Assembly: GCA_028283855.1 (NCBI GenBank)
Contig: JAPWJX010000003.1
Coordinates: forward strand, 1,116,001-1,180,000
Length of the DNA stretch: 64,000 nt
Direction: 5' to 3'
From: Verrucomicrobium sp.
Lineage (GTDB): Bacteria; Verrucomicrobiota; Verrucomicrobiia; Methylacidiphilales; GAS474
Part shown: one piece after another, positions 1 through 64,000 of the stretch
Position numbering within the stretch: position 1 is the stretch's first letter
How the letters are laid out: every line of letters starts with the position of its first letter
Notes under the pieces: model-generated
Database searches by the model: none
The model's input: only the letters and a program-made list of their open reading frames with translations
Told to the model about the DNA's origin: nothing
Position numbers and translations under genes: made by a program

Positions 1-252
1 CCCTTAACCGTTGAAGGTTTAATAAAAAACCAAACGGATCCTGGTAATCCGTCCCATCACTTTGGCCGATGGATATATTTTGTTCTGGTTGATGGTTTTG
101 GAGGATATCACCACATATATGTTCAGGATATCCTTAAGTGCTTGATGGTGCCTCAAGTGAGGAGTCCTAGAACGAAATGGCGGAAGGCGGTGGATTTTAT
201 TTCAAGGCAGTTTTTGTTTAGGGCGGTGAAAAAACGAGAGCCCAAATTTTAA
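1..252 (+). CDS. 3' end of an unrecognised protein gene (5' truncated by window edge)
   Basis: Frame 1 is open from the first base to a TAA at 250-252, giving 83 visible residues that begin PLTVEGLIKN and end KKREPKF. The stretch has aromatic and beta-like segments (WIYFVLVDGFGGYHHIY) and a basic C-terminus. I recognise no family. The DNA is clearly more AT-rich than the genes that follow, which fits an acquired or poorly conserved gene. With no start in view, coding status rests only on the open frame. Confidence 0.45.
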   Translation, partial: PLTVEGLIKNQTDPGNPSHHFGRWIYFVLVDGFGGYHHIYVQDILKCLMVPQVRSPRTKWRKAVDFISRQFLFRAVKKREPKF

Positions 253-289
253 GTCACTATTGAGAAAGCAGTTTGAGCGAAATGATCCG

Positions 290-323
290 AAGCGAAACGC
301 ATATGGATACCAGTGTTTCGCTT
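290..323. other. inverted repeat (possible hairpin) between genes
   Basis: AAGCGAAAC at 290-298 is mirrored by GTTTCGCTT at 315-323, a 9-bp stem with a 16-nt loop. It sits between two genes that both end here. No T-run follows it, so a terminator role is only possible. The remaining bases of this 115-nt gap show nothing else. Confidence 0.3.
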
Positions 324-367
324 TGAGCAAAGTCGCCTGATGCGGTTGGATATCCTGCGCTAATTTT

Positions 368-1450
368 CTAGCGCTTGCCCCAAAGCATGATGAGGAGGTC
401 GAGGGCGAAGAAGATGACGATGATGACTTCCAGCCAGAGCATCCGCTTCTCGTTCACCTCCGCGTGGACGACGCTGTAGAGCTTGTCCAGCTGGGCCAGG
501 CGCTGCTCCACGCTGGTGCGCCACTGTTCCAGGTAGAAGCGCTCCCGCGCGCCCAGGTAGATGCGGGCCAGGTGCCAGTCGCCGAAGAATTTGGTGATGT
601 GGGTGATCTGGTCGGTCAGCTTCGCCACGTCGACGCGGAAGCTGCGCAGGTGCCGCAGGGTCTTGTTGGCGGTGCCGAAGATGGCCCAGCCCCGCTTCTC
701 CAGGTCCTCGTAGGCGCGGTCCAGGTATTTGTCCAGGCGCTGGTCCATGATGCGGAACTCTTCCAGCTGGAGGTTGGCCAGCTCCAGGGCGTAGAGGACG
801 TCGTCGATGTAGCCGGAGAGGTCGACGACCAGCGCGGCGTCCCAGTCGATGACGGCCAGGTCGCTCTTCTCGAAGGAGCGCTGGACGCGGAGGACCTCGT
901 TGATCTGCGCCTCGCTCAGCTTGTCGGTGGCGGTCTCCGTGAGGAGACCGGCCACCTCGCTCCGCTGGCCGGTCAGCCATTCGTTGGCGTCCTTGCCGCC
1001 GTCCAGGTCGTTGATGCAGAAAACGGTGTAGGCTTCCGGCGGCAGGGCGAATCCCGTGGGGCCGACGACCGAGTCCCGCAGGCTGTCGCAGACCTTCTTG
1101 CAAAATTCGACGGCCAGCCCGTCCAGGGTGCCGCCGTTTTCCATGCGCGGGTTGTGGAAACGCATCAGGTCGCCCAGGGTGTCCGCCTCGAAGGCGACGC
1201 GCATCATGACCGTGACCACGCCGACGTCGTAAATGCGGATAAGGAGGCGTACCGGCGCGCCATAGAGATGGGTCGTGACGAGGTGGGGCTCGATCGCCAG
1301 CGGCTTGTAGAGGGGCATGTCCTTCGGCAGGGTCCGGTCCATCCGGATTTCGAAGGGGAAGGGCTTTTCCGAAAGGATCTCCTGCACGCGCGGCGTCAGG
1401 ATCTCGTTGGCGACGTCGAACGCGTACAGGTAGATGACTTCGCCTCGCAT
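368..1450 (-). CDS. RMD1/YagE-like (DUF155) family membrane protein
   Basis: 360 aa. The layout resembles the RMD1 / DUF155 family: a soluble N-terminal region (first residues MRGEVIYLYAFDVA), a long helical middle rich in charged residues, and one hydrophobic helix at about residues 340-356 (EVIIVIFFALDLLIMLW) just before a short basic tail. The family is known from yeast Rmd1 and bacterial YagE; its biochemical role is not settled. The C-terminal helix suggests anchoring with most of the protein in the cytoplasm. The assignment rests on overall layout and remembered similarity, not on a catalytic motif. Confidence 0.55.
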   Translation of the reverse strand: MRGEVIYLYAFDVANEILTPRVQEILSEKPFPFEIRMDRTLPKDMPLYKPLAIEPHLVTTHLYGAPVRLLIRIYDVGVVTVMMRVAFEADTLGDLMRFHNPRMENGGTLDGLAVEFCKKVCDSLRDSVVGPTGFALPPEAYTVFCINDLDGGKDANEWLTGQRSEVAGLLTETATDKLSEAQINEVLRVQRSFEKSDLAVIDWDAALVVDLSGYIDDVLYALELANLQLEEFRIMDQRLDKYLDRAYEDLEKRGWAIFGTANKTLRHLRSFRVDVAKLTDQITHITKFFGDWHLARIYLGARERFYLEQWRTSVEQRLAQLDKLYSVVHAEVNEKRMLWLEVIIVIFFALDLLIMLWGKR

Positions 1451-1573
1451 GACCTCTTCAGCTTAAAAAAAGGGGCATCCCCTGTCGAGGCGGGGCGGCA
1501 AAAGAGTCGGAAGGCGTTCTCCCCCAAGAGTCGATTGCAGAACGGCGCTAAAGCTGCGACAGTGCCGGAAGCT

Positions 1574-1891
1574 ATGCGAGTCGGTTCCAAAGTCATCTGC
1601 GTCGACGACAGCGACACCCTGGGTCTGCGCCAGTTTTACCTTCATTGGCCGGTGAAGGGGCATGTCTACGTCGTCCGCAACGTGGTGATGGGGATGTCCC
1701 CGCGCACGACGATCGACCAGGCCCGCGAGGGCCAGATCGAGGTGACGATCTACCTCATGGGCTTTCACAATCCCCTTTCCAACAAGCCGCCCCACCCGGA
1801 GCGCGGCTACAATGCCGAGCGCTTCCGCGAATTGGAGCCGCCCAAGGAAGAGGCGATCGAGAAGGAAGAGTTCGCCGAGCTGGAGATATAG
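1574..1891 (+). CDS. conserved hypothetical small protein
   Basis: 105 aa starting MRVGSKVICVDDSD. The frame is open much further upstream, but that part lies antisense to the preceding gene; the ATG at 1574 has GGAAG just upstream and begins a plausible small beta-rich protein (VICVDD, a central KGHVYVVRNV strand, then an acidic tail KEEAIEKEEFAELE). The segment ending ERGYNAERFRELE resembles short phage and bacterial proteins that end in E-x-G-[FY]-x3-RFR. Function unknown. Its 3' end overlaps the convergent gluQ gene by 85 nt. Confidence 0.55.
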   Translation: MRVGSKVICVDDSDTLGLRQFYLHWPVKGHVYVVRNVVMGMSPRTTIDQAREGQIEVTIYLMGFHNPLSNKPPHPERGYNAERFRELEPPKEEAIEKEEFAELEI

Positions 1892-2697
1892 AGTCCCGCG
1901 GCCGCTTCCCGCAGGACCTCTTCCGCCGTTTTTCCCGCCTCCCGCAGCGCGCGCAGTTCCAGCGCGCCGCCGCGCTTGGAAAGGCGCCTCCCCTCGGCGT
2001 CCCGCACCAGCGGGCAGTGGTAGAAGGCGGGCGGCGCGCCGCCCAGGGCGCGGTAGAGGAGGAGCTGGCGGCAGGTGGAGGTCAGCAGGTCCTCGCCCCG
2101 CACCACTTCCGTGATGTCCATGGCCAGATCGTCGACGACGACGGCCAGCTCGTACGCGGGCACGTCGTCCCGGTTCCACACCAGGAAGTCGCCGAAGTCG
2201 GCGCCCGCCGTCCGCCGCACCTCGCCCCGGGCGCCGTCCGGGAAGGAAAGGGTTTCCCCGTCCGGCACGCGGAAGCGCCAGTTGACGCCGCGCGGTTCCG
2301 CCCAGGAGAGGGCCTCCTCCGGCGCGGCGCGCCAGGCGGGCGGGTAGATCGGCTCCTCCTCGTGCGGGGCCAGGGCGGCCTCCGCCACGTCCCGGCGGGA
2401 GCGGGCGCACGGGTAGATCCAGCCTCCGTCCCGCAGGCGGCGCCAGGCGTCCAGGAAAAGGGGGCGGCGCGCGCTTTGGTGGACGGGACCCTCGTCCCAG
2501 TCCAGGCCCAGCCACCGGAGGTCCTCGATCATCCCTTTGGAAAACTCGGGCCGGCACCGCTGCGGGTCCAGGTCCTCGATGCGCAGGACCACCTGTCCCC
2601 GCCGCTCCCGGGCCCGCCGCCAGGCGGCGTGGAAGGTGGCGGCGTGGCCCAGGTGCAGGCGGCCGGTGGGGGTGGGGGCGATGCGGCCTCGATACAT
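1807..2697 (-). CDS. gluQ: glutamyl-Q tRNA(Asp) synthetase
   Basis: 296 aa, close to the roughly 300 aa usual for GluQ-RS, the GluRS paralogue that lacks the anticodon-binding domain and glutamylates queuosine in tRNA-Asp. The N-terminus MYRGRIAPTPTGRLHLGH carries the class I HIGH-type signature (HLGH, residues 15-18). The KMSKS-equivalent RRLSKRGGA lies near residue 245. LRIEDLDPQRC and the Cys-containing segment YPCARSRRDV match the catalytic core and zinc region. I start at the ATG ending at 2697, because the longer upstream reading adds a non-family segment. The C-terminus continues into an unusual Ser-rich tail where it overlaps the convergent gene. Confidence 0.88.
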   Translation of the reverse strand: MYRGRIAPTPTGRLHLGHAATFHAAWRRARERRGQVVLRIEDLDPQRCRPEFSKGMIEDLRWLGLDWDEGPVHQSARRPLFLDAWRRLRDGGWIYPCARSRRDVAEAALAPHEEEPIYPPAWRAAPEEALSWAEPRGVNWRFRVPDGETLSFPDGARGEVRRTAGADFGDFLVWNRDDVPAYELAVVVDDLAMDITEVVRGEDLLTSTCRQLLLYRALGGAPPAFYHCPLVRDAEGRRLSKRGGALELRALREAGKTAEEVLREAAAGLYISSSANSSFSIASSLGGSNSRKRSAL

Positions 2698-2828
2698 CTT
2701 CGGAAGGCAAGCTGCCGCAACGGCCCTCCGGGGAAAAGGCGCAAAAGACGTCATGTTTTTGCCAATCGAGGGGAAGCCGAAAGCCCGCGAATGGGCGATG
2801 TTAGGGCCAGGAGAACGAGCCAAAAACC

Positions 2829-3425
2829 ATGAACAAAAAATCGAGCGGTTTCTTCAATCCGGTCCCTTACAAGATCGAGGAAAGCGAGGACCTCTTCCGC
2901 GTCCTGCGGACGCTGGTCAGCGGCGCCCACCCGGGCATCCTGGCCACCGTCGACGAAAAGGGGTTTCCCCGCATGCGCTGGATGGCCAGCCTCTCCTGCG
3001 AGGATTTCCCCTACCTCTACACCCTGACCTCCCCCGCCAGCCGGAAGGTGACGCAGCTCCGCGCCAATCCCCAGGTCAGCTGGATGTTCTTCAACCAGGA
3101 CCTGAGCATGGTGGTGAACCTGATCGGCCGGGCCGACGTGCTGGAGGACGAAAAATCGATCCGCGAGATGTGGAACCGCGTGCGGGACAAGAAGCACGCC
3201 TACTTCCTGCGCAGCGGCGGGGAGGACCGGGGCAGCGCCGTGGTGCGGACCCGCGTGGAGCGGGTCGAGTGCGTCACGCCGGAGAATTACATGCACTTTG
3301 AGGTGAACAAGGACGTCCTCCTTTCCCCGGCGCGAAGGAAGAAGCGGGCCTCCGACGCCGCGGCGACTTCTTCCGAGGCGCTTTTCCATCTGCGCGATTC
3401 CGGACCCACCCTTCACCCCGAATAG
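2829..3425 (+). CDS. pyridoxamine 5'-phosphate oxidase-fold (general stress protein 26-like) protein
   Basis: 198 aa. The middle, from LVSGAHPGILATVDEKGFP through RWMASLSCEDFPYLYTLTS to KVTQLRANPQVSWMFFN, follows the split-barrel flavin-binding fold of the PNPOx-like superfamily: a strand with ILAT, a G-x-P turn, then K-x3-L-x3-P-x-V. Such proteins bind FMN, F420 or haem; the substrate here cannot be told. The C-terminal 30 residues are basic and Ala/Ser-rich, probably disordered. It starts 131 nt from the gluQ start and is divergent from it; the kinase-like gene follows after 2 nt, so the two are probably one operon. Confidence 0.75.
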   Translation: MNKKSSGFFNPVPYKIEESEDLFRVLRTLVSGAHPGILATVDEKGFPRMRWMASLSCEDFPYLYTLTSPASRKVTQLRANPQVSWMFFNQDLSMVVNLIGRADVLEDEKSIREMWNRVRDKKHAYFLRSGGEDRGSAVVRTRVERVECVTPENYMHFEVNKDVLLSPARRKKRASDAAATSSEALFHLRDSGPTLHPE

Positions 3426-3427
3426 CC

Positions 3428-4108
3428 GTGTTCGACACCCTGGCCCCCCTGAGAACCTATCTGGAGTCGCACCTGCGGCTGCGCTCCCATCCGGGGGAGA
3501 CGCGCCGCCCGGTGGTCACCATTTCCCGCCAGCGTGGCGCGGAGGGCGCCGTAATCGCCCGGCGCGTGGCCTCCCTTCTGACGGAACGCAGCGGCGGCCG
3601 CCAGTCCTGGCTGGTGATGGACGAGGCCCTGGCCGAGCGCGTGGTGCAGGACCACGCCCTGCCAAAGCGGATCGAGCAATTCCTGGCCGAGGAGCACGTC
3701 TCGACCATCGCTGACGTCATCGAGGAACTGGCCAATCTCCACCCCTCCCGCTGGACCCTCGTCGAGAAGATGGCGGAGACGATCCTCCACATGGCGGAGC
3801 TGGGGCACGTCATCTTCGTCGGCCGGGCGGCGAATATCGTTACCGCCAGCTGTCCGGATGCTTTCCATGTGCGGATTATTGGCTCTCTTGAAAAAAGGGT
3901 GGCCCGGCTGGTGGAAGAGGAGGGGATGACGGAAAAGGAGGCCCGCGCGCAGATCGCCAAGAAAGACCGGGACCGTGACCGCTTTGCCTGGCACTACTTC
4001 CACGTCCGGGCCCAGGACCCCCTCCAATACGACCTGTTGATCAACACCGACCGCGTCTCTATCGAGGCGGCGGCGGGGCTCATCGCCCAGTTGGCTGAAA
4101 AGAAGTAG
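3428..4108 (+). CDS. cytidylate kinase-like family protein
   Basis: 226 aa with a GTG start 2 nt after the previous stop. The segment VVTISRQRGAEGAVIARRVASLL is the P-loop-like signature of the cytidylate-kinase-like family (AAK6-type), and VIFVGRAANIV and FHVRIIGSLEKRVARL match its later nucleotide-binding and R-x3-R lid segments. True Cmk enzymes phosphorylate CMP; members of this looser family have unproven substrates, so I keep the broader name. Cytoplasmic, with no membrane segment. Confidence 0.75.
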   Translation: MFDTLAPLRTYLESHLRLRSHPGETRRPVVTISRQRGAEGAVIARRVASLLTERSGGRQSWLVMDEALAERVVQDHALPKRIEQFLAEEHVSTIADVIEELANLHPSRWTLVEKMAETILHMAELGHVIFVGRAANIVTASCPDAFHVRIIGSLEKRVARLVEEEGMTEKEARAQIAKKDRDRDRFAWHYFHVRAQDPLQYDLLINTDRVSIEAAAGLIAQLAEKK

Positions 4109-4148
4109 GCTTTTCTCCCCGGCCGCTCCTGATAGCGTGGGAGCTGCC

Positions 4149-5033
4149 ATGCTGCAGCGGGAGGCCATTTTGGAGCAGCTCTCCAAGTCGCAAATCTACC
4201 GCGACTACGAGGAGGCGTTCAGCCGTTCCACCGAGCTGCCCCTCAGCCTTCGCCCCCACGAGATCTGGCGTCATGCCTTGGAGGGGAAGAAGCACGAAAA
4301 CCCTTTCTGCGCCCTTCTGGCCAAAACCAACGCCAGCTGTGCCGCCTGCCTTCAGGTGCAGCAGAAGATCGTGGAAGGGAAGGGGGAGGGGGCCACCACC
4401 GTCACCTGCTTCGCCGGATTGTGCGATACGGCCGTCCCCCTGCGGGTGGGGACGGAGGTCGTCGGCTTTCTGCAGACCGGCCAGGTGGCGCTCAAGAAGC
4501 CGACCCGGGCCGGTTTCTCCCGCGTCGCCCGCCAGCTGGTGGAATGGGGCATGGAGGTCGACCTGACCCGGCTGGAAGACGCCTACTTCCACTCCAAAGT
4601 GCTGGGGAAGGAGCAATACGCCGCCATGGTCCGGCTCCTGGAGATCTTTGCCCAGCACCTCTCCCTCTTCGCCAACCAGCTCCTGACCGCGCAGAGCCAT
4701 GCGGAGCCCCCCTTGGTCACCCGTGCCAAGCAATACATCGAGGAGCGGGTGGGGGAGGAAATCTCCCTCCAGGACATGGCGGCGGCGCTCCACGTCAGCA
4801 CCTTCCATTTTTGCAAGATGTTCCGGAAGGCGACGGGGATGACCTTCACCGAATATCTCTCCCGCACGCGCGTGGAAAAGGCCCGCAACCTTTTGCTGAA
4901 CCCGAACCTGCGGGTGAGCGAGATCGCCTTCGCCTGCGGTTTCGGCTCCCTGGGCCATTTCAACCGCACCTTCAAGCAGATCGCCGGGCTTTCCCCCAGC
5001 GCCTATCGCCGAAAGGCCTCGGCTAAAGGTTGA
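4149..5033 (+). CDS. PocR-domain AraC-family transcriptional regulator
   Basis: 294 aa. The N-terminal half (about residues 10-165) has the cysteine layout of a PocR sensory domain: NPFCALLAKTNASCAACLQ, then TCFAGLCDTAVPL and VGFLQTGQV. The C-terminal 100 residues are an AraC-type double HTH: ISLQDMAAALHVSTFHFCKMFRKATG and VSEIAFACGFGSLGHFNRTFK followed by GLSPSAYRR. PocR domains are thought to sense small organic ligands; the ligand here is unknown. I choose the ATG at 4149 because GGGAG lies about 6-10 nt upstream. The last 11 nt overlap the convergent atpC-like gene. Confidence 0.85.
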   Translation: MLQREAILEQLSKSQIYRDYEEAFSRSTELPLSLRPHEIWRHALEGKKHENPFCALLAKTNASCAACLQVQQKIVEGKGEGATTVTCFAGLCDTAVPLRVGTEVVGFLQTGQVALKKPTRAGFSRVARQLVEWGMEVDLTRLEDAYFHSKVLGKEQYAAMVRLLEIFAQHLSLFANQLLTAQSHAEPPLVTRAKQYIEERVGEEISLQDMAAALHVSTFHFCKMFRKATGMTFTEYLSRTRVEKARNLLLNPNLRVSEIAFACGFGSLGHFNRTFKQIAGLSPSAYRRKASAKG

Positions 5034-5337
5034 GCCGCGCGGCGTCGGCCGCCGGCAGCTCCTCGCAGGCGGGCGTGGCGTCGGGGTCCTTCCGGTCGGA
5101 AATGAACAGGGAGACGCCCTTTTCGGAGACGGTGGCAAAGCCGGGGGAAACCTTCAGCCGCCGCCGCTTTCCCTGGGCGATCCATTCCACCACCCCTTCC
5201 GCCGTGCGGGCCAGCAGGGGCGTATGCCCGTAAAGGACGCCGAACTCCCCTTCCTCCCCCGGCAAAGTCACCATCTCCACCTCCCCGTCGAAGACCAGGG
5301 CCTGCGGGGTGACGATTTCCAGGCGCAGCGGGGTCAT
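5023..5337 (-). CDS. atpC: F1Fo ATP synthase epsilon-subunit-like protein, N-terminal domain only
   Basis: 104 aa. The sequence LRLEIVTPQALVFDGEVEMVTLPGEEGEFGVLYGHTPL is the beta-sandwich domain of the epsilon subunit, with the conserved LPG.EGEFGVL.GH core. The C-terminal helical domain (usual total about 130-140 aa) is absent; the tail is acidic and low in structure. No other ATP synthase gene lies within the window. It follows a 61-aa membrane protein with a 4-nt ATGA overlap and lies downstream of an ldhA-like gene, so the three are probably co-transcribed. It may be a truncated working epsilon or a paralogue with another role. Confidence 0.75.
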   Translation of the reverse strand: MTPLRLEIVTPQALVFDGEVEMVTLPGEEGEFGVLYGHTPLLARTAEGVVEWIAQGKRRRLKVSPGFATVSEKGVSLFISDRKDPDATPACEELPAADAARLNL

Positions 5338-5519
5338 GAATCGGAGGGGCGCGGCGCGCCGAAGAAGTAAAGAGCCAGCCCGCCCAGGGAAAAGACGCCC
5401 GCCAGGAGCCAAAACGGCACCAGCCAGAGCGCCGCGCAGAGGAGGGGCGGCAGGCATCCCAGGCAGAGCATCCAGCCCCAGAACCCCCATTCGCCCGGTT
5501 GAAGAAGACGGTGCAGCAT
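5334..5519 (-). CDS. small two-helix membrane protein upstream of atpC
   Basis: 61 aa. Two hydrophobic stretches, WGFWGWMLCLGCLPPLLCAALWLV and PFWLLAGVFSLGGLALYFF, make an integral membrane hairpin. It starts 3 nt after the ldhA-like stop and its stop overlaps the atpC start (ATGA), which suggests translational coupling. N-type ATPase operons carry small membrane proteins of this size (AtpQ, AtpR) next to atpC, but I see no sequence motif that proves such identity. Confidence 0.6.
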   Translation of the reverse strand: MLHRLLQPGEWGFWGWMLCLGCLPPLLCAALWLVPFWLLAGVFSLGGLALYFFGAPRPSDS

Positions 5520-5521
5520 GG

Positions 5522-6520
5522 TCAGGCGGCGGCCAGCACGTGGCGGAGGGGCTCCTTCTTTTCGAAGGCGGTGACGTTCCCCAGCGTCGTCTGGGCGATC
5601 TCGCGCAGGGCCTCCTGGGTCAGGAAGGCCTGGTGGGCGGTGACCATCACGTTCGGGCAGGAGAGGAGGCGGGCCAGCACGTCGTCCTGGAGCACCTGGC
5701 CTGAAAGATCGCGGAAGAAGAGCTCCTCCTCCCCCTCGTAGACGTCCAGCGCCGCGCCGCCCAGGTGGCCGCTCTTGATCGCCTCCAGAAGCGCCACCGC
5801 GTCGATCAGGCCGCCGCGGCTGGCGTTGATGAGGAGGGCGCCGCGCTTCATCTTCCCCAGCGTCTGGGCGTTGATGAGATGGGCGGTTTCCTTGAAGAGC
5901 GGGACGTGCAGGGAAACGATGTCCGCTTCCCGCAGCACGCGGTCCAGGGAGGTGTATTCCAGGGCGATTTCCTCCCGCACCGCCTCGTTCACCACCACGT
6001 CATAGCCCAGCAGGCGGCAGCCAAAGCCCTTGGCGATGCGGGCGAAGGCCGCGCCGATCCGCCCCAGGCCGACGACGCCGACGGTCTTCCCGTGCAGGTC
6101 GAAGCCGACGAGCCCGTCCAGGGAGAAGTTCCCGTCCCGCGTCCGGTTGTAGGCGCGGGGCAGCTTCCGGTTGAGCGCCAGGAGCAGCGCCATGGCGTGC
6201 TCCGCCACGGCGTAGGGGGAGTATTCCGGCACCCGCACCACGCGGATGCCCAGGCGGGCGGCGGCCTTCAGGTCGACGTTGTTGAATCCCGCGCAGCGCA
6301 GGGCGACGAGCTTCGTCCCCCCTTCGTGCAGGACGGCCAGTGTCGCTTCGTCCAGCTGGTCGTGGACGAAGACGCAGACGGCGGGGTAGCCCGCGGCCAA
6401 GGCGGCCGTCTCCGGGGAGAGGCAGGGCTTGAAGAACTTCAGCTCGTGGCCCAGCCCTTCGTTGGCCTGTTCCAGGGATTCTTGGTCGTATTGGTGGGTG
6501 TCGAAAATCGCCAGCTTCAT
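5522..6520 (-). CDS. ldhA: D-lactate dehydrogenase-like 2-hydroxyacid dehydrogenase
   Basis: 332 aa, nearly the 329 of E. coli LdhA. It starts MKLAIFDTHQYD; the frame extends upstream but that part lacks family features. The NAD-binding signature VGVVGLGRIG (GxGxxG) is near residue 150. The catalytic Arg lies in SLHVPLFKETAHLIN...LINASRGG, the Glu in DVYEGEEE, and the His in VMVTAHQAFLT. NVDLKAAARLGIRVVRVPEYSPYAVAEHA is characteristic of the D-LDH branch. Predicted reaction: pyruvate and NADH to D-lactate in the cytoplasm. It is the first gene of a probable three-gene unit with the small membrane protein and atpC-like gene. Confidence 0.85.
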   Translation of the reverse strand: MKLAIFDTHQYDQESLEQANEGLGHELKFFKPCLSPETAALAAGYPAVCVFVHDQLDEATLAVLHEGGTKLVALRCAGFNNVDLKAAARLGIRVVRVPEYSPYAVAEHAMALLLALNRKLPRAYNRTRDGNFSLDGLVGFDLHGKTVGVVGLGRIGAAFARIAKGFGCRLLGYDVVVNEAVREEIALEYTSLDRVLREADIVSLHVPLFKETAHLINAQTLGKMKRGALLINASRGGLIDAVALLEAIKSGHLGGAALDVYEGEEELFFRDLSGQVLQDDVLARLLSCPNVMVTAHQAFLTQEALREIAQTTLGNVTAFEKKEPLRHVLAAA

Positions 6521-6636
6521 GGCTTTATCCTGGGGCTGGCGGGGCAGGGAGACTCGCCCTTCCTTGGCCAAAGCGTGATGGATTTTGCAGGGGCGATTGT
6601 ATGGCCTGGCGCGGGGGATAGGCAAGGCCGCCGCCG

Positions 6637-7254
6637 TTAGCCTTTCCGGGCGTTTCTCTTGCCGCGGGGAGGGGCGGCGGGAGCCGCTTCCCGGCCCAGC
6701 TTGAGCGCGGCCTGGGCGCCCGTTTTAAGAATGTGGTTGGAGGTTTCGGTCTCCCCGGCGAGCCGGGCCAGCTGGAGCGTGCCCAGCATGGTGGCCAGGA
6801 CGGAGAGGGCCGCTTCCCGCCGGGCGGCGCCAGTCTTTCCCTTCGGAAGGCGGGCCTCCACGAAAGACACCATTTTCCCCAGCCCTTCGGCAAAGGTCTC
6901 CCGGATGGCTCCGGGAAGGCGGGCGATTTCGGGGGCCAGGGCGGCGGCGGGGCACCCTTCCTGCGGGTGGTCCCGGTGCGCCGCGGTCAGATAATGGAAA
7001 ATGAGCCCCTCCAGCGTGTCCTCCCCGGCGGTCAGGGAGAAGAGGGGGCTGTGCTCCATGGAATCGCGCAGGGCGGCGGTGACGAGATCGTCCTTTGAGC
7101 GGAAGTGGGCGGAGAAAGCCCCCTTCGTCAGGCCGGCGTTGCGCATGACTTCGTCGATGCCGGTCGCCGCGATGCCGTTGCACCGGAAAGTGCGGGAGGC
7201 GGCGGCGACGATTTTCTTGCGGGACTCGGCCTTGTGGTCTTTGGCGTAGCGCAT
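6637..7254 (-). CDS. TetR-family repressor of the adjacent RND efflux operon
   Basis: 205 aa. The N-terminal HTH is typical TetR: SRKKIVAAASRTFRCNGIAATGIDEVMRNAGLTKGAFSAHFRSKDDLV. The C-terminal ligand-binding region (EGLIFHYLTAAHRDHPQEGCPAAALAPEIAR) matches the subgroup often found beside efflux genes. It is divergent from the efflux operon with about 90 nt between starts, and that gap holds a palindromic site. The likely role is repression of the pump and of itself until an inducer binds. Confidence 0.88.
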   Translation of the reverse strand: MRYAKDHKAESRKKIVAAASRTFRCNGIAATGIDEVMRNAGLTKGAFSAHFRSKDDLVTAALRDSMEHSPLFSLTAGEDTLEGLIFHYLTAAHRDHPQEGCPAAALAPEIARLPGAIRETFAEGLGKMVSFVEARLPKGKTGAARREAALSVLATMLGTLQLARLAGETETSNHILKTGAQAALKLGREAAPAAPPRGKRNARKG

Positions 7255-7286
7255 GGTGGGTGTGGGATTGAAAGTTTTTATTGCAG

Positions 7287-7321
7287 TACGACCGTATTAT
7301 ATTAAAATACGATCGTATTTT
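7287..7321. promoter_or_regulatory. tandem palindromic operator for the TetR repressor
   Basis: AAAATACGATCGTATTTT (7304-7321) is an 18-bp perfect palindrome. TACGACCGTATT (7287-7298) is a one-mismatch copy of TACGATCGTATT (7308-7319), 21 bp away, that is two helical turns. The pair lies between the divergent tetR and efflux starts in an AT-rich stretch that must also hold both promoters. Binding by the adjacent TetR protein is inferred from position and symmetry. Confidence 0.75.
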
Positions 7322-7346
7322 AAACAACAATCGCACCCTCACCGAT

Positions 7347-8459
7347 ATGAAAATTTTCTTCCCCCTCTTCTTTCTGGCCGCGCTCCTGGCCGTGTCGGCC
7401 GGATGTTCCAGGCCGCCGGAGGCCGATCCGCGCGTGGGGGCGCCCCTGGTCAGGCTGGCGGAGGTGGCAGCGTCCGGGGAGGGGGGGCGGCGCGCCTTTA
7501 CCGGGACGGTGAAGGCGCGGGTGGAAAGCGATCTGGGCTTCCGCGTGCCGGGGAAGGTGGTGGAGCGCCTGGTGGACGCCGGGGTGGCGGTCAAGGCGGG
7601 CCAGCCGCTCATGCGGCTGGACAGGGCCGATTACGCCCATTCGATCGCCGATGAGGAAGGGACGGTCGCCGCCGCGGCGGCGCGGAACGTCAACGCCCAG
7701 GCGGATCTCAAGCGCTGCGCGGAGCTGCTGCCGGCCGACGCGGTTTCCAGGAAGGAATACGATGCGGCCGGCGCGGAGGCGGACAGCGCCAAGTCCCTGC
7801 TGGAGGCCGCCCTGGCCCGCCTGCAGATCGCCCGGGACAATGACAGTTACACGGAGCTGCGGGCCGATTCCGACGGGGTGGTGATGGAAACGCTGGCGGA
7901 ACCCGGCCAGGTGGTGACGGCGGGGCAGGTCGTGGTGAAGCTGGCCCATGCCGGACCGCGGGAGGCGGCGGTGAACCTGCCGGAAACCGTCCGCCCCGTC
8001 CTGGGAGAGAAGGCGCGGGCCTCCCTCTACGGAAATGCGTCCCTGCTTTGCGGCGCCTTTCTCCGCCAGCTTTCCGATTCGGCCGACCCTTTGACCCGCA
8101 CATATGAGGCCCGCTACGTGCTGGAAGGGGAGGCCGCGCTGGCCCCGCTGGGGGCCACGGTCACGGTCTATATCGCGGAGGATGGAAAGCCCGGGGCCGT
8201 CCAGGTGCCCCTGGCGGCGCTTTACGACGCGGGGGAAGGCCCCGGCGTCTGGGTGTGGAATCCGAAGACGTCCCAAGTCTCCTTCCAGCGGGTGCAGGTC
8301 GCCGCGCTGGGGAGCGAGGAAGCCCTGCTGGCCCAGGGGCCGCCGATCGGCGCCCGCATCGTGGCCTTGGGGGCCAATCTCCTGCATGAAGGGGACACGG
8401 TCCGCGTCGCGGAAGGGGGCAAGGTCCAGGTGGCCATGAACGAGGGGGCCCGGCGATGA
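7347..8459 (+). CDS. RND efflux periplasmic adaptor (membrane fusion lipoprotein)
   Basis: 370 aa. The N-terminus is a lipoprotein signal with lipobox SAGC (FFLAALLAVSAGCSRPP). Then come barrel-sandwich halves VESDLGFRVPGKVVERLVDAGVAVKAGQPLMRLDRADY and ELRADSDGVVMETLAEPGQVVTAGQVVVKL, flanking a helical hairpin of about 65 residues, as in AcrA/MexA-type adaptors. I choose the ATG at 7347, which gives the clean signal peptide. It is first in the operon; its stop overlaps the permease start by 4 nt. No outer-membrane channel gene is in this operon. Confidence 0.9.
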   Translation: MKIFFPLFFLAALLAVSAGCSRPPEADPRVGAPLVRLAEVAASGEGGRRAFTGTVKARVESDLGFRVPGKVVERLVDAGVAVKAGQPLMRLDRADYAHSIADEEGTVAAAAARNVNAQADLKRCAELLPADAVSRKEYDAAGAEADSAKSLLEAALARLQIARDNDSYTELRADSDGVVMETLAEPGQVVTAGQVVVKLAHAGPREAAVNLPETVRPVLGEKARASLYGNASLLCGAFLRQLSDSADPLTRTYEARYVLEGEAALAPLGATVTVYIAEDGKPGAVQVPLAALYDAGEGPGVWVWNPKTSQVSFQRVQVAALGSEEALLAQGPPIGARIVALGANLLHEGDTVRVAEGGKVQVAMNEGARR

Positions 8460-11400
8460 AAGGCTTCAACCTTTCCGCATGGATGGTGAAGCAAGGGGCG
8501 GTCGCCTCCTTCCTGATCCTCGTCATCATCCTGGCGGGCATCGTGGCCTACACGAAGCTGGGGCGGGCGGAAGATCCCAGCTTCACCATCAAAGTGCTGA
8601 CCGTGACGGCGGTCTGGCCGGGCGCGACGGCGCAGGAGATCCAGGACCAGGTGGCCGAACCCCTGGAAAAGCGGATCCAGGAACTGCAGTGGTATGACCG
8701 CGTGGAGACTTTCACCCGGCCCGGCCTGGCCGTGATGCTGGTCACCCTGAAGGACGGGATGCCCCCGGCGGACGTGGCGGAGCAGTTTTACCAGCTGCGC
8801 AAAAAGCTGGGAGACGAGGCGCACAAGCTTCCCCCCGGCGCCCTGGGCCCGTTCATCAATGACGAGTATTCGGACGTCTCCTTCGCCCTCTACAGCCTGG
8901 AGGCGCCCGGCATGCCCCTGCGCGCCCTGGTCCGCCAGGCGGAGGGGCTGCGGCAGGACTTGCTGGGCGTCCCGGGGGTGAAGAAAGTCGACATCCTGGG
9001 CGAGCGCAAGGAGCAGATCTTCGTCGAGTTCTCCTACTCCCGGCTGACGACGCTGGGCATCCGTCCCGAGCAGGTGTTCGAATCGCTGGCCCATCAGAAC
9101 GCGCTGACGCCCGCCGGGTCGATCGACACCGCCGGCCCCCAGGTCTACGTCCGGATCGACGGGGCCTATGACGATCTGCAAAAAATCCGGGACACTCCCA
9201 TCGCGGCCAACGGGCGCTCCTTCAAGCTTTCCGACATCGCCGCGGTCCGCCGGGGCTATGAGGACCCGCCGACGTTCCTGATCCGCCACAACGGGCAGCT
9301 GGCGCTGGTCCTCAGCGTGGTGATGCGGGAGGGATGGAACGGCCTGCTATTGGGCAAGGCCCTGGAGGCGGAGGCGGCCAAAATCGCCGCCTCCCTGCCC
9401 CTAGGGATGGCTTTTTCCAAGATCACCGACCAGGCGGTGAACATCCGGGAGGCGGTGGACGAGTTCATGCTCAAATTCTGCGTCGCCCTGGCCGTGGTCA
9501 TGATCGTCGGCCTGGTCAGCCTGGGCTGGCGCGTGGGCCTCGTCGTGGCCGCCGCCGTTCCCCTGACCCTGGCGGTGGTCCTGGTCATCATGCTGGCCAC
9601 GGGACGGGTCTTCGACCGCATCACCCTGGGCGCCCTCATCATTTCCCTGGGCCTCCTGGTGGACGACGCCATCATCGCCATCGAGATCATGGTGGTGAAG
9701 CTGGAGGAGGGCTTCGCCCGGGCGGAGGCCGCCGCCTACGCCTGGAGCCACACCGCCGCGCCCATGCTGGCGGGGACCCTGGTGACGATCATCGGGTTTA
9801 CCCCCATCGGCTTCGCCCGCTCCACGGCGGGGGAATACGCCGGGAACATCTTTTGGATCGTGGGCTTCGCCCTCCTCGCCTCCTGGGTCGTCGCGGTGGC
9901 CTTCACGCCGTACCTGGGGGTAAAGATGCTGCCGGAGATCCCCAAGACCGAAGGAGGCCACCAGGCCATCTACAACACGCCGAATTTCCGGCGCTTTCGC
10001 CGCCTGGTGACATGGAGCATCCGCCACAAATACGCCGTTGTCGGCGCGGTGGCGGCGATTTTCCTGCTCATGGGCGGCGGCATGGCGGCGGTGAAAAAGC
10101 AGTTCTTCCCGAATTCCGACCGCCCGGAAGTCCTCGTCGAGGTGCAGATGCCGGAGGGCACCAGCTTTGAGGCGACCGACGCGGCGGCGGCGAAGGTGGA
10201 GGCCTGGCTCGGCGGCCAGCCGGAGGCCAAGATCGTCACCTCCTACATTGGCGCGGGCGCGCCCCGGTTTTTCTTTTCCTACAATCCGGAGCTGCCGGAC
10301 CCGTCCTTTGCCAAAATCATCGTCCTGACGGCCGACGACAAGGAGCGCGACGCCCTCAAGGAACGGCTGCGGCAGCGCGTGGCCGCCGGGCTGGCGCCGG
10401 AGGCGCGGGTCCGCGTGGCGCAGCTTGTCTTCGGCCCGTATGACCATTTCCCCGTCGATTTCCGGGTCATGGGCCCCGACGCCCGGAAAATCCGACAGAT
10501 CGCCGAGCAGGTGGCGGCCGTGGAACGGGCCAATCCCCACACGCGGCAGGTGAACCTGGACTGGTCGGAACGGCAGCCGACGCTCCACTTCGTCTTTGAC
10601 CAGGACCGCCTGCGGCTGATCGGCCTTTCGCCCAGCGAGGCGGCCCAGCAGCTGCAGTTCCTCCTCACCGGCGTGGCGGTGACGCAGGTGCGGGAGGACA
10701 TCCGCTCCGTGGACGTGGTGGCGCGGAGCGCGGGCGGCGACCGCCTGGACCCCGCGCGCATCGGCGACCTGACGCTGGTTTCCTCCGCGGGCCGCCTGGT
10801 GTCCGCAAGCCAGATCGGCCGGGTCGAAACCCGGGCGGAAGACCCCATTCTCCGCCGCCGGGACCGGCTGCCGACGATCACCGTGCAGTGCGACATCGAC
10901 GAAGCCCTCCAGCCGCCCCAAGTCTCCGCGGAGATCGAAAAGGCCATCCAGCCGATCGTGGCCCAGCTGCCTCCCGGCTACCGGATCGAGGTGGGGGGGA
11001 ACACGGAAGACTCCGCCAAGGCCAACGCGGCCCTGGCCCCCATATTCCCCATCATGATCGCCCTGACGCTGACGGTGATCGTCTTCCAGGTCCGTTCCCT
11101 TTCCGCCATGGCCATGGTCTTCCTCACCGCCCCGCTGGGGTTGGTGGGCGTGGTGCCCGTGCTGCTGCTTTTCCATCAGCCCTTCGGCTTCAACGCCATT
11201 CTGGGCCTCATCGGCCTGGCCGGCATCATCATGCGCAACACGCTGATCCTCATCGGGCAGATCCATACGAACGAGGCCGACGGCCTCGACCCGTTCCATG
11301 CCGTCGTGGAGGCCACCGTCCAGCGGGCCCGCCCCGTGGCGCTGACGGCGCTGGCGGCCGTGCTGGCCTTCATCCCGCTGACCCAATCGGTCTTCTGGGG

Positions 11401-11602
11401 GTCGATGGCCTATTCCCTGATCGGCGGGACCGCCGCGGGGACGGCCTTGATCCTGGTCTTCCTGCCCGCGCTTTACGCCATCTGGTTCAAAATCCGGGAA
11501 GGCGCCGCCCATGACGGGTCCCTGCCGCAGGACGCCGCCGGCCACGCCCCGATCGAGAAGCTGCAGATTCCCCCCAAACCCACCCAACGAAAGGAAAAGT
11601 AA
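8456..11602 (+). CDS. RND efflux permease (AcrB/MexK-like, HAE1 type)
   Basis: 1048 aa, the usual length. The N-terminal helix (VASFLILVIILAGIVAYTKLG) is followed by the porter-domain hallmark VTAVWPGATAQEIQDQVAEPLEKRI. The proton-relay region in the central helices shows GLLVDDAIIAIEIM with paired Asp. The second half repeats the helix bundle, ending GTAAGTALILVFLPALYAIWF. It works as a trimer in the inner membrane with the adaptor encoded upstream, exporting hydrophobic or amphiphilic compounds by proton exchange. The substrate cannot be read from sequence. Confidence 0.93.
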   Translation: MKGFNLSAWMVKQGAVASFLILVIILAGIVAYTKLGRAEDPSFTIKVLTVTAVWPGATAQEIQDQVAEPLEKRIQELQWYDRVETFTRPGLAVMLVTLKDGMPPADVAEQFYQLRKKLGDEAHKLPPGALGPFINDEYSDVSFALYSLEAPGMPLRALVRQAEGLRQDLLGVPGVKKVDILGERKEQIFVEFSYSRLTTLGIRPEQVFESLAHQNALTPAGSIDTAGPQVYVRIDGAYDDLQKIRDTPIAANGRSFKLSDIAAVRRGYEDPPTFLIRHNGQLALVLSVVMREGWNGLLLGKALEAEAAKIAASLPLGMAFSKITDQAVNIREAVDEFMLKFCVALAVVMIVGLVSLGWRVGLVVAAAVPLTLAVVLVIMLATGRVFDRITLGALIISLGLLVDDAIIAIEIMVVKLEEGFARAEAAAYAWSHTAAPMLAGTLVTIIGFTPIGFARSTAGEYAGNIFWIVGFALLASWVVAVAFTPYLGVKMLPEIPKTEGGHQAIYNTPNFRRFRRLVTWSIRHKYAVVGAVAAIFLLMGGGMAAVKKQFFPNSDRPEVLVEVQMPEGTSFEATDAAAAKVEAWLGGQPEAKIVTSYIGAGAPRFFFSYNPELPDPSFAKIIVLTADDKERDALKERLRQRVAAGLAPEARVRVAQLVFGPYDHFPVDFRVMGPDARKIRQIAEQVAAVERANPHTRQVNLDWSERQPTLHFVFDQDRLRLIGLSPSEAAQQLQFLLTGVAVTQVREDIRSVDVVARSAGGDRLDPARIGDLTLVSSAGRLVSASQIGRVETRAEDPILRRRDRLPTITVQCDIDEALQPPQVSAEIEKAIQPIVAQLPPGYRIEVGGNTEDSAKANAALAPIFPIMIALTLTVIVFQVRSLSAMAMVFLTAPLGLVGVVPVLLLFHQPFGFNAILGLIGLAGIIMRNTLILIGQIHTNEADGLDPFHAVVEATVQRARPVALTALAAVLAFIPLTQSVFWGSMAYSLIGGTAAGTALILVFLPALYAIWFKIREGAAHDGSLPQDAAGHAPIEKLQIPPKPTQRKEK

Positions 11603-11603
11603 G

Positions 11604-12383
11604 ATGAAAATGAAAGGCAACACGATCCTCATCACCGGCGGCACCAGCGGCATAGGCCTGGAATTGGCCCGCGCACTCAGCCGGGAGAACACCGTGCTGA
11701 TCACGGGGCGCGATGCGGCCAGGCTGCGTTCCGCCACGGGGAAGCTCCCCGGGGTAAGGGGCATCCAGAGCGACGTGAGCGATCCGGCGGCGATCGCCGC
11801 GCTTTACCGGCAGGTCGCGCAGGAGTATCCGACGCTGAACGTCCTCATCAACAACGCCGGCCAGATGCGCGCCATCAACTTCCATCAGGGAGGGGAGGAC
11901 CTGGCGGAGTTGACGCGTGAAATCGACACGAACTTGGCGGGCCCGATCCGCATGACGCGCCAATTCCTGCCCCTGCTAAAAAAGCAGCCGGAGGCGGCCA
12001 TCATGAACGTTTCCTCGCTGCTGGCCTTCGTCCCCATGGCGATTGCCCCCGTCTATTGCGCCACCAAGGCGGCGGTCCATTCCTTCACCCTGTCCCTGCG
12101 CGTGCAACTTAAGGGGAGCCGGGTGCGGGTGTTTGAGTTGGCCCCGCCGCCGACGGATACGGCGATGCTGACGGACGCCTTCGGCGCGGAGGGGGCCAAG
12201 GATATTCCTAAGACGACCGTGCCGGCGCTGGTGAAGGCGGCTGTCGATGGCCTGCGGAACGACACGTTTGAGATCCGGCCGGGCATGAGCAACGCGCTCA
12301 ACTTCCTGGGCCGCCTGGCTCCGGTCACGGCGCTGAAGAAACTGAACAAGCCGACGGAAGCGGTCTTTGCGGGCGCCGCCTGA
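11604..12383 (+). CDS. short-chain dehydrogenase/reductase (DltE-like SDR)
   Basis: 259 aa. The cofactor motif TGGTSGIG is at residues 10-17, NNAG follows LNVLI near residue 80, and the catalytic Ser...YxxxK is SSLLAF...YCATKAAV. This is the classical SDR layout with NAD(P)H binding. I start at the ATG at 11604, which has AAGGAAAAG upstream and begins the Rossmann strand directly. It directly follows the RND permease stop, so it is probably in the same TetR-controlled operon. A detoxifying role is plausible but inferred. Confidence 0.85.
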   Translation: MKMKGNTILITGGTSGIGLELARALSRENTVLITGRDAARLRSATGKLPGVRGIQSDVSDPAAIAALYRQVAQEYPTLNVLINNAGQMRAINFHQGGEDLAELTREIDTNLAGPIRMTRQFLPLLKKQPEAAIMNVSSLLAFVPMAIAPVYCATKAAVHSFTLSLRVQLKGSRVRVFELAPPPTDTAMLTDAFGAEGAKDIPKTTVPALVKAAVDGLRNDTFEIRPGMSNALNFLGRLAPVTALKKLNKPTEAVFAGAA

Positions 12384-12397
12384 GCCGGAAGAAAAGG

Positions 12398-12467
12398 GAA
12401 AACGCGCGGAGCCGGGGGGATTCGAACCCCCGATACGATTTTACTCGTATAACGGTTTAGCAAACCG
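12398..12467. repeat. left attachment site (partial tRNA-Ser copy)
   Basis: These 70 bp are identical to 51386-51455. They contain the T-arm, variable arm, anticodon arm and 3' acceptor of the tRNA-Ser but stop before the D-arm; the following bases (TTTAAAACCC) are phage sequence, so no functional tRNA is made here. This is the displaced chromosomal 3' end after integration. Confidence 0.93.
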
Positions 12468-12513
12468 TTTAAAACCCGAGTTAAAGCATTGCATATCAAG
12501 TAGCATAAGGAGC

Positions 12514-12536
12514 AAGTGCCACTTATGTGCAACTTA
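12514..12536. promoter_or_regulatory. candidate left arm-type integrase binding sites
   Basis: AAGTGCCACTTA (12514-12525) and ATGTGCAACTTA (12525-12536) are tandem near-copies 11 bp apart. They match the pair at 51271-51292 near the other end. Paired short direct repeats at both prophage ends are typical of the arm sites bound by the N-terminal domain of lambda-like integrases. Role inferred. Confidence 0.5.
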
Positions 12537-12556
12537 TTATTTGGGTGATGCGCTTC

Positions 12557-12874
12557 CTACAGGCGTTCGGCCAGGTCGTCGATGAGGGAGCCTATGGAGA
12601 GCACTTTCTTCGTTTTCCCTACCCTGGCCCGAAGCTTCCGCAGGGTTGTAGGCTTTACCCGGCAGGAGAGCGGAACCCGTAGGAGATCGACCGGCTTTGG
12701 CTTCCTGCCCGCCCCAGGACGAGCGCCACCGCGCCGAATCTCGGCTACTTTGCGGCTGGCGGCTTCCAGGAGCGCGGCCTTGCTCTTGGCAGAAGCTGGC
12801 TTCCACTCTCCGCGCAGCACTTCTTCCTCAATGCGCCGCTCTTCGGCAGTCAGTTTAAATTTCTTATTTTTCAT
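12557..12874 (-). CDS. putative antitoxin (BrnA-like position)
   Basis: 105 aa, strongly basic. The middle RRGGARPGAGRKPKPVDLLRVPLSCRVKPTTLRKLRARVG has the GRP-x-GRKPK and V-P-x-S-x-R-V-x3-T pattern of ribbon-helix-helix-type DNA-binding antitoxins. Its start overlaps the upstream BrnT-like toxin stop by 11 nt, matching the toxin-first order of BrnTA operons. It would neutralise the toxin and repress the pair. I did not see a full classical BrnA signature. Confidence 0.55.
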   Translation of the reverse strand: MKNKKFKLTAEERRIEEEVLRGEWKPASAKSKAALLEAASRKVAEIRRGGARPGAGRKPKPVDLLRVPLSCRVKPTTLRKLRARVGKTKKVLSIGSLIDDLAERL

Positions 12875-13139
12875 ATTTTTTCCTCATTTTTCGGCTGGGA
12901 TAGGCCGTCACGATTCTAGCAACTTTCCCGCGCCATTCGATCACCGCTGCCCACACATCGCCCTTGCATCGCACGATTAGGAAGCTCTGACCAGTGCGGG
13001 CGGGATTATCGATAAGGTCGATGAATCCACCTTCGTGCAAGGCTGTTGCGATGTCCTCAAAAGAGGCTCCGCGTTCGGCCTTGACCTTGGCGCTCTTGTC
13101 TTCGTCCCATTCCATCCGCATGAGTGGACTATTGCGCAT
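12864..13139 (-). CDS. BrnT-like (DUF4258-like) toxin
   Basis: 91 aa. MEWDEDKSAKVKAERGASFEDIATALHEG matches the BrnT start, which is W-D-x-x-K-x3-N/K-x2-K-H/RG-v-s-F-x-x-A. The C-terminus WAAVIEWRGKVARIVTAYPSRKMRKKYEK matches the closing strand of BrnT/DUF4258 proteins, a RelE-like ribonuclease fold. An internal ATG eight codons in (MEWDED) would fit the family start equally well. BrnT cleaves RNA and is inhibited by BrnA; here the pair sits directly inside attL, as phage maintenance or defence cargo often does. Confidence 0.65.
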   Translation of the reverse strand: MRNSPLMRMEWDEDKSAKVKAERGASFEDIATALHEGGFIDLIDNPARTGQSFLIVRCKGDVWAAVIEWRGKVARIVTAYPSRKMRKKYEK

Positions 13140-13169
13140 TTATTTGAATTACGCAATGCAATTTTCAAA

Positions 13170-13895
13170 TTATTTAAACCCCGCTGCAGCCCATGACAGC
13201 CATTTCCGCAACAGCAGCACCCCCACACAAACAAGAATTACCCAAAGGTAGGATCGGCTCCGCTTATCCCTGCTCGGAGGGCTCTTCAACTTTACGGTGA
13301 TCTTCGATGATCGGGTGTCTTGTGTTTGGATATAAAGATTCGGATGGAGTCGGTATTTCGCGGTTTCCCAGGGTTCGGGAACGTGGAAGGAGCGTGGCTT
13401 GATGTGGATGAGATCGAGCGCCTCATAACATTCCTCTCTCCGCATATTACGCCAGTCGTAGCCGTGGTATTCTAGGCAGGCGCGTTGCTTGGGGGTGACG
13501 CCAGAATGAATGATGTCATCGATTATGCGAGAGGCGTCCCCCTTAGTTGCGCTCGCTGGCAGACATATGCCGCGGGACTTGAGGAGATATTCTCGCTGCT
13601 TATCGGTAGCTGGATCATTTCTCCAGGCGTTTGATGCTGGATTGGCTGGGGCGTATTGATGGACGGGATGCCCCGCTTGCTCGGCCCTGTAGTTATCTAG
13701 CCTACGTAAAGCGGCAATATTCGCCGTAGGCATTCTATAAATCACCACGCCATGACACGGCGTGAGGTCTTGCTTTATGGATGGGAGATTCTTTTTTAAG
13801 ACTTTCCCGGGGGGCGGATCATCTGGAGATCCCTCCTGCGCCTCCCTCTCCCATTCGGCCAAGGTCTTCTTTGGCCGCCTTTGCCTTTTGGGCAT
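13170..13895 (-). CDS. tail-anchored hypothetical prophage protein with duplicated helical motif
   Basis: 241 aa. The N-terminus is basic and Pro-rich (MPKRQRRPKKTL), and a single hydrophobic helix lies at about residues 217-229 (SYLWVILVCVGVLLL). Between them are two related helical units: ATDKQREYLLKSRGICLPASATKGDASRIIDDII and VTPKQRACLEYHGYDWRNMRREECYEALDLI. Both share a T-x-K-Q-R-x3-L pattern. I know no function. Its place in the repressor-side, minus-strand lysogeny cluster makes a superinfection-exclusion or lysogenic-conversion role possible, as inference only. Confidence 0.6.
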   Translation of the reverse strand: MPKRQRRPKKTLAEWEREAQEGSPDDPPPGKVLKKNLPSIKQDLTPCHGVVIYRMPTANIAALRRLDNYRAEQAGHPVHQYAPANPASNAWRNDPATDKQREYLLKSRGICLPASATKGDASRIIDDIIHSGVTPKQRACLEYHGYDWRNMRREECYEALDLIHIKPRSFHVPEPWETAKYRLHPNLYIQTQDTRSSKITVKLKSPPSRDKRSRSYLWVILVCVGVLLLRKWLSWAAAGFK

Positions 13896-13929
13896 TCTGA
13901 CTTCCTGGCCCCGGCCTAGAATCTAATGG

Positions 13930-14490
13930 CTATGCCTTCGGAACGATGGCGTGGAAGACTCCCTGCGCTTCGAGCTTTTCGCGGGGGATGATGTCCCGAA
14001 AGCGCGGGTGAGGATTGATCGACCGGAGAAGGTGGATGCCCTTCTTCATGATGTATTTTTTCAGCGTGACTCCATCGCCGTCCACATGGCCGACGACGAT
14101 GTCTCCCGGCTTTGGGTCTTTCCGAACCACGATGATGTAGCTCCCGTCCGGGATATCCGGCTCCATCGACTTTCCGTTTACACGAAGAACATACGCGTCC
14201 TTTCGCAGGTTAGGGGGGAGCATGTTTTCGGGGATTTGTATCCGCTTGCCGCCGGACTCCTCTTCATGGATCGGGCTTCCGGCGGGAACGGAACCGCGCT
14301 CGATTAAATAGAATCCCTGCTTTGGCTCTTCGATGTCTAAGGCTCCCTGACTCCTCAAGAAGGAGACGGTTCCCATTCTAAGCACGTCGCTGGGGTCCAG
14401 GCGGTGATACTGGGCGTATTTCTTAACCGCCTCCAGATCGGTTTCTGACAGGCGAACCGTGATTCTCTCGGTGAGCTTATCACTCTTCAT
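13930..14490 (-). CDS. prophage repressor: ribbon-helix-helix domain fused to S24 (LexA/CI-type) autoprotease
   Basis: 186 aa. The N-terminus KLTERITVRLSETDLEAVKKYAQYHRLDPSDVLRMGTV reads as a ribbon-helix-helix unit rather than the HTH of lambda CI or LexA. The C-terminal two-thirds is an S24 protease: Ala-Gly cleavage site in SVPAGSPI, catalytic Ser in VNGKSMEPDIPDGS, catalytic Lys in GVTLKKYIM. Such proteins self-cleave on RecA filaments after DNA damage, so this is the probable SOS-sensitive lysogeny switch. It is divergent from a 58-aa ribbon-helix-helix protein, with palindromes between. Confidence 0.85.
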   Translation of the reverse strand: MKSDKLTERITVRLSETDLEAVKKYAQYHRLDPSDVLRMGTVSFLRSQGALDIEEPKQGFYLIERGSVPAGSPIHEEESGGKRIQIPENMLPPNLRKDAYVLRVNGKSMEPDIPDGSYIIVVRKDPKPGDIVVGHVDGDGVTLKKYIMKKGIHLLRSINPHPRFRDIIPREKLEAQGVFHAIVPKA

Positions 14491-14498
14491 TGTTTCAC

Positions 14499-14556
14499 TT
14501 TGTCGGACAAAAAGCGCGGTTTGTCAATTTTCCATATTGCGCGATTGTCCGACATT
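14499..14556. promoter_or_regulatory. divergent early promoters with two palindromic operators
   Basis: TTTGTCGGACAAA (14499-14511) is a perfect 13-bp palindrome about a central base; ATTGTCCGACATT (14544-14556) is a near-copy, and a half-site TTTGTC lies at 14520-14525. On the minus strand TTGACA (14527-14522) is a consensus -35 placed 17 bp from GACAAA, which is part of the first palindrome. On the plus strand TTGTCA (14521-14526) is 17 bp from ATTGTC in the second. Each operator would thus cover a -10 element. Confidence 0.65.
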
Positions 14557-14571
14557 TGGCATTAGAGCGGC

Positions 14572-14748
14572 ATGTCTTGTAAAACTCGATTCACGTTTCG
14601 AGTCCCGGAAAACATCGGCGAAGCCCTCCGTTCCTACTGCGAATCGGAAGACCTCTACCCCTCCCAGGTGATGCGGCGCGGACTGCGCCAGGTGATTCCC
14701 GATAAGTTTTTCGTCAAGGACTCCACCGGAAAGCGTCGCCGGAAATGA
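14572..14748 (+). CDS. small ribbon-helix-helix protein (Cro-like position)
   Basis: 58 aa, first gene of the rightward early transcript and divergent from the repressor. RFTFRVPENIGEALRSYCESEDLYPSQVMRRGLRQVI fits a ribbon-helix-helix fold: an alternating strand, then two helices, with S/P-x-x-x-x-G-L/M spacing. The tail is basic (STGKRRRK). The pairing of two ribbon-helix-helix proteins across shared palindromes suggests this is the Cro analogue. Its TGA overlaps the next ATG (ATGA). Confidence 0.65.
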   Translation: MSCKTRFTFRVPENIGEALRSYCESEDLYPSQVMRRGLRQVIPDKFFVKDSTGKRRRK

Positions 14749-14969
14749 CTACCCCCTCCATAGATCCGGTGTGGGTTGGCATCAAGTGGGTCGTAAAGCA
14801 CACCGGACATAGCCGCTGGACGATCAACCGATGGGCCAAGGCTGGGAAGATTCCGGCCCACCGCCGCAAGGGCGCGCGCCATTGGCGCTTCGAATCATCG
14901 AAGGTTAAGGTCTGGTGGGCTGCTGCCTATAACGGCGCTCCCAACCCGGAAGAGAAAGGCTCGAAGTGA
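14745..14969 (+). CDS. helix-turn-helix excisionase-like protein (HTH_17 / MerR-type)
   Basis: 74 aa. WVGIKWVVKHTGHSRWTINRWAKAGKIPAHRRKGARHWRFESSKVKVWW is a typical winged MerR-like HTH of the excisionase/DNA-binding family, with the W-x-R/K-x-G-x-I-P turn and the R-x-W-R-F wing. Candidate roles are Xis, acting with the integrase, or an early regulator. Translationally coupled at both ends. Confidence 0.75.
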   Translation: MTTPSIDPVWVGIKWVVKHTGHSRWTINRWAKAGKIPAHRRKGARHWRFESSKVKVWWAAAYNGAPNPEEKGSK

Positions 14970-15316
14970 GCCTTGACCGCTGGAACCAGCACCGCCAGGG
15001 CCGCGTGGCACGCGCCCGCCTGGCCGCCATGGAGGGGCCGAAGGATGTCGAGGAATATCAGCTCGACGCGTCCGACGTGATCGTCCTGCGCCTTGCCCAT
15101 AGGGGGCATTGCGGACAGCCGCTATCCCTCTCTGCGCTCGTCGAGAACGCGGAAGACCTGGGAGCCGTGAAGCTCGACTCAACGGTCGGCTGGCTCCTCC
15201 AAATCGATTTTCTCCGCGTGGCGGCTGATGGCGTGAGCCTCACCGAGCGCGGCAAGAAAGCCCTCCGCCTCTTCGAGGTGGAGGTGCGGGATCTGAACCA
15301 TCAGCCCCGCGAATAA
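14966..15316 (+). CDS. hypothetical early phage protein, possible winged helix
   Basis: 116 aa with a GTG start overlapping the previous TGA. The last third, STVGWLLQIDFLRVAADGVSLTERGKKALRLFEVE, resembles the recognition helix and wing of a winged-helix domain (SLTERGKKAL is common in such folds). No named family recognised. Part of the coupled early operon. Confidence 0.55.
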   Translation: MSLDRWNQHRQGRVARARLAAMEGPKDVEEYQLDASDVIVLRLAHRGHCGQPLSLSALVENAEDLGAVKLDSTVGWLLQIDFLRVAADGVSLTERGKKALRLFEVEVRDLNHQPRE

Positions 15317-15338
15317 ACCCCCACAAAAGGACCAACCA

Positions 15339-15644
15339 ATGAGCAAGTTCAGCATCGTCATCGCCGGGGAATCCCTGGCCGAAAGCATCGTCGACGACGC
15401 CGCCGCGGCGGCGGAAGACATCGCGGGCTATCTCCACTCTCTCGGCCACAAGATCGAGTTGGCCATCGTCGAGCACGGCGAGAAGAAGACCATCATCCCC
15501 GTGCCGAAGGCTGAAGCTCCCGCACCGGAACCGGAGGCGGCTCCCGCCGAGACGGACGCTCCCGCGCCCTCGACCGACGCCTCCACCGAAACGCCCGCTC
15601 CGGCGGACGCCAGCAGCGAAGCCTCTACCCAGGCGGCCTCCTAA
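15339..15644 (+). CDS. hypothetical early phage protein with Ala/Pro-rich tail
   Basis: 101 aa. An alpha/beta-like first half (MSKFSIVIAGESLAESIVDDAAAAAEDIAGYLHSLGHKIELAIVEHG) is followed by about 45 residues of low-complexity A/P/E/T/S sequence, probably disordered. Function unknown. It lies between the early regulators and the recombination genes. Confidence 0.6.
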   Translation: MSKFSIVIAGESLAESIVDDAAAAAEDIAGYLHSLGHKIELAIVEHGEKKTIIPVPKAEAPAPEPEAAPAETDAPAPSTDASTETPAPADASSEASTQAAS

Positions 15645-15690
15645 CGCAACCCGAGGGCGGGTCCGACCCCCGCTCTCAACCCATCACCCC

Positions 15691-15936
15691 ATGACTAAAG
15701 AAAATCTTCTCAAGGCAAATATCCTGGATCGGGAGATCCGCGCCATCGAGGGCTCCCTCCTTCACATCGACTCCGTTCGGAAACTGAAAAGGTCTATCGG
15801 CCTTAGCATCGGCACCGAATTTACCGGGGGCACCGTTGAGATTGATCCGGCTGACCTCGACTTCATCGCTTCCGCCCTCACCACCCTTCTCCAGCGCCGC
15901 CTCGACGAGAAGAAGGCGCAGTTCGCTGCGCTCTAA
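15691..15936 (+). CDS. hypothetical small early phage protein
   Basis: 81 aa, highly charged, mostly helical by appearance (REIRAIEGSLLHIDSVRKLKRSIG; DLDFIASALTTLLQRRLDEKKAQF). It immediately precedes the RecT gene, where phages often carry single-strand-binding or recombination helpers, but no such motif is visible. Confidence 0.6.
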   Translation: MTKENLLKANILDREIRAIEGSLLHIDSVRKLKRSIGLSIGTEFTGGTVEIDPADLDFIASALTTLLQRRLDEKKAQFAAL

Positions 15937-15960
15937 GTCCCACCCCTCGACCACCCCACC

Positions 15961-16944
15961 ATGTCCGAAAATTCCCTAATCCCCGCTTCCTCCAAGGCTC
16001 CGATCCTTTCCGGTGATCGCGGCCTCAAGCTTTCCAACCTCGACGAGATCTGGCGCTTCGCCACCGCCGTCTCGAAATCTGGCCTTGCCCCGAAGGGCAT
16101 CGACACGCCGGAGTCGATCACCGTAGCCCTGCAAATGGGTGCGGAGCTTGGCCTGCCGCCGATGGCGGCGCTTCAGAACATCGCCGTCATCAATGGTCGC
16201 CCCTCCGTTTGGGGAGACGCCCAGCTTGGCATCGTCCGCGCTACGGGCGAGTTGGAGGAGTTTGAGGAGTGGTTTGAGCAGGGCGGCGAACGCCTTGATC
16301 GGAACCCCTCCAAGTTCGACGAATCCACCGCCGCCGTCTGCCGGGTTCGGCGCAAGGGCTACGCCCAGGCGCAGATCACGGCCTTCTCGGTGGAGGACGC
16401 CAAGCGGGCGAATCTGTGGGGCAAGACAGGCCCCTGGAGCCAATACCCCGCCCGGATGCTTCGCTTCCGCGCCCGGTCCTTCGGCCTGCGCGATCAATTC
16501 GGAGATGCCCTGCGCGGCCTGCTGACCGCCGAGGAAGCTCGCGATATTGATCCGGTCGAGGCCGCTCGTCCGGTCTCCGGCACGGTGGTCGATACTGGCA
16601 AGCCCTCCTTCAAGGACTCCCTGGGAAAGAAGGCCGCCGAGCCGGTAGAGGCGTCGGTGGAAGCGGCGGTCGAGCGCATCGATCAGGCCGCTCCCGAACC
16701 CCAGGACAATCTCCGCTTCGAGGAGGAATCCGCCGCGCCTGAAACCCCGCTCCAGCGTCTCCTGGTCAAGGCCGCCGACTACGGCAAGGACGAGATCGAA
16801 GAGCAGCTTGGGGTGATTCAACTCGCCGGGAAGCGGTGGGCGCAATTCAATGACCGCCGCTTCAAGCGGTACGCCGACCTCTCGGCGGAACTCCAGGACA
16901 CCCTTGAAAAGGGCTTCGACGCTCTCATGGAGGGCGGGAAGTGA
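15961..16944 (+). CDS. recT: RecT-family single-strand annealing recombinase
   Basis: 327 aa. The block IWRFATAVSKSGLAPKGIDTPESITVALQMGAELGLPPMAALQNIAVINGRPSVWGDAQLG is the typical core of phage RecT proteins, and the later KTGPWSQYPARMLRFRARSFGLRDQFGDALRGL fits the same family. It would anneal complementary single strands in homologous recombination. The exonuclease partner follows with a 4-nt GTGA overlap. The C-terminal 120 residues are acidic and variable, ending in a helical segment. Confidence 0.85.
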   Translation: MSENSLIPASSKAPILSGDRGLKLSNLDEIWRFATAVSKSGLAPKGIDTPESITVALQMGAELGLPPMAALQNIAVINGRPSVWGDAQLGIVRATGELEEFEEWFEQGGERLDRNPSKFDESTAAVCRVRRKGYAQAQITAFSVEDAKRANLWGKTGPWSQYPARMLRFRARSFGLRDQFGDALRGLLTAEEARDIDPVEAARPVSGTVVDTGKPSFKDSLGKKAAEPVEASVEAAVERIDQAAPEPQDNLRFEEESAAPETPLQRLLVKAADYGKDEIEEQLGVIQLAGKRWAQFNDRRFKRYADLSAELQDTLEKGFDALMEGGK

Positions 16945-17819
16945 TCTCGCCCGGTATCTATCACGACATGCCGGAGGGTGAATACCACTCTGCCCCCGGC
17001 GTCAGCGCCACCATCCTCAAGGCTATGCGCCGCTCGCCCGCCCACATGCGGGTGAAGCTGGCCGACCGGGAGGACGAGGACACGCCCTTCGGCACCATCT
17101 TTCACCGTAGGATGCTCGAACCCGAGCGGTACAAGGCCGAGATCGTCATCATCCCGCCGGACGCTCCCAAGCGGCCCACGGAGGCCCAGCGGAACGCCGC
17201 CAAGCCTTCGCCCAAGACCCTGGAGCAAATCGCCTGGTGGGCCGACTTCGACGCGAAGACCGAGGGCAAGGAGATCATCTCCGCCACCGACGCCTCGAAC
17301 ATCGAGAAGATGGCTATGGCGGTCCTCGGCCACCGCATCGCCGGGGAAATCTTCCGGTCGGAATACCGCACCGAGGTTTCCCTCTTCATCGACGATCCGG
17401 TGACCGGCCTGCCGATCCGCTGCCGGGTCGACCTCCTTAGCGGTGTGGTCATGGTCGACATCAAGACGACCTACGACGCCTCCGACTGGCAGTTCGCCAA
17501 GATCATCGACCAGATGGGATACCACCTCCAGGCGGCCCACTACATGCGGATCGCCACCCTCCTCGGCCTGGCGCCGGAGCGGTTCATCTTCATCGCGGTC
17601 GAGGCGAAGCCGCCCTACGGCGTGAATACGTTCGAGATCGGCGCCGCCTCCCTGGCAAAGGGCGACGAGGAGTGCGCGAGGCTCTTGGCCCTCTACAAGG
17701 AGTGCGTCGAAAAGGACGCCTGGCCCGCCTACGAGCAATCCCTCCGCGCCATCAACATCCCTCGGTACGCCCTGACTCGTGAGCAGGACGCGGAGGTCAT
17801 CTACTCCCCGGAGGACTAG
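16941..17819 (+). CDS. RecE-like PD-(D/E)XK exonuclease
   Basis: 292 aa, GTG start coupled to recT. The N-terminus PGIYHDMPEGEYHSAPGVSATILKAMRRSPAHMR matches the phage nuclease group near RecE C-termini, with an S-x-T/S-x-L-K-x2-R-x-S-P-A-H. The catalytic site appears as CRVDLLSGVVMVDIKTT (D...D-x-K) followed by QMGYHLQAAHY. It would resect double-strand ends to produce single strands for RecT. Confidence 0.85.
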   Translation: MISPGIYHDMPEGEYHSAPGVSATILKAMRRSPAHMRVKLADREDEDTPFGTIFHRRMLEPERYKAEIVIIPPDAPKRPTEAQRNAAKPSPKTLEQIAWWADFDAKTEGKEIISATDASNIEKMAMAVLGHRIAGEIFRSEYRTEVSLFIDDPVTGLPIRCRVDLLSGVVMVDIKTTYDASDWQFAKIIDQMGYHLQAAHYMRIATLLGLAPERFIFIAVEAKPPYGVNTFEIGAASLAKGDEECARLLALYKECVEKDAWPAYEQSLRAINIPRYALTREQDAEVIYSPED

Positions 17820-17825
17820 ACGACG

Positions 17826-18191
17826 ATGAAGCCGGACGTCGACCAGCACCTCGCCGAGATGGCGAATCTCCAGTGGGTCTTCAAGACCGACTCGATTCGC
17901 ACCGCGTGCATCGCCATCTGTCGCGCTGCCCTGGCCGGATCGTTCTGGCCGGACGAGGTGCTGGTCGACCTGCCGCCCGACGACGTCAACTGCATCGGCA
18001 ACGCCTATAAGCTCCTGACCGATCACCTGGACGTGATCGCCAAGGCGCAGCCGTTCGAGTGCCGCCGGTCGAAGAGCAAGAGCGGCAACAGCCGCACGAT
18101 CTTCCTCTACAAGACCGTCAACCTGGACCGCGCCCGCCAGATCGCCCACCTCAACACGGTCGGCCAACTCGACCTGGGACTCGCGGCATGA
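17826..18191 (+). CDS. hypothetical phage protein
   Basis: 121 aa, helical and rich in Asp and Ala at the start, with a basic RRSKSKSGNSRTIFLYKTVNLDRAR segment. No family recognised. It sits 6 nt after the exonuclease and overlaps the next gene by 4 nt, so it belongs to the recombination operon. Confidence 0.6.
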   Translation: MKPDVDQHLAEMANLQWVFKTDSIRTACIAICRAALAGSFWPDEVLVDLPPDDVNCIGNAYKLLTDHLDVIAKAQPFECRRSKSKSGNSRTIFLYKTVNLDRARQIAHLNTVGQLDLGLAA

Positions 18192-18361
18192 AGGTCTGTG
18201 AGCACACCGCGCTGGCTGCCCGACTCCAGGTCGGCGAATCCATCACCGGCCTTCCCGAGGGGAAAGCGGCAGCCGTTCGCAACTACATCTACCGGAGGGG
18301 CGGCAAGGCGTCCCATATCCGGCAACCCGATTTCACCTACACCGTGACGCGGATCGCCTAG
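18188..18361 (+). CDS. hypothetical small phage protein
   Basis: 57 aa from an ATG that overlaps the previous TGA. Basic C-terminal half (VRNYIYRRGGKASHIRQPDFTYTVTRI) with a strand-like ending. Looks like a short regulatory or DNA-contacting protein, but nothing specific is recognisable. Confidence 0.55.
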   Translation: MKVCEHTALAARLQVGESITGLPEGKAAAVRNYIYRRGGKASHIRQPDFTYTVTRIA

Positions 18362-18389
18362 GCGGCCGCGACTTAACCAAACCCCCACT

Positions 18390-18776
18390 ATGAGTCTCAC
18401 ATTTATTGAACAGCAGACCCTCGAAGCCGTTACCTGCGCTAATTGCGGGATCATGTTCGCCTTCCCGCAGCGGATCATGACTGAGCGCAGGCGGGACCAT
18501 TCGTCCTTCTACTGCCCGTCAGGACACAGCCAACATTTCCCTGGAAAATCCGACGTAGAGCGGGCCAGAGAACGAGCGGAATACTCAGAAAAGCGCGCCA
18601 CGCAGCTCGCTTGCGAGAGCGCTTCGCTTAGGCATCAGCTTCACGGGACGAAGGGCGCCCTGGTGAAGGTCAAAAAGCGCATCAGCGCTGGCGTCTGCCC
18701 TTGCTGCAACCGCACCTTCTCGAACCTCGCCCGTCACATGGCGACCAAACACGCTAATAAGGAGGTGTCGCGGTGA
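18390..18776 (+). CDS. phage zinc-finger protein
   Basis: 128 aa. Two metal-binding sites are visible: an N-terminal CANC...C-x4-H site (CANCGIMF then YCPSGHSQHF) and a C-terminal CPCCNRTFSNLARHMATKH with the C2H2-like spacing C-x2-C-x9-H-x4-H. A charged coiled segment of about 40 residues joins them. I have seen this arrangement in many phage early regions; the function is not established. Confidence 0.7.
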   Translation: MSLTFIEQQTLEAVTCANCGIMFAFPQRIMTERRRDHSSFYCPSGHSQHFPGKSDVERARERAEYSEKRATQLACESASLRHQLHGTKGALVKVKKRISAGVCPCCNRTFSNLARHMATKHANKEVSR

Positions 18777-18838
18777 AGGTCTACATCTCCGGCCCGATCT
18801 TCGTCGGGTATCGGCTGTTGGAAATGGGGGGGGTGTGA
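18773..18838 (+). pseudogene. 21-codon remnant of a DUF4406-like gene
   Basis: The GTG overlapping the previous TGA begins MKVYISGPIF, the standard N-terminus of DUF4406 / nucleoside deoxyribosyltransferase-like proteins (usually 100 aa or more). After ten residues it switches to [11 protein letters not shown] and stops. The DNA coding GYRLL (GGGTATCGGCTGTTG, 18806-18820) recurs exactly at 23596-23610 in another gene, so this looks like an illegitimate junction that removed the rest of the gene. An eight-G run lies at its end. Confidence 0.5.
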
Positions 18839-19827
18839 GCCGTGCTTATTACAACGAGATCGAACCCTATGCCGCGAAGTGGCTCCGCAACCTCATCGCA
18901 GCAAGGCACATTGCCCCTGGCGATGTCGACGAACGAGACGTGCGCGACGTGCGGCCTGCCGATCTCGGCGGCTACACGCAGTGCCATTTCTTCGCTGGTA
19001 TCGGCGTCTGGTCGGCAGCGCTCCGAGGCTCGGGATGGCCGGACGATGTGCCTGTGTGGACAGCGTCGTGCCCTTGCCAGCCTTTCTCCTCGGCAGGCCG
19101 GGGGCTTGGATTTGATGACGAGCGGCACTTATGGCCGCACTTCTTCCACCTCGTCCGCGTCTGCCGCCCTGGCGTCCTCTTTGGTGAGCAGGTTGAAAAG
19201 GCGATTGGGTTCGGCTGGCTCGATCTTGTTCAAGATGACCTGGAAGGAGAAGGCTATGCCTTCGGGGCGGTTGGTTTCCCTGCTGCGAGCGTCGGTGCGC
19301 CACACATCCGAAGCCGAATTTACTGGATGGCCAACGCCAACTTGCCCTTCCCAAAACGATTCAGAGAAGTCTTCGGGGATGGGAAGGATCAGAAAGGGCT
19401 ACGGCCTGGATCTTCCAGCGGCGGCGTCCCTGACCTCGTGGCCGACTCCAAGAACGAGCGACGGAAACGGCTCGAAAATTCCGCCGAATCGTCTGGGGGG
19501 GGGGGCAGCGCTCAATACAGTGGCGAGTTGGGCAACCCCATCAGCTCGGGACTGGAAATCGGATCGGTCCAAAATGAACAGCAAAGGCCTCTACGGATCG
19601 AAGGGGCAGCCCTTATCGAGGCAAACCCTCTACGCGGATTCTGGGGAAACGCCGAATGGATCTGGTGCAGAGACGGCAAATACCGGCCTGTTGAACCCGG
19701 CACATTCCCGCTGGCTCATGGGGCTGCCTCCCGAGTGGGACGCCTGCGCGCCTATGGCAACGCCATCAACAAGGAGCAGGCGCAAGCGTTCATTAGAGCC
19801 TATCTCGACCTCGAAAGGGGCCGCTGA
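18835..19827 (+). CDS. C5-cytosine DNA methyltransferase (Dcm type), frame 1 of an overlapping pair
   Basis: 330 aa, GTG start. The C5-MTase motifs appear in order: motif [11 protein letters not shown], motif [15 protein letters not shown] with the catalytic Cys, motif VI-like [10 protein letters not shown] (ENV changed to EQVE), motif VIII-like [13 protein letters not shown], a target-recognition region of about 120 residues, and motif [26 protein letters not shown]. The segment [25 protein letters not shown] is typical of phage members. Likely role: modify phage DNA against restriction. The same DNA is open in a second frame with its own conserved features, and an 11-G run lies at codons 221-224. 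Confidence 0.85.
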
Positions 19828-19831
19828 ATGA
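18842..19831 (+). CDS. second protein overlapping the methyltransferase gene in the +1 frame
   Basis: 329 aa, GTG start 7 nt into the methyltransferase gene; the frame stays open to a TGA at 19829-19831 that overlaps the Dam start. It has repeated W-[PA]-T-P units ([33 protein letters not shown]), the block [39 protein letters not shown], and a C-terminus [21 protein letters not shown] remember these as conserved in phage proteins encoded at cytosine methyltransferase loci. Translation in vivo is not shown by sequence alone. Function unknown; inner Met codons could also serve as start. Confidence 0.6.
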
Positions 19832-20646
19832 AGCCCCGACCCCTTCTTCGCTACCACGGCGGCAAGTGGAGGCTGGCTCGCTGGATCATCAGCCATTTCC
19901 CGGATCACCGAATTTACGATGAGCCGTATGGAGGGGGCGCATCCGTACTCCTGCAAAAGCCGCGCTCCTATGCCGAGGTCTATAACGACCTCGACGGGGA
20001 GTTGATAAATCTCTTTCGCGTTGTCCGCGATGATGGGGATGAGCTGCGCCGCCTTCTTGAACTGACCCCATTCAGCCGGGACGAGTTCCAGGACAGCTAC
20101 GAGCCATCCAGCGATCCGATGGAGCAAGCGCGGCGAACGCTGGTCCGCAGTTTCATGGGTTTCGGCAGCAACAGCCACACCAAGGCCACCGGCTTCCGCT
20201 CCTGCTCCAACCGCTCGGGGACGACGCCCGCCCACGATTGGCGGAACTACCCCGAAGCCCTGGCCCATACCATCGAGCGGCTGCGCGGGGTCGTCATCGA
20301 AAACCGGGACGCGGTGGAGGTGATGCGGCAGCACGACTCGCCATTCACCCTTCACTATTGCGACCCGCCCTACGTGCCGGAGACGCGCGATGCGGGCGGC
20401 GATTACCGCCACGAGATGACGGTGGAAGATCACCGGGCCCTGGCGGCCGCCCTCCGGGAGTTGAAGGGGTGTGTCGTCATCAGCGGCTATCCCTCCGCGC
20501 TCTACGACGAGGAGCTTTTCCCGGATTGGCACCGCATCGAACGGTCGGCCCTGGCCGATGGCGCCGCCAAGAGGCGGGAGGTCCTTTGGTTTTCGCCGAG
20601 GGCCGCAGCCCGTCTGGACCTGCCTCAAGAACTCTCTTTCCAATGA
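19828..20646 (+). CDS. DNA adenine methyltransferase (Dam / D12 class)
   Basis: 272 aa. The N-terminus [20 protein letters not shown] is motif X (GGK), [15 protein letters not shown] is motif I, and [13 protein letters not shown] is motif IV (DPPY), the alpha-class N6-adenine order. It starts right after the cytosine methyltransferase stop (TGAATGA) and overlaps both the previous second-frame stop and the next start, so translation is coupled. Likely protects phage DNA or alters host regulation. Confidence 0.9.
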
Positions 20647-21008
20647 ATCATGACGACCTCCTCAAAAAAGGCTTCCGGCCTGATGGCCGCGGCGGCTGGG
20701 CGAAAGCCCCTGCGCCTCTGGCTGCCCCGATACCTGACGCCAAGCCTCAACCGCATGCTGGGCCAGCCCTGGCCGCGCCTGCACAGGATGAAAAACGACG
20801 CGGTCCGCGCCTTGTCGTTCGCGTTACTCGACGCGCGCGCCGCCTCCTCGACGTCGACAACGGTTCAGGGGGCTGCAAGCCGCTCCTCGACGCCATCCGG
20901 TATCGCGGCCTCATCCGCGACGACAACCCCCACGAAATCGACTTCCAATTCCGACAGGAGCGTGTCGGCACGCGCAGCGAGGAAGGCACGTTGATCGAGA
21001 TTTTTTGA
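20643..21008 (+). CDS. RusA-like Holliday-junction/endodeoxyribonuclease-like protein
   Basis: 121 aa, starting [21 protein letters not shown]. The C-terminal part, DVDNGSGGCKPLLDAIRYRGLIRDDNPHEIDFQFRQERV, is the core of RusA-like proteins, where D-x-D-N...K-x-L-D-A-L-x2-x-G-x-I-x-D-D holds the metal-binding Asp residues. The first 60 residues are Pro/Ala-rich. Probably resolves branched DNA in recombination or packaging. Confidence 0.7.
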   Translation: MNHDDLLKKGFRPDGRGGWAKAPAPLAAPIPDAKPQPHAGPALAAPAQDEKRRGPRLVVRVTRRARRLLDVDNGSGGCKPLLDAIRYRGLIRDDNPHEIDFQFRQERVGTRSEEGTLIEIF

Positions 21009-21010
21009 CC

Positions 21011-21724
21011 ATGAAACCACCTGCATTTCAATTCTACGCCGCCGACTTTTTGGTCGGCACGGCGGACCTCACCTGCGAGCAGGTAGGGGCCTACATTCGA
21101 CTCCTCTGCCACCAGTGGGATCGCGGTTTTGTGCCGCTCGACATCAAAGTTGTGGCGCGAATTTGCGCCGCTCGTCCTTCGAGACTTGCGCCCGTCTTGA
21201 GCAAATTCGACCGCACGGAAGAGGGCTATAGGAACGCTCGCTTAGAATCTGAAAGAGTTAAGCAGAAAGAATTTAGGGAGAAGCAAGCGGTCCACGGTCG
21301 GCGCAGGTGGGGCAATGCCAAGCCTCAAGGGTTGGCAGAGGGTACCCTCCCTAAACCCTCATGCCAAACGGATGCTCTTCAGTCTTCGTCTTCGTCTACA
21401 GACTTCAGTCATAGAGAAAAAAAGGAGCGCGCGAGCGGTTGGCCTAAGGACGAGGGGGAGGTGAAAACGGGTGCGGCAACAGCCGGAATCCATCCCGAAT
21501 TTGCCCTTATGGCCTGGAACGAGGCAGAAGGACGAGGGGGATCGGATGGCTACGGCAACCCCATTTTGGCTTTTTGGCCCTACGTGAAGGGGCGGTGGGG
21601 AAGGGAGCAAAGTTCATGGAGGGAGCAAAACGCGCGGGGCGTGGCGGCCAGGGCCCAAAACGGGCCATTCGGGAAAGTTGTCAGACCCGCCACAACGAAG
21701 GAGGAGTATGATCGAGGCTTCTAA
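21011..21724 (+). CDS. DUF1376-domain replication-associated protein
   Basis: 237 aa. MKPPAFQFYAADFLVGTADLTCEQVGAYIRLLCHQWDRGFVPLD is the DUF1376 signature (P-x-F-Y-x-D-x-L-x-L-T-x-E-x-x-G-A-Y-x-x-L). Such proteins precede DnaC-like loaders in phage replication modules and act as primosome or origin proteins by context. The middle is Ser-rich and low complexity; the end (PILAFWPYVKGRWG) is conserved-looking. ATG preferred over an in-frame TTG six bases earlier. Confidence 0.75.
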   Translation: MKPPAFQFYAADFLVGTADLTCEQVGAYIRLLCHQWDRGFVPLDIKVVARICAARPSRLAPVLSKFDRTEEGYRNARLESERVKQKEFREKQAVHGRRRWGNAKPQGLAEGTLPKPSCQTDALQSSSSSTDFSHREKKERASGWPKDEGEVKTGAATAGIHPEFALMAWNEAEGRGGSDGYGNPILAFWPYVKGRWGREQSSWREQNARGVAARAQNGPFGKVVRPATTKEEYDRGF

Positions 21725-22463
21725 CCCCCAGCAGGACGCCCGGGCCTACCAGGAGGTCGTGAGGGGCACAACCCCCCAGCCCAGGAAGCCGATCTTCCCC
21801 CGGATGCAGGCGGTACTCGACCGTAACGGACTGACCGAGCTACCGCGCTACGACCTGACCAACCCGGTCGTTCAGGAGTTGGAGCGGGCCCGGCAGCAGG
21901 ACATGGTCGACGAGGCGCGGGCCGGAGATCGGCAGGCGAGGGAGGATCGGTTTGTGGAGCTGTGCCCCCCGGCGTTCCAGGAGACCGACCGCGCCCGCCT
22001 GCGGGCCGACCTGGTCGACAAGGTGCTGTCCTGGCAGATGGGCCCCACGGGCCTGGTGCTCTACGGCGATACCGGCGGCGGGAAAACCCGCACGCTCTGG
22101 CTGCTCCTGCGGAGGCTGGTGGTCGACGAGGCGATCCACGTTCGGGTTCTTTCGGCCTTCGACTTCAGCGCGGAGGCCAGCGACGCCTACCGCAACGGCA
22201 CCGAGAAAGCGTTCGTCAGCACGCTGGCGGGAAGCGTCGGCGTCCTGGTGATCGACGACCTGGGCAAGGCGAAGATCACCGCCCGAGTGGCCGAGGCGCT
22301 TTTCGAGATCGTCGACCGGCGCACCGCCGCGGGCCGACCGCTCATCGTCACGACGAACGATGTCGGCGAACGCCTCAAGGAACGCTTCGAGGACCAGAAC
22401 GCGGCCGAGCCTCTGCTCCGCCGACTCCGCGAGTTTTGTGCGGCCATCAATTTCCGCAGATGA
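21708..22463 (+). CDS. DnaC-like AAA+ helicase loader
   Basis: 251 aa. Walker A GDTGGGKTRT (near residue 127) in LVLYGDTGGGKT, Walker B VLVIDDLGKAK, and sensor 1 PLIVTTNDVGERLKERF are as in DnaC/IstB-type ATPases. GAAGGAGGAG just upstream of the ATG at 21708 is a strong ribosome-binding site; the gene overlaps the DUF1376 gene by 17 nt. Expected role: load the host replicative helicase at the phage origin. Confidence 0.85.
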   Translation: MIEASNPQQDARAYQEVVRGTTPQPRKPIFPRMQAVLDRNGLTELPRYDLTNPVVQELERARQQDMVDEARAGDRQAREDRFVELCPPAFQETDRARLRADLVDKVLSWQMGPTGLVLYGDTGGGKTRTLWLLLRRLVVDEAIHVRVLSAFDFSAEASDAYRNGTEKAFVSTLAGSVGVLVIDDLGKAKITARVAEALFEIVDRRTAAGRPLIVTTNDVGERLKERFEDQNAAEPLLRRLREFCAAINFRR

Positions 22464-22681
22464 AAACCAACCACAACCAAGAAAGTAACGACCACACCAT
22501 GATCTACGACGAAACCTTCAAAGACCCAGCGCCTCCCACGCGATGCATCTCTCGATTGGAGGAGGCTAGGGAATTAGCGCGAGATCCCTACGTGCAGCAA
22601 AAATTGCACGAGGCCCGCGTTGCTGGTGCGGAGGAACGGCTCAAGGCGGGCTACAACAACGAACAGGAGGATGAGGAATGA
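22460..22681 (+). CDS. hypothetical small acidic phage protein
   Basis: 73 aa, helical and charged (RLEEARELARDPYVQQKLHEARVAGAEERL), starting on the ATGA overlap with the loader stop. An in-frame ATG 13 codons later is an alternative start. First of a chain of very small coupled genes. Confidence 0.5.
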   Translation: MKTNHNQESNDHTMIYDETFKDPAPPTRCISRLEEARELARDPYVQQKLHEARVAGAEERLKAGYNNEQEDEE

Positions 22682-22851
22682 AGGCCTGTCGTCTAATCGG
22701 GGAAGCCATCCAGTTTATCGCCGAGTGCGCCTTCGCCTTTGCCGTTCTTCGCCGAATGAACACGGACCAAGGATTGACGGAAGGCGATCTAATTTCCTGG
22801 GGGATTGCCCTTATTTTATTTCGCCTTGGGTACATGGAGAAAAGCGAATGA
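22678..22851 (+). CDS. hypothetical small membrane protein
   Basis: 57 aa with two hydrophobic stretches, LIGEAIQFIAECAFAFAVL and LISWGIALILFRLGYM, around a polar loop. ATGA overlaps at both ends. Unknown function; possible membrane effector or holin-like accessory, not supported further. Confidence 0.5.
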   Translation: MKACRLIGEAIQFIAECAFAFAVLRRMNTDQGLTEGDLISWGIALILFRLGYMEKSE

Positions 22852-22988
22852 CTGCCATCGACATCGCCGAAGGGCTGGTGCTGGCGTTCGTCACCAAGTG
22901 CCTCCTGGAAATCATCGCGGCCACGCTCATCGTCGCGGCCATCATCCTGGGCATGCTCCTGTGGGAGATGGCGAAGGGAGGGAAATGA
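22848..22988 (+). CDS. hypothetical single-helix membrane protein
   Basis: 46 aa. Almost the whole protein is one long hydrophobic region (IAEGLVLAFVTKCLLEIIAATLIVAAIILGMLLWEM) with a basic end GGK. Coupled to both neighbours by ATGA overlaps. It forms a pair with the preceding membrane protein. Confidence 0.5.
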   Translation: MTAIDIAEGLVLAFVTKCLLEIIAATLIVAAIILGMLLWEMAKGGK

Positions 22989-23155
22989 ACGATACCCCCT
23001 ACGTTTCCAGGTGCTGCCGCGCCAAAATCCGCACGGAGAAGCGCCCCCACATCACGCCCGACACCTACGTGACATGGAGTGAATGCACGAGCTGCGACCG
23101 GGTATGCGACGTGACATTCCCGGAGCCGGAGCCGGAGCCGGAGAAGGATAAATGA
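22985..23155 (+). CDS. small zinc-ribbon-like protein (paralogue A)
   Basis: 56 aa. YVSRCCRAKIRTEKRP ... WSECTSCDRVC has two cysteine pairs suited to bind one metal ion. The next gene has the same pattern, so the two look like a tandem duplication that has diverged. The acidic tail PEPEPEPEKDK comes from a short GGAGCC repeat. Confidence 0.55.
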   Translation: MNDTPYVSRCCRAKIRTEKRPHITPDTYVTWSECTSCDRVCDVTFPEPEPEPEKDK

Positions 23156-23328
23156 GCGAAGTGACGATTACGCTGGTATCCAAATGCTGCGGCGCAGAAT
23201 TGCGATTGGAGGGCCAGCGGCCCGGATACAGCGCCTACAACGGCCAAACGCTGTGGCTCGCCTGCGTCAAATGCAACCAGCCCACAGATGGTGTTGATAA
23301 AAAAACCAACAAAAAATATCGGATATAA
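23152..23328 (+). CDS. small zinc-ribbon-like protein (paralogue B)
   Basis: 58 aa. ITLVSKCCGAELRLEGQRP ... WLACVKCNQPT aligns with the previous gene in the pattern VS-[KR]-CC-x-A-x-[IL]-R-x-E-x2-RP...W-x2-C-x2-C. The tail is Lys/Asn-rich where the DNA turns AT-rich. Function unknown. Confidence 0.55.
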   Translation: MSEVTITLVSKCCGAELRLEGQRPGYSAYNGQTLWLACVKCNQPTDGVDKKTNKKYRI

Positions 23329-23350
23329 AAACCAGAATCAGAAAAGAGAA

Positions 23351-23569
23351 ATGAAATACAAAATCGAAAAAGGAATTGAGATTTCGGCTAAGAGGAAAAA
23401 TGTCACGAAGTATCCATTTTTGGAAATGGAGATTGGGGACAGTTTTGTGTTTGAGAAAAAAAACTACAGAAAAGTCCTAAGCTCCGCCTCGCACTCTTCC
23501 AAAACGGGTAAGAGGTTTGAATCCAGAGCGATTTCCGAAAACGAAGTCAGAATTTGGAGGGTCAAATAA
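23351..23569 (+). CDS. hypothetical phage protein with GDSF motif
   Basis: 72 aa from the ATG at 23351; AAGAGA precedes it. KYKIEKGIEISAKRKNVTKYPFLEMEIGDSFVFEK shows a pattern (I-x-K-G-I-x-I...YPF-x2-M-x-x-GDSF) that I have seen repeatedly in small phage proteins, with a basic second half and a strand at the end (EVRIWRV). Locally AT-rich. Function not known. Confidence 0.6.
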   Translation: MKYKIEKGIEISAKRKNVTKYPFLEMEIGDSFVFEKKNYRKVLSSASHSSKTGKRFESRAISENEVRIWRVK

Positions 23570-23832
23570 TGACCACCAAACCCAACCCCGGAAAGGGGTA
23601 TCGGCTGTTGAAAACCGAGCCGGGGATTCCTCCTTACTTTGTGTCAGGAAAGCCCAAGCCGAAGACGAGGAAGGTCACGCTGTGGATGAATGTCTATGAG
23701 AGACCTGTTCTATGCGGCTATGCGTATGCAACAAAGTGGCAGGCTGATGAGGCTAAAGGCCCGGACCGCCTCGGCAACCGCGCCCACAAGGTCGTGATCG
23801 AGATTCCCGTGGAGAAGGGAGGGAAGAAATGA
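23569..23832 (+). CDS. hypothetical phage protein (GYRLL start)
   Basis: 87 aa; its ATG shares a base with the previous TAA (TAATG). The N-terminus MTTKPNPGKGYRLLKTEPG carries the same GYRLL DNA block found in the decayed gene at 18773. The remainder (VTLWMNVYERPVLCGYAYATKWQADEA) is basic and aromatic. No family recognised. Confidence 0.55.
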   Translation: MTTKPNPGKGYRLLKTEPGIPPYFVSGKPKPKTRKVTLWMNVYERPVLCGYAYATKWQADEAKGPDRLGNRAHKVVIEIPVEKGGKK

Positions 23833-24113
23833 GTGTTAAGAGCAACCTCGTGGCGCTTTTGGGAGACGACCGGATTCCGTGGTATCAGAAGCAGTGCTTG
23901 GAAGATGCTCTGGCCGAGATCGAGCGGCTGGAAAAGCGCGAAGCGGCTGCGGTGAGGTTGGTTGAGGCGATGGAGCGGCAAATCTGGGCCTGGGAAAAAA
24001 AGGAAGGCTCGCAAGAAGAAAGGGCTTCAGCCATGAGCGATCTGATTGGGGCTCATTTTGCCTACGAAGCCAGCCGCGCCGGGAAGGAGGGGGAGAGTGA
24101 AAGAGCTATTTAG
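23829..24113 (+). CDS. hypothetical coiled-coil phage protein
   Basis: 94 aa. A central heptad-like segment (CLEDALAEIERLEKREAAAVRLVEAMERQIWAWEKKEG) predicts a coiled coil. Overlaps its neighbours at both ends, the methyltransferase start by 17 nt. Function unknown. Confidence 0.55.
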   Translation: MSVKSNLVALLGDDRIPWYQKQCLEDALAEIERLEKREAAAVRLVEAMERQIWAWEKKEGSQEERASAMSDLIGAHFAYEASRAGKEGESERAI

Positions 24114-24828
24114 TGACGGCCAAGTCCAGGTGCTGAATGGCAAGTGGGAGGATTTCATCGGAAACGCTGATCACATCATCACCGATCCCGACTATGGAAC
24201 AACCTATCAAAAATGGGACAAGGGCCTGGACCTTTCGGCATGGTGGGTATGGATCAACAAAACGCTTACACCCGGAGGGACAGCTGCATTCACATCTAGC
24301 CAGCCATTCACGAGTAAGGCTGTTATGTCACGGCCCGAGTGGTTCAGGTGGGCTTGGGTTTGGGATAAGAAGAACCCCACCAACTTCCCTAATGCCAAGC
24401 GACAGCCACTGAAGGTCCATGAGGACGTTTTGGTTTTTTGTGATCGGCAACCCACCTACCACCCACAGATGACGAAAGGTTCCGTGAATCACTCCCAAGG
24501 CAAGTCCAAGGAAAACGTTTCGGATTATAGATTGATAAGCAAGCGCGCAGCCGATGACTTGTCAGGAATGAAATATCCCACCTCCATAATACAATATGCG
24601 AAGCACTCTAGTATGTGTAGGTGGCACACAAATCAAAAACCGATTGAACTCATGATCTATTTAATTAAGACCCTAACCAATGAAGGCGACTTGATTATTG
24701 ATAGCCACGCAGGCTCTGGAACTACCTTAATCGCCGCCCGGGCTTGCGGACGTAGAGCAATTGGCATCGAGCAAGACACAGCCATCGCCGAAACGGCTGT
24801 CGAAAGGCTCCGAATGGAGATTTTTTAA
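24097..24828 (+). CDS. DNA (N6-adenine or N4-cytosine) methyltransferase with variant catalytic motif
   Basis: 243 aa, GTG start behind a GGAAGGAGGGG ribosome-binding stretch. The order is motif IV first (HIITDPDYGTTYQKWDKG), then HEDVLVF and HTNQKPIELMIYLIKT, then motif I DSHAGSGTTLIAARACGRRAIGIE, which is the beta-class arrangement. The catalytic motif reads DPDY instead of DPPY, a change at a normally fixed proline. It may be inactive or have altered chemistry. More AT-rich than the surrounding core genes, suggesting separate acquisition. Confidence 0.8.
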   Translation: MKELFSDGQVQVLNGKWEDFIGNADHIITDPDYGTTYQKWDKGLDLSAWWVWINKTLTPGGTAAFTSSQPFTSKAVMSRPEWFRWAWVWDKKNPTNFPNAKRQPLKVHEDVLVFCDRQPTYHPQMTKGSVNHSQGKSKENVSDYRLISKRAADDLSGMKYPTSIIQYAKHSSMCRWHTNQKPIELMIYLIKTLTNEGDLIIDSHAGSGTTLIAARACGRRAIGIEQDTAIAETAVERLRMEIF

Positions 24829-24829
24829 C

Positions 24830-25276
24830 ATGTCACCCGACATCAGACCCTTGAACGACGCCGAGATCGTGGCGCTGCTGGAGGATGGGAGGATGGCGGA
24901 GACGGATATTGAGGCAGCCATATCGCTGGCTCTTAAGCACTCTCAGGCATTTCCTGAAGCCTTTCAGTCATTTGAGGGAGTGGAAGGTAAAAAAGTAACT
25001 GATTGGTTCGGAGTTGGAGGCCATCCACCGACTCAGACTAAGGAGTTCATGCGATGGGGAAAGTCTGTCCGCATCACTATCCCCCGCCCACCGAAGCGCA
25101 GGGCGTTGCGGAGGGAGGAGTTGCCGGGATGGATGAGTAGATATTGGTCTGATTGGGACTTACTCACCATGCGTGATCGGGGGTTGGTGGAAATTGTGTA
25201 TGAGGGAAAACGGGTGCCGCTTTATCAAGAAGAACCCCAGCCCCCGCTTGTACTGACGACGGAGGGGAAGGAATGA
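24830..25276 (+). CDS. hypothetical phage protein
   Basis: 148 aa starting MSPDIRPLNDAEIVALLEDGRM, one base after the methyltransferase stop. It contains basic stretches (RITIPRPPKRRALRREELPGW) and a C-terminus typical of short phage accessory proteins. The frame extends upstream antisense to nothing but within the methyltransferase; I prefer the ATG at 24830. Function unknown. Confidence 0.6.
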   Translation: MSPDIRPLNDAEIVALLEDGRMAETDIEAAISLALKHSQAFPEAFQSFEGVEGKKVTDWFGVGGHPPTQTKEFMRWGKSVRITIPRPPKRRALRREELPGWMSRYWSDWDLLTMRDRGLVEIVYEGKRVPLYQEEPQPPLVLTTEGKE

Positions 25277-25419
25277 GCGCGTGGAAAAACATGCGTTGGG
25301 ATTTGCACATGGCGTGCAGAGGGAAAAATCCGAAGCTTCGCATCATACGGCTGAATCGGCTTTCAAAGGAGGCGCTCGAAATGGCGCAAAAAATCAAGAC
25401 TGAGGGGGATTCAAAATGA
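25273..25419 (+). CDS. hypothetical very small basic protein
   Basis: 48 aa, Lys/Arg-rich (WKNMRWDLHMACRGKNPKLRIIRLNRLSKEALEM). ATGA-type overlap with both neighbours. Possibly nucleic-acid binding by charge; no motif. Confidence 0.5.
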   Translation: MSAWKNMRWDLHMACRGKNPKLRIIRLNRLSKEALEMAQKIKTEGDSK

Positions 25420-25613
25420 TCCCCTTAACCCCCGAGCAGGAGAACGAGGTGCGCGAGGCGTGGAATGAGAACTACCCCAGTAAATATTCCGAACGCCTGT
25501 GGCATGACTGTTTTACAAAAACCGAAGTGAGCTATTTCAGCCTTGAGCCAATCGATTTTCATCGAACAGCCTACGCCATCGCCAAAGGATGGCACAAACA
25601 GGAGGGGGAATGA
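25416..25613 (+). CDS. hypothetical small phage protein
   Basis: 65 aa, MIPLTPEQENEVREAWNENYPSK, ending AYAIAKGWHKQEGE. The ending resembles that of the 39-aa gene at 25789 (IASKGWDKEGGE), so the two may share a short module. Coupled at both ends. Confidence 0.5.
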   Translation: MIPLTPEQENEVREAWNENYPSKYSERLWHDCFTKTEVSYFSLEPIDFHRTAYAIAKGWHKQEGE

Positions 25614-25792
25614 GACGAGCGATTCAGATTTTAGAAAAGAGGCAACGGCATCTTATGGAGTTGTTTGAGGGGAGACATCTTATGCCGGATGAGGATAGGC
25701 ACTCGCTGAAAGGGAGACTTTTAGAAGTAACCGGGCTTTTACAATCCCTACGATCCGCAGAAAGCCTAGCAACACAGGAGTATGGTGTATGA
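25610..25792 (+). CDS. hypothetical small helical protein
   Basis: 60 aa, long amphipathic helix (AIQILEKRQRHLMELFEGRHL and LKGRLLEVTGLLQSLRSAESLA). ATG overlaps the preceding TGA. Function unknown. Confidence 0.5.
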   Translation: MRRAIQILEKRQRHLMELFEGRHLMPDEDRHSLKGRLLEVTGLLQSLRSAESLATQEYGV

Positions 25793-25908
25793 CCAAGCTT
25801 AGCGCAGAGCGCGAAGAGGAAGATGGCGTTTATCCAAAAATGAGGGCCTATCATTTCGCGGAAGGCTACATCGCCTCCAAGGGGTGGGATAAGGAGGGTG
25901 GGGAATGA
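25789..25908 (+). CDS. hypothetical very small phage protein
   Basis: 39 aa, MTKLSAEREEEDGVYPK ending EGYIASKGWDKEGGE, with GGAGGGTGGGG for the next gene at its 3' end. Supported mainly by the unbroken stop-start overlaps on both sides. Confidence 0.45.
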   Translation: MTKLSAEREEEDGVYPKMRAYHFAEGYIASKGWDKEGGE

Positions 25909-26150
25909 GATTCCACTTGTTCAGTTCCGACACCCGCAAGGCAAGGAAAAACCACGACTGCATCTGGTGCAGGGAGGACATTTTGACTGGAGAAACCTAT
26001 CAAGACGAGCGGTCGGTATACGATGGAAATATTCAGCGTCACCGATGGCACCCCGAGTGTCAGAAGGCCTCATTTGAATATTTTAGGGAAGCGTGGGGAC
26101 CTGAATTTGACCGCCACGCATTTAAGCGCGGAACAACGGAGGAGGCATGA
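25905..26150 (+). CDS. small zinc-binding phage protein
   Basis: 81 aa. CIWCREDILTGETY ... RHRWHPECQKA gives a C-x2-C plus H-x2-C metal site, a pattern common in short phage proteins of unknown role. Coupled to both neighbours. Confidence 0.6.
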   Translation: MRFHLFSSDTRKARKNHDCIWCREDILTGETYQDERSVYDGNIQRHRWHPECQKASFEYFREAWGPEFDRHAFKRGTTEEA

Positions 26151-26725
26151 CCCCTAACGAGCAGAATGAGATGAATGGAATACGGTGGAAATGGGCTGAG
26201 CAGATAAGCTGCTTCGGGAATAGTAAGGAAAACTGGAAGGAGCCGACCTGGAACGAATACGGATGTGATAGGAACGTCCTTATTGATCAGGAGGGCAATA
26301 CGGTCTTAGGCGCCTGGTCAGGGTATGGCGAATGTGGCATTGAGGTTACTCGTCAGAACGCGGAGCTTATCTCTGCTGCGCCGAAAATGGCCGAAGAACT
26401 CGACCGCCTCGGCGCCCTCAACGCGCAGTTGATAGAAAGCCAGAAGTTTGTCGATAGCCAGGTTTCAACATGCGGGAAATGCGGATGTGGAAAACACACG
26501 CCGTGGAGGGATGGCGAATACGGGTATGTCTGTGCCACTTGCTTTAACGAAATCAAAAACGAAGAGATCAAAAAGGCCGAGGCGCTCAACGCGCAGCTCT
26601 TGGAGGCGGCACTAAACGGTCTTGCCGTCATGCGTTCCAACAAAGAGCTGGGGTTCTATCAGCCTCAAATTTGGATAAACCAGGCGGAAGCCGCCATCGC
26701 CCTGGTGGAGAAGGAGGCAGAGTGA
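26147..26725 (+). CDS. hypothetical phage protein with internal zinc ribbon
   Basis: 192 aa. An N-terminal region ends in NAELISAAPKMAEELDRL, a motif common to many phage proteins. A Cys-rich stretch (CGKCGCGKHTPWRDGEYGYVCATCF) follows with C-x2-C pairs, then a helix that partly repeats the earlier one (LNAQLIESQ versus LNAQLLEAA). Function unknown. Confidence 0.6.
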   Translation: MTPNEQNEMNGIRWKWAEQISCFGNSKENWKEPTWNEYGCDRNVLIDQEGNTVLGAWSGYGECGIEVTRQNAELISAAPKMAEELDRLGALNAQLIESQKFVDSQVSTCGKCGCGKHTPWRDGEYGYVCATCFNEIKNEEIKKAEALNAQLLEAALNGLAVMRSNKELGFYQPQIWINQAEAAIALVEKEAE

Positions 26726-26928
26726 AATCCGAAATGAAAGTAGTCAGCGACCATGCCGTCCTGCGCTTCGCCGAGCGCGTCGTCGGCCTGGACGAGGAAA
26801 TGCTCCGATCCCACATCCTCGCCCAGCTGCCGCGTACGCGCCTCATCAACGGCAAATACCCGATCACCTACGGCGCCGCTCGGCATAAGGCGGTCGTCGT
26901 GGATGGGGTTGTGGTCACTGTGATTTGA
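26722..26928 (+). CDS. hypothetical phage protein
   Basis: 68 aa with GTG start overlapping the previous TGA. VSDHAVLRFAERVVGLDEEMLRSHILAQL followed by GKYPITYGAARHKAVVVDGVVVTVI is a pattern I recognise from small phage and prophage proteins, with a helix then a beta hairpin. An in-frame ATG 4 codons later is an alternative. It ends the chain of small coupled genes. Confidence 0.6.
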   Translation: MKSEMKVVSDHAVLRFAERVVGLDEEMLRSHILAQLPRTRLINGKYPITYGAARHKAVVVDGVVVTVI

Positions 26929-26953
26929 GCGAAGGAGTTCCGTAAATTATTCC

Positions 26954-26980
26954 TTGTCACTTTTCCGGTGTGATTAGGAT
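26954..26980 (+). promoter_or_regulatory. weak candidate promoter before the Mor-like gene
   Basis: TTGTCA (26954-26959) and TAGGAT (26975-26980) are separated by 15 bp, shorter than ideal, in the 60-bp gap after the small-gene chain. It is the only break in the operon here, so a start of middle transcription would make sense. Weak evidence. Confidence 0.25.
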
Positions 26981-26988
26981 GGGGAAGC

Positions 26989-27381
26989 GTGACGACTCAC
27001 GCTAACCGGCCGGAACTCTCTAGCTCGACCCTCGAATCCACGCCCCTGCCTTCGACCGCGCAGGTAATCGCCAACGTAATCGGACGTGAGGCGACGATAG
27101 CCCTCGCGGGCAAATGCCCCTACGGGACCATCTACGTCCCAAAGGCAACCCTCCCTTTTTCCCACTGGATTGTCCTCACTATCGGGCCGGTCCTAGCCCA
27201 GCGCCTGCAACGCGCGTTCGGGGGTGAGCAACTATGGTTGGCGAGTTGCCACCGTCTTTACGTCCAGGATCGCAATAGGGCGATCAAGGAGGCTGCGCGC
27301 CACGGCGACCCTATCCCGCTCATTGCGACGCGCTACGGCCTCACCGTGCGCCATGTGCAAGGCATCCTGCGCGACTTGTAG
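26989..27381 (+). CDS. Mor-like transcription activator
   Basis: 130 aa, GTG start. VIGREATIALAGKCPYGTIYVPKA ... LQRAFGGEQLWL ... RNRAIKEAARHGDPIPLIATRYGLTVRHVQGIL follows the Mor/C family of Mu: a dimerisation part with the GTIYVPK strand, then an HTH in which IA-x-R-YGLTVRHV is the recognition unit. In Mu, Mor turns on middle transcription. Its place just before packaging genes fits activation of the late operon. Confidence 0.75.
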   Translation: MTTHANRPELSSSTLESTPLPSTAQVIANVIGREATIALAGKCPYGTIYVPKATLPFSHWIVLTIGPVLAQRLQRAFGGEQLWLASCHRLYVQDRNRAIKEAARHGDPIPLIATRYGLTVRHVQGILRDL

Positions 27382-27491
27382 CGGCCACCCCGCCACCCCC
27401 ACCCCATAGGTTCTTCCGAGCCGGGGGGTATGCGGGGGCGGAAACCACCCCATTTTTCACCTAAGCACGAACCAAAAAACCGGACTTTGTT
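27382..27491. promoter_or_regulatory. 110-bp gap before the ParB-like and packaging genes
   Basis: A C/G-skewed stretch (many CCCC and GGGG runs, for example CCGGGGGG) followed by an AT-richer TTTTTCACCTAAG and AAAAAACCGG. I find no convincing -35/-10 pair. Being just after the Mor-like gene, this is where an activator-dependent late promoter would be expected. Confidence 0.3.
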
Positions 27492-28025
27492 TTGCAAACC
27501 AAGAAGATCATCCCCGCGGCGGCCGATGCCCTGAAAATCGAAATTCTCCCCACCGAGGCGCTTGTCCCGTTCGCGCAGAACTCCCGCACCCATTCCGATG
27601 ACCAGATTTCGCAGATCGTGGCCAGCATCAAGGAGTTCGGATTCACAAACCCGGTACTGGTCGACTCCGAAAACGGCATCATCGCGGGCCACGGTCGGGT
27701 CATGGCGGCGAAGAAGCTGGCCCTCTCCGAGGTGCCGTGCATCCGCCTCGGCCACCTCACCGAAAAACAAAAACGGGCCTACGTCATCGCCGACAACAAG
27801 CTCGCCCTAAACGCCGGATGGGACGACGAGCTTTTGAAGGCCGAGTTCCTTGACCTTCGGGAGGAGGGATTCGACCTATCCCTCACCGGATTCGGCGCGG
27901 CAGAGTTGGCCGCTTTCCTCGAAAACTCCACCCAGGAGGAGAACCTGCCCGGAGACGGCGGCCTAGACGGCGAGAAGAAAGTCGAGTGCCCCCACTGCAA
28001 GCGGTGGTTCACTCTGAAGGAGTGA
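27492..28025 (+). CDS. ParB/Srx-domain protein with C-terminal zinc ribbon
   Basis: 177 aa, TTG start (no ATG or GTG in frame nearby). LVPFAQNSRTHSDDQISQIVASIKEFGFTNPVLVDSENGIIAGHGRVMAAKKLALSEVPCI is the ParB-like nuclease domain with the GHGR motif. In many phages this domain is followed by an adenine methyltransferase; here the protein ends after the domain with VECPHCKRWFTLKE, a half zinc ribbon. It may act on DNA near the terminase, whose genes follow. Confidence 0.75.
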   Translation: MQTKKIIPAAADALKIEILPTEALVPFAQNSRTHSDDQISQIVASIKEFGFTNPVLVDSENGIIAGHGRVMAAKKLALSEVPCIRLGHLTEKQKRAYVIADNKLALNAGWDDELLKAEFLDLREEGFDLSLTGFGAAELAAFLENSTQEENLPGDGGLDGEKKVECPHCKRWFTLKE

Positions 28026-28029
28026 CCCG

Positions 28030-28623
28030 ATGGCCGAGAAGTCCTCTCCCGCCACCGTTCCAGTCACCAGCCTGGCAAAGCTCTTCGAGCTGACGGAAAT
28101 CCGCGTTCAGCAACTCGCCAAGGAGGGAATCGTCCGCAAGGCGAAGCGGGGGGAGTATGAACTATACGAGTCGATCAAGGGCTACATCCGCTACCTGCGG
28201 CGTCTCGCCGCTGGAAAATCCGGCGAAGGGGAGGGCGGCAACGGCTACGACACCCAGCGCACCCGGCTCTACAAGGCCAGAGCCGACACCCAGGAAATCA
28301 TCGCCGCCCGCATGAGTGGCACCGTCCACGACGCCGAGGTCGTCGCCGCCGTGATGAACGACATGGTTGCCCGCTCTCGCGCCAAACTCCTTTCCATCCC
28401 GACCGTATGCGCCCCGAAAGTGGCCGACATCTCCGACCCGAACCAAATCCTCGACATCCTCAAGGATGCCGTCCACGAGGCGCTTGAGGAGCTGTCGGAC
28501 TATCCAGCGGAGGAAGTGGTAGCCCGGCAACTTCAGCAGCCCCTTCCGGTTGAGTCTGACGACGTGGGCGACCCGGACGATGAAATCACCGAGCCGGGGG
28601 CCCCCAAGCCCTCCGTTCCGTGA
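28030..28623 (+). CDS. terminase small subunit (lambda Nu1-like)
   Basis: 197 aa. The N-terminus VTSLAKLFELTEIRVQQLAKEGIVRKAKRGEYELYESIKGYIRYLR is a winged HTH of the Nu1 type, which binds cos DNA. YDTQRTRLYKARADTQEIIAARMSGTVHDAEVV is the conserved helical continuation. The acidic C-terminus should contact the large subunit, whose GTG start overlaps this stop. Confidence 0.85.
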   Translation: MAEKSSPATVPVTSLAKLFELTEIRVQQLAKEGIVRKAKRGEYELYESIKGYIRYLRRLAAGKSGEGEGGNGYDTQRTRLYKARADTQEIIAARMSGTVHDAEVVAAVMNDMVARSRAKLLSIPTVCAPKVADISDPNQILDILKDAVHEALEELSDYPAEEVVARQLQQPLPVESDDVGDPDDEITEPGAPKPSVP

Positions 28624-30563
28624 ATGCCCTGGTCGACCTCACCGCGGCTATAGCCCGCACCTGGGCTCCTCCTCCTGCCTGGACTCTTTCCGAATGGGCG
28701 GACGCACGGCGCCGACTTTCCAGCGAGGCATCAGCGGAGCCGGGCCGCTGGCGCACCAGCCGCGCCGAATATGCCCGCGGGATGATGGATGCCGTTACCG
28801 ATCCGAAAAACGAGCGCGTCGTCTTCATGACCTCCGCCCAGGTGGGCAAGACGGAGATCCTGCTCAACGTCTCCGGCTACCACATCGACTTCGACCCGTC
28901 CCCGCTCATGCTCCTCCAGCCGACGGTTCAGATGGCCGAGGCGTTCAGTGAGGATCGACTCAAGCCGATGCTCCGGGACACGCCAGCGCTGCGGGGAAAG
29001 GTGAAGGAAGGGCGCTCGCGTGGGGCTGGCAGCACCAAGCTTCACAAGATATTTCACGGTGGCCACCTCACGATGGCTGGGGCGAACTCCCCGGCGACCC
29101 TGGCATCTCGGCCAATCCGTGTTCTTCTAATGGACGAGGTCGACCGATACCCGGCCAGCGCGGGAGAGGAGGGCGACCCGGTCAAGCTCGCCATCAAGCG
29201 CACCAACAATTTCTGGAATCGCCGCATCGTCATGGCGTCGACGCCTACGGTGAAGGGATTCTCCCGCATCGAGAAGGAGTTCGAGCTTTCGGACAAGCGG
29301 TTCTTCTACGTCCCTTGTCCTCATTGCCAGGAAGAACAGCGTCTCCAATGGGGCAACGTCACCTGGCCCGAAGGAAGGCCCAAGGAGGCCGTGCTACGAT
29401 GCGTATCGTGCAGTGGTAGCATCACCAACGCGCAGAAAAACGTGGCGGTAAGCCGCGGGCGATGGATCGCCACCGCTCCTTTCAACGGGATCGCGGGCTT
29501 CCACCTCAACGAACTCTACTCGCCCTGGCGCACCTTGGCCCAGATCGCCGAGGACTACCTAGTAGCGAAGGACGACCCAGCCCTCTACCAGGTGTGGGTC
29601 AACACCTCCCTGGGCGAAACCTACGACGACACGGGCGAAAAGATCGACGAGCATGACCTTTTGAGCCGGTGCGAGCCATGGCCGGAGGGAATCGACGTTC
29701 CTGCCCGCGGCCTCGTCCTGACCTGCGGCGTCGATACGCAGCCGGACCGCCTGGAAGTCGAAGTAGTCGCCTGGGCGGGCGGAGAGGAAAGCTGGAGCAT
29801 CGACTACCACGTCATCCACGGCGACCCCGAGATCAAGGAAGGGGCCCCGGGTTCTCCATGGAGCGACCTGACCGACCACATCCGACGGAAATGGAAGCAC
29901 GAGAGCGGTCTGGAAGTAGCTATCGAGTCCACCTGCATCGACTCCGGCGGTCACAACACCCAGGCAGTCTACGAATACGTCAAAAAGCACTCCGGGGAGC
30001 GCGTTTTCGCCATCAAAGGCCGTGGCGGGGAGGGGATTCCCATCGTCGGCAATCCATCCCGAAAGCGGGCTGGCAAAAAGACAAAGAGGCCCGTCGACGT
30101 CTACATCGTCGGTGTAGACCAGGCCAAGGCCATCATCTACAAGCGCCTGCAAATGGAGGCTCCTGGGCCGGGTTATCCGCACTTTCCGGCCGGGCGATCC
30201 GCCGACTACTTCCGGGGCCTCACATGCGAGAAAATGCGAGTGCGCTACGTCAAAGGCATGCCAAAGCGGGAGTGGTTCAAGCCCGACAAGGCCAGGAACG
30301 AACCCCTCGACTGCCGCGTCTACGCCTTCGCCGCCCTCATCCTCCGCGCCCCGCAGTTCGACAAGGTGGCCTGGCGCATGAGACAGCGCGCCCAGGAGGT
30401 CGCGGCGAGGCCTGCGCTAAAAGTAGTTTCCGTAAAAAACGAGGAAGAGGAGCCGGAAATCCGACCAGTAGAAAGCGAGCAACCTCCTCCCGATAGTGCG
30501 GGGAAGCCGAAGCCCCGGCGCCGCAGGCGAGGGGGAGGCGGCTGGATCAATTCATGGCGATGA
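28620..30563 (+). CDS. terminase large subunit (lambda GpA family)
   Basis: 647 aa (lambda gpA is 641). Walker A-like TSAQVGKTE near residue 73, Walker B VLLMDEVDRYP near residue 167, a zinc site CPHCQEE...CVSC, and the nuclease part with VLTCGVDTQPDRLEVEVVAW and the DSGGHNTQAVYEYV stretch. It packages DNA by ATP hydrolysis and cuts at cos. The extreme C-terminus codes the first copy of the 18-bp boundary repeat. GTG start. Confidence 0.93.
   Translation: MNALVDLTAAIARTWAPPPAWTLSEWADARRRLSSEASAEPGRWRTSRAEYARGMMDAVTDPKNERVVFMTSAQVGKTEILLNVSGYHIDFDPSPLMLLQPTVQMAEAFSEDRLKPMLRDTPALRGKVKEGRSRGAGSTKLHKIFHGGHLTMAGANSPATLASRPIRVLLMDEVDRYPASAGEEGDPVKLAIKRTNNFWNRRIVMASTPTVKGFSRIEKEFELSDKRFFYVPCPHCQEEQRLQWGNVTWPEGRPKEAVLRCVSCSGSITNAQKNVAVSRGRWIATAPFNGIAGFHLNELYSPWRTLAQIAEDYLVAKDDPALYQVWVNTSLGETYDDTGEKIDEHDLLSRCEPWPEGIDVPARGLVLTCGVDTQPDRLEVEVVAWAGGEESWSIDYHVIHGDPEIKEGAPGSPWSDLTDHIRRKWKHESGLEVAIESTCIDSGGHNTQAVYEYVKKHSGERVFAIKGRGGEGIPIVGNPSRKRAGKKTKRPVDVYIVGVDQAKAIIYKRLQMEAPGPGYPHFPAGRSADYFRGLTCEKMRVRYVKGMPKREWFKPDKARNEPLDCRVYAFAALILRAPQFDKVAWRMRQRAQEVAARPALKVVSVKNEEEEPEIRPVESEQPPPDSAGKPKPRRRRRGGGGWINSWR
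30456..30473 (+). repeat. module-boundary repeat, copy 1
   Basis: GGAAATCCGACCAGTAGA, an exact 18-bp match to copies at 34161, 38659 and 44062. This copy lies inside the terminase coding region (it encodes EIRPV), about 90 bp before its stop, at the packaging/head joint. Confidence 0.85.
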
Positions 30564-31060
30564 CCCGATACACCTCCGGCGAGACGATCAAGGTCTGCCG
30601 CTCTGCTGCTCCCTGCTCGGCGATCACCGCCGTCTTCGCCGGAGCCTCGAAGCACACCGTTGCAGCGACCGCCAGCCAGGACGGCTGGTTCGAGATCATC
30701 GCCGACACCTCCGGCTGGGCCGCCGGTAACTACCTCATGGAGGTGATGCAGGCGACCGACTCCGAGAAAAAGGTCATCCTGCGCGAAACCTTCGTCCTCC
30801 AGCAGGCCGCGGGAGACATTCCCGTGGGCGCGGAGGTCCGGTCCGAGGCCGAAATCGCCGTCGCCAACCTTAAGGCCATGCTGGGCCTAGGCGGCGCAGC
30901 CACGCCGATGGTGCGCCGCTACCGCATCAACAACCGCGAGTTGGAAAACTATCCCATCGCCGACCTGCGCGCCCTCCTGGCCGAGTGGCGGGGAATCCTC
31001 GCCGAAGAACGCCGCCGCGCCAACGGCGGACGCGCTCCCCGGATCGTCTTCACCGTCTAG
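30554..31060 (+). CDS. gpW-like head-tail joining protein with extra N-terminal domain
   Basis: 168 aa. The C-terminal 50 residues (MVRRYRINNRELENYPIADLRALLAEWRGILAEERRRA) are the compact gpW-type head-completion domain often found between terminase and portal. The first 115 residues form a separate beta-rich domain (IKVCRSAAPCSAITAVFAGASKHTVAATASQDGWFEII). In many phages these are two genes, so this looks like a fusion. Overlaps the terminase stop by 10 nt. Confidence 0.7.
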   Translation: MAMTRYTSGETIKVCRSAAPCSAITAVFAGASKHTVAATASQDGWFEIIADTSGWAAGNYLMEVMQATDSEKKVILRETFVLQQAAGDIPVGAEVRSEAEIAVANLKAMLGLGGAATPMVRRYRINNRELENYPIADLRALLAEWRGILAEERRRANGGRAPRIVFTV

Positions 31061-31063
31061 CGC

Positions 31064-32629
31064 ATGAACATCCGCAACCTTCCGGCATCTGGCCGAACCC
31101 CTTCCTTCCAGCGAACGGCCATTCCCACGAATCCCGGATTCCCCCGCCCGCGCAACGAGCCAGGCCAGAAGAAAAAGGCCGCCGTCAACGTGCGGAGCAT
31201 CATCCAGGCAGCCCGCACCGGCCGCCTGGAGTCGTCCTGGCGCTCCACTCCCTACACCGCTGACGACCTGATCTACCAGGCGTGGACGGCCACCACCGCC
31301 CGCGCCCGCCAGGCTTACGAGGAGTTCGACCACTATCGTAAATTCGCCCAGCTGGTCCGCGCCAACGTCGTCGGCGAAAACGGGATGAACCTCAACGCGC
31401 AGATCAGGGACCCCTCCGGCTCTGTCGATACCCGAGCCATCCGCGCCATCGAGGGCGCCTACTACGACTTCTCCAAGAAGGGGAACTTCGACGTCAGCGG
31501 CACACTTTCCCGCGCCGACGCCGAGCGCATGGCGCTGAACACCTGGGCGACCGACGGCGAGGTCATCGTCGTGAAGCGTTACGGCAAACAGTTTCCCCAC
31601 GGCATCGCCTTCCAGTTCATCGACCCGGTACGCCTCGACCCGATCCACTACATGCGATTGCCGAACGGCAACCACATCCGGCACGGCATCGAGATGGACG
31701 AGGACAACCGCCCCCTGCGCTACTACTTCCGCAAGTCGGACGAGCGCGGATGCGGATACCTTGCTGGCTACGGTCCTAACGACTTCACCGTCGTCGACGC
31801 CCGGGACGTGATCCATTGGTTCGTGCCGGAGAAGCCGGGCCAAAAGCGCGGAATCTGCCCGGGACGCACCGCCCTCTCCCGCATGCGGATGCTATCCGGC
31901 TTTGAGGACGCGGCGATCATCAATGCCCGAATTGGATCGTCTAAGATGGGCTTCTTCCACAACCCCGATGCGGAAGGAGGCGCAGACGACGAGGATCTTG
32001 TGATCGACGCCGACCCTGGCTCCATGGAAGACATCGGCAACCGGGAACTGGTGAAGTGGGACCCGCAGTTTCCTGACGCCGCCATCGAAACCTTCATCCG
32101 CACAATCCTGCGGAGCATCGGCGCGGGCCTTTCCGTCTCCTACCACAACCTCTCCAACGATCTCACCAGCGTCAACTTCTCCTCCATCCGGCAAGGTACG
32201 CTCGACGAGCGGAGCGTCTGGCGCAGCCTCCAAGACTCCTTCGTGGAGGGCGTCTGCCGCCCCATGTTCGAGGCGTGGTTGGAGTTCTCCGTCCTGGTCA
32301 CCGGCTCCATCCTCATCAACGAAAAGCCTCTGCGTGTCGATTCGCTCGAAAAATACAAGGCCGTCGACTTCATAGGCACCCGCTGGGCGTGGATCGATCC
32401 AAGCTCCGATCAATCTGCTAACGAGCGGGCAGTGTCCCAGGGCTTCAAAAGCCGCTCCCAGGTCATTCGGGAAACCAGCAACCGCGATCCCGAAGAGGTT
32501 TTTGCCGAAATCGAGGCCGAGAACAAGGAACTTGCCCGTCGCGGAATTATCCCAGCCCTTCCCCCCGGGGTCACGCTGCCGCCGGAAGAGGAAGCGCCTG
32601 CCCCTGCGGGCGAGCCTATCCAAAAATGA
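31064..32629 (+). CDS. portal protein (lambda GpB family)
   Basis: 521 aa (lambda gpB is 533). ARQAYEEFDHYRKFAQLVRANVVGENGMNLNAQI, NTWATDGEVIVVKRYG, DARDVIHWFVPEKPGQKRGICPGRTAL and NFSSIRQGTLDERSVWRSLQDSF are recognisable family blocks. It forms the dodecameric ring at the capsid vertex. Pro/Glu-rich C-terminus. It is followed not by the head protease but by a lysis cassette. Confidence 0.9.
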   Translation: MNIRNLPASGRTPSFQRTAIPTNPGFPRPRNEPGQKKKAAVNVRSIIQAARTGRLESSWRSTPYTADDLIYQAWTATTARARQAYEEFDHYRKFAQLVRANVVGENGMNLNAQIRDPSGSVDTRAIRAIEGAYYDFSKKGNFDVSGTLSRADAERMALNTWATDGEVIVVKRYGKQFPHGIAFQFIDPVRLDPIHYMRLPNGNHIRHGIEMDEDNRPLRYYFRKSDERGCGYLAGYGPNDFTVVDARDVIHWFVPEKPGQKRGICPGRTALSRMRMLSGFEDAAIINARIGSSKMGFFHNPDAEGGADDEDLVIDADPGSMEDIGNRELVKWDPQFPDAAIETFIRTILRSIGAGLSVSYHNLSNDLTSVNFSSIRQGTLDERSVWRSLQDSFVEGVCRPMFEAWLEFSVLVTGSILINEKPLRVDSLEKYKAVDFIGTRWAWIDPSSDQSANERAVSQGFKSRSQVIRETSNRDPEEVFAEIEAENKELARRGIIPALPPGVTLPPEEEAPAPAGEPIQK

Positions 32630-33195
32630 CCCGTTTTGCTTTTCTTGCCGTCCTCCTCCTGGCCGGATGCGCTGGGACCACTCGATACTACGCTCCCGTC
32701 TCCACGGGGGAGGTGAGGAATGGTCTCCGGGAAACCCGAGTCGACCTCGCCCAGGCCCAGCAGACCGCCTCGGCCATCGCCAAACGGGGCACCCGGGCCG
32801 GAAGTGCCGAGTCCGCCGTCTTACAGTCCACTTTGGCCGCAGCCCAGCGCCATGCCGCCGAGTCGGATGCCGCTCTTGCCGCCCATGACCTCGCGGCGGG
32901 CAAGCAAGTCGCCAAGGTCAACTCCGACCTGACCAAGCAGGCAAAGCAAATTGCAGCCGGTGACGCAAAACGGAAGCACTGGCTCTATTTTTCGCTCTTC
33001 GGCTTCGTTCTGGCCGCCGTTATGGCGATCATCGGTCCGTGGCTGGCCGCAGCTACCGGATACGGGGCATTCCTATCGTCCATCCCAATCCTGGGCGGCA
33101 TTATTGGAACCGCCGAGCGCGTCGTCGCCGCGTTTCTAGGATTCGTCGTGTTCTCGGCCATTGCCGGACTACTCCACCTCGTCGGCGTTTTATGA
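32626..33195 (+). CDS. lipoprotein with coiled coil and two C-terminal membrane helices (lysis-cassette member)
   Basis: 189 aa. Signal peptide with lipobox LLLAGC at residues 10-15; a long Ala/Gln/Lys-rich helix (about 30-115); then two hydrophobic helices, YFSLFGFVLAAVMAIIGPWL and VVAAFLGFVVFSAIAGLLHLV. A lipid-anchored N-terminus together with C-terminal transmembrane helices would span from outer or inner leaflet, suggesting a spanin-like role. It is coupled to a holin-like gene and a lysozyme. Not a standard Rz/Rz1 pair, so the role is inferred. Confidence 0.55.
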   Translation: MTRFAFLAVLLLAGCAGTTRYYAPVSTGEVRNGLRETRVDLAQAQQTASAIAKRGTRAGSAESAVLQSTLAAAQRHAAESDAALAAHDLAAGKQVAKVNSDLTKQAKQIAAGDAKRKHWLYFSLFGFVLAAVMAIIGPWLAAATGYGAFLSSIPILGGIIGTAERVVAAFLGFVVFSAIAGLLHLVGVL

Positions 33196-33518
33196 AATCG
33201 CCAATCGACCATGTCCGCCGATACCAGGAAACCTATCTTCACCTTCCCGGCGTCATCGGATTCCTGGTGGCGATGGCCTTTCTATTCCGAGCCCTTACAG
33301 GTCGTGCCGACCGGGAGGACTTGGGCGGAATCGTCGGCCTTGGCGTTCAGGCTCTCACCCTCGTCATCGCCAGCGCCTTCACCATGCTGGCAAAGCGGCG
33401 GCTATTCTCCCCCCTGACCGATGATGAGACGCGGACGCTTCCCCGTTGGCGCGTCCTCCTCGATTCATGCGAGACCATCTCCATTTTCTTGTCGGCGCTT
33501 TGGGCTTTGGCTCATTGA
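33192..33518 (+). CDS. holin-like membrane protein
   Basis: 108 aa. Hydrophobic segments at about 20-35 (GVIGFLVAMAFLFRAL), 46-65 (GIVGLGVQALTLVIASAFTML) and 92-108 (ETISIFLSALWAL) with a basic loop between. The size, position between a lipoprotein and an endolysin, and 52-nt overlap with the lysozyme gene support a holin. No family signature seen. Confidence 0.6.
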   Translation: MKSPIDHVRRYQETYLHLPGVIGFLVAMAFLFRALTGRADREDLGGIVGLGVQALTLVIASAFTMLAKRRLFSPLTDDETRTLPRWRVLLDSCETISIFLSALWALAH

Positions 33519-34153
33519 TCGCCGCGGCGACGGCCGCCCTAGTCGAGTTGCCATCCCCTCCCGCGCTATCAAAGGCAGGGCACCAGCTCATACTGGACTA
33601 CGAGGTCGGCGGTGGCAGATCCTACTATGACCGCTTCCTTCAGCGGCCCAGCTGGCCAGGGGAAAGCTCTGGCGTAACCATCGGCGTCGGCTACGACCTG
33701 TCCACCGTCGAACCGGACATCATCCGGGAGGACTGGCACGACATTCCCTCCAATCCGCTGGATCGCCTCGTCGCCACCCAGCCTTTCCACGGGCCTTCCG
33801 CGAAGCCCAAGGCCGCCCAGGTCGCCGACATCCTAGTTTCCTGGTCCCTGGCCCTCGACGTATTTGACCGCGTCGACGTCACGCGGTTCTGGTTCGTAAC
33901 CCGCCGGGCGTTCCCCGGATTCGACCGCCTTCGGCCAAACGCGCAGGCCGCTCTCGTCTCGCTTGTCTTCAACCGCGGCCCGGGAATGTCGGGTCCAGCC
34001 CGGCGAGAGATGCGGGCAATCCGCGACGCCGTGCCACGTGAGGACTATGACGAGATTGCCAGGCAGATGCGGACGATGAAGCGGCTCTGGCCGGATTCCG
34101 CCGGTCTACGGGTCCGCCGTGATGCCGAGGCCTCGCTGGTTCTGACGCCATAG
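33467..34153 (+). CDS. endolysin (GH24-like lysozyme fold) with N-terminal signal-anchor
   Basis: 228 aa from the ATG at 33467. LHFLVGALGFGSLIAAATAALVEL is a weakly hydrophobic signal or signal-anchor-release helix. Then LILDYEVGGGRSYYD holds the candidate catalytic Glu, GVTIGVGYDLS is the T4-lysozyme-like GIGYG region, AQAALVSLVFNRGPG the ALVSFxFNxG helix, and LRVRRDAEASLVL the closing RR-x-x-E-A helix. It should cut peptidoglycan after membrane release. Confidence 0.75.
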   Translation: MRDHLHFLVGALGFGSLIAAATAALVELPSPPALSKAGHQLILDYEVGGGRSYYDRFLQRPSWPGESSGVTIGVGYDLSTVEPDIIREDWHDIPSNPLDRLVATQPFHGPSAKPKAAQVADILVSWSLALDVFDRVDVTRFWFVTRRAFPGFDRLRPNAQAALVSLVFNRGPGMSGPARREMRAIRDAVPREDYDEIARQMRTMKRLWPDSAGLRVRRDAEASLVLTP

Positions 34154-34160
34154 CCGATTC

Positions 34161-34178
34161 GGAAATCCGACCAGTAGA
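34161..34178 (+). repeat. module-boundary repeat, copy 2
   Basis: GGAAATCCGACCAGTAGA, starting 7 nt after the lysozyme TAG and 35 nt before the capsid-gene start. Exact 18-bp match to the other three plus-strand copies. Confidence 0.9.
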
Positions 34179-34212
34179 GCCGTTTTTAGAATCCCAGCAC
34201 ACTCCGGCGCAA

Positions 34213-36069
34213 ATGAAGCCGAAGATCGAGGAACTCATCGGGAAGCAGCTCCATCGCTCCGCCACCTTGAGCGTGGCCGACGCGGGCAAGCGCACCGTTG
34301 AACTGGCGTTCTCTTCGGACAAGCCGGTCGAGCAATGGCCTGGCGTGTTGGAGGTTCTATCCCACGACTCCGGCGCATGTGACCTCTCTCGCCTCAACGA
34401 CGGGGCAAACATCCTTTTCAACCACGACCCCGATAGCCCACTTGGCGTGGTTGAAGAAGCCCGCATCGACAAGGATAGAGTTGGCCGCGCCCTGGTGCGG
34501 TTCGGCAACTCTCCCGAAGCCGTTGCGAAATGGCAGGACGTTCAAGACGGGATTCTGACCAAGGTATCGGTCGGCTACCGCATCTTAGAGCTTAAACTCA
34601 CGGAGGAACGTGAGGGCGGCCCCGACGTCTACACCGTCACCAAGTGGGAGCCTTACGAAATCTCAATCGTCACGATTCCGGCCGACATGTCCGTCGGCGT
34701 CGGTCGGTCGATGTCCCACCAACCCACTCAATCTACCCAAAAACCCATGAACACCGAACCCAAGAACGAAGTCGAACAGAAGCCCACGCCGACCATCTCC
34801 ATCGAGCAGGAACGCGCCGCCATCCGCAAGGAGGAGAACGACCGCGTCCGCAGCATCACCGCGCTGGGCAAGAAATTCGGCCTCGAAAAGGAGGCCACCG
34901 ATCTACTGACGGAAGGTGCCAGCATCGACCAGGCCCGCGAAGCCATCTACGAGGCCCTGGAAAAGCGTAACACCAAGGTCACCGACGCGAACAAGCCCGT
35001 CGGCTTGAGCGAGCGGGAGGCCAAGGATTTCTCTTTCGTCAAGGCGTTGCGAGTCCTCGCTCATCCGACGGATCACAAGTTCCGGGAAGAAGCAGCCTTC
35101 GAGCTTGAAGTCTGCGAAGCCGCAGCGAAGAACATGAGCCACCGCTCCGTAAGCGGCCTTCTGGTTCCAATCGACGTGCTTCGTGTGGTTGGTCAGCGCG
35201 CTGCTTCGGGCAATGTCATCTCCGAAAAGTCTGGCACCGGCTACACCGGAACGGGAGCCAATGCCATTCAGACTTCGCTTCTGGCGGATTCCTTCATCGG
35301 AATGCTGAAAAACCACGCCACGATCATGAACCTGGCCACCGATCTCTCCGGTTTGGTCGGTAATGTGGACATCCCCAAGCAGTCCGGCCAGATTGGTGGT
35401 TATTGGGTGGGTGAAGATGACTCGGCCCCGACCGACTCCCTCGGATTTGGCCTTGTCTCCCTGCGTCCGAAGACTGTTGCCGCCAAGGCGATCATTACCC
35501 GGCAAATGCTTAAGCAGCCTTCCTTAGGCGTAGAAAGCCTGGTTCGCACTGATCTCTCCCGCGGCATCGGCCTTGCCATCGATATTGCGGCTTATTACGG
35601 AGCAGGTACGGGCAATGCCCCGACTGGCCTCTCTCATGTTGCCGGGATCGGCTCGGTCAATCTGGCCGCAGCGGGCGCGCCGACCTTTGCGGAACTCGTG
35701 CAGTGCGAGACCGCGATGGCGTCCGCTAACGCCGACATTGGCCGCATCAGCTGGGTCATTAATCCGGCCCAGCGCGGTTATGCAAAGACGACCCGTCGTC
35801 TGGCGACTGCCACCGACTCGGCGACCCTGTGGGAACCTGGCAACACCCTGAATGGCTACCAGGTCCAGGTTACCAACCAGATCACCGCGGGCGATCTGTT
35901 CTTCGGAAACTTCGCCGACTTCCTCATCGGTCTGTGGGGCGGCCTTGAACTTACCGTCGATCCCTACTCCGGCAGCGACAAGGGCCGCTTGCAGATCGTC
36001 GGGTTCCAGGATGTCGACTTTGCGGTGCGCCATCCCGAGTCCTTCGTCATGGCCACCCACACGGCCTAA
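34213..36069 (+). CDS. fused prohead protease and major capsid protein
   Basis: 618 aa. Residues 1-165 are an S78-type (HK97) prohead protease: His in ANILFNHDPDSPLG and Ser in ILTKVSVGYRILE, with a later EISIVTIPAD strand. Residues 180-280 are charged and helical like a scaffold (QERAAIRKEENDRVRSITALGKKFGLEKEA). Residues 290-618 are an HK97-fold capsid protein (SGLLVPIDVLRVVGQRAASGN ... VDIPKQSGQIGGYWVGEDDSAPTDS). A GTG or ATG inside (for example 34747, MNTEPKNEVEQ) could give scaffold-capsid alone. Fusion saves separate genes; cleavage in cis is likely. Confidence 0.9.
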   Translation: MKPKIEELIGKQLHRSATLSVADAGKRTVELAFSSDKPVEQWPGVLEVLSHDSGACDLSRLNDGANILFNHDPDSPLGVVEEARIDKDRVGRALVRFGNSPEAVAKWQDVQDGILTKVSVGYRILELKLTEEREGGPDVYTVTKWEPYEISIVTIPADMSVGVGRSMSHQPTQSTQKPMNTEPKNEVEQKPTPTISIEQERAAIRKEENDRVRSITALGKKFGLEKEATDLLTEGASIDQAREAIYEALEKRNTKVTDANKPVGLSEREAKDFSFVKALRVLAHPTDHKFREEAAFELEVCEAAAKNMSHRSVSGLLVPIDVLRVVGQRAASGNVISEKSGTGYTGTGANAIQTSLLADSFIGMLKNHATIMNLATDLSGLVGNVDIPKQSGQIGGYWVGEDDSAPTDSLGFGLVSLRPKTVAAKAIITRQMLKQPSLGVESLVRTDLSRGIGLAIDIAAYYGAGTGNAPTGLSHVAGIGSVNLAAAGAPTFAELVQCETAMASANADIGRISWVINPAQRGYAKTTRRLATATDSATLWEPGNTLNGYQVQVTNQITAGDLFFGNFADFLIGLWGGLELTVDPYSGSDKGRLQIVGFQDVDFAVRHPESFVMATHTA

Positions 36070-36076
36070 CAAACTT

Positions 36077-36106
36077 GGGGCGGGAAGTCTGGGGGCTTCC
36101 CGCCCC
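36077..36106 (+). terminator. strong hairpin after the capsid gene
   Basis: GGGGCGGGAAG (36077-36087) and CTTCCCGCCCC (36096-36106) form a perfect 11-bp stem with an 8-nt loop, 8 nt after the capsid stop. Only a short T-containing tail follows (TCTATC), so it may slow polymerase or protect the capsid mRNA 3' end rather than fully stop transcription. Confidence 0.65.
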
Positions 36107-36124
36107 TCTATCACGTAATCCATC

Positions 36125-36391
36125 ATGAAGATCAAAGTCCTAAAATCCATCCGCATCGGCGGCGTGCATCACTCGGTCAACCAGGTTGCAGAGGTCAACG
36201 AGAGCCTGGGCCGGGAACTCATCAACCGAAGCGCCGCCGCGCATCACATCGAGCCCTCCACTCCGACCGACCCCAAAGGTGAGCAGGAAGACGACGAGGA
36301 AATCGAGGGCGAAACTTCCGAAGAGAGCGAGCAGGAACAGGCGCAAGCCGAAGAACCCTCCGCTCCAGCGAAGGGCAAAGGTAAAAAGTAA
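36125..36391 (+). CDS. hypothetical head-region protein with acidic disordered tail
   Basis: 88 aa. A compact N-terminal half (MKIKVLKSIRIGGVHHSVNQVAEVNESLGRELINRSAAAHHI) is a pattern of small phage head accessory proteins, followed by an acidic Glu-rich stretch ending in GKGKGKK. Location just after the capsid gene fits a head accessory. Confidence 0.6.
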   Translation: MKIKVLKSIRIGGVHHSVNQVAEVNESLGRELINRSAAAHHIEPSTPTDPKGEQEDDEEIEGETSEESEQEQAQAEEPSAPAKGKGKK

Positions 36392-36618
36392 TGCTTCCCC
36401 CGGCCGCCGCCTCGGTCTACGAGAGGGGAATGGTGGGGGTGGCATCGACTGTCGCCGGGGTTTGCATCTCCAATCTCGACAAGGTCGAGCAGTTCCTCCG
36501 TATCACATCCCTCTTCGTGGGTATAGCCGTAGGGGTAGCAACCCTAATTGCGATCCGCCGAGCCAACCGGCGCGGCCAAGCGCCAAAACTTGAGATTCCC
36601 GATGGCAGAAGTGATTGA
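36391..36618 (+). CDS. hypothetical single-helix membrane protein in the head module
   Basis: 75 aa. One clear transmembrane helix at about 37-56 (ITSLFVGIAVGVATLIAI) followed by basic RRANRRGQ. ATG shares a base with the preceding TAA. Its size resembles small phage holins, but a lysis cassette is already present upstream, so I leave it unassigned. Confidence 0.55.
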   Translation: MLPPAAASVYERGMVGVASTVAGVCISNLDKVEQFLRITSLFVGIAVGVATLIAIRRANRRGQAPKLEIPDGRSD

Positions 36619-36691
36619 AAACGCCGTGTGTGTCTTTTGGTTGCTGTGGAACCTGCGGGCACTTATGGCCCTATGTAGCGCCTTGAGGTAA
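36602..36691 (+). CDS. possible 29-aa peptide
   Basis: An ATG inside the end of the previous gene opens MAEVIENAVCVFWLLWNLRALMALCSALR, a short hydrophobic peptide ending in TAA 7 nt before the next start. It would couple the two genes, but it has no other support. Confidence 0.25.
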   Translation: MAEVIENAVCVFWLLWNLRALMALCSALR

Positions 36692-36698
36692 CGTCCCC

Positions 36699-36992
36699 AT
36701 GTTCCAGGAAAACCTCGACGTATTTTTCTCCAGCCTGGATTCCGTCGAGGCGACCTTCACCGTCGACGGAGAGTCGCGAGTCGTGCGCGGATTCTTCGAC
36801 GAATCGTTCTTCGATCAATCCATCGGCGAGATCGTTCCCGCATCCGTGCAGCCCCGCTTCTCCTGCAAGCTCTCCGACGTCGCCGACATCAAGAGCGAGA
36901 CGCCCGTCACATTGAACGGGAAGCCATATTCGGTTGTGCAGGTTTGGCCGGATGGAGCCGGAACGGCGACGGTCCACCTCGCCTATGAATAG
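36699..36992 (+). CDS. head-tail joining protein (gpFII-like)
   Basis: 97 aa. A beta-rich sequence (VEATFTVDGESRVVRGFFDESFFD ... SCKLSDVADIKSETPVTLNGKPYSVVQVWPDGAGTATVHLAYE) is the layout of the lambda gpFII / head-tail attachment group. It closes the filled head and forms the tail docking site. Eight bases overlap the next gene. Confidence 0.7.
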   Translation: MFQENLDVFFSSLDSVEATFTVDGESRVVRGFFDESFFDQSIGEIVPASVQPRFSCKLSDVADIKSETPVTLNGKPYSVVQVWPDGAGTATVHLAYE

Positions 36993-37515
36993 CAGCTTCC
37001 AGGGCATCTATTTCGACGCCAGCCAGATCGTCGACAAGGCCGCTGCACTCACGGCGAAGGAAAAGGACATCCAGCCCGCAATGAGGAAGGCAATCACGCG
37101 GACGGCGCGCTGGGCCAGTGGTGAACTGCGGCGCAGGTCGGCAAGGAAGGTCCGCGTCACCGGCCGGGTCATTAAGGGGCGCATGGGTCTCTTCCTACAG
37201 GTCGACAAAGCCCGTGTTTTCTTCGGCATGGACCCGATCTCCCTTTCTAGGCTGAACCCCAAAAAAACAAATTCCGGCATCAAGGCGGGGCCGGTAACCG
37301 TTCCTGGGGGATTCTTTATCCCCAAGGCCGGGAAAAACGTATTCACCCGTGTCGGGAAAGGGAGATTCCCCATTGAGAAGGCCGAGGGCGTCCATATCGA
37401 AAACGAGGGGCAGTCCGCCATCGACTCCATCCTCCCGGATCTGGAACCCCGCATCTGGAATGAGTTTGAGCGGGAACTCAACTGGCAGCGCATCAAGGAG
37501 ACACGAAGCCGATGA
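36985..37515 (+). CDS. minor tail protein Z-like (tail completion)
   Basis: 176 aa from the ATG at 36985. QPAMRKAITRTARWASGELRRRSARKVRVTGRVIKGRM with a later KGRFPIEKAEG...RIWNEFERELNW is the gpZ pattern seen in lambda-like and P2-like phages, strongly basic with a long helix. Likely acts in tail completion. Confidence 0.75.
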   Translation: MNSSFQGIYFDASQIVDKAAALTAKEKDIQPAMRKAITRTARWASGELRRRSARKVRVTGRVIKGRMGLFLQVDKARVFFGMDPISLSRLNPKKTNSGIKAGPVTVPGGFFIPKAGKNVFTRVGKGRFPIEKAEGVHIENEGQSAIDSILPDLEPRIWNEFERELNWQRIKETRSR

Positions 37516-38087
37516 CCACCGAAGCGAGCACACCCAGCATTCCCGGCGTAGACCTGGCTGCCCTGCACGAGGCGATCAAGGCGCAAGTCCAGGCAGCCTT
37601 CCCAGGGTTTGCGGTCGACTACTACCCCCGCCCGGAGGAGTCCTTCAAGATGCCGAAGGCGATCTACCTAGAGCTGGAGGAGTTCGAGCCGTCCGATCCC
37701 CCGCAGACTGGAACGGAGCAGCTGGAGGTCACCCTGCGTTGGTCGGCTATCCTGGTTTTCGATTATAAAAAGGGGAATAAGCTCGCCATCCGGCAGCTGG
37801 CTGCCGCCTTCGCCCAGCTCATCACCAACAACCGCTGGGGTAAGCCTGTTGGACCGGGGGTCTTCGTGTCATCCCACCCGGAGAGCTTCCAATACGGACA
37901 CCAGAACTTCCCCGACCAGCGTACCGACTACGAGACCTGGCGCGTCTCCTGGACACATGAGGCCGCCTTGGGCGACAACGTGTGGGAGCCGATGGGCACC
38001 CTTGTTACCGAGGTATTCGCCGGGAGAGGGGACGCGGATGATCCCTCCTCGGCCATAGCCTACGAACAGGTCATATTCCCCGAATGA
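37512..38087 (+). CDS. tail terminator-like protein
   Basis: 191 aa. PGVDLAALHEAIKAQVQAAFPGFAVDYYPRPEESFKMPKAIYLELEEFE is the beginning of a family found between head-completion and baseplate genes in Mu/P2-like phages (a gp37-like or gpU-like tail terminator). The position between gpZ-like and gpV-like genes supports this. Coupled at both ends. Confidence 0.6.
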   Translation: MTTEASTPSIPGVDLAALHEAIKAQVQAAFPGFAVDYYPRPEESFKMPKAIYLELEEFEPSDPPQTGTEQLEVTLRWSAILVFDYKKGNKLAIRQLAAAFAQLITNNRWGKPVGPGVFVSSHPESFQYGHQNFPDQRTDYETWRVSWTHEAALGDNVWEPMGTLVTEVFAGRGDADDPSSAIAYEQVIFPE

Positions 38088-38653
38088 GCGCGGCTAAAAT
38101 TTCCGACAATGACCGCCGCCTGGCCTGCATGATCCGGCCCGGCCTGGTATCACAGGTGGACTACGTGAATGCCTTGGTGCGGGTGAAGCTGGGGGACGCG
38201 GAAAGCGCATGGCTCCCATGGCTGGTCACGCGGGCGGCCGGGGATCGAACTTGGTCAGCCCTGGAGGTTGGAGAGCAAGTTCTCGTACTATCTCCGTCTG
38301 GCGATACCCGGATGGGCTACGTTTTGGGGTCGATCTATAGGGCTTCCTTTCCGGCCCCGGCCAGTTCCGCCGACGTCAGCACGACCGTCTACGGCGACGG
38401 AGCCTCCGTTTCCTACGACAGGGCTGCCCACGCCTATTCCATCGACGTGCCGGGCGGCGGAACCGTCAAGGCCACCGCGGGCGATGCTTACGCCGAGGTG
38501 GCGTCCGAAAAGGTCACCCTAGCCGTCGGATCGTCGAAAATCGAGGTGTCTTCCAGCGGGATCGTACTGACCTGCGGGGGAACCGCGCTGAACCTCTCCT
38601 CCGGCGGGGCCACCTTGGCCGCCGCCAGCGCGTCGGGGTTCGAGAATCACTAG
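38084..38653 (+). CDS. baseplate spike / assembly protein V
   Basis: 189 aa. IRPGLVSQVDYVNALVRVKLGDAESAWLPWLVTRAAGDRTWSALEVGEQVLVLSPSGDTRMGYVLGSIY is the OB-fold of P2 gpV-type spike proteins; then a beta-helix-like repeat (VTLAVGSSKIEVSSSGIVLTCGGTALNLSSGGATL) forms the needle. It pierces the cell envelope at the tail tip. Confidence 0.88.
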   Translation: MSAAKISDNDRRLACMIRPGLVSQVDYVNALVRVKLGDAESAWLPWLVTRAAGDRTWSALEVGEQVLVLSPSGDTRMGYVLGSIYRASFPAPASSADVSTTVYGDGASVSYDRAAHAYSIDVPGGGTVKATAGDAYAEVASEKVTLAVGSSKIEVSSSGIVLTCGGTALNLSSGGATLAAASASGFENH

Positions 38654-38658
38654 GACGC

Positions 38659-38676
38659 GGAAATCCGACCAGTAGA
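38659..38676 (+). repeat. module-boundary repeat, copy 3
   Basis: GGAAATCCGACCAGTAGA beginning 5 nt after the gpV stop (TAGGACGC precedes it) and 32 nt before the gpW-like baseplate gene. Exact 18-bp match to the other plus-strand copies. Confidence 0.9.
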
Positions 38677-38708
38677 ACCGCCTCGCCGCGGCGAACTACC
38701 CTTTCGCC

Positions 38709-39044
38709 GTGAACGGAAGCTCTGCCGATACCGGAAAATCGCTATCCGGCATCGACCATCTGCGCCAGTCGATCCGGGATATCCTGACCACTCCACTTGG
38801 GTCCAGGGTGATGCTCCGCGACTACGGCTCCCGCCTTTTTGACCTCGTCGATGCCCCTATGAACGAGGCGACGAAGGTAGAAATCTTCGTCGCAACCGTG
38901 GAGGCCCTGAACAAATGGGAGCCGCGCTTTAAGACAACTCGGGTTCAGGTGCAGAGCGTGATCGACGGTAAATTCACTCTTTCACTAGAGGGTAACTATC
39001 TGCCGGACGGACAGGAAATCGTCATGGATGGCCTTGTTGTATGA
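38709..39044 (+). CDS. baseplate wedge protein W (gp25-like)
   Basis: 111 aa, GTG start. SGIDHLRQSIRDILTTPLGSRVMLRDYGSRLFDLVDAPMNEATKVEIFVATVEALNKWEPRF matches the T4 gp25/P2 gpW family, with the T-x-x-G-x-R-x-x-x-x-x-G-S-x-L core. It starts the baseplate set W-J-I in the P2 order. Confidence 0.88.
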   Translation: MNGSSADTGKSLSGIDHLRQSIRDILTTPLGSRVMLRDYGSRLFDLVDAPMNEATKVEIFVATVEALNKWEPRFKTTRVQVQSVIDGKFTLSLEGNYLPDGQEIVMDGLVV

Positions 39045-39895
39045 GCTACACCCCCATCGACCTATCCACCGTCGCCGCGCCGGACATCGTCGAGAACATC
39101 GACTACCTAACAATCCTTCAGGCGATGAAGGATCAGATGGTGGAACTTCTGCCCGACTTCAATGCCTACCTAGATTCCGAGCCGGTGGTTAAAGCCCTGG
39201 AGGTGTGCGCCATGCGCGAAATGCTTCTGCGTCAGCGGGTCAACGATGCGGCCCGGGCTGTCATGCTCGCCTCCGCCACGGGCGGCGACCTTGAGCAGCT
39301 GGCAGCCCTATTCGGCGTCACGCGAAAGACCGACGAGGCGGATACTGACCTTCGCTATAGAACCCAGCTTTCCCTGGAGGGCCTTTCCACGGCAGGCCCC
39401 TCCGGCTCCTATCTGTTCCACGCCCTTTCCGTCGATGGGGTGAAGGACGCCAGCATCACCGGGCCCCCGACGCTTTCTCCTGGAGAGGTTCTGGTCACCT
39501 TGCTTGGCACCACCCCAAGCGGCGCGGTGAACGAGACGACAGTGCAGGCGGTCGCCGACGCTCTCAACGCCGAGGATGTACGGCCGATCACCGACCACGT
39601 CACCGTACAGAGCGTTACCCCCGTCCCCTACAACATCGTCGCCACCATCTACACATCCAGCGGGCCGGATTCCAACGTGGTCCTTCAGTCGGCGCTAGCA
39701 TCAGCCCAGACGTTTGCGGACTCCCGGCACAAGATTGGAGCCTCCGTTCCCCTGTCCGGACTCTACGCCGCCCTGCATGTCGCTGGTGTTGAGCGAGTCG
39801 TGCTGACGACGCCCGCCTCCGACCTCGCCACCGACTACCAGTCCACGCCGTATTGCAGCGGCATCGAAGTGACCTTCGGGGGGACGACGGAATGA
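39041..39895 (+). CDS. baseplate protein J
   Basis: 284 aa. REMLLRQRVNDAARAVMLASATGGDLEQLAALFGVTRK and YRTQLSLEGLSTAGPSGSYLFHALSVDGVKDASITGPPTLSPGEVLVTLLG follow the P2/Mu gpJ family. It forms the outer baseplate wedge. Overlaps gpW-like stop and gpI-like start by 4 nt. Confidence 0.9.
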   Translation: MSYTPIDLSTVAAPDIVENIDYLTILQAMKDQMVELLPDFNAYLDSEPVVKALEVCAMREMLLRQRVNDAARAVMLASATGGDLEQLAALFGVTRKTDEADTDLRYRTQLSLEGLSTAGPSGSYLFHALSVDGVKDASITGPPTLSPGEVLVTLLGTTPSGAVNETTVQAVADALNAEDVRPITDHVTVQSVTPVPYNIVATIYTSSGPDSNVVLQSALASAQTFADSRHKIGASVPLSGLYAALHVAGVERVVLTTPASDLATDYQSTPYCSGIEVTFGGTTE

Positions 39896-40434
39896 GCGAA
39901 AGCCTTCTCCCCCCTAACGCAACGGAGTTCGAGCAGGACGTCGAGACCGTCACGTCTCGAATCTCCGACGTGCCCGTTCCCCTCCGCACGCTCTGGAACC
40001 CGGATACCTGCCCGGCGGCGTTCCTTCCTTGGCTGGCTTGGGCCCTTGAGGTGGACACCTGGTCTTCCTCCTGGACCGACGCGCAGAAACGGGCCGTCAT
40101 CAAGGCCAGCGTCGATGTTCACCGGCACAAGGGCACCCTTGGGGCCGTGCGCCGTGTGCTGGAGCCCTTCGGGCTGTCCGGTGCCATTCGAGAATGGTGG
40201 CAGACCACGCCGCCCGGCACGCCCCATACCTTCACCGTCACGTTGGCCATCATCAACACCCCTTCGGACGTTCAGGACGCCATAGCGACCGCTGTCGACC
40301 AGGTTAAGCCGGTTCGCTCTGAAATGACCCTGCTTACGACCCAGGGCTTCACCGCCACGCCCTACCTATCCGCCATCGTGCGGCCCTGCCTTTTCACCCG
40401 CATCTCTGGAACCGCCACCGCATCGACCTCCTGA
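39892..40434 (+). CDS. tail protein I (baseplate-fibre linker)
   Basis: 180 aa. LLPPNATEFEQDVETVTSRISDVPVPLRTLWNPDTCPAAFLPWLAWALEVDTW is the P2 gpI family opening, in which W-N-P-x-x-C-P-x-x-x-L-P-x-L-A-W is invariant-looking. It bridges the baseplate and tail fibres, and the fibre gene follows. Confidence 0.88.
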   Translation: MSESLLPPNATEFEQDVETVTSRISDVPVPLRTLWNPDTCPAAFLPWLAWALEVDTWSSSWTDAQKRAVIKASVDVHRHKGTLGAVRRVLEPFGLSGAIREWWQTTPPGTPHTFTVTLAIINTPSDVQDAIATAVDQVKPVRSEMTLLTTQGFTATPYLSAIVRPCLFTRISGTATASTS

Positions 40435-40436
40435 TT

Positions 40437-41552
40437 ATGTCCGCAATCCCCTTCGTCATCACCAACGCCGGACTGGCCGCCCTGGCCAACGTGGGAAGCC
40501 TAGGCCCCGTCACGATTTCCAAGGTGGCTATCGGCACAGGCCTCTACACGCCCAGCGCGACGCAAACCGCACTGCAAAGCCAAACCAAGCAACTGACCCC
40601 CAGCGGCTCTACGGTGCCAGCGCCAGGCGTGATTCACATCACCGCGGTCGACAGCTCCCAAGACGCCTACAATGTTGGCGAGATTGGCCTCATCACCTCG
40701 ACCGGCGTGCTATTTGCGGTCTACTCCCAGGGAAGCAACATCTTGGTGAAGGGTGCCAACTCTGACTTTCTCTTCTCCCTCGATTTTGCCCTTTCAGGGG
40801 CAGACCCTGACTCCATCACCGTTGGGGACACCGGCTTTTCATACCCGGCCGCCACAGAGACAACGCTGGGTGTGGCCGCCATCGCAACTACCTCCCTGGT
40901 CACTGCCGGGACAGACGATCAAACCATTGTAACTCCGAAGAAGCTGGCAGACCGTGTTGCAGGGTATCTCCTTAAAAGCGGCGGAACGATGGTAGGTCCG
41001 CTTGCTCTCTATGGTGACCCGACCGACCCTGCGCAGGCCGCCAATAAAAACTACGTCGACAGCCTAATTCAGGCCCTTTCCGCGACTTACGTTGGCCTCA
41101 TCGGCCTCTTTCCCATGGCGACACCTCCCCCGGGGTGGATCATCGCCAACGGTTCGCTGATTTCCCGCGCCACCTACGCGAATCTCTTCACCGCCATCGG
41201 CACGACCTACGGCGCTGGCGACGGCACTACGACCTTCAAAATCCCCGACCTTCGCGGCGAGTTCCTGCGTGGATTCGACGGCGGTCGAGGAATCGATTCG
41301 GGGCGCATCCTTGGATCTTGGCAGGCCGATTCCTTCGCATCCCACACCCACGGTGTCAACGATCCCGGCCACAATCACACCGTGTTTTTTAACGACGGCG
41401 CAAATTCCATTTTTGGATTTAGTGGGCCAGGTAGGGCTGGTGGTGGCTCGACTACCACGACTACCAACGGAAGCAACGTAAGCATCCAGGCCACAGGCGG
41501 CGCAGAAACCCGCCCGCGCAATGTGGCGTTCCTTCCCTGCATCCACTACTAG
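40437..41552 (+). CDS. tail fibre protein (gpH-like N-terminus, collar domain)
   Basis: 371 aa. The N-terminus FVITNAGLAALANVGSLGPVTISKVAIGTGLY is the P2 gpH-like fibre attachment region. The C-terminal third (IGLFPMATPPPGWIIANGSLISRATYANLFTAIGTTYGAGDGTTTFKIPDLRGEFLRGFD) is the tail-collar domain, ending in His-rich and Gly/Thr-rich loops (SHTHGVNDPGHNHTV) that should carry the receptor-binding tip. Confidence 0.9.
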   Translation: MSAIPFVITNAGLAALANVGSLGPVTISKVAIGTGLYTPSATQTALQSQTKQLTPSGSTVPAPGVIHITAVDSSQDAYNVGEIGLITSTGVLFAVYSQGSNILVKGANSDFLFSLDFALSGADPDSITVGDTGFSYPAATETTLGVAAIATTSLVTAGTDDQTIVTPKKLADRVAGYLLKSGGTMVGPLALYGDPTDPAQAANKNYVDSLIQALSATYVGLIGLFPMATPPPGWIIANGSLISRATYANLFTAIGTTYGAGDGTTTFKIPDLRGEFLRGFDGGRGIDSGRILGSWQADSFASHTHGVNDPGHNHTVFFNDGANSIFGFSGPGRAGGGSTTTTTNGSNVSIQATGGAETRPRNVAFLPCIHY

Positions 41553-41564
41553 GCAACCAAATTT

Positions 41565-41981
41565 ATGAGCCTGCACACCGTCTACTGCTACGATCCCGCC
41601 ACCCACCTATATACCGGGGAAACCGTGGCGATGGATTGCCCTATCCAGCCTGGTTTAATTCTCATGCCCTACGCCTCCACGTCGGTCGCTCCTCCGTCGG
41701 TCGTGACCGGGAAAATCGCAAAGTGGAGCGGCACCGCGTGGTCCCTCATCGAAATCCCAGCCGTTTCCGCGCCTGCGGTCGATTCGGAGGTGGGCACGAT
41801 GGAATACCTTCGGACGACACGCAATGCCCTGCTGACCGCATCCGATTGGACCCAGCTTTCGGATGCGCCCCTCGATTCAGAGGCAAAGAACTCCTGGCAA
41901 ATCTACCGCCAGGAACTCCGCGACCTTCCCGAGCACACCGAAGATCCGGCCAATGTCGAGTGGCCGGAATTGCCCTCTTGA
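41565..41981 (+). CDS. tail fibre assembly-type protein
   Basis: 138 aa. The C-terminus MEYLRTTRNALLTASDWTQLSDAPLDSEAKNSWQIYRQELRDLPEHTEDPANVEWPELP is the phage tail-fibre assembly / XkdW-like signature (R-N-x-L-L-x-x-S-D-W-T-Q-x-x-D). It likely assists folding or attachment of the fibre encoded upstream. Confidence 0.8.
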   Translation: MSLHTVYCYDPATHLYTGETVAMDCPIQPGLILMPYASTSVAPPSVVTGKIAKWSGTAWSLIEIPAVSAPAVDSEVGTMEYLRTTRNALLTASDWTQLSDAPLDSEAKNSWQIYRQELRDLPEHTEDPANVEWPELPS

Positions 41982-41984
41982 TCC

Positions 41985-42320
41985 ATGCCAGCCGCATCCT
42001 ACGACATTACCATCGAGCGCGGAGCCGACTACTCCCTTCCACTCGTATTTAAGGACGGGAATGGAACTCCTCTGAACATCATCGCAGCCACCTTTAAGGC
42101 GCAGATTCGGGAAGCCGCGGAGGGAAACGTAATTCTTGCAACCTTCACCGTCACCGTTGACGGGGAGACCCCTGGGCGAGTCGTGATTTCCCTGACGGGA
42201 TCGCAGACCGCCGATCTCGATTTCGCCAGTGGCGTCTACGATCTTTTCATGTCTAACGCCGGGATCAGCTACCGAATGGTCGCCGGGAACGTCACCATAA
42301 CCCCCACAGTTACCCGCTAG
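41985..42320 (+). CDS. beta-rich fibre/baseplate-associated protein
   Basis: 111 aa. ASYDITIERGADYSLPLVFKDGNGTPLNI and an alternating strand pattern throughout (VVISLTGSQTADLDFASGVYDLFMSN) resemble beta-sandwich linkers placed between baseplate and fibre in other phages. Located between the two fibre genes. Confidence 0.55.
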   Translation: MPAASYDITIERGADYSLPLVFKDGNGTPLNIIAATFKAQIREAAEGNVILATFTVTVDGETPGRVVISLTGSQTADLDFASGVYDLFMSNAGISYRMVAGNVTITPTVTR

Positions 42321-42322
42321 CC

Positions 42323-43576
42323 ATGGCAGACATTGAAGTGATCGTCACCCCTCCGGCGCAGGTCGTCGTGGAGGTGACGCCCGGCTATCCCGAGGCTGCT
42401 ACGGCGACGGCGGCATCCAACGCATCCGCAACTTCCGCTGCGGCTGCTGCGGTGTCGGAGGCGAATGCCGCTGCGTCGGCGGCCACAGCAACTACGGAGG
42501 CCGGTATTGCTACCGGTAAGGCCTCTGATTCCGCAACTTCCGCTGCGGCTGCTGCGGCGTCGGAGGCGAATGCCGCTGCGTCGGCGGCCACAGCAACTAC
42601 GGAGGCCGGTATTGCTACCGGTAAGGCCTCTGATTCCGCAACTTCCGCTGCGGCTGCTGCGGCGTCGGAGGCGAATGCCGCTGCGTCGGCGGCCACAGCA
42701 ACTACGGAGGCCGGTATTGCTACCGGTAAGGCCTCTGATTCCGCAACTTCCGCTGCGGCTGCTGCGGTGTCGGAGGCGAATGCCGCTGCGTCGGCTACTG
42801 CTGCTTCAGGTTCGGCTACGGCCGCCGCGGCTTCCGCCGCCTCCATCGCCAACCAGCAGTTACACGGTCAATGCCGCCTAGATTTTGTCAGCTCGACGCA
42901 GGTTAAGCTTTCCCCGTTTAATGGAAACCGAATCATTATCGACAACGTGGCGCAGCAAATCCCCGCCACGGCCCCGACTCTTTCCAATTCCGGCATAGGG
43001 AATTTGACGGCCCGATACGTGTATGTGGGGATGGTGTCCGGGGTTATGACTCTTTCCTCCTCAACTACAGGGTATGCCACAGACCCTCGGAACGGGGTGC
43101 TCGTTTTAAGCGGTGATGCCACGAAAACGTTTGTTGGGATGGTCGGCACGGACTCCTCTGGTCTCTTTCAGGACAGCGTTACCGCTCGGCTCGTAAAGAG
43201 TTTCTTTAATCAGAAACGGATGGGGTTGTATGCCTATTTCACATACTCAACCTCATCCACTTCGTGGGTTGAATTATCTTCGTCTTCCCGAGTCTATTTT
43301 CTTGGGGACGGGAAATCGGGGGATTCGTTGGCCGCCGCGACCATAGAATATATTCAAACCGCGAATGACGTTTTCTGTTATTTCGCAATGGGCATTAACG
43401 GCGCTACGAATGGAGGCCCAACAACCTGTAAGCAATATACCGCCAGGGAAATAACCCAGCCTGTAAATCAGGTCCAGGCAAGCAGCACGGGCATTAATTA
43501 CTTTTCGGCGTTCGGGTATGTGGCGTCCGGCTCATATTCTGGATGGGGCACCGTTTGGGGAAGCACCATGGTTTAA
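42323..43576 (+). CDS. second tail fibre with near-identical 35-residue Ala-rich repeats
   Basis: 417 aa. Residues 30-170 contain four copies of a 35-residue unit (A/S-rich with E-x-G-I-x-T-G-K), which should form a helical or coiled shaft. The C-terminal 240 residues are beta-rich and Ser/Gly/Thr-rich (TLSSSTTGYATDPRNGVLVLSGDATKTFVG) and probably form the trimeric tip. AT content rises towards the end, suggesting exchange of the host-range part. Confidence 0.75.
   Translation: MADIEVIVTPPAQVVVEVTPGYPEAATATAASNASATSAAAAAVSEANAAASAATATTEAGIATGKASDSATSAAAAAASEANAAASAATATTEAGIATGKASDSATSAAAAAASEANAAASAATATTEAGIATGKASDSATSAAAAAVSEANAAASATAASGSATAAAASAASIANQQLHGQCRLDFVSSTQVKLSPFNGNRIIIDNVAQQIPATAPTLSNSGIGNLTARYVYVGMVSGVMTLSSSTTGYATDPRNGVLVLSGDATKTFVGMVGTDSSGLFQDSVTARLVKSFFNQKRMGLYAYFTYSTSSTSWVELSSSSRVYFLGDGKSGDSLAAATIEYIQTANDVFCYFAMGINGATNGGPTTCKQYTAREITQPVNQVQASSTGINYFSAFGYVASGSYSGWGTVWGSTMV
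42428..42835 (+). repeat. 105-bp tandem repeats in the fibre gene
   Basis: About four units with a 105-bp period (unit borders near 42428, 42533, 42638, 42743). The inner two are identical as far as I compared; the outer two differ by single bases such as GCGGTGTCG versus GCGGCGTCG. The period is a multiple of three, so unit gain or loss keeps the frame. Confidence 0.9.
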
Positions 43577-43579
43577 AAA

Positions 43580-44056
43580 ATGAATATTATTCAAAAATCA
43601 ATCGGCCCCTCCTTCGCGGAAGAAGTTCTGAAATCGTCCGTTTCCGGGTGCCCCTTCACCTGGGACGCAAACGGCGTTTACTATGCGGACGGCGCTCTCA
43701 CAGCCGATCAGGTTACGGCTTTGAACGCGCTTGTTTCGGCCCACGACTCCACTAAAAAATCCGCCCAGCAAGTCTACGATGAGGCCGTTGCCGCCGGGTT
43801 CGACACGGGCCGTGGCTACACCCTGGCTTGCGATCAATCCACGCAGTCTCTCCTCGCTAATACCGTATCCCTTCTTAACGTCTCTCTGCTCGTCGCTACG
43901 GACGATGCAGCTAGGGCGGCCATCCTCAATTCCGTGCAGACGATCCAGGACAACGCCGGGACGACGCACTCTGAAAAGACCTCCGACCTGATTCCGGTCC
44001 TGGTCGCCTACGGGAACTACTGCAAGCAGCTCCTCTACGCATTACAGGGCTCCTAG
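43580..44056 (+). CDS. fibre-associated hypothetical protein
   Basis: 158 aa. SFAEEVLKSSVSGCPFTWDANGVYYADGALTADQVTALNALVSAHD followed by a long helical part. It starts 3 nt after the second fibre, where phages usually place the matching assembly factor, but the sequence is unlike the first assembly protein. AT-richer than its neighbours. Confidence 0.55.
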   Translation: MNIIQKSIGPSFAEEVLKSSVSGCPFTWDANGVYYADGALTADQVTALNALVSAHDSTKKSAQQVYDEAVAAGFDTGRGYTLACDQSTQSLLANTVSLLNVSLLVATDDAARAAILNSVQTIQDNAGTTHSEKTSDLIPVLVAYGNYCKQLLYALQGS

Positions 44057-44061
44057 AGCGC

Positions 44062-44079
44062 GGAAATCCGACCAGTAGA
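44062..44079 (+). repeat. module-boundary repeat, copy 4
   Basis: GGAAATCCGACCAGTAGA beginning 5 nt after the previous stop (TAGAGCGC precedes it, almost as at copy 3) and 49 nt before the sheath gene. Exact 18-bp match to the other plus-strand copies. Confidence 0.9.
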
Positions 44080-44128
44080 GGAGTATGGCGGGTGGCTCTT
44101 AAATCGGTGGAAAACCACCACATCCACC

Positions 44129-45631
44129 ATGCCCGAACAATTTCTCCACGGCGTCGAAGTCGTCGAAGTCTCCGACGGAACTAGCGCCATCAGTACGGTA
44201 AAATCCTCCGTAATCGGCCTGATCGGCACTGCCCCCGACTCGCAGGAAGCTGTAACGGCCTCCATGGCGACCGGAAGCGTCGGCGACAACACCGCCCTGA
44301 CCTGGACGAGCAAGCTTGCCGGGGCTCTGGGGAACGACATCAGCGTCTCCATGCGTTCGCCAGGAACGGCCTCTGCACCTCTCTCTATCACAGTTTCCGG
44401 CAAGGCGATCATTGTCTCCCTTGCCACCAGCGCGGCCAAGGCGATCACCACTACCGCCACGCTGCTGAAGACTGCCATCGCGGCAAACGCTTCGGCTAAC
44501 GCCTTGGTAACGGTGGCATCTACCGGAGTTTCTACCGGAGCGGGCGTCCTGGGCTACCAGGCCACCAGCTACCTCTCTGGCGGCCTTGACGAGGCATTCC
44601 CGCTGAACACCCCGGTCCTCATTGCCGGTTCGGCGACCGCCGCGGCCGCCCTGGGCTCGAATGGCACCTTGCCCGCCGCCATCGACGACATCTTCGACCA
44701 GGTCGGAGCCGCCATCGTGGTCGTGCGCGTCGAGGAGGGGGATGACGCCGCGGAGACCGCCGCCAACATCGTCGGGTCGGCGGCCGCCTCCTCCGGCGTC
44801 TACGCCTTCCTGGGGGCCGAAAGCGCGGTCGGCGTCGCCCCGCGCATCCTGGTTGCCCCGGAGTTCACGGACGATCCCACCAACGGCGTTGTCCAGGAAC
44901 TCTTGATCGTGGCGGCCCGCCTACGTGCAGTGGTCATCGCCGACGGGCCGAGCATGACCGACTCGGACGCCGTGCAGTACATCCAGAATTTCGGCTCCGA
45001 CCGACTCTACGTGGTCGACCCCGCCGTCAAGGTCGTTGTGGACGGGGTGACCGTCATCCGGCCCGCCTCGGCCCGCGTGGCGGGCATCATCTCCCTGGGG
45101 GACAACGCACGCGGCTTCTGGTGGAGCCCTTCCAACCAGGAGATCGCCGGGATTGTGGGCACCGAGCGCCCGATCAACTTCTCCCTGGGCGATCCCAACA
45201 GCCAAGCGAACCTCCTTAACGAGAGCAACATCGCCACCATCATCCGCCAGGACGGCTTCCGCCTGTGGGGAAACCGTACGACCTCTAGTGATCCGAAATA
45301 CGCCTTCCTCTGCGTCCGCCGCACGGCGGACATCATCATCGACTCAATCCAGCGAGCCCACTTGTGGGCAATCGACCGGCCGATCACAAAGACCTACGTC
45401 AAGGATGTCACCGAGCGGGTCACCGCCTACCTTCGGGATCTCAAGAATCAGGGAGCGATCATCGACGGAAAGTGCTGGGCTGACCCGGACCTCAACACGC
45501 CCGCGAACATCTCCAACGGTGAGGTGTTCTTCGACTTCGACTTCGCGCCGACCTACCCGGCGGAGCACATCACCTTCCGGGTCTCGATTAACAACGATTA
45601 CCTTAGCGAGATCGTCTCGACCGAGTCCTAA
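44129..45631 (+). CDS. contractile tail sheath protein
   Basis: 500 aa. LHGVEVVEVSDGTSAISTVKSSVIGLIGTAPD is the P2 gpFI/Mu gpL sheath start; later GFWWSPSNQEIAGIVGTERPINFSLGDPNSQANLLNESNIATIIRQDGFRLWGNRTTSSDPKYAFLCVRRTADII and ISNGEVFFDFDFAPTYPAEHITFRV are the conserved core. The presence of a sheath proves a myovirus morphology. Confidence 0.95.
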   Translation: MPEQFLHGVEVVEVSDGTSAISTVKSSVIGLIGTAPDSQEAVTASMATGSVGDNTALTWTSKLAGALGNDISVSMRSPGTASAPLSITVSGKAIIVSLATSAAKAITTTATLLKTAIAANASANALVTVASTGVSTGAGVLGYQATSYLSGGLDEAFPLNTPVLIAGSATAAAALGSNGTLPAAIDDIFDQVGAAIVVVRVEEGDDAAETAANIVGSAAASSGVYAFLGAESAVGVAPRILVAPEFTDDPTNGVVQELLIVAARLRAVVIADGPSMTDSDAVQYIQNFGSDRLYVVDPAVKVVVDGVTVIRPASARVAGIISLGDNARGFWWSPSNQEIAGIVGTERPINFSLGDPNSQANLLNESNIATIIRQDGFRLWGNRTTSSDPKYAFLCVRRTADIIIDSIQRAHLWAIDRPITKTYVKDVTERVTAYLRDLKNQGAIIDGKCWADPDLNTPANISNGEVFFDFDFAPTYPAEHITFRVSINNDYLSEIVSTES

Positions 45632-45655
45632 ACCCACCCTCCACCACATCCACCC

Positions 45656-46165
45656 ATGGCTACCGCAAATCGCATCCTCAAGAACTTCTCTCTCTTCATC
45701 GACGGGAAGGGCTACGCCGGAAACATCGACGAGCTGACGCTTCCGCCGCTGACGACCAAGATGGAAGACTTCCGGGCGGGCGGCATGGATTCGTCCATCG
45801 CCATCGAGATGGGCCAGGAGAAAATGGAGTTTAAGTTCACCCTCTCCGCCTATGAGCCTGCCGCGCTCGCTCTTTGGGGCGTGGGCGAGGGGAGTTCCGT
45901 TCCCTTGGTGGCCCGCGGCGCGGTCCAGAACCTAGACGGAACTGTAGAGCCCGTAATCGTGACCATGCGTGGCACCATCCGCTCCATCGAGCCCGCCGCC
46001 TGGCAGGCTGGCAACAAGTCCTCCGTGCCCTTCACTGTCGACCTCCGCGCCTACAAGTACGAGCAGAACGGCGTGGTCATCCACGACATCGATGTCGTCA
46101 ATATGATTCGGCTAGTCAATGGAGTCGATGCGCTGCAAAGCCAGCGTGACGCGATTGGCACCTAA
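45656..46165 (+). CDS. major tail tube protein (gpFII of P2)
   Basis: 169 aa. ILKNFSLFIDGKGYAGNIDELTLPPLTTKMEDFRAGGMDSSIAIEMGQEKMEFKFTLSAYE is the P2-like tube protein, which forms the inner tube inside the sheath. It follows the sheath gene in the P2 order. Confidence 0.92.
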   Translation: MATANRILKNFSLFIDGKGYAGNIDELTLPPLTTKMEDFRAGGMDSSIAIEMGQEKMEFKFTLSAYEPAALALWGVGEGSSVPLVARGAVQNLDGTVEPVIVTMRGTIRSIEPAAWQAGNKSSVPFTVDLRAYKYEQNGVVIHDIDVVNMIRLVNGVDALQSQRDAIGT

Positions 46166-46177
46166 ACCCCCAATAAA

Positions 46178-46456
46178 ATGAGCAAGAAAATCATCCTGTC
46201 CAAGCCCATCACCGTCTCCGGCACCCTGGTCGACACGCTCGAAATGCGTGAGCCTAGCGTCGGCGATCTTCGCGTGGCCCAAAAGGGCCGCACCCCGGAG
46301 GATGCCCAGCACGTCCTACTTGCCAATCTTCTTCAGATCACGCCGAAGGAGGCGGACTCCCTTTCTCTGGTAGACTATGGCCGTGTTGGTAAAGCCTTTC
46401 AGGAGTACGCCACGGAGGGTGGCGATTTTTTGCCCTCGGAAGAGACGGCCTCCTAA
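46178..46456 (+). CDS. tail assembly chaperone gpE (0-frame product)
   Basis: 92 aa. LSKPITVSGTLVDTLEMREPSVGDLRVAQK...ITPKEADSLSLVDYGRVGKAFQEY is the P2 gpE-like chaperone. Codons 83-85 are GAT TTT TTG, containing the slippery T TTT TTG; most ribosomes continue to the TAA at 46454-46456, a fraction should shift -1. The product chaperones the tape-measure protein encoded next. Confidence 0.85.
   Translation: MSKKIILSKPITVSGTLVDTLEMREPSVGDLRVAQKGRTPEDAQHVLLANLLQITPKEADSLSLVDYGRVGKAFQEYATEGGDFLPSEETAS
46426..46432 (+). promoter_or_regulatory. -1 programmed frameshift slippery site
   Basis: T TTT TTG, in register with the gpE reading frame (X XXY YYZ). Slippage by -1 changes to a frame open for 48 more codons, ending just inside the tape-measure start. 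A downstream stem was not established by eye. Confidence 0.8.
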
Positions 46457-46578
46457 ACGCCGTAATGGCGCTGGCGCTGCACACTCATTGGCAGCCGAGC
46501 GAGATTGATCGGCTCACGGTGCAGGATTTCGCGGACTATCATAAAATTCTGGTGAAAGCCCTCTCCAAGCATGGCTGA
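46432..46578 (+). CDS. frameshift extension of the tail chaperone (gpE')
   Basis: After the -1 shift the frame reads ALGRDGLLNAVMALALHTHWQPSEIDRLTVQDFADYHKIL and ends at TGA 46576-46578. WQPSEID is typical of the P2 gpE' region. The fused chaperone would be about 133 aa. The same frame contains an ATG at 46465, so an independent small protein is formally possible. Confidence 0.75.
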   Translation, partial: ALGRDGLLNAVMALALHTHWQPSEIDRLTVQDFADYHKILVKALSKHG

Positions 46579-48205
46579 AAAACGGTACAAGGGCGTAATC
46601 GAGATCGGTGGGAAGCTCGACGGGAGCATCAAAGCTTCCTTCGATGTCTTGGGCGCGCTGACAAAGAAGTTCTCGGCGAACCTCAAGGAGCTACAGAACC
46701 AGGCCAAGCTCACTAGCGGATTTCTGAACACGAGCTTCGCGAATCTAGCCGGGAAGCAGCTGGATATTCTGAATGCCAAGATTGAGCGCACCAGCCGCTC
46801 CATCAAGGGCCTCTACGCCATTCAGCGAGGCTTTGCCGGGATTGGCAGCGGTCTTTCTCGATTCGGCATCGGAAATGGCTACGTCGCTGCTGCCGCAACA
46901 GCAGGTCTCGGTCTTGGATTCAAGGGAATGCTTCACGCCGAGGCCGAGCAGGAACAGGCCCAGATCGCTCTATCCGTCATGGACCGGAGCAAGGAAAAGG
47001 GAAAGCAAGACCTGGCCTGGATCGACAAATTTGCTTACACGACCCCATTCGAGATTCCAGAGGTGCGGAGCGCCTTCGTTCGCCTGAAAAGCCGCGGGCT
47101 TGATCCCACCAAAGACGATCTACTTAAGACCATTGGCGATGCGGCTTCTGGCAGCGGGCGTAGCATGGATGAGGCCGTGCAGGCTTTCGATGACGCGATG
47201 GTAAACCAGAACCGGATGATCGCCGGTTTTGGCATCAAGGTGATCGAGGAAGGCGTCGGCCAGGGGAAAGCGATGGTCGAGTTTACCAATCATCTCGGTA
47301 ACCAGATGAAGGTCTTGATCGACAAAAACGACATGGAGATGAAGAAGCGCCTTTATCTCGCCATCTGGAAGGATCGCTACGGCGGCCTTATGGCCGAGCA
47401 GATGAGCACCTGGTACGGCATGATCTCCAACCTCAAGGACTACGCCGTTCGCTTCGGCCTGGCTATTATGCAGTCCGGGCCATTTGAGAAGCTGAAGGCC
47501 AGGCTCAAGGAGATTCTGGACGGCATTGAGGCATCCATTAATAACGGAGGGTTTAAAAAGGCCGCGGAGGAATGGGGGCAGAGAATCTCCGATTTGATCG
47601 ACGCGATTTTATCTCTAGGCAAGGCGGTAAATTGGGTCTTCGACCACATCGGCGGATTGAAGGCTGTTTTTTGGGGGCTAGGCATCATCATTGGGTCCTC
47701 TCTTATTGTTAAGATAAGTGGCCTGGTGAAGGGGCTGTGGGAGATTGGTGCCGGTCTGATAAGCGTTTTCAGCGGATCCCGGGTTTTGCTTTCTGCTTTG
47801 GGTCTCCTTGATTGGCCCATTGTTTTGATAACCGGGGCAATCATCGCCTTAGTTGCTGCTATCGACCTCCTAATTTCCAGGTGGGATTCCATCTCTAAAT
47901 TCTTTTCATTGTTTGGAGGCGGAGGGATCGGGCTGCCTGGCCTTTCCTTCGCTGGAGTTGGTTCCTCCGGCACGCCGAATCTACTCGGCTCCAGCATGGA
48001 CTATGTTCCGCCCTCGGCGTCGACAAGCGGCTTCGTGATGGCCCCACCCCCGTCCTCCACCCACAAGGCCATGACCGACAATCGGCAGTACCGGATCACC
48101 ATCAACGCCCAGCCGGGCCAGGACCCCAAGTCCATCGCCGACCTCGTCGTCCAGCGCATGCAGGGTGACGAAGCGGCAAACGCGGCCGGGGCCCTCCACG
48201 ACTAG
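46571..48205 (+). CDS. tail tape-measure protein
   Basis: 544 aa. A long N-terminal helical part (KASFDVLGALTKKFSANLKELQNQAKLTSGF) is followed by the TMP core DLAWIDKFAYTTPFEIPEVRSAFVRLKSRGLDP and membrane-like helices AVFWGLGIIIGSSLIVKISGLV and DWPIVLITGAIIALVAAIDLLI. Length sets tail length; 544 aa is on the short side for myoviruses. The ATG overlaps the gpE' stop. Confidence 0.9.
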   Translation: MAEKRYKGVIEIGGKLDGSIKASFDVLGALTKKFSANLKELQNQAKLTSGFLNTSFANLAGKQLDILNAKIERTSRSIKGLYAIQRGFAGIGSGLSRFGIGNGYVAAAATAGLGLGFKGMLHAEAEQEQAQIALSVMDRSKEKGKQDLAWIDKFAYTTPFEIPEVRSAFVRLKSRGLDPTKDDLLKTIGDAASGSGRSMDEAVQAFDDAMVNQNRMIAGFGIKVIEEGVGQGKAMVEFTNHLGNQMKVLIDKNDMEMKKRLYLAIWKDRYGGLMAEQMSTWYGMISNLKDYAVRFGLAIMQSGPFEKLKARLKEILDGIEASINNGGFKKAAEEWGQRISDLIDAILSLGKAVNWVFDHIGGLKAVFWGLGIIIGSSLIVKISGLVKGLWEIGAGLISVFSGSRVLLSALGLLDWPIVLITGAIIALVAAIDLLISRWDSISKFFSLFGGGGIGLPGLSFAGVGSSGTPNLLGSSMDYVPPSASTSGFVMAPPPSSTHKAMTDNRQYRITINAQPGQDPKSIADLVVQRMQGDEAANAAGALHD

Positions 48206-48208
48206 GTT

Positions 48209-48661
48209 ATGGCAATCGGAACTATCATGATGGCCCTGGGGGCCTTCCGCTTCTCCCTCGACACCGCGGCCTATCAGCGGCTTGAGCGGGAGACCTCCTA
48301 CCGCTGGCCGCAGAGCGAACGCTTCGGGAAGCTGCCTCTCCTGCAAAGCACGGGCCCATCGTCCGACTCGATCACCCTGGAGGGAATCATCTATCCCGGC
48401 TTCAAGGGGAGCGCCACCCAACTCGACCTCCTACGTACCCAGGCCGGTCTTGGCACCAAGCTGACGCTGGTCACGGGGAGGGGTGTTTATCTGGGCCTCT
48501 GGTCTGTCCTCTCCGTCCGCGAGGGGCAGGAATACTTCTTCTCCGACGGCGTGCCTCGCAAGCTCGACTTCACCGTGCAGCTCGTCCAGGCCGACGACCT
48601 AACGGTCAAAATCGCGGGATTCCCCGTATCTGTGGGTGGCCTAATGGGGCTTCTCGTATGA
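48209..48661 (+). CDS. tail protein U (tail terminator/baseplate hub, P2 gpU)
   Basis: 150 aa. GAFRFSLDTAAYQRLERETSYRWPQSERFGKLPLLQSTGPSSDSITLEGIIYPGFKGS is the P2 gpU family signature with W-x-x-x-x-R-x-G-x-x-x-x-Q. It acts at the tail end with gpX and gpD. Order U-X-D matches P2. Confidence 0.88.
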   Translation: MAIGTIMMALGAFRFSLDTAAYQRLERETSYRWPQSERFGKLPLLQSTGPSSDSITLEGIIYPGFKGSATQLDLLRTQAGLGTKLTLVTGRGVYLGLWSVLSVREGQEYFFSDGVPRKLDFTVQLVQADDLTVKIAGFPVSVGGLMGLLV

Positions 48662-48864
48662 CCTACCGCACCAAAGAGGGCGAGACCGTCGATGCCATCT
48701 GCTACCGCTATTACGGCACGACCTACAGCGGCCAGGTGGAGGCCACGCTGGAGTCCAACCGCCCCCTTGACCTCGGCCAATACGTTACGCTCCCTGCCGG
48801 ACTCCTCATCACCCTGCCGGACGTGACGCCGAAAACCCAGGAAGTCGTCCGTCTATTTTCCTGA
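48658..48864 (+). CDS. tail protein X (LysM-like)
   Basis: 68 aa. YRTKEGETVDAICYRYYGTTYSGQVEATLESNRPLDLGQYVTLPAGLLITLPD is the P2 gpX / LysM-like fold that may contact peptidoglycan. Coupled to gpU by ATGA. Confidence 0.9.
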   Translation: MTYRTKEGETVDAICYRYYGTTYSGQVEATLESNRPLDLGQYVTLPAGLLITLPDVTPKTQEVVRLFS

Positions 48865-48867
48865 CGC

Positions 48868-50037
48868 ATGACGCCGGATTTCAAAGTCACCGGCCAGGAA
48901 GGGGATCTGACCGACAACTTCCGGGACCGGCTCATCAGCCTCACCGTCACCGACAACGCGGCGGAGGTCTCCGACGCGCTCGACATCTCCCTCTCCAACG
49001 CAGACCGCCGCCTCATCATCCCGGACAAGGGGGCGATCCTCACCGTCAGCCTGGGCTACACCGGCCAGCTTCGCGTCATGGGGTCTTACATGATCGACGC
49101 GGTGATTCTCTCCGGGCCGCCCGACATGGTTCGCGTACAGGGCAAGGCCGCGCCTTTCACCGGAGCGGCTGGGCAAAAACCGATCCAAAGCCGCAAGACG
49201 CGCTCCTGGTCCGGCATGACAATCGGGGAAATCTTCAAGACTATCGCAAAAGACAACGGCCTCCAGGCGGCCATAGACGACGAGATGGCACAGGTTCCGA
49301 TTCCGCATATCGACCAGTTGGCTGAAAGCGACATGAACCTACTTACCCGTCTATCACGTGAGTACGGAGCCGTCTTCAAGCCCATGATGGGCCGCCTGGT
49401 TTTCTCCAAGCGCGGCACATCAAAGAGCGTGAACGGAAAGAGCCTAAAAGGTATCACCCTCGACCGGGAAGACGTCATCTCCTACCAGGCCACAATTGGC
49501 AGACGCACCCGCAAGGCCACAGTCTCGACCCGCTACCACGACAACAACCTCGGCCAGACCGTGACCCTAACCCGATCTAGCAATGTGGAATCCGTCGTGA
49601 GCGGCAGCTCGGTAACCCCTGCCAGCACTACAAGCATCGACGGCGCAGGTTACGAGGACGATACGACGGACGCTGGCGCGGACTACCAGCATCCTCATCC
49701 CTATCCCGACGCGGCAACGGCCGCGGCGGCCGCCGACTCAATGCTCGATCAATCGGAACGCGGGGAGCACAACATCGAGGTGACGCTGGCAGGGCACCCG
49801 GAGTTCATGGCAGAGGGCACCCTGACCCTGACCGGCGACTTTCCCTCCGCCATCGAAAAGGACTGGATCATCACCGCCGTGCAGCACACCCTGGCGAAAG
49901 ATCGAGGCTACGAGACGAAGGTGATTTCCGAGAAGAAGCGGTCGAAGGAAAAAGCTACGGATGCCACCGCGGACGCTATCAACCTGTCGTCGACGTCGAA
50001 CGTTGAGGGAATCGTCAGCGGCGGATCGACGAATTAA
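48868..50037 (+). CDS. late control / baseplate hub protein D
   Basis: 389 aa. FRDRLISLTVTDNAAEVSDALDISLSNADRRLIIPDKGAILTVSLGYTGQLRVMGSYMIDAV is the gpD hub family (gp27-like), followed by DNGLQAAIDDEMAQVPIPHIDQLAESDMNLLTRLSREYGAVFKP. Last gene of the late operon; it sits at the base of the spike. It ends in a run repeating SNVE-x-[IV]-VSG-[GS]-S twice (residues about 235 and 378). Confidence 0.9.
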   Translation: MTPDFKVTGQEGDLTDNFRDRLISLTVTDNAAEVSDALDISLSNADRRLIIPDKGAILTVSLGYTGQLRVMGSYMIDAVILSGPPDMVRVQGKAAPFTGAAGQKPIQSRKTRSWSGMTIGEIFKTIAKDNGLQAAIDDEMAQVPIPHIDQLAESDMNLLTRLSREYGAVFKPMMGRLVFSKRGTSKSVNGKSLKGITLDREDVISYQATIGRRTRKATVSTRYHDNNLGQTVTLTRSSNVESVVSGSSVTPASTTSIDGAGYEDDTTDAGADYQHPHPYPDAATAAAAADSMLDQSERGEHNIEVTLAGHPEFMAEGTLTLTGDFPSAIEKDWIITAVQHTLAKDRGYETKVISEKKRSKEKATDATADAINLSSTSNVEGIVSGGSTN

Positions 50038-50067
50038 TGGCGGGGTAGCAGGAACCCCCGACATGTT

Positions 50068-50083
50068 CACTGGTCGGATTTCC
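50068..50083 (-). repeat. module-boundary repeat, inverted partial copy 5
   Basis: On the minus strand GGAAATCCGACCAGTG, identical to the other copies over the first 15 bases. It lies in the 45-bp gap between the gpD stop and the convergent integrase stop, at the junction of the tail module and integration module. Confidence 0.7.
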
Positions 50084-51237
50084 TATTTGGGGCGCAGCGC
50101 GAACCAGGCCTCTCCATCCGTCCTTTTCAGGGCGCGAATGTAATGCTGGCGAGCCACCGTCTCACTGTTCCCCATGTTTTGCGCTAAGGCGGCTGCTCCC
50201 TTCTCGGGATAGGCGGCCAGGAAATAGCTCGCGTAGGAGTGGCGAGGCGCATTGTCGGGCCATTCCTTCAGGCCAGCCGCCTCGACCAATTTCCCACGAC
50301 CGGCGTAGAACTCCCGAATTGGACAGTCGACGACTCGACCGGATTTCTTCGCCATGGGCTCGATCCAGGCGCGCAGAGCGTCGGTGATTGGAACCCATCT
50401 CTCATTGTCTCGTTTCCTAGTCTTCTTCGCCACCTCACGGCGGATGTGAATGGTTCCCTCCTTCCAGTCGAAGTCGGACCATTCCAGGACCGGCCTTTTC
50501 CATCCGGGGGGCACCATCTCGCAGGAGCGAATCCCGGCGAAGCATCCGAGCGCCAGGACAACGCGATTTACTCCCTCGGCCGCCTCCAGCATATCGACAG
50601 CCTCGGATTCCTTTAGGATATCGGGTGGCCGGTATTCGACGGTAGGCCGCTGCACGATCCGATTGGGCACCTTCATTGGGTGCTGGCCAATGTGCCCACG
50701 CTCTATTGCGAAATTGAAGAAGCCAGATAGGGAGAGGTAGTGGTTTAGGCGGCTTTGCTGGTCGGGGATGGCGTCGAGATAGCGGGTTATCGTTTCCGGC
50801 CCGATGGCGTCGGAGGAGTAGGCCCCGTGCTTGGCTGCAAATGATGCCAGGCGCGACTTTAGCGTGCTACGGTGACGCAAGCCGCTCCGCTTCACCTCGG
50901 CATGGAATTTCAGGAAGAGGTCGATCAAGTCGCTCACCCGTACGGCATTCTCGGCCATGGGGGTATCCTTGAAGCGTCGGATGGCATCTAGGAGCTGGTC
51001 GGCAGAGAGCCCCTCCTTCCTGGCCATCGACAACGCCAGGCGCTCGTCCTGGGAGATGGCAGCTCCGCGTCCATGCTCGGCAATCGACTCTTCCAGTCGG
51101 GTTTTTTCGTCCTGGGCAGCCCGCCGTGTGGGGAAGAAATACCTTTCCACTTTACCGCTCTGGCTGAATTTCGATGGTACCCGGAGCATCATTTTTCCTC
51201 GGGCGGCTTGGATGGTAATTTTGCTGGGGCGTCCCAT
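50083..51237 (-). CDS. tyrosine integrase
   Basis: 384 aa. N-terminal arm-binding and SAM-like core-binding regions (about 80-180) precede the catalytic domain. Arg I in CFAGIRSCEMVPP, the beta-sheet Lys in REVAKKTRKRDNERWVPI, box II NAPRHSYASY with Arg (His of HxxR replaced by Asn), and MGNSETVARQHYIRA with the nucleophile Tyr (usual GH replaced by GN). The GN variant is common in such prophage integrases. It lies beside attR with the intact tRNA and is transcribed towards the phage interior. Confidence 0.92.
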   Translation of the reverse strand: MGRPSKITIQAARGKMMLRVPSKFSQSGKVERYFFPTRRAAQDEKTRLEESIAEHGRGAAISQDERLALSMARKEGLSADQLLDAIRRFKDTPMAENAVRVSDLIDLFLKFHAEVKRSGLRHRSTLKSRLASFAAKHGAYSSDAIGPETITRYLDAIPDQQSRLNHYLSLSGFFNFAIERGHIGQHPMKVPNRIVQRPTVEYRPPDILKESEAVDMLEAAEGVNRVVLALGCFAGIRSCEMVPPGWKRPVLEWSDFDWKEGTIHIRREVAKKTRKRDNERWVPITDALRAWIEPMAKKSGRVVDCPIREFYAGRGKLVEAAGLKEWPDNAPRHSYASYFLAAYPEKGAAALAQNMGNSETVARQHYIRALKRTDGEAWFALRPK

Positions 51238-51270
51238 AGGGTGAGGGTATGGAATGGGGCAGATTCCCTC

Positions 51271-51292
51271 AAGTGCAACTTAGTGCAATTTA
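51271..51292. promoter_or_regulatory. candidate right arm-type integrase binding sites
   Basis: AAGTGCAACTTA (51271-51282) and TAGTGCAATTTA (51281-51292), a tandem pair 10 bp apart, matching the pair at the left end. They lie between the integrase start and attR, the expected place for P-arm sites. Role inferred. Confidence 0.5.
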
Positions 51293-51385
51293 TTCGAGGC
51301 ACTCATCCCGCGATTGCTACTCATGCAACATCGCGTGTTGATGGCATGAGGTGCCCCATAAGCACCATTTCATGCGGAAGAAATT

Positions 51386-51455
51386 GAAAACGCGCGGAGC
51401 CGGGGGGATTCGAACCCCCGATACGATTTTACTCGTATAACGGTTTAGCAAACCG
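51386..51455. repeat. right attachment site, 70-bp core
   Basis: Perfect copy of 12398-12467, here continuing into the 5' part of the tRNA so the gene is whole. The crossover probably falls in the anticodon-arm region, which is a frequent target of tyrosine integrases. Confidence 0.93.
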
Positions 51456-51483
51456 CCGCTTTCGGCCACTCAGCCACAGCTCC
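51395..51483 (-). tRNA. tRNA-Ser(GCT)
   Basis: Read on the minus strand it starts GGAGCTGTGGCTGAGTGG and ends CCCCGGCTCC plus discriminator G; acceptor pairs GGAGCTG with CGGCTCC. The anticodon loop TTTGCTAAA gives anticodon GCT. A long variable arm (TTATACGAGTAAAATCGTAT) and the T-loop TTCGAAT are typical of tRNA-Ser. CCA is not encoded. The prophage supplied the 3' part on integration. Confidence 0.95.
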
Positions 51484-51528
51484 TGGCGCGACCTTTCGTT
51501 GTAGAAGGTCGGCCCCGTTCTGGCAAAC

Positions 51529-51566
51529 GGAAACGCCGCCGCCGGTGCAAAGACCGACGGCGGCGT
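51529..51566 (-). terminator. hairpin after clpC-like gene
   Basis: ACGCCGCCGCCGG (51533-51545) and CCGACGGCGGCGT (51554-51566) make a 13-bp stem with one mismatch and an 8-nt loop; on the minus strand it is followed by TTTCCGTTT. It lies 21 bp past the clpC-like stop and ahead of the tRNA. Confidence 0.65.
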
Positions 51567-51586
51567 CCGGGAGGGATCCCAACCGG

Positions 51587-54241
<2,655 letters not shown>

Positions 54242-54297
54242 GAGGGGGGGACGGTAGAATGGCGGCTGTTAAAAGTCTACTTAATCTATCTATCAAT

Positions 54298-54326
54298 ATT
54301 ATCCCATCTGGGAAGATGGCTAACAA
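54298..54326 (-). promoter_or_regulatory. candidate sigma-70-type promoter of the clpC-like gene
   Basis: On the minus strand TTGTTA (54326-54321), a 17-bp spacer and GATAAT (54303-54298) match the -35/-10 pattern, in an AT-rich stretch 57 bp before the ATG. This 169-bp gap also precedes the divergent transporter gene; I saw no equally clear plus-strand pair. Confidence 0.55.
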
Positions 54327-54410
54327 AGCAAGAAGAAGGCCAACGCGGTGAAAAAATTAGAGGTTTTTATTCTTTGGCAATTTTAGCGTATTTTAAGGTA
54401 AAAACCCCGA

Positions 54411-55811
54411 ATGCGTTTCCCCGTCGTTTTTCTGGCGTGGGTGGCCGCGCTGGGCGGGTTCCTTTTCGGCTATGACACGGCGGTGATTTCCGGCGCGGTG
54501 GGCAGCCTCCGTGCCCATTTCATCGCGCCCCGCGGGCTGGCACCGGATGCGGCCAACGCGCTCTTGGGACTCCTGGTTTCCGCCGCGCTTATCGGCTGTG
54601 TCCTGGGCGGGATGGCGGGCGGCTGGGTCGCGGCCCGGCTGGGGCGCAAGCGGGGCCTCCTGCTCGCGGCGCTGATCTTTCTTTTCTCCTCGCTCGGCTC
54701 GGCGGCGCCGGAGCTGGGCCTGGCGCCCGTCGGCAGCGGCGGGGCGGAGTTCCTTTGGGTGTTCTTCTTGTATCGCGTCTTAAGCGGCGTCGGGATCGGA
54801 CTGGCCTCGATGCTCTCCCCCATGTACATCGCGGAGATCGCGCCCGCGCGGCTGCGGGGAAGCCTGGTGGCCTGGAACCAGATGGCGATCGTCACGGGGA
54901 TCGTCTCCGTTTACTTCGTCAATTACGGCATCGCCGCGTACGGCGGCGGGGAGGCGTGGCTGCACGCCGTGGGATGGCGCTGGATGTTCGCCTCGGCGGC
55001 GGCGCCCGCCGCGCTCTTTTTTGGGCTCCTCTTTCTCGTGCCGGAGACGCCGCGCTGGCTGGTGCTGCGGGGGCGGGAGGCGGAGGCCCGGGCGGTGCTG
55101 CTGCGCCTGGCCGCGCCGGAGGAGGCCGCGCGGGAGCTGGAGGCGATGCGGGCCACGGCGCGCGGCCATTCGGGGCGGCTTTTTTCCTTCGGCGGGGCGG
55201 TCGTGGCGATCGGCGTCCTCCTTTCCGTTTTCCAGCAGCTGGTCGGCATCAATGTGGTGCTCTATTACGCGCCGGAAATTTTCCGGGGCATGGGCCTGGA
55301 CACGAATGCCTCCCTGTTCCAGACGATCCTGGTCGGCGCGGTCAACGCGCTCTTTACCGTCGCGGCCATCGTCACGGTCGACCGCTGCGGGCGGCGGCCT
55401 TTGCAAATCGGGGGCGCGCTGGCCATGGCGGCGGCGATGGGCGTCTTGGGCCTGGCCCTTTTCCGGCAGGAGAAGGGGGTGCTGGCGCTGGCCGCCATGC
55501 TGGCCTACATCGCGGCCTTCGCCGTGTCATGGGGGCCGGTGACGTGGGTGCTGCTTAGCGAGATCTTCCCCAATTCGATCCGGGGGAAAGCGATGGCGGT
55601 GGCGGTCGCCGCGCAGTGGATCGCCAATTACGCGGTGAGTTGGTCGTTCCCGATCTTCGACGGGCAGGCGCGTCTCGTCGCCCTTTTCCACCACGCCTTC
55701 GCCTACTGGCTTTACGCGGGCATGGCGCTCCTGGCGGCGGGATTCGTCTGGCGTTTCGTCCCGGAGACGAAGGGGAAGACGCTGGAGGAGCTGGAGGGCC
55801 TGTGGGGCTGA
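54411..55811 (+). CDS. MFS sugar-porter family transporter
   Basis: 466 aa, 12 predicted helices. Sugar-porter signatures: LFGYDTAVISGAVGSL in helix 1, RLGRKRGL in the first loop, VPETPRWLVLRGR, FQQLVGINVVLYYAPEIF in helix 7, and the C-terminal PETKGKTLEELE. It is an inner-membrane proton symporter for a monosaccharide such as xylose, glucose or arabinose; the substrate is not readable. A nearby OprB-like outer-membrane porin suggests a sugar-uptake context. Confidence 0.92.
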   Translation: MRFPVVFLAWVAALGGFLFGYDTAVISGAVGSLRAHFIAPRGLAPDAANALLGLLVSAALIGCVLGGMAGGWVAARLGRKRGLLLAALIFLFSSLGSAAPELGLAPVGSGGAEFLWVFFLYRVLSGVGIGLASMLSPMYIAEIAPARLRGSLVAWNQMAIVTGIVSVYFVNYGIAAYGGGEAWLHAVGWRWMFASAAAPAALFFGLLFLVPETPRWLVLRGREAEARAVLLRLAAPEEAARELEAMRATARGHSGRLFSFGGAVVAIGVLLSVFQQLVGINVVLYYAPEIFRGMGLDTNASLFQTILVGAVNALFTVAAIVTVDRCGRRPLQIGGALAMAAAMGVLGLALFRQEKGVLALAAMLAYIAAFAVSWGPVTWVLLSEIFPNSIRGKAMAVAVAAQWIANYAVSWSFPIFDGQARLVALFHHAFAYWLYAGMALLAAGFVWRFVPETKGKTLEELEGLWG

Positions 55812-55815
55812 TCCC

Positions 55816-57141
55816 CTAGCGGGGGACCGCTCCGCCCAGGGCGAGCGTCAGGTCGGCCCGGTTGCTCAGGCGGGAGGCGTGGACGGCGATGAGGGCCGCG
55901 CCGGTCTGGATTTCCTGCATCTCGGCGGCGCGCAGGTCGGTCAGGTCGATCGATCCGTTCTGGTAGCGCTTCTCCGCCACCTTGCGGACGGTTTCGTCGT
56001 TGGTGACGATGCGCAGGAGCGATTCCTCCCGCGCGCGGAGGGAGATCTCGTTGTCGAGCATCCGCTGCACTTCCCGGAAGGCGGCGCGGGCGGCCGCGTC
56101 GTAGCGGGTCACGGCTTCCTGCTGGCGGCCGTCGAGTTTGTCGAACTCGGCGTCGCTGTATCCGCCCTTGCGCAGGGCGTCCAGGAGGCTGCCGCTGAAG
56201 GAAAAGGGGTTCCCCTCGTCGAAGAGGCGGTCGAGCGTCTCGCTGGGCCCGCCGGTGACGGAGGTGAGGGGGAGGAGGGGCAGGCGGGCGCTGCCCACCT
56301 GGTCCGGGAAGGCGGCCACCAGGGCCTCCCCCGCTTGGCGCACGTCGGGCCGCCGCTCCAGGAGGGAGGAAGGAAGGCCGGCGGGCAGCGCGGGCGGCGA
56401 GGCCTGGAAGAAGCGGACCTTTTCCAGGAGGTCTTCCGGGTAGCGGCCCAGGAGCGTCTCCAGGCCGCGGACGGCGGCGCGGGCGGCCAGGTCGGCGTCG
56501 GCGGCGTTTTGGCGGCTCTCGGCCAGGTCGGCCGTCGCCCGGTCGAAGTCGCCGCGCAGCGCGGCGCGGCCTTCCAGCTGGGCCTGGACGGTCTGGAGGA
56601 TCTGCTTGGAGGCGTCCACGGCGCGCTCCGCCAGCTTCTGCTCCATGCGGGCCTCCACGGCCAGCGTCCAGGCCTTGAGGGACTGCGCCGCCAGGGACCA
56701 GCGGAACGCCCCGTAATCGGCGTCGGGGAAGTCGCGGCGCTCGGAAAAAGTTTTCCACATCTCCTTTTCCCAGCCGACGGCGAAGAAGATGCCCAGCGCC
56801 GGGGCCTCCGTGCCCGCCAGGGGATTGCCGGAGGCGGCCAGGTAGCTGGTCCGCGCCCCGCCGGACGTCTGGCGCAGGATGGGGAGCAGGAGGGAAACGG
56901 CCCGCTGGGAGTGGGTCGCCGCGGCGGTCACATTGGCGACGAGGAGGGCGGGCTCGTCGTTGCGCGCCAGGCTTTCGCGGACGAAGGCGGCCAGATGGGG
57001 TTCGTTGAAAGTGCCGCTCCAGGCGATCGCCTCCTGGTCGGTCCGGCGGCCCATTTCCTTCAGCGTTTCGGCGGACGCCGCCGCGCCGCCCAAGAGGGCA
57101 AAAAGGAACCCAAAGGCGGCCGCCCGGATAAAGAGACCCAT
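55816..57141 (-). CDS. outer-membrane efflux channel (TolC/NodT-like OMF)
   Basis: 441 aa from the ATG at 57141, giving a signal peptide (MGLFIRAAAFGFLFALLGGAAASAET). The mature part is two long helical pairs with the duplicated OMF layout; LPAGLPSSLLERRPDVRQAGEAL is the hallmark L-P-x-x-x-x-P-S-x-L-L-x-x-R-P-D-x-x of NodT-type channels. It could serve as the outer-membrane channel of an RND pump such as the one at 7347-11602, but is far from it and not in an operon with it. Confidence 0.82.
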   Translation of the reverse strand: MGLFIRAAAFGFLFALLGGAAASAETLKEMGRRTDQEAIAWSGTFNEPHLAAFVRESLARNDEPALLVANVTAAATHSQRAVSLLLPILRQTSGGARTSYLAASGNPLAGTEAPALGIFFAVGWEKEMWKTFSERRDFPDADYGAFRWSLAAQSLKAWTLAVEARMEQKLAERAVDASKQILQTVQAQLEGRAALRGDFDRATADLAESRQNAADADLAARAAVRGLETLLGRYPEDLLEKVRFFQASPPALPAGLPSSLLERRPDVRQAGEALVAAFPDQVGSARLPLLPLTSVTGGPSETLDRLFDEGNPFSFSGSLLDALRKGGYSDAEFDKLDGRQQEAVTRYDAAARAAFREVQRMLDNEISLRAREESLLRIVTNDETVRKVAEKRYQNGSIDLTDLRAAEMQEIQTGAALIAVHASRLSNRADLTLALGGAVPR

Positions 57142-57208
57142 TTCAGGGGCGAGTCTGTCCAAAACTGGCTTTATGTCTAGGGGGAATCGAGTAGCTTCCA
57201 GGGCTTTC

Positions 57209-58633
57209 ATGGCCGTGCGCTTCCCACTCCGGCGGCTGCTGCCCGCCCTGTTTTTGGCGGGGACGGTTTTGCGCGCGCATGCGGCGGACGCCCCGGCTTA
57301 TTCCCCGCCCATCGCCCAGCCAGGGCCTTCCGTGCCGGGGGCCCATGTTTTCGGAAACACCCCCAGCCCCTATGCGGGCCTGCCGGATCAGCCGGTGCGC
57401 GGCGAGCCCTCGGACGGGCTCTGGGAACGCCCTGTCCTCCTGGGCGTACCGCCGCTGCGGCACGACATGGCGGAAGAGGGCTTTTCGATCAACCCGGTCT
57501 ACACCGGCGAGGTTTTCGGCAACGTGAGCGGCGGCGCGGGCGGCTACGACGGGCGGGGCCGGGCCGTGATGTACGATCACCTGCTCAACGTCCCGCTCGA
57601 CGTCGACCTCCACCGGCTTGTCCCCGCGTGGCAAGGCGCCACCTTCCACGTCAACGTGCTCTGGATCGCCGGGCCGGGGCTTTCCCCCGCCTACCTGGGC
57701 GACTTGGGCAACGTCAGCAGCATCCAGGGTTACAACACCGTGCGGCTCCAGGAATTGTGGTTCCAGCAGGCGTTTTGGGGGGAGCGCGCCTCCGTCCGCT
57801 TCGGCCAATTGGCGACCGATTCGGAATTCATGATTTCCGACACGGCCAACCTTTTCCTCAACGGCACCTTCGGCGAGTTCAACCTGGCCGCCACCAACCT
57901 GGCCACTCCCTATGACGCGAACAATTACCCCATCGCGGCGCCCGGCGTCCGCTTCCTTGTCCAGCCGATTCCCGCCTTTTACTTCATGAGCGGCCTCTAC
58001 AACGGCAGTTCCGAAAGCCAGACGCTCAACCCGTATGGCACCGATTTTCCCGTCGACGGCCACGACGGCCTGGCCCTCTACAGCGAGGTCGGCTACGTCG
58101 TGAATCCCGATCAAGGGCTGAAAGGCAGCTATAAGCTCGGCTCCTTCGTCCACACTCACGACTGGAACGACTGGGGCTCCCGGGAGGCGGCCGCGCTGGG
58201 GACCGGTACCCTGCGGAGCGAGGGGGCCGACTTCGGCCTTTACGCCATCGCCGACCATGAGCTGTGGAAGAAGGATGGCCGGGTCCTCTCCGGCTTCACC
58301 CGCCTCGGCTACGCGCCGCCGGACGTCAACATCGTCGACTGGTATCTCGACGCCGGCCTCGACCTGACCGGCTTCATGCCCGGCCGTACGAACGACGTGG
58401 TGGGCATCGCCATGGCCTGGTCCTCCATCAGCCGTTCCTACGGCGCCTACCAGCAGGCGGTGAACGGCACCCCTTCCTACGGCGCGGAAACCGTCCTGGA
58501 GGCGACGTACAAGGTCACCATCACCCCGTGGTGGAACGTGCAGCCCGATTTTCAATACATCTGGACCCCCGGCGGCCAGTCCGGCGCGCCGAACGCCGCC
58601 GTCATCGGCGTGCGGACACAGATTGCTTTCTGA
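57209..58633 (+). CDS. OprB-like carbohydrate porin
   Basis: 474 aa from the ATG at 57209, which gives a signal peptide (LRRLLPALFLAGTVLRAHA|AD). The mature part has OprB-type blocks: INPVYTGEVFGNVSGG, LHRLVPAWQGATFHVNVLWIAG, LQELWFQQAFWGERASVRFGQLATDSEFM, and a final strand VIGVRTQIAF ending in Phe as outer-membrane barrels do. Expected to admit sugars into the periplasm. Divergent from the efflux channel gene. Confidence 0.85.
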   Translation: MAVRFPLRRLLPALFLAGTVLRAHAADAPAYSPPIAQPGPSVPGAHVFGNTPSPYAGLPDQPVRGEPSDGLWERPVLLGVPPLRHDMAEEGFSINPVYTGEVFGNVSGGAGGYDGRGRAVMYDHLLNVPLDVDLHRLVPAWQGATFHVNVLWIAGPGLSPAYLGDLGNVSSIQGYNTVRLQELWFQQAFWGERASVRFGQLATDSEFMISDTANLFLNGTFGEFNLAATNLATPYDANNYPIAAPGVRFLVQPIPAFYFMSGLYNGSSESQTLNPYGTDFPVDGHDGLALYSEVGYVVNPDQGLKGSYKLGSFVHTHDWNDWGSREAAALGTGTLRSEGADFGLYAIADHELWKKDGRVLSGFTRLGYAPPDVNIVDWYLDAGLDLTGFMPGRTNDVVGIAMAWSSISRSYGAYQQAVNGTPSYGAETVLEATYKVTITPWWNVQPDFQYIWTPGGQSGAPNAAVIGVRTQIAF

Positions 58634-58656
58634 AAAAATCCCTCTAGAAAAACGGC

Positions 58657-58770
58657 ATGGGCCAACAGACCAACAAGATTCAGAAGCGGAACCGCCGCAA
58701 GCAATACCTCAAGCGCAAGAAGGCCAAGGCCACCCCGGCCAAGGCTCCCGCCGCCAAGGCTAAGAAGTAA
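58657..58770 (+). CDS. very small Lys/Arg-rich protein
   Basis: 37 aa. MGQQTNKIQKRNRRKQYLKRKKAKATPAKAPAAKAKK, a strongly basic peptide with an R-K-Q-Y-L-K-R-K-K core and AKxP tail. Short proteins of this type are common next to housekeeping genes in Verrucomicrobiota and are thought to bind ribosomal RNA or DNA; the role is not proven. 11 nt before the next gene. Confidence 0.7.
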   Translation: MGQQTNKIQKRNRRKQYLKRKKAKATPAKAPAAKAKK

Positions 58771-58781
58771 GGAGCGGCGCC

Positions 58782-59216
58782 ATGGCGCGCCCCCTTCTCA
58801 TCGACGGCCACAGCGTTCTCTACGCGTGGCCGGAGCTGCGCGCCCTCCATCAGCGCAACCCGCGCCAGGCGCGGGAAACCCTCATCGCCCATCTCCGCCG
58901 TTTTCACGACGCGGGGAACTGGAACGTCACGCTCATTTACGACGGCCAGACCGGCGGCCCGGCGATGCGCGGCCATCCGGGGGACATGGAGGTCTTCTAT
59001 TCCAAAGCCGGGCAGAGTGCGGACAGCATCATCGAGGCCCTCGTCGCCCGGCACGCGCAGCCGGGGGAAATCACCGTCATCACCGCCGACGGCGGGGAGC
59101 GGAGCGTCGTGGAAGGCCTGGGCGCCTTCTGCATGTCGCCCGACTGGCTGAAAATGGAGATCGAGAGCGTCCTCGGCGATTTCGAGGAAGAGCTGCGCCG
59201 TTTTAAGGGGCGTTGA
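58782..59216 (+). CDS. YacP-like NYN-domain nuclease
   Basis: 144 aa. LLIDGHSVLYAWPELRALHQRNPRQARETLIAHLRRF has the first conserved Asp of the PIN/NYN fold; VTLIYDGQTGG, FSKAGQSADSIIEALV and ITVITADGGERSVV hold the other acidic residues (D..S-A-D..T-x-D). YacP/Rae1-type proteins cleave mRNA on ribosomes in Firmicutes. RBS AAGGAGCGG precedes the ATG. Confidence 0.82.
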   Translation: MARPLLIDGHSVLYAWPELRALHQRNPRQARETLIAHLRRFHDAGNWNVTLIYDGQTGGPAMRGHPGDMEVFYSKAGQSADSIIEALVARHAQPGEITVITADGGERSVVEGLGAFCMSPDWLKMEIESVLGDFEEELRRFKGR

Positions 59217-59255
59217 TAATTCGGAAAGACCCGGCCTTCAGGCGGGCGGGAGTCC

Positions 59256-59279
59256 AGAGGGAGGGAAGCCCCTCCCTCT
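59256..59279. terminator. bidirectional hairpin between convergent genes
   Basis: AGAGGGAGGG (59256-59265) and CCCTCCCTCT (59270-59279), a perfect 10-bp stem with a 4-nt loop, between the stops of convergent genes. No T-run, so it may act as a 3' mRNA hairpin. Confidence 0.55.
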
Positions 59280-59283
59280 GCGT

Positions 59284-59745
59284 CTACCCATAGCTCTTGA
59301 AGAACTTCTTCTTATCCTCCACCGGCTCCGGCTTGGGAGCGTCGGCGGGGGCGGCGGGAGCCTGCTGCGGCACGGCGGAGAATTCCGGCGCGGGCGCGGC
59401 GGCCTCTTCCTCTTCCGGCGGCAGGCCGAAGTCGTCGTAGGCCGTCGAGCGGGGCATCATGGCGGGGCTGGTGCCGCCCGTCGTCTCCACGAAGGCCAGG
59501 CGCATCTGCGTCAGGGTGTTCTCCAGCAGCTTGGCTTCCTGGCCGGTGAGATTGTTCTGCGTCTTCACCTGGAGCATCTCCAGCTGGTCGATGAGCATCT
59601 TGGCCTCCGCGAGCTGCGGGGGCGGCCCTTCTCCCGGGGGGGAGAGGCGGCCCAGGAGATAAAGGACGTTCTGGGCCTGCATCATCACCATCTGCGCGAA
59701 GCGCTGGGAAAGCTCCTGCGGGCTGACGGAAGGGGAATCGCTCAT
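59284..59745 (-). CDS. DUF1844-domain protein
   Basis: 153 aa. QELSQRFAQMVMMQAQNVLYLLGRL...AEAKMLIDQLEMLQVKTQNNLTGQEAKLLENTLTQMRLAFVE is the DUF1844 helical pair (D-x-L-x-x-K-T-x-x-N-L-x-x-E-x-x-x-L), common in Verrucomicrobiota, Planctomycetes and deltaproteobacteria. The C-terminus is Pro/Ala/Glu-rich. Function unknown. Confidence 0.8.
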   Translation of the reverse strand: MSDSPSVSPQELSQRFAQMVMMQAQNVLYLLGRLSPPGEGPPPQLAEAKMLIDQLEMLQVKTQNNLTGQEAKLLENTLTQMRLAFVETTGGTSPAMMPRSTAYDDFGLPPEEEEAAAPAPEFSAVPQQAPAAPADAPKPEPVEDKKKFFKSYG

Positions 59746-59757
59746 GGGAGCGTAACG

Positions 59758-62319
59758 TTAGGCCGGACTGACCGTGGCGACAACAAATTCCTGGGTGCCG
59801 AAGTATTTCCGGCAGGCGGCGTTGATCTCCTCCGCCGTCAGCGCGCGCAGGCGGGCGCGGCGGCGGGGGGCCTCGTCGTAGCCCAGGCCCAGCAGCTCGT
59901 CCAGGGCGGAGGCGGCGACGACCCCGCCCGGATTCTGGGAGTCGATCTGTTCCTCGGAGAGGAGCTTGGCGCGGGCGCGCTCGATCTCCGGGGCGGTCAG
60001 CCCTCCCTCGGCCAGCTTGGCGATTTCCTCCAGCATGGCGGCCTCCACCAGCTCCTTCTTCTTGGGATCGGTCCCGGCGTAGAAGCAGAAGTAGCCGCCC
60101 GCCGCGCCCAGGAAGCGCGTGGCGCTGACGAAGTAGGCCAGCCCCAGCTGCTCCCGGATGCGGACGAAGAGGCGGGTGCCCAGGTCGGAGAGCGCCTCGG
60201 CGATGAGGGAGAGCGGAATCTGGTCCGGATGGGCGGCGGGCACGGTGGGGAAGACGATCTGAAGGACGGCCTGTTCCTTCGGCGTTTCTTTGAAGACCCG
60301 GATTGGGCCCTTGCCGGGGAAGGCGGGCAGGGGAGGGAGGACGGGAGGCGTGCCGCCGGAAAAGGCGGCGCGGCGGGAAATCGACTCCATCCATTTTTCC
60401 GGCGGAACCGGTCCGGCGACGCCCAGGACCCATTCCGGCCTCCGGAAAGCGGAGGCGACGTAGTCGGCGACGTCCTTTTGCGTGAGGGCGGCCACTTCGG
60501 CCGCCGCGCCCAGGATGCCGTGGGCGTAGGGGTGGCCGGGATAGAGCGCGCCGCGTACCAGGTCGCGGGCCAGGGCCATCGGCTGGTCTTGTTCCAGGGC
60601 GATCGCGGCCAGGTGCTTGCGCCGCTCGATCTCCAGTTCCTTTGCGTCGCAGCGGGCCTCGGTGAGGACGTCGAGGAAGAGCTCGAGGCCGGTTTCCCAA
60701 TCCTGGCTCAGGAGTTCCAGGTGGAGGCTGGCGCTATTGTTGCCGGAGTCGGCGGAGAGGGAGCCGCCGAGGGACTCGACCTCCCGGGCGATTTCCTCCG
60801 CGCTGCGGCGCTTCGTCCCTTTCAGGAGGAGCTGGCTGGCCAGGCGGCAGAGGCCGCTCTTCCCCTCCGGCTGGGAAAGGAGGCCGCCGGGCAGCGCGGC
60901 GCGCAGGGTGAAGAGGGGCAGCCGGTCCTGCGGCAGGTAGAGGGAGCGTGGCGTGGCGGCGGCCAGCTTTTGCGGCAGGGGCGGCTCCGCTGCCGCGGCG
61001 GGCGCGCCGGCGGCGGCGGGTGCCTCCTTTTCCTGCGGCACCAGCTCGACGAGGCTTTCCGTCCGGGGATCGAGGTAGCGGCGCGCTGCTGCGGCCACGT
61101 CGGCGACGGTCACGGCCTGGAGGCGGTCCAGGAAGGTCTGGCTCAGGCGCGGGTCGCGCGCCACGCGCCAGCCGCCGCCGATGGCGGAGGCCTTGCCGGA
61201 CATCGACTTGAGCTGCTGGATCTGCTGCGTCAGGCAGAGGCGCTGGGCGCGGTCCAGCTCCGCCTGGGAGGGGCCTTTCTCGGCAAAGCGCTGGAGCTCT
61301 TCCCGGAGGCGGGCGGCGACCTTGTCCCCGTTCTGCGGCTGGCAGCGGGCGTCGACGCCGAAGAGGCCCGCCTGCCCGGGCGCGTAGGCGAAGGCGTCGA
61401 CCTCCTCCGCCAGGCCTTCCTTTTCGACGAGGAGCTGGTGCAGGAGCGAGCTGCGTCCGCCGCCCAGGATGACGGCCAGGAGCTGCAGGGCCGGGATGTC
61501 CGGGTGGTGGAAGCCGGGGATGGGGTGGAGGAGGGCCAGGCGGGTCACCTCCGTGGGGAAGGGGCGGCGGACGGCGCGCGGGGACTGCTGCGCGGGCTCC
61601 GGCGGCAGCGTCACGTCGGGCAGGAAGCGGCGGGGCTCTTCCTTCCACAGGCGGGCCGCCTCGTCGGCGACGGCCTGGGCGTCGACCGCGCCGCAGACGA
61701 CGAGGGTCAGGTTCTGCGGGGCGTAGCGCTCCCGGTAGTAGGAGACGACGTCGTCCCGCGTCAGCCGGTTGAAGAGGTCGATGTGGCCGATGACGGGGAA
61801 GCGGTAGGGATGGGTGGTGAAGACGGTGCGGAAGGCCAGCTTCATCAGCACGGAGTCGGGATTGTCGTCCCCCATGGCGAACTCGCGGCGGATGACTTCC
61901 TTCTCCGGCTCGAATTCCTCCGCCGGGATGAGGGAGTGCTGCACGGCGTCCGTCAGGATGGCCAGGGCGGCCTTCCAGTTCTCCGCCGGGAGGTCGGCGT
62001 AGTAGACGGTGCGGTCGAAGGAGGTGTAGGCGTTCAGGTGGCCGCCGAGGTCCTGAATCTCCCGGGCCATGCCGGAGTTGCCCCGGCTGGGCGTGCCCTT
62101 GAAAAGGAGGTGCTCCAGCAGGTGGGAGAGGCCCGCGCCCAGCCAGCGCCCCTCATGGATGCTGCCGGTGGCGCACCAATACTGGATGGAGACGACCGGC
62201 GCGGAGGCGTCGGCGGCGGCCAGGATCTGGAGCCCGTTGGGCAGCTCGGAGGAGACGATCTCCGGAAGGAGGGAGCCGCCCGCGCGCGGGAGGGAGCCTG
62301 GGACCAGGGAAGCGATCAA
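59758..62319 (-). CDS. fused two-repeat M16 family metallopeptidase
   Basis: 853 aa, two M16 units in one chain. The N-terminal half has the inverted zinc motif GLSHLLEHLLFKGT (HxxEH) with the downstream Glu. The C-terminal half has the matching region LASQLLLKGTKRRSAEEIAREVESLGG, which has lost the HxxEH, so only the first half is catalytic. This is the PqqL/pitrilysin-like arrangement for peptide degradation in the cytoplasm or periplasm. No clear signal peptide. Confidence 0.88.
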   Translation of the reverse strand: MIASLVPGSLPRAGGSLLPEIVSSELPNGLQILAAADASAPVVSIQYWCATGSIHEGRWLGAGLSHLLEHLLFKGTPSRGNSGMAREIQDLGGHLNAYTSFDRTVYYADLPAENWKAALAILTDAVQHSLIPAEEFEPEKEVIRREFAMGDDNPDSVLMKLAFRTVFTTHPYRFPVIGHIDLFNRLTRDDVVSYYRERYAPQNLTLVVCGAVDAQAVADEAARLWKEEPRRFLPDVTLPPEPAQQSPRAVRRPFPTEVTRLALLHPIPGFHHPDIPALQLLAVILGGGRSSLLHQLLVEKEGLAEEVDAFAYAPGQAGLFGVDARCQPQNGDKVAARLREELQRFAEKGPSQAELDRAQRLCLTQQIQQLKSMSGKASAIGGGWRVARDPRLSQTFLDRLQAVTVADVAAAARRYLDPRTESLVELVPQEKEAPAAAGAPAAAAEPPLPQKLAAATPRSLYLPQDRLPLFTLRAALPGGLLSQPEGKSGLCRLASQLLLKGTKRRSAEEIAREVESLGGSLSADSGNNSASLHLELLSQDWETGLELFLDVLTEARCDAKELEIERRKHLAAIALEQDQPMALARDLVRGALYPGHPYAHGILGAAAEVAALTQKDVADYVASAFRRPEWVLGVAGPVPPEKWMESISRRAAFSGGTPPVLPPLPAFPGKGPIRVFKETPKEQAVLQIVFPTVPAAHPDQIPLSLIAEALSDLGTRLFVRIREQLGLAYFVSATRFLGAAGGYFCFYAGTDPKKKELVEAAMLEEIAKLAEGGLTAPEIERARAKLLSEEQIDSQNPGGVVAASALDELLGLGYDEAPRRRARLRALTAEEINAACRKYFGTQEFVVATVSPA

Positions 62320-62322
62320 CGA

Positions 62323-62802
62323 CTATTCTTTCGTGGCGCCGGAGGACTTTTTCCCCGGCTTGTTCTTCCGGGGGCGGGGGACGCGGGGGAGCTTCGTCAG
62401 CGAGCCGCGCGGGTCCTGATGGTGGGGCCGGAAGGGCTTCACGAACGCGTCGTGGAAGTTGAACCCTTCCCGGAAATCGTTGAGAGAATCGGTGTCGGTC
62501 TTCCCCAGGATGCCGAATTTCACCAGGTTGAAGACGATCTCGCCGAAGTCCTCGCAGCGGGTGATGCCCCACTCGTTGAGGACGGCCTTGCTCATGGGGC
62601 CGAACTCGTCCAGGGCGTAGTCGCGCAGGCCGCCCAGGAGTTCCTGGCCGCTGACGTGCCCGCGGGGGCCGTGGCTGGCGCGCTTGAGGTTCTTGAGGGT
62701 GTGGTCCAGGCCCTCGCGGACGAAGCCGTAGCAATCGGCCGTGTAGCGGGGGTCGGCCTCGCAGATCTCCTGAATGACTTGAGCAAAATCCCGTTTGGCC
62801 AT
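62323..62802 (-). CDS. Minf_1886 family protein
   Basis: 159 aa. FAQVIQEICEADPRYTADCYGFVREGLDHTLKNLKRASHG and HVSGQELLGGLRDYALDEFGPMSKAVLNEWGI, FGEIVFNLV match the Minf_1886 family, which is typical of Verrucomicrobiota and Planctomycetes. Function unknown. It lies 3 nt before the M16 start and is probably co-transcribed. Confidence 0.82.
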   Translation of the reverse strand: MAKRDFAQVIQEICEADPRYTADCYGFVREGLDHTLKNLKRASHGPRGHVSGQELLGGLRDYALDEFGPMSKAVLNEWGITRCEDFGEIVFNLVKFGILGKTDTDSLNDFREGFNFHDAFVKPFRPHHQDPRGSLTKLPRVPRPRKNKPGKKSSGATKE

Positions 62803-62804
62803 AG

Positions 62805-62984
62805 TTAGTCGGCTTTTTCCGGCTGGGGGGCCGGATTCAGGGGGGTTGAAGGTTGAGTTGGGTGGGTCGCTTGCGCTTCCATCACGTTCCTCACAGCACG
62901 GACGATGCCACCTAGGAGGAGGAGGGCAAGAACAAACAGGACAAGTCCCTGTTCCCGCCGGGTAAGCCAGAGGTTAACCTTCAC
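62805..62984 (-). CDS. small single-pass membrane protein with Pro-rich tail
   Basis: 59 aa, GTG start. MKVNLWLTRREQGLVLFVLALLLLGGIVRAVRNV has a basic start and one hydrophobic helix; the outside tail is Pro/Ala/Gln-rich (THPTQPSTPLNPAPQPEK). It resembles the membrane-anchor part of ComEA-like proteins, but no helix-hairpin-helix follows. Ends 2 nt before the Minf_1886 start on the same strand. Confidence 0.5.
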   Translation of the reverse strand: MKVNLWLTRREQGLVLFVLALLLLGGIVRAVRNVMEAQATHPTQPSTPLNPAPQPEKAD

Positions 62985-63042
62985 GTGGGGAAGGGGTTGG
63001 CGTGCTTTCTAGGTATTATAACTAGGTGGGGCGGGTTCCGAT

Positions 63043-64000
63043 TTAGCGAACCACGAAGTTGATCAGCTTCTGCGGAACGTAAACGACCTTAAGGACTTCT
63101 TTTCCCGCCACCCAGGGTAAAACTGTCTCATCGGCGCGGGCGGCGGCCTCGACGGCTTCCCGTTCCGCAGCGACGGGGACGGTGACCCGGCCCCGGACCT
63201 TGCCGGAAACCTGGACGACGATCTCGACCTCGCTCTTCACCAGGTAGCGTTCCTCCGCCACGGGCCAGGCCTCGTAGGTCAGGGATTGGGTGTGGCCCAG
63301 CCGCTCCCACAGCTCCTCCGCCAGGTGGGGGGCAAAGGGAGCCAGGAGCAGGACCAGCGTCCGCACGATGGAGCGGGGGCGTTTCTCCTCCTTCGTCAGG
63401 TCGTTCACCAGCACCATCATCTGGGCGATGGCGGTGTTGAACTGGAGGCGGTCGAGGTCGTCGGTCACCTTCTTGACCGTCTCGTGCAGGCGGCGCAGGA
63501 GCGGCTCGGGGGCGGGGACGTCGGCCAGATTGGGGTGGGGCTGCCAGCGGCCTTCCTGGTCTTCCTCCGCCACCAGGCGCCAGGCGCGGCCCAGGAAGCG
63601 GTAGACCCCCTCGATGCCCTGGCTGGACCAGGGCTTCATCTGTTCCAGGGGGCCCAGGAACATTTCAAAGAGGCGGACCGAGTCGGCGCCGTATTCGCCG
63701 ATGATCTCGTCCGGGTTGACGATGTTGCCCAGGGACTTCGACATCTTCTGGTTGTCCTCGCCCAGGATGATGCCCTGGTTCACCAGCTTGCGGAACGGCT
63801 CCGGGGAGGTGACCACGCCGATGTCGAAGAGGACCTTGTGCCAGAAGCGCGCGTAGAGGAGGTGGAGCACCGCGTGCTCCGCGCCGCCGACGTAGAGGTC
63901 GACGCCGCCGCCCTTCCCGCCCAGCCAGTAGCGCTCGGCCTCCGGGGAAATCGGGCCCTGCGCATACGTCGGATCGCAGAAGCGGAGGTAATACCAGCAG
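63043..64000 (-). CDS. leuS: leucyl-tRNA synthetase, C-terminal part (runs off the window)
   Basis: About 318 residues visible; the 5' end lies beyond 64000. The first visible residues CWYYLRFCDP and GGVDLYVGGAEHAVLHLLYARFWHK belong to the catalytic domain; QKMSKSLGNIVNP is the KMSKS signature. The anticodon-binding helices and the final domain (VVQVSGKVRGRVTVP, ending LINFVVR) are complete. Charges tRNA-Leu in the cytoplasm. Confidence 0.95.
   Translation of the reverse strand, partial: CWYYLRFCDPTYAQGPISPEAERYWLGGKGGGVDLYVGGAEHAVLHLLYARFWHKVLFDIGVVTSPEPFRKLVNQGIILGEDNQKMSKSLGNIVNPDEIIGEYGADSVRLFEMFLGPLEQMKPWSSQGIEGVYRFLGRAWRLVAEEDQEGRWQPHPNLADVPAPEPLLRRLHETVKKVTDDLDRLQFNTAIAQMMVLVNDLTKEEKRPRSIVRTLVLLLAPFAPHLAEELWERLGHTQSLTYEAWPVAEERYLVKSEVEIVVQVSGKVRGRVTVPVAAEREAVEAAARADETVLPWVAGKEVLKVVYVPQKLINFVVR

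Follow-up and report, generated by a model that had tools for sequence, protein, structure and literature searches.

The stretch of DNA analysed here (the window; 64,000 nucleotides on contig C3 of genome G000, which comprises 2.56 Mb in 9 contigs) harbors a whole prophage of about 39 kb (12398-51455) with a contractile tail, as judged from its genes for terminase, portal, head, sheath, baseplate and tape measure. The prophage is bounded by two identical att copies of 70 bp (12398-12467 and 51386-51455), the second of which overlaps the tRNA-Ser(GCT) gene (51394-51483), and between them are also found head protein/protease and endolysin-like genes as well as the gene for an integrase (50083-51237, minus strand; phrog_1, 6.7e-21). 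At the point where the leftward and the rightward genes part lie two divergent open reading frames with start codons 81 bp apart, one for a protein of 186 amino acids, the repressor (13930-14490, minus strand), and one for a protein of 58 amino acids (14572-14748, plus strand). The repressor gene is followed on the same strand by that of a 241-aa protein (13170-13895) to which no Pfam family was matched. On the other side the gene for the 58-aa protein heads the early operon, of which the third gene of the switch region encodes a 74-aa HTH_17 or excisionase-like protein (14745-14969, plus strand; HTH_17, 4.1e-7; phrog_66, 4.2e-9); ORFs without a clear family and the genes for a RecT-like annealing protein (15961-16944, plus strand; phrog_561, 5.1e-38) and an Exonuclease VIII-like protein (16941-17819, plus strand; phrog_412, 5e-74) come further downstream. 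We take the locus to be the immunity region of this prophage, which looks intact.

Downstream of the repressor gene, at 12557-13139 on the minus strand, there is a gene for a BrnT-like toxin (E = 4.2e-8, just under the cut-off), and after it an ORF of 105 amino acids whose end looks RHH-like (RHH for ribbon-helix-helix) by eye, with no Pfam match; the two are possibly a toxin-antitoxin moron. Also by eye, the early operon seems to contain adjacent cytosine and adenine DNA methyltransferase genes (18835-20646), and a predicted tail-fibre-like protein with alanine-rich repeats is encoded at 42323-43576. At 7302-7323 a perfect 22-bp palindrome, TTAAAATACGATCGTATTTTAA, stands ahead of an efflux-type operon. 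Its core ATACRATYGTAT was found at only one other place in the genome, ahead of the lexA-like gene (at most one mismatch allowed; reversed control 0), so lexA and the efflux operon may have an operator in common.

The repressor is composed of an N-terminal RHH head (residues 1-49), a linker and an S24 autoprotease domain (residues 66-178), as delineated with Pfam and AlphaFold2. The family Peptidase_S24 matched residues 66-178 with E = 3.1e-20 and 72.4 bits, the cut-off being 23.3. In an alignment of the window repressor with four repressors of the Akkermansia lineage (alignment A1) the columns of A70-G71, S108 and K144/K145 are invariant. From this and from the reading of the sequence, A70-G71 (codons 14278-14283, minus strand) is predicted to be the site of self-cleavage, S108 (14167-14169, minus strand) the nucleophile and K144 (14059-14061, minus strand) the general base; by analogy with LexA/CI numbering it is K144 rather than K145 that we take to be the catalytic lysine. 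The AG cleavage site and the Ser/Lys dyad that the initial annotation had ascribed to the repressor are thus all present. A single-sequence fold of the whole repressor reached a pLDDT of 44.8 and is of use for secondary structure alone.

More unusual is the other end of the protein, which had been read as RHH rather than helix-turn-helix (HTH). An AlphaFold2 model of residues 1-49 (14344-14490, minus strand), calculated as a monomer from an alignment of three sequences (the window head, the head of the 58-aa protein and that of an RHH protein from the viral contig L228), had a pLDDT of 87.5 and showed an extended N-terminus followed by helix A (residues 16-29) and helix B (residues 33-48). The fold is strand-helix-helix, with the strand at about residues 9-15 (R9-T11-R13) extended and unpaired since the model is a monomer. 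When the model was compared with the PDB by Foldseek, CopG came first, followed by Arc, AmrZ and PutA, with TM scores of about 0.6-0.8 and probabilities near 1; for so short a domain the E-values were 0.076 at best, and none of the 107 matches fell below E = 0.001. Pfam matches of the head were weak and RHH-type (DUF6290, 3e-4; RelB, 4.6e-3), both below their cut-offs, and a sequence search of the PDB with the head yielded designed and LRR proteins only and no RHH chain. In a viral structure library the matched entries were mostly unnamed or RHH/CopG. One record there is labelled helix-turn-helix, and this label is what speaks for a classical HTH protein mistaken for RHH. Against such a mistake stand the modelled fold itself and its best PDB matches, and also the behaviour of the LexA- and CI-type proteins among the 206 S24 ORFs considered below, which gave no match to the RHH profile. 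We consider the HTH reading very improbable, and on the model it is already largely refuted: the structure prediction gave RHH and no classical HTH. Residues 1-49 are accordingly best described as a predicted RHH head, a supported assignment that sets the repressor apart from canonical LexA and CI with their N-terminal HTH or winged HTH.

The 58-aa protein matched the Pfam family RHH_9 with E = 0.002, below the cut-off. When the genome was searched with it, the sole other place resembling it was the head of the repressor (37% identity over 35 residues, E = 0.33). A local alignment of the two gave a score of 57, a value that none of 2000 shuffles attained (mean 20.7, sd 4.0). The RHH head, the S24 autoprotease and the divergent RHH partner named in the initial annotation thus each find support in independent evidence, and the head of the partner is homologous to that of the repressor. 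In both proteins the predicted DNA-reading strand has the form R-x-T-x-R (R6-T8-R10 in the 58-aa protein). In the RHH family, as in Arc and MetJ, the residues of the strand contact the bases, and thus both proteins of the window should read the same DNA. The resemblance of the heads could also mean that the 58-aa protein swaps its ribbon with the repressor head, so that heterodimers would form instead of a competition for operators. RHH dimers have an intersubunit ribbon in common, and 37% identity over 35 residues would suit such an exchange; homodimers, however, are the rule in the family, and we regard mixed dimers as distinctly unlikely.

The 81-bp gap contains two operator candidates. O1 (14499-14511), TTTGTCGGACAAA, is a perfect palindrome located 8 bp from the start codon of the repressor gene; O2 (14544-14556), ATTGTCCGACATT, located 15 bp from the start codon of the 58-aa protein, has a mismatch in the second pair from the ends and a perfect inner part, TGTCCGACA. 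In the whole genome of 2.56 Mb the pattern TTGTCSGACAW is found twice only, at O1 and at O2. Dinucleotide shuffles of the gap contained two sites with at most one mismatch from TTGTCNGACAA in 0 of 50000 cases. The predicted prophage operator is unlike the palindrome in the promoter of the host lexA gene. An extra half-site, TTTGTC (14520-14525), overlaps a minus-strand TTGACA (14522-14527), possibly the -35 element of the repressor promoter. At a distance of 17 nt from TTGACA the hexamer GACAAA, inside O1, agrees with the -10 consensus in 3 of 6 positions, and a consensus promoter scan of both strands found no promoter. Of the earlier statement that the palindromes overlap two -10 elements, with a TTGACA on the repressor side, the palindromes and TTGACA were borne out and the -10 elements turned out to be weak, which leaves it half supported. 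Should the TTGACA/GACAAA promoter be genuine, the repressor would be translated from an mRNA with almost no leader.

When 116 related genomes were searched with the repressor head and, separately, with the 58-aa protein, the two matches (E = 0.002 and 38% identity for the head; E = 3.3e-12 and 55% identity for the 58-aa protein) lay 120 bp from each other in genome G016 (locus L217). There a 57-aa RHH protein without an S24 domain stands divergently opposite a 69-aa RHH protein, with a gap of 83 bp between them and a CHC2 primase-type protein encoded downstream of the pair. TTGTCTGACAA is present in the gap without mismatch, and TTTGTCTGACAAA begins 9 bp from the start of the repressor gene; TTGTCNGACAA appeared in 28 of 100000 shuffles of this gap. 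That the sequence recurs unchanged in another divergent RHH pair, from a related genome, strengthens the operator claim; L217 has one clear operator versus two in the window. Since the L217 repressor lacks S24, the design common to the two loci does not include the autoprotease, and in the group to which both loci belong other routes of induction must exist. It could be argued from this that also in the window S24 is an oligomerisation module only, induction proceeding via an antirepressor or another proteolysis. We find this rather improbable in view of the cleavage site and dyad, all of which are kept, and of the RecA encoded by the host genome, which also encodes its own LexA-like protein (L002).

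Looser matches were obtained in G025 (L218; E = 0.019 and 0.004) and G195 (L225; E = 0.003). Each of these loci has a divergent pair of small RHH-like proteins, the gaps being 83 and 80 bp, respectively, and three of the four proteins are at or above the cut-off of RHH_1: the minus-strand protein of L225 is above it (24.2 versus 20.5) and the plus-strand proteins of L218 and L225 are at it. In L225 the 8-mer GTCTTACA is present three times, a triple reached in 24 of 20000 shuffles. A 7-mer repeat in L218 lacks significance, with 7701 of 20000 shuffles reaching it. Directly behind the L225 pair (L225:3395-3601) a Bro-N antirepressor-like domain is encoded. On the viral contig (L228) a plus-strand RHH protein was found, just ahead of whose gene lies a long palindromic stretch, GGGCGTTATAC..GTATAACGCCC (L228:2926-2950); the minus-strand partner is RHH-like by eye and has no Pfam match, for which reason L228 was left out of the count of proven pairs. 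The profile of the 58-aa protein also matched in G259 (L227) and in G182, in the latter within a long ORF lying across from a probable gene, and this match was rejected. A viral scan with A3 gave no match. Together the loci suggest that switches of the divergent RHH/RHH type form a group in the related genomes; how phages are regulated in such hosts has, to our knowledge, been little studied.

In L218 and L225 the strand residues differ between the two partners (T-x-S versus S-x-R). This lends something to a logic of the Arc/Mnt kind, in which the two RHH proteins of the window have separate sites, or in which the 58-aa protein controls its own gene without antagonising the repressor; autoregulation is frequent among RHH proteins. 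In the window, however, the R-x-T-x-R motif is found in both strands and the two sites are copies of one palindrome, and we therefore hold this alternative to be rather unlikely.

The fusion of an RHH head to S24 appears to be rare, as the initial annotation had supposed. With a profile of nine heads and a threshold of E ≤ 10, an RHH match was obtained in 1 of 206 distinct S24 ORFs, a set gathered largely by S24 similarity and not at random, and this one is the window protein (the set comprised 217 ORFs before duplicates were removed, with the window protein present seven times via overlapping loci). Profile A6 found a head-like match in 28 of 384 genomes of the class, with strong scores at L217, L218 and L225 by construction, since it was built from these loci; among the central ORFs at the A6-matched loci (mainly plus-strand frames read, so that coverage of some loci was incomplete) S24 was seen in the own genome only. 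Of 387 genomes of the phylum, a set overlapping that of the class, the own genome alone passes 1e-6. A full-length search of the 116 relatives and the 384 class genomes gave S24-only matches beyond the own genome, and among the matches listed none outside it starts before residue 38. Full-length relatives were found neither in viral contigs (single-protein query) nor in plasmids; the phages contributed two partial S24 matches and the genome contigs two S24 matches. When the fetched loci were compared by BLAST, the alignment with one LexA (L021) began at residue 19. In a viral sample collected by DNA patterns (120 loci with 87 S24-like ORFs, at least four of them incomplete) no RHH-only N-terminus was recognized by eye. 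A second RHH-S24 protein, which could show selection on the fusion, was not found in the genomes searched, nor did the literature on ribbon-helix-helix and peptidase S24, with subscription papers mostly outside the scope of the search, yield an RHH-S24 repressor.

In a tree of 96 S24 domains (141 columns, long branches; one further row, L036, is the window protein itself) the window domain groups with 18 repressors of the Akkermansia-phage type (97/93). The 46 rows labelled LexA form a separate group (98/93), outside of which the window domain falls, and on this grouping a derivation of the domain from the host LexA was rejected. The nearest S24 lineage is that of the Akkermansia phage Chambord type repressor (ON453894.1; same node, 97/93), which begins with an HTH-like domain, unlike the RHH head of the window. 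Because the Akkermansia-phage-type relatives carry an HTH-like domain at their N-terminus, an exchange is the simplest story: an RHH repressor of a kind that is found by itself elsewhere was fused to an S24 domain from a phage. A loss of S24 in G016 is the less simple alternative. The Akkermansia-lineage phage repressors (L038-L051, L009-L015) look mosaic, with varying N-terminal and middle segments and a nearly constant S24 domain. The middle segment of the Chambord type repressor looks RHH-like by eye and matched neither Pfam nor the RHH profile; the idea of an HTH-RHH-S24 architecture in the Akkermansia-type repressors, supported by neither, was abandoned.

With CI/Cro of lambda the window shares a divergent repressor and small antagonist with the operators between them, and with both CI and LexA an S24 repressor with an AG cleavage site and Ser/Lys dyad; the heads are RHH here and HTH there, and the two clear operators contrast with six in lambda. 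The best structural matches of the head are found in CopG-type plasmid copy control and in the CopG/RelB antitoxins, which are not phage switches and are not known to carry S24. In the immI region of P22, RHH phage repressors, Arc and Mnt, likewise control one region, there without a protease domain. According to PMC8022706, immI consists of mnt-arc-ant and is a second immunity region controlling an antirepressor, whereas the window switch fronts an early operon; what lies downstream of it (HTH_17, ORFs without clear family, RecT and exonuclease) is unlike P22 ant. YosL of SPbeta is an Arc-type RHH protein according to PMC10516654, which mentions Arc and Mnt of P22 alongside. In UmuDAb of Acinetobacter, as in the window repressor, an S24-type autoprotease is joined to a further DNA-binding domain at the N-terminus, in this case possibly HTH according to PMC7273328.

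We propose that the locus is the SOS-inducible lysogeny switch of a contractile-tail prophage, in a host that is related to those of the Akkermansia phages and probably verrucomicrobial, and that in it the logic of CI/Cro is executed by RHH proteins, a reading to which we give a probability of about 70%. In the lysogen the RHH-S24 repressor would bind to O1 and O2, one at either end of the 81-bp gap, and thereby silence the rightward early operon (that of the 58-aa protein, the HTH/excisionase-like protein, RecT and the exonuclease) while keeping its own production in check. By reading the same operators, the 58-aa protein would act as the Cro-like antagonist. Upon DNA damage RecA filaments would trigger self-cleavage of S24 at A70-G71, which would part the head from the domain expected to give cooperativity, and the early operon would open. 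Binding, repression, antagonism, cleavage and induction are all inferred from the features described above.

The heads of HTH repressors dimerise well only with the help of the C-terminal domain, those of RHH proteins without it. The design therefore raises the question how cleavage inactivates a head that is expected to dimerise alone. The conservative answer is that the cleaved repressor loses the cooperativity mediated by S24 or that the fragment is degraded. A bolder answer, which we offer as speculation and think improbable, is that cleavage turns the repressor into its own antagonist: since RHH heads self-dimerise, self-cleavage at A70-G71 is expected to free the first 70 residues as an RHH dimer, which would mimic Cro at the same operators. 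Such a fragment would be similar to the Cro-like protein of 58 amino acids as well as to the repressor of the sister locus L217, which consists of RHH alone (57 aa). If true, this would be a damage-driven switch logic that HTH repressors do not offer.

In the proposed CI/Cro-type switch two textbook classes of repressors are combined in one protein, and comparison with the sister locus that lacks S24 may show a phage switch before and after it acquired SOS inducibility.

Follow-up and report, generated by a model that had tools for sequence, protein, structure and literature searches.

One stretch of phage DNA very probably encodes both subunits of a C5-cytosine methyltransferase in overlapping reading frames

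A prophage stretch of ~990 bases in the window (the whole 64,000-nucleotide stretch of DNA that was analysed) holds two proteins in two reading frames of the same strand (Table 1). We consider it very probable that these are the two subunits of a heterodimeric C5-cytosine methyltransferase, namely a catalytic alpha subunit and a beta subunit that carries target recognition and motif IX. Alpha, read in frame 1, would be the catalytic large domain, with the AdoMet site, the catalytic PCQ, GEQV, RxR and, as its C-terminal helix, motif X. Beta would start internally, in the +1 frame (frame 2), and provide the W[PA]TP target-recognition region and the motif IX that is missing from alpha. The two chains would fit together like the two domains, large and small, of an M.HhaI-like enzyme; once assembled, they would methylate a specific cytosine site, presumably in phage DNA, beside a Dam-type adenine methyltransferase. 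We infer that alpha and beta bind one another, that both are needed, that the enzyme is active and that it has a target site of its own; the purpose of methylation is probably protection of phage DNA from restriction.

Table 1. Features of the overlapping methyltransferase genes and their downstream neighbour, in window coordinates.
Feature	Coordinates	Strand	Details
Frame 1 (alpha), C5-cytosine methyltransferase catalytic subunit	18835..19827	+	330 aa; GTG 18835 to TGA 19825-19827
Frame 2 (beta), longest ORF in the +1 frame	18842..19831	+	329 aa, stop in range; GTG 18842 to TGA 19829-19831
Frame 2, likelier extent from internal ATG 18923	18923..19831	+	302 aa; by relatives' internal ATG
Motif I (FAGIG), frame 1	18991..19005	+	relatives' alignment
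Motif IV (PCQPFS, catalytic Cys), frame 1	19072..19089	+	invariant P80, C81, P83, S85
Helix and beta-hairpin with conserved LTWK motif, frame 2	19154..19297	+	pLDDT 75-89; frame 1 strongly constrained synonymously here
Motif VI (GEQV; ENV-like), frame 1	19183..19194	+	invariant G117, E118, Q119
Motif VIII (R-S-R; RxR), frame 1	19309..19317	+	invariant R159, R161
W[PA]TP repeat region, frame 2	19328..19540	+	presumed target-recognition region; hhalign to single-chain segment between motifs VIII and IX
Motif IX, frame 2	19691..19738	+	16-residue stretch; pattern in frame 2 of 329/370 loci
Motif X (GNAI), frame 1	19756..19767	+	pattern in frame 1 of 353/370 loci
Dam-type N6-adenine methyltransferase, neighbour	19828..20646	+	Pfam MethyltransfD12 2.2e-20; phrog_56 2.9e-72

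The initial annotation had the coordinates of both frames and the 329-codon length of the open frame 2 exactly right. It also had both stops abutting the Dam start; the frame-1 stop does abut the Dam ATG at 19828, while the frame-2 stop overlaps it (ATGA). The surroundings are those of a contractile-tailed prophage, with genes for a RecT-like annealing protein, Dam, terminase, portal, head protein, baseplate, tail fibre and tail sheath, in a genome of 2.56 Mb. Immediately upstream is a 21-codon ORF (18773-18838, starting VKVYISGPI) whose TGA overlaps the frame-1 GTG (GTGA). It resembles the start of a DUF4406 gene, apparently with an internal deletion, although Pfam gave no match for this very short piece; a DUF4406 gene is the gene that precedes gp58 in phage N15. 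Two G tracts also mark the locus, one of 11 G inside the overlap (19495-19505, frame-1 codon ~221) and one of 8 G immediately 5' of the frame-1 start (18826-18833), and the longest G run among other family members is 9, followed by 8 and 7. A slip in such a tract would exchange the downstream parts of both proteins, and the tract may thus serve phase variation or be an error of sequencing.

Openness of a second frame in a single gene proves little and could be due to chance. For the window copy alone, the probability that frame 2 is fully open is 0.0018 by permutation of synonymous codons and as much as 0.034 in draws from prophage codon usage, which is suggestive only. Relatives were gathered by frame 1 only and then thinned to 59 divergent loci. 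In the frame-2 core of these loci (approximately frame-1 residues 48-303) there are 0 stops against 182 ± 9 expected, and the core is open in 59/59 loci against 2.6 expected. Frequent frame-2 stops beside a conserved frame 1, the pattern that the initial annotation had named as speaking against a second gene, are thus the opposite of what is found. Frame 3 of the same 59 loci contains 699 stops (591 expected), and 35 ordinary C5 methyltransferases treated by the same method as a negative control contain 321 (320 expected). Stops are likewise not avoided upstream of the usual frame-2 start, where the first ~30 residues have 70 against 58.5 expected. For the family as a whole, we regard these comparisons as decisive evidence that frame 2 encodes a protein and that purifying selection maintains it.

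The same constraint is evident from synonymous sites of frame 1, whose third codon positions are the second positions of frame 2. Identity at fourfold sites between divergent loci rises from 0.31 (residues 1-40) to 0.68 (81-167) and 0.77 (261-312), with these residue numbers running 3 lower than those of the window frame-1 protein. Individual codons are frozen, including, in the numbering of the window protein, P112 (CCT in 59/59), L131 (CTT in 50/50), V286 (GTT in 57/57), P288 (CCC in 52/52) and A294 (GCT in 45/45). Third positions of frame 1 are near-frozen precisely where frame 2 is conserved, and across the recognition region conservation is slightly higher in frame 2 (0.20) than in frame 1 (0.15).

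Most relatives appear to start frame 2 at an internal ATG located about 85-118 nt into frame 1. This ATG is preceded by a Shine-Dalgarno sequence in 47/59 loci, where 12.5 ± 2.8 are expected, and the specific arrangement GGAG-N8-ATG occurs in 35/59 loci, where 3.2 ± 1.7 are expected. Within frame 1, AGG is picked for Arg 27 times against ~5 expected and GAT for Asp 45 times against 22, a choice that builds AGGAG...ATG inside the catalytic gene. On these counts, the internal ATG and Shine-Dalgarno sequence of most relatives are under selection at synonymous sites, which points to independent initiation instead of frameshifting. The first ~30 codons of the frame-2 ORF probably lie outside the protein in most relatives. 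The window copy is without the usual AGGAG-N8-ATG; ATG 18923 is its more likely start, with ATG 18869 and GTG 18842 as alternatives.

Frame 1 matches Pfam DNA_methylase (PF00145, 4.9e-12) and phrog_363 (5e-82), and its motifs I, IV, VI, VIII and X are invariant or almost so in the alignment of relatives. The initial annotation read the ordered C5 motifs from FAGIG to GNAI in this frame and overlooked that motif IX is absent from it and is found in frame 2 instead. Among 370 loci the motif IX pattern occurs in frame 1 of only 3, and the motif X pattern occurs in frame 2 of just 13, far below its frame-1 count. The AF2 model of frame 1 shows a large domain that is confident over most of residues 1-180 and 310-330. 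Foldseek returns M.HhaI structures as its top matches (best 2z6u, M.HhaI, E 5e-7), and model and search together assign frame 1 an M.HhaI-like large-domain fold. Residues 183-263, at the expected site of a recognition domain and read from the DNA that holds the W[PA]TP repeats in frame 2, are predicted to be disordered (pLDDT 30-47).

Frame 2 matches phrog_1008 (1.2e-31) over residues 43-309. The repeats described in the initial annotation are found there as W-P-T-P at 19328 and 19439 and W-A-T-P at 19529, as is the 16-residue stretch that it singled out. That stretch has the spacing of C5 motif IX, which in M.HhaI is VHPRECARVMGYPDSY. Modelled by itself with AF2, frame 2 gives a poor result (pLDDT 58, pTM 0.29), in which the helix and hairpin around LTWK are the sole well-predicted part. 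Such a model fits a subunit that folds together with its partner, and a small-domain fold is a candidate only. Frame 2 gave no match to the sequences of solved structures. A small set of ordinary bacterial C5 methyltransferases likewise yielded no hhalign match to it, so that the link of frame 2 to this family rests on the single-chain enzymes of phages.

In those enzymes the content of both frames is found in one polypeptide. Mycobacterium phage ShiLan gp70, for example, carries LPTP repeats and motifs IX and X in a single frame, and phrog_1008 matches its residues 196-388 (2e-61). Its recognition region, with [LW]PTP repeats, is of the type found in the window, as are its motifs IX and X; it differs in that its +1 frame is closed by stops. 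When aligned by hhalign to single-chain phage methyltransferases, frame 1 (motifs I-VIII) occupies columns 25-184 and frame 2 columns 218-375 (E 1e-8, probability 96%). A weak second match places the frame-1 motif X at columns 377-399. By these alignments, frames 1 and 2 are complementary pieces of a single-chain enzyme. The N-terminal half of frame 2, around the LTWK hairpin, shares its DNA with motifs VI-VIII, and nothing in the single-chain alignment corresponds to it.

Among 18 ShiLan-like loci, the +1 frame is closed in 12/12 of those with motif IX in frame 0 and open in 6/6 of those without it, one of which has a single stop at its extreme end. In two Mycobacterium phages, Jarcob gp69/gp70 (L377, 1621-2791) and ShiLan gp70 (L384, 1321-2490) are nearly the same methylase, present as two +1-offset genes in the former and as one gene in the latter. 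Motif IX lies in the frame-1 reading of L153, L214 and L217 (Jacopo-like group), and in L153 an apparent natural deletion fuses the two frames, with motif X lost from the fused ORF. Three single-chain actinophage enzymes (L384, L378 and L379) have LPTP-like motifs in the +1 frame 5' of motif IX, which are possibly a relic of the split state.

The frame-1 and frame-2 profiles co-occur in all 377 loci, with frame 2 inside frame 1 at +1, and the tabulated offset is +1 in every one of 362 loci from five search sets. No stand-alone frame 2 was found in the 377 loci, including those from a frame-2-only scan of bacterial genomes. One of the 377, on a plasmid of Klebsiella aerogenes NCTC9644 (L134, 2905-3925), looks like frameshifted pieces of both frames, perhaps a degenerate gene or assembly errors, and was excluded as evidence by itself. 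The overlap occurs in hundreds of phages of distantly related bacteria from several phyla. Paenibacillus phage Jacopo has the same layout, and 34 Jacopo-like loci contain 14 stops against 186 expected. The layout of Lacticaseibacillus phage R23.9 is also the same, with 0 stops against 10.6 expected in a Lactobacillales set of only 3 representatives. It is present as well in Bacteroides phage BS-TP4 and in Microbacterium phage R1 and some relatives, whose mixed set has 10 stops against 27 expected. One reading of this spread is that the dual-coding gene is old and crosses phyla. The catalytic half of the enzyme and its recognition half would then lie in different frames of one DNA stretch, each where the other is dispensable, and frameshift indels would convert split forms into single-chain forms and back. 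We give this history an even chance.

Annotation of the locus is uneven. Both frames are annotated in the records of K1ind2 (ORF29/ORF28), PhiXhv-28, PhiXhv-5 and Jacopo, where the second frame is labeled ‘Mte8-like’ or ‘DNA (cytosine) methyltransferase’. These pairs represent the same locus as the window, and the records are annotation, without a mechanism or a test of the overlap. Phage N15 also has this locus, with frame 1 only annotated (gp58). In a further set (L008, L139, L138), the records of Cylindrospermopsis phage Cr-LKS3 and Xanthomonas phage FoX4 have frame 2 annotated and the catalytic frame 1 missed, and that of Salmonella phage SAP012 has neither.

Two-chain C5 methyltransferases have precedents, among them M.EcoHK31I and, like it, M.EaeI. 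The beta subunit of M.EcoHK31I is presumably likewise encoded in an alternate frame of alpha, and has 176 aa, whereas frame 2 of the window has ~300 codons. We liken the two by motif layout, not by sequence: alpha of the window has motifs I-VIII and X, beta has motif IX, and beta is in the other frame. In M.EcoHK31I (YGGCCR), motifs I-VIII and X are in the large subunit and motif IX alone is in the small one, and, according to the published summary, the large subunit also contains the predicted TRD (PMC3404938), whereas the recognition region of the window appears in frame 2. The window enzyme differs further in being of prophage or phage origin, with no restriction enzyme identified beside it, and in having a layout that occurs in phages of several phyla. 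M.AquI is another C5 enzyme naturally split into two chains, but its motif X is together with motif IX in the small subunit (PMC3404938), whereas motif X of the window stays in frame 1. A paper on an out-of-frame HNH insertion in another ShiLan gene, gp65 (PMC11855218), is unrelated to this overlap. We found no paper describing overlapping methyltransferase genes of phages, or their spread, in the searchable literature, outside which most subscription journals lie.

Other explanations of the second frame fare less well. A ribosomal or transcriptional frameshift from frame 1 would yield an alpha-beta fusion (motifs I-VIII, recognition region and IX) with no separate beta, as might be suggested by the 11-G tract within the window overlap, by the existence of single-chain homologues and by the L153 deletion that joins both frames. 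This seems very unlikely, however, because frame 2 is stop-free from approximately codon 40 of frame 1, well before any point at which a shift would be useful, and strong constraint sets in at residue ~83. Moreover, the internal ATG with its Shine-Dalgarno sequence is selected in relatives, the long G tract is specific to the window, and a fusion would forfeit motif X.

Frame 2 could instead be a real protein with a role apart from the methyltransferase, such as an anti-restriction protein or a regulator, and its N-terminal half, having no single-chain counterpart, could do something extra. As a full account this is at least as hard to credit, given that frame 2 carries the motif IX and recognition repeats that frame 1 is missing, is never found on its own, and gives way to in-frame sequence where the enzyme is a single chain. 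The initial annotation had offered a methyltransferase partner, a specificity factor or an anti-restriction protein; the first two are supported and prove to be one and the same, and nothing supports the third. Finally, high GC and codon bias might have produced frame 2 as an artefact, conserved merely through frame 1, a view suggested by the larger window-only probability and by the single frame annotated in most records. The absence of stops across the divergent loci refutes it at the family level, frame-1 third positions are frozen, and ordinary C5 methyltransferases are null by the same method, leaving its chance close to nil.

The locus is a long overlap of phage genes on the same strand for which support is unusually good, and it ties a reported two-chain layout, that of M.EcoHK31I, to a widespread phage gene family. 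Because both products have an interpretable role, the costs and benefits of dual coding are directly testable. Many database proteins named ‘DNA methyltransferase’ or ‘hypothetical’ would be half an enzyme whose other half annotation usually loses, and frame 1 cloned with changed synonymous codons could yield an inactive enzyme.

Follow-up and report, generated by a model that had tools for sequence, protein, structure and literature searches.

The window analysed here, a 64,000-nt stretch of a Verrucomicrobium sp. contig, contains a 39 kb prophage whose two ends are marked by a duplicated 70-bp segment from the 3' part of tRNA-Ser. Its genes include a tyrosine integrase, a RecT/exonuclease VIII pair and a protease-capsid fusion; the head is built with a lambda-type terminase and portal and the tail is of the P2-type contractile kind. 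The features that matter for what follows are these:

12398-12467: attL, 70-bp duplicate of the tRNA-Ser 3' part, identical to 51386-51455
13930-14490: S24-family repressor gene present in the prophage
26989-27381, + strand: candidate Mor/C-family late transcription activator, 130 aa, putative binder of the element (PF08765, phrog_836)
28620-30563, + strand: terminase large subunit (phrog_15, E 4.5e-256), with copy 1 included in its C-terminal tail
30455-30472, + strand: candidate late-promoter element copy 1, exact 18-mer, predicted to drive the head-tail joining, portal and lysis genes
30492-30497, + strand: predicted -10 of copy 1, GATAGT, at offset 18, with a predicted start near 30504
30554-34153, + strand: predicted late operon 1, head-tail joining, portal, accessory protein and endolysin (PHROG matches)
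34161-34178, + strand: candidate late-promoter element copy 2, exact 18-mer, predicted to drive the protease-capsid gene and then head/tail genes
34198-34203, + strand: predicted -10 of copy 2, CACACT, weak, at offset 18, with an ATG at 34213
34213-38653, + strand: predicted late operon 2, protease-capsid fusion to gpV (PHROG matches)
38659-38676, + strand: candidate late-promoter element copy 3, exact 18-mer, predicted to drive the gpW/J/I/fibre genes
38697-38702, + strand: predicted -10 of copy 3, TACCCT, at offset 19, with the predicted +1 at the gpW GTG, 38709
38709-44056, + strand: predicted late operon 3, gpW, J, I and fibre genes (PHROG matches)
44062-44079, + strand: candidate late-promoter element copy 4, exact 18-mer, predicted to drive the sheath, tube, tape-measure and hub genes
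44099-44104, + strand: predicted -10 of copy 4, TTAAAT, at offset 18, with the sheath ATG at 44129
44129-50037, + strand: predicted late operon 4, sheath to hub gpD (PHROG matches)
50066-50083, - strand: inverted partial copy 5, overlapping the integrase stop, without a good -10
51386-51455: attR, inside tRNA-Ser (51394-51483, - strand)

The 18-mer, GGAAATCCGACCAGTAGA, occurs in four exact + strand copies, each of which heads one of four gene blocks. The initial annotation of this DNA had located three of them correctly (34161, 38659 and 44062) and the first at 30456, whereas it starts at 30455. Its view that an exact 18-mer present four times is not chance is borne out, as five matches at up to three mismatches are found in the window against 0.02 expected, and a check for scatter through the host chromosome found the 15-mer core, without mismatch, nowhere in the 2.56-Mb host genome beyond the five prophage places. 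A TAG stop precedes copies 2, 3 and 4 by 7, 5 and 5 nt, in agreement with the spacing of 5-7 nt reported earlier for three copies. Copy 1 is not intergenic; it falls within the final codons of the gene for the terminase large subunit, where the frame reads EIRPVE. The first 15 bases are also present in inverted orientation, as had been noticed; they are exact within a fifth copy that carries two mismatches, both in its 3' part, and whose first base is the final base of the integrase TAG stop. This inverted copy is perhaps a relic. Two more two-mismatch matches lie elsewhere in the genome and look like chance.

Among viral contigs, the exact 18-mer was found in just two, in a single unrelated gene, which is about what chance would give. 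Thus the repeat itself, which had been suggested as something to look for in related phages, is absent from them, but each relative collected by its sheath or capsid protein has its own dispersed repeat at the start of the equivalent operons, ahead of portal/head-tail joining, capsid, gpW and sheath (examples are GGAAAACCCACCAGAGGAA, GGAACGCCCCGCAGAAGAC, GGAAATCCCGCCGACAGAC and GCAAACGCGCACAAGAC). About 20 related phage families have their own version of the element, with an identity of ~97% within one phage compared with ~55% between phages. (An all-against-all 18-mer comparison at 14/18 was too noisy and was left unused.) The copies are oriented along transcription, 95 of 96 in 25 phages being forward and the only inverted one being copy 5 of the window. 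The distance from the start of the element to the gpW start codon is 47-51 nt in nearly all element-bearing loci and is variable before capsid, sheath and head-tail joining.

One option raised at the outset was that the copies are recombination linkers for module exchange, and their position at module borders, together with a gene order that varies among relatives retaining the element, would fit such a role. However, the sequence is private to each phage and provides no shared homology, and would therefore be unable to guide exchange between phages; copy 1 lies inside a gene; and a module-history check by distance matrices gave between-module congruence (portal-tube 0.89) as high as or higher than that within modules (sheath-tube 0.54, W-J 0.47), so that the modules between sites do not appear to behave as exchange units. 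We consider module exchange hardly credible as the role of the element.

What lies downstream of the element points instead to transcription initiation. When 92 sites, several of them related by descent, from 25 phages were compared with 300 shuffled sets, the mean -10 score peaked at offset 18 after the 19-mer at 0.19, against -4.08 for the best shuffled set. The best hexamer was located at offsets 17-19 in 51 of the 92 sites, while shuffled sets reached at most 19. At offset 18 the consensus is a -10-like nAnAAT, with A in 74% and T in 70% of sites at two key places. The four hexamers in the window (GATAGT, CACACT, TACCCT and TTAAAT) are weak, and a sequence scan of the + strand at 28.5-46 kb revealed no sigma-70 consensus promoter. 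Placing the hexamer at -12 to -7 means that the element would span about -49 to -31. This is a Mu-type layout, in which a site upstream of and overlapping the -35 region is followed by a -10 at fixed spacing. The spacing predicts leaders of 3 nt for copy 2, ~18 nt for copy 4 and ~50 nt for copy 1, and because the start codon is at or within a few nt of the predicted +1, the gpW and capsid mRNAs should be leaderless or nearly so.

The position of the element upstream of start codons and in the coding direction would also suit an RNA element, whether a processing site, a leader hairpin or a translation enhancer. Yet there is no excess RNA structure at the sites (mean z -0.23), and the processing element that had been offered as one explanation thus lacks support; the distance to the start codon ranges from 45 to 113 nt, whereas that to the -10 is fixed; and the predicted transcription starts are downstream of the element. 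An RNA function is accordingly a far-fetched one. Transcription could alternatively be halted rather than started at these places if the repeats were 'stoperator'-like sites bound by a repressor at the module borders of the prophage, as short, oriented, phage-specific repeats near gene ends and the presence of the S24-family repressor gene might suggest. Intrinsic terminators occur within 75 nt upstream of 8 of the 92 sites, mostly before sheath, compared with 0.27% of random positions, and those sites therefore mark the starts of units. Such terminators, the -10 at a fixed offset, the fixed distance to the gpW start and the co-occurrence of the element with a late activator, described below, all argue against stoperators, which we judge very improbable.

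The candidate for the protein that would bind the element is encoded at 26989-27381. Its 130-aa ORF matches PF08765 (Mor) with 27.0 bits at a cut-off of 24.9 over residues 64-128, and phrog_836, annotated as 'late transcriptional activator', with E 5.7e-23 over residues 19-128. By these profile matches it belongs to the Mor/C family, a protein family already known and annotated. It is the sole phrog_836 match in the host genome at E<=1e-8, and among 387 genomes of the host's phylum no other one has the activator at E <= 1e-8. Used as a lone query, the window's own activator found no viral contig, and the activator alignment was too diverse for a scan of the collection. An AlphaFold2 model of the protein (pLDDT 84) gave no significant match to the PDB with Foldseek; in a second fold search the alignment to Mu Mor and C was confined to the helix-turn-helix (1rr7 and 9l0x_I, Z 3.2 over 43 residues), where they were tied with many unrelated helix-turn-helix proteins.

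Several observations link this activator to the element. Of 22 virus records with the element, 19 had an activator relative at E <= 1e-12, compared with none of 16 records without it (Fisher p 9e-8), and at E <= 1e-5 the figures were 19 of 22 versus 3 of 16 (p 4e-5); the three element-bearing records without an activator (L027, L067 and L129) may be fragments. The distance between elements correlates with the distance between activators (Mantel r 0.49, p 0.0005). Controlling for W, J, sheath, V, capsid and terL leaves this association in place; with tube (p 0.096) or portal (p 0.054) as the control it is weaker and falls short of significance. Contigs fetched by the activator alone gave a clear element in L265 (three copies), with two copies in L262 and one in L268, and no clear element in L263 or L267. 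Seven cultured phages with a related activator also have the element: Persinger, Mica, FoX1, PPpW-3, Mano, Alexa and the E. coli phage HeidiAbel_Bas97. In the last of these, whose activator is Bas97_0056, elements are located near 2425, 5164, 9466 and 13925, with a partial one near 39192. Five of them (Mica, FoX1, PPpW-3, Mano and Persinger) have an extra site at the end of the activator gene, before holin and lysin.

The promoter evidence leaves the recognising factor unnamed, and late promoters of the same kind could be served by another phage factor such as a sigma factor, an RNA polymerase or a different DNA-binding protein. The asymmetric element differs from known Mor/C sites, its mean best dyad of 3.68 in 25 families being close to the 3.61 of shuffles, and a number of small phage genes could be assigned to no family. 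On the other side, no sigma factor or RNA polymerase match was found in a scan of most phage ORFs, the -10 resembles the housekeeping consensus, and it is a Mor-like protein whose presence and divergence accompany the element. We therefore regard another factor as unlikely, though less so than a stoperator role.

The most reasonable explanation is an activator-dependent late promoter. What can be read from the DNA is the set of copies with their orientation, the constant offset of the -10, the presence of an activator homologue and its co-occurrence with the element in relatives. Together these suggest that the 18-mer is very probably the upstream half of four late promoters, where it would bind the activator and take the place of the -35, and that these promoters use the phage Mor/C-family protein. 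Two of the options first listed for the repeat, a promoter for each sub-operon and a protein-binding site, are well supported by the fixed offset and by the activator co-occurrence, and they would then be one and the same thing. For binding, activation, timing and transcription starts we infer the following course. The Mor/C-family protein would be made before the late phase and would bind the element at about -49 to -31; the bound activator would recruit host RNA polymerase with the housekeeping sigma factor and direct it to the weak -10 (nAnAAT) located 18-19 nt past the 19-mer. Since one copy heads each morphogenetic operon, all four late operons would be switched on jointly.

Taken across the relatives, the comparisons point to a late-promoter regulon with a Mor/C-like activator in many myophages, each of which would have a private version of the site. 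A wider formulation, in which these phages represent a widespread Mor/C-like branch with an asymmetric -35-replacing element, site and activator that change together, ~20 pairs that do not cross-react and a regularly leaderless gpW, is in our estimate evenly balanced between right and wrong. We found no account of these repeats, or of the sites of the PHROG 836 family, in the open-licence literature searched, and earlier reports may therefore have been missed. Most work on Mor and C has been done in Mu. The present comparison adds likely binding sites of the PHROG 'late transcriptional activator' for a large number of myophages, among them cultured ones that infect E. coli, Pseudomonas, Burkholderia, Xanthomonas, Achromobacter and Acinetobacter, whose late operons might thereby be readable from sequence alone. 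The ~20 diverged activator-site pairs would be material for studying the joint change of a regulator and its many sites as well as a source for choosing orthogonal promoters, and the predicted leaderless gpW start is directly testable.

The element shares features with several known systems. The stoperators of mycobacteriophage L5 are short, asymmetric, oriented intergenic repeats that are bound by repressor and have no -10 at a fixed distance; the repeats described here are likewise short, asymmetric and oriented but do have such a -10. Promoters of T7-type phage RNA polymerases are about 18-20 bp long, near-identical within a phage and divergent between phages. The element resembles them in size, in uniformity within a phage and in divergence between phages, and differs in that its -10 is of the host type and no phage RNA polymerase was found among the proteins scanned. 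In P2 the late promoters are activated by Ogr, a zinc-finger protein that binds near -55; here the putative late promoters are at equivalent heads of the tail operons, and a scan of most phage ORFs gave no match to Ogr.

The closest parallel is Mu. The 16-bp element bound by Mu Mor, which contains two 5-bp inverted repeats and is centred at -43.5, takes the place of the -35 (PMC4287176, PMC4390567); the middle promoter Pm uses Mor, and C works likewise on the four late promoters Plys, PI, PP and Pmom (PMC4461284, PMC4287176, PMC4390567). The arrangement proposed here has the same components, namely an activator of the Mor/C family, several co-regulated late promoters, a site that lies immediately upstream of the -35 and stands in for it, and a weak -10 downstream. 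In Mu, Plys sits just after C, and in several relatives a site similarly lies where the activator gene ends, ahead of the lysis genes. Unlike Mu, the phage carries a tyrosine integrase and a lambda-type head and is not a transposing one, its activator is distant in sequence, and its element would be centred at about -40 and is asymmetric, without inverted repeats. Because the element lacks dyad symmetry, the system would be a variant of the Mu arrangement, not a copy of it.

Besides its forward copies, the 18-bp element, a predicted late-promoter half, occurs once in reverse within the prophage:

50066-50083, minus strand: fifth, inverted copy, overlapping the integrase stop and directed into the hub gene

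The 3' part and the -10 of this copy have decayed, and it is the only one of the 96 element copies collected from 25 phages to lie in inverted orientation.

An element copy also makes up the final codons of the Mor/C-family activator gene in several relatives (L257, position 42136; L131, 3166; L130, 2989), where it encodes C-terminal residues such as ..EIPREE.. and ..ENPPED.., so that the coding end doubles as a predicted promoter. Cultured relatives carry one element within the protease-capsid gene (L254, 5164; L255, 5903; L257, 5261; L258, 5377), as if for an additional capsid transcript.

Other features were recorded elsewhere in the prophage:

42323-43576: tail-fibre-like gene containing a tandem repeat (42425-42795; 3.5 copies of a 105-bp unit, 99% alike, corresponding to 35-residue units)
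12557-13139, minus strand: BrnT-like toxin gene (match slightly below the Pfam cut-off) and adjoining small gene, immediately inside attL; the two may form a toxin-antitoxin pair
18835-20646 and 24046-24828: three genes of the early region that appear to encode DNA methyltransferases, two assigned by PHROG matches and the first by eye

The host genome contains a second capsid-like match, a distant one (L012, G000:C3:1019513-1019851), which may belong to another prophage.

The element is absent from the related sheath-bearing phages and prophages L073-L077, L083, L084, L153, L156 and L158, whose hosts are mostly Vibrio-type, and those of them searched for the activator lack a strong match to it as well; late-gene control in this group must proceed by another route. 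Three further element-less records (L022, L044 and L050) contain Mor-family matches, some of them stronger to Pfam Mor, and a different site may be used there.
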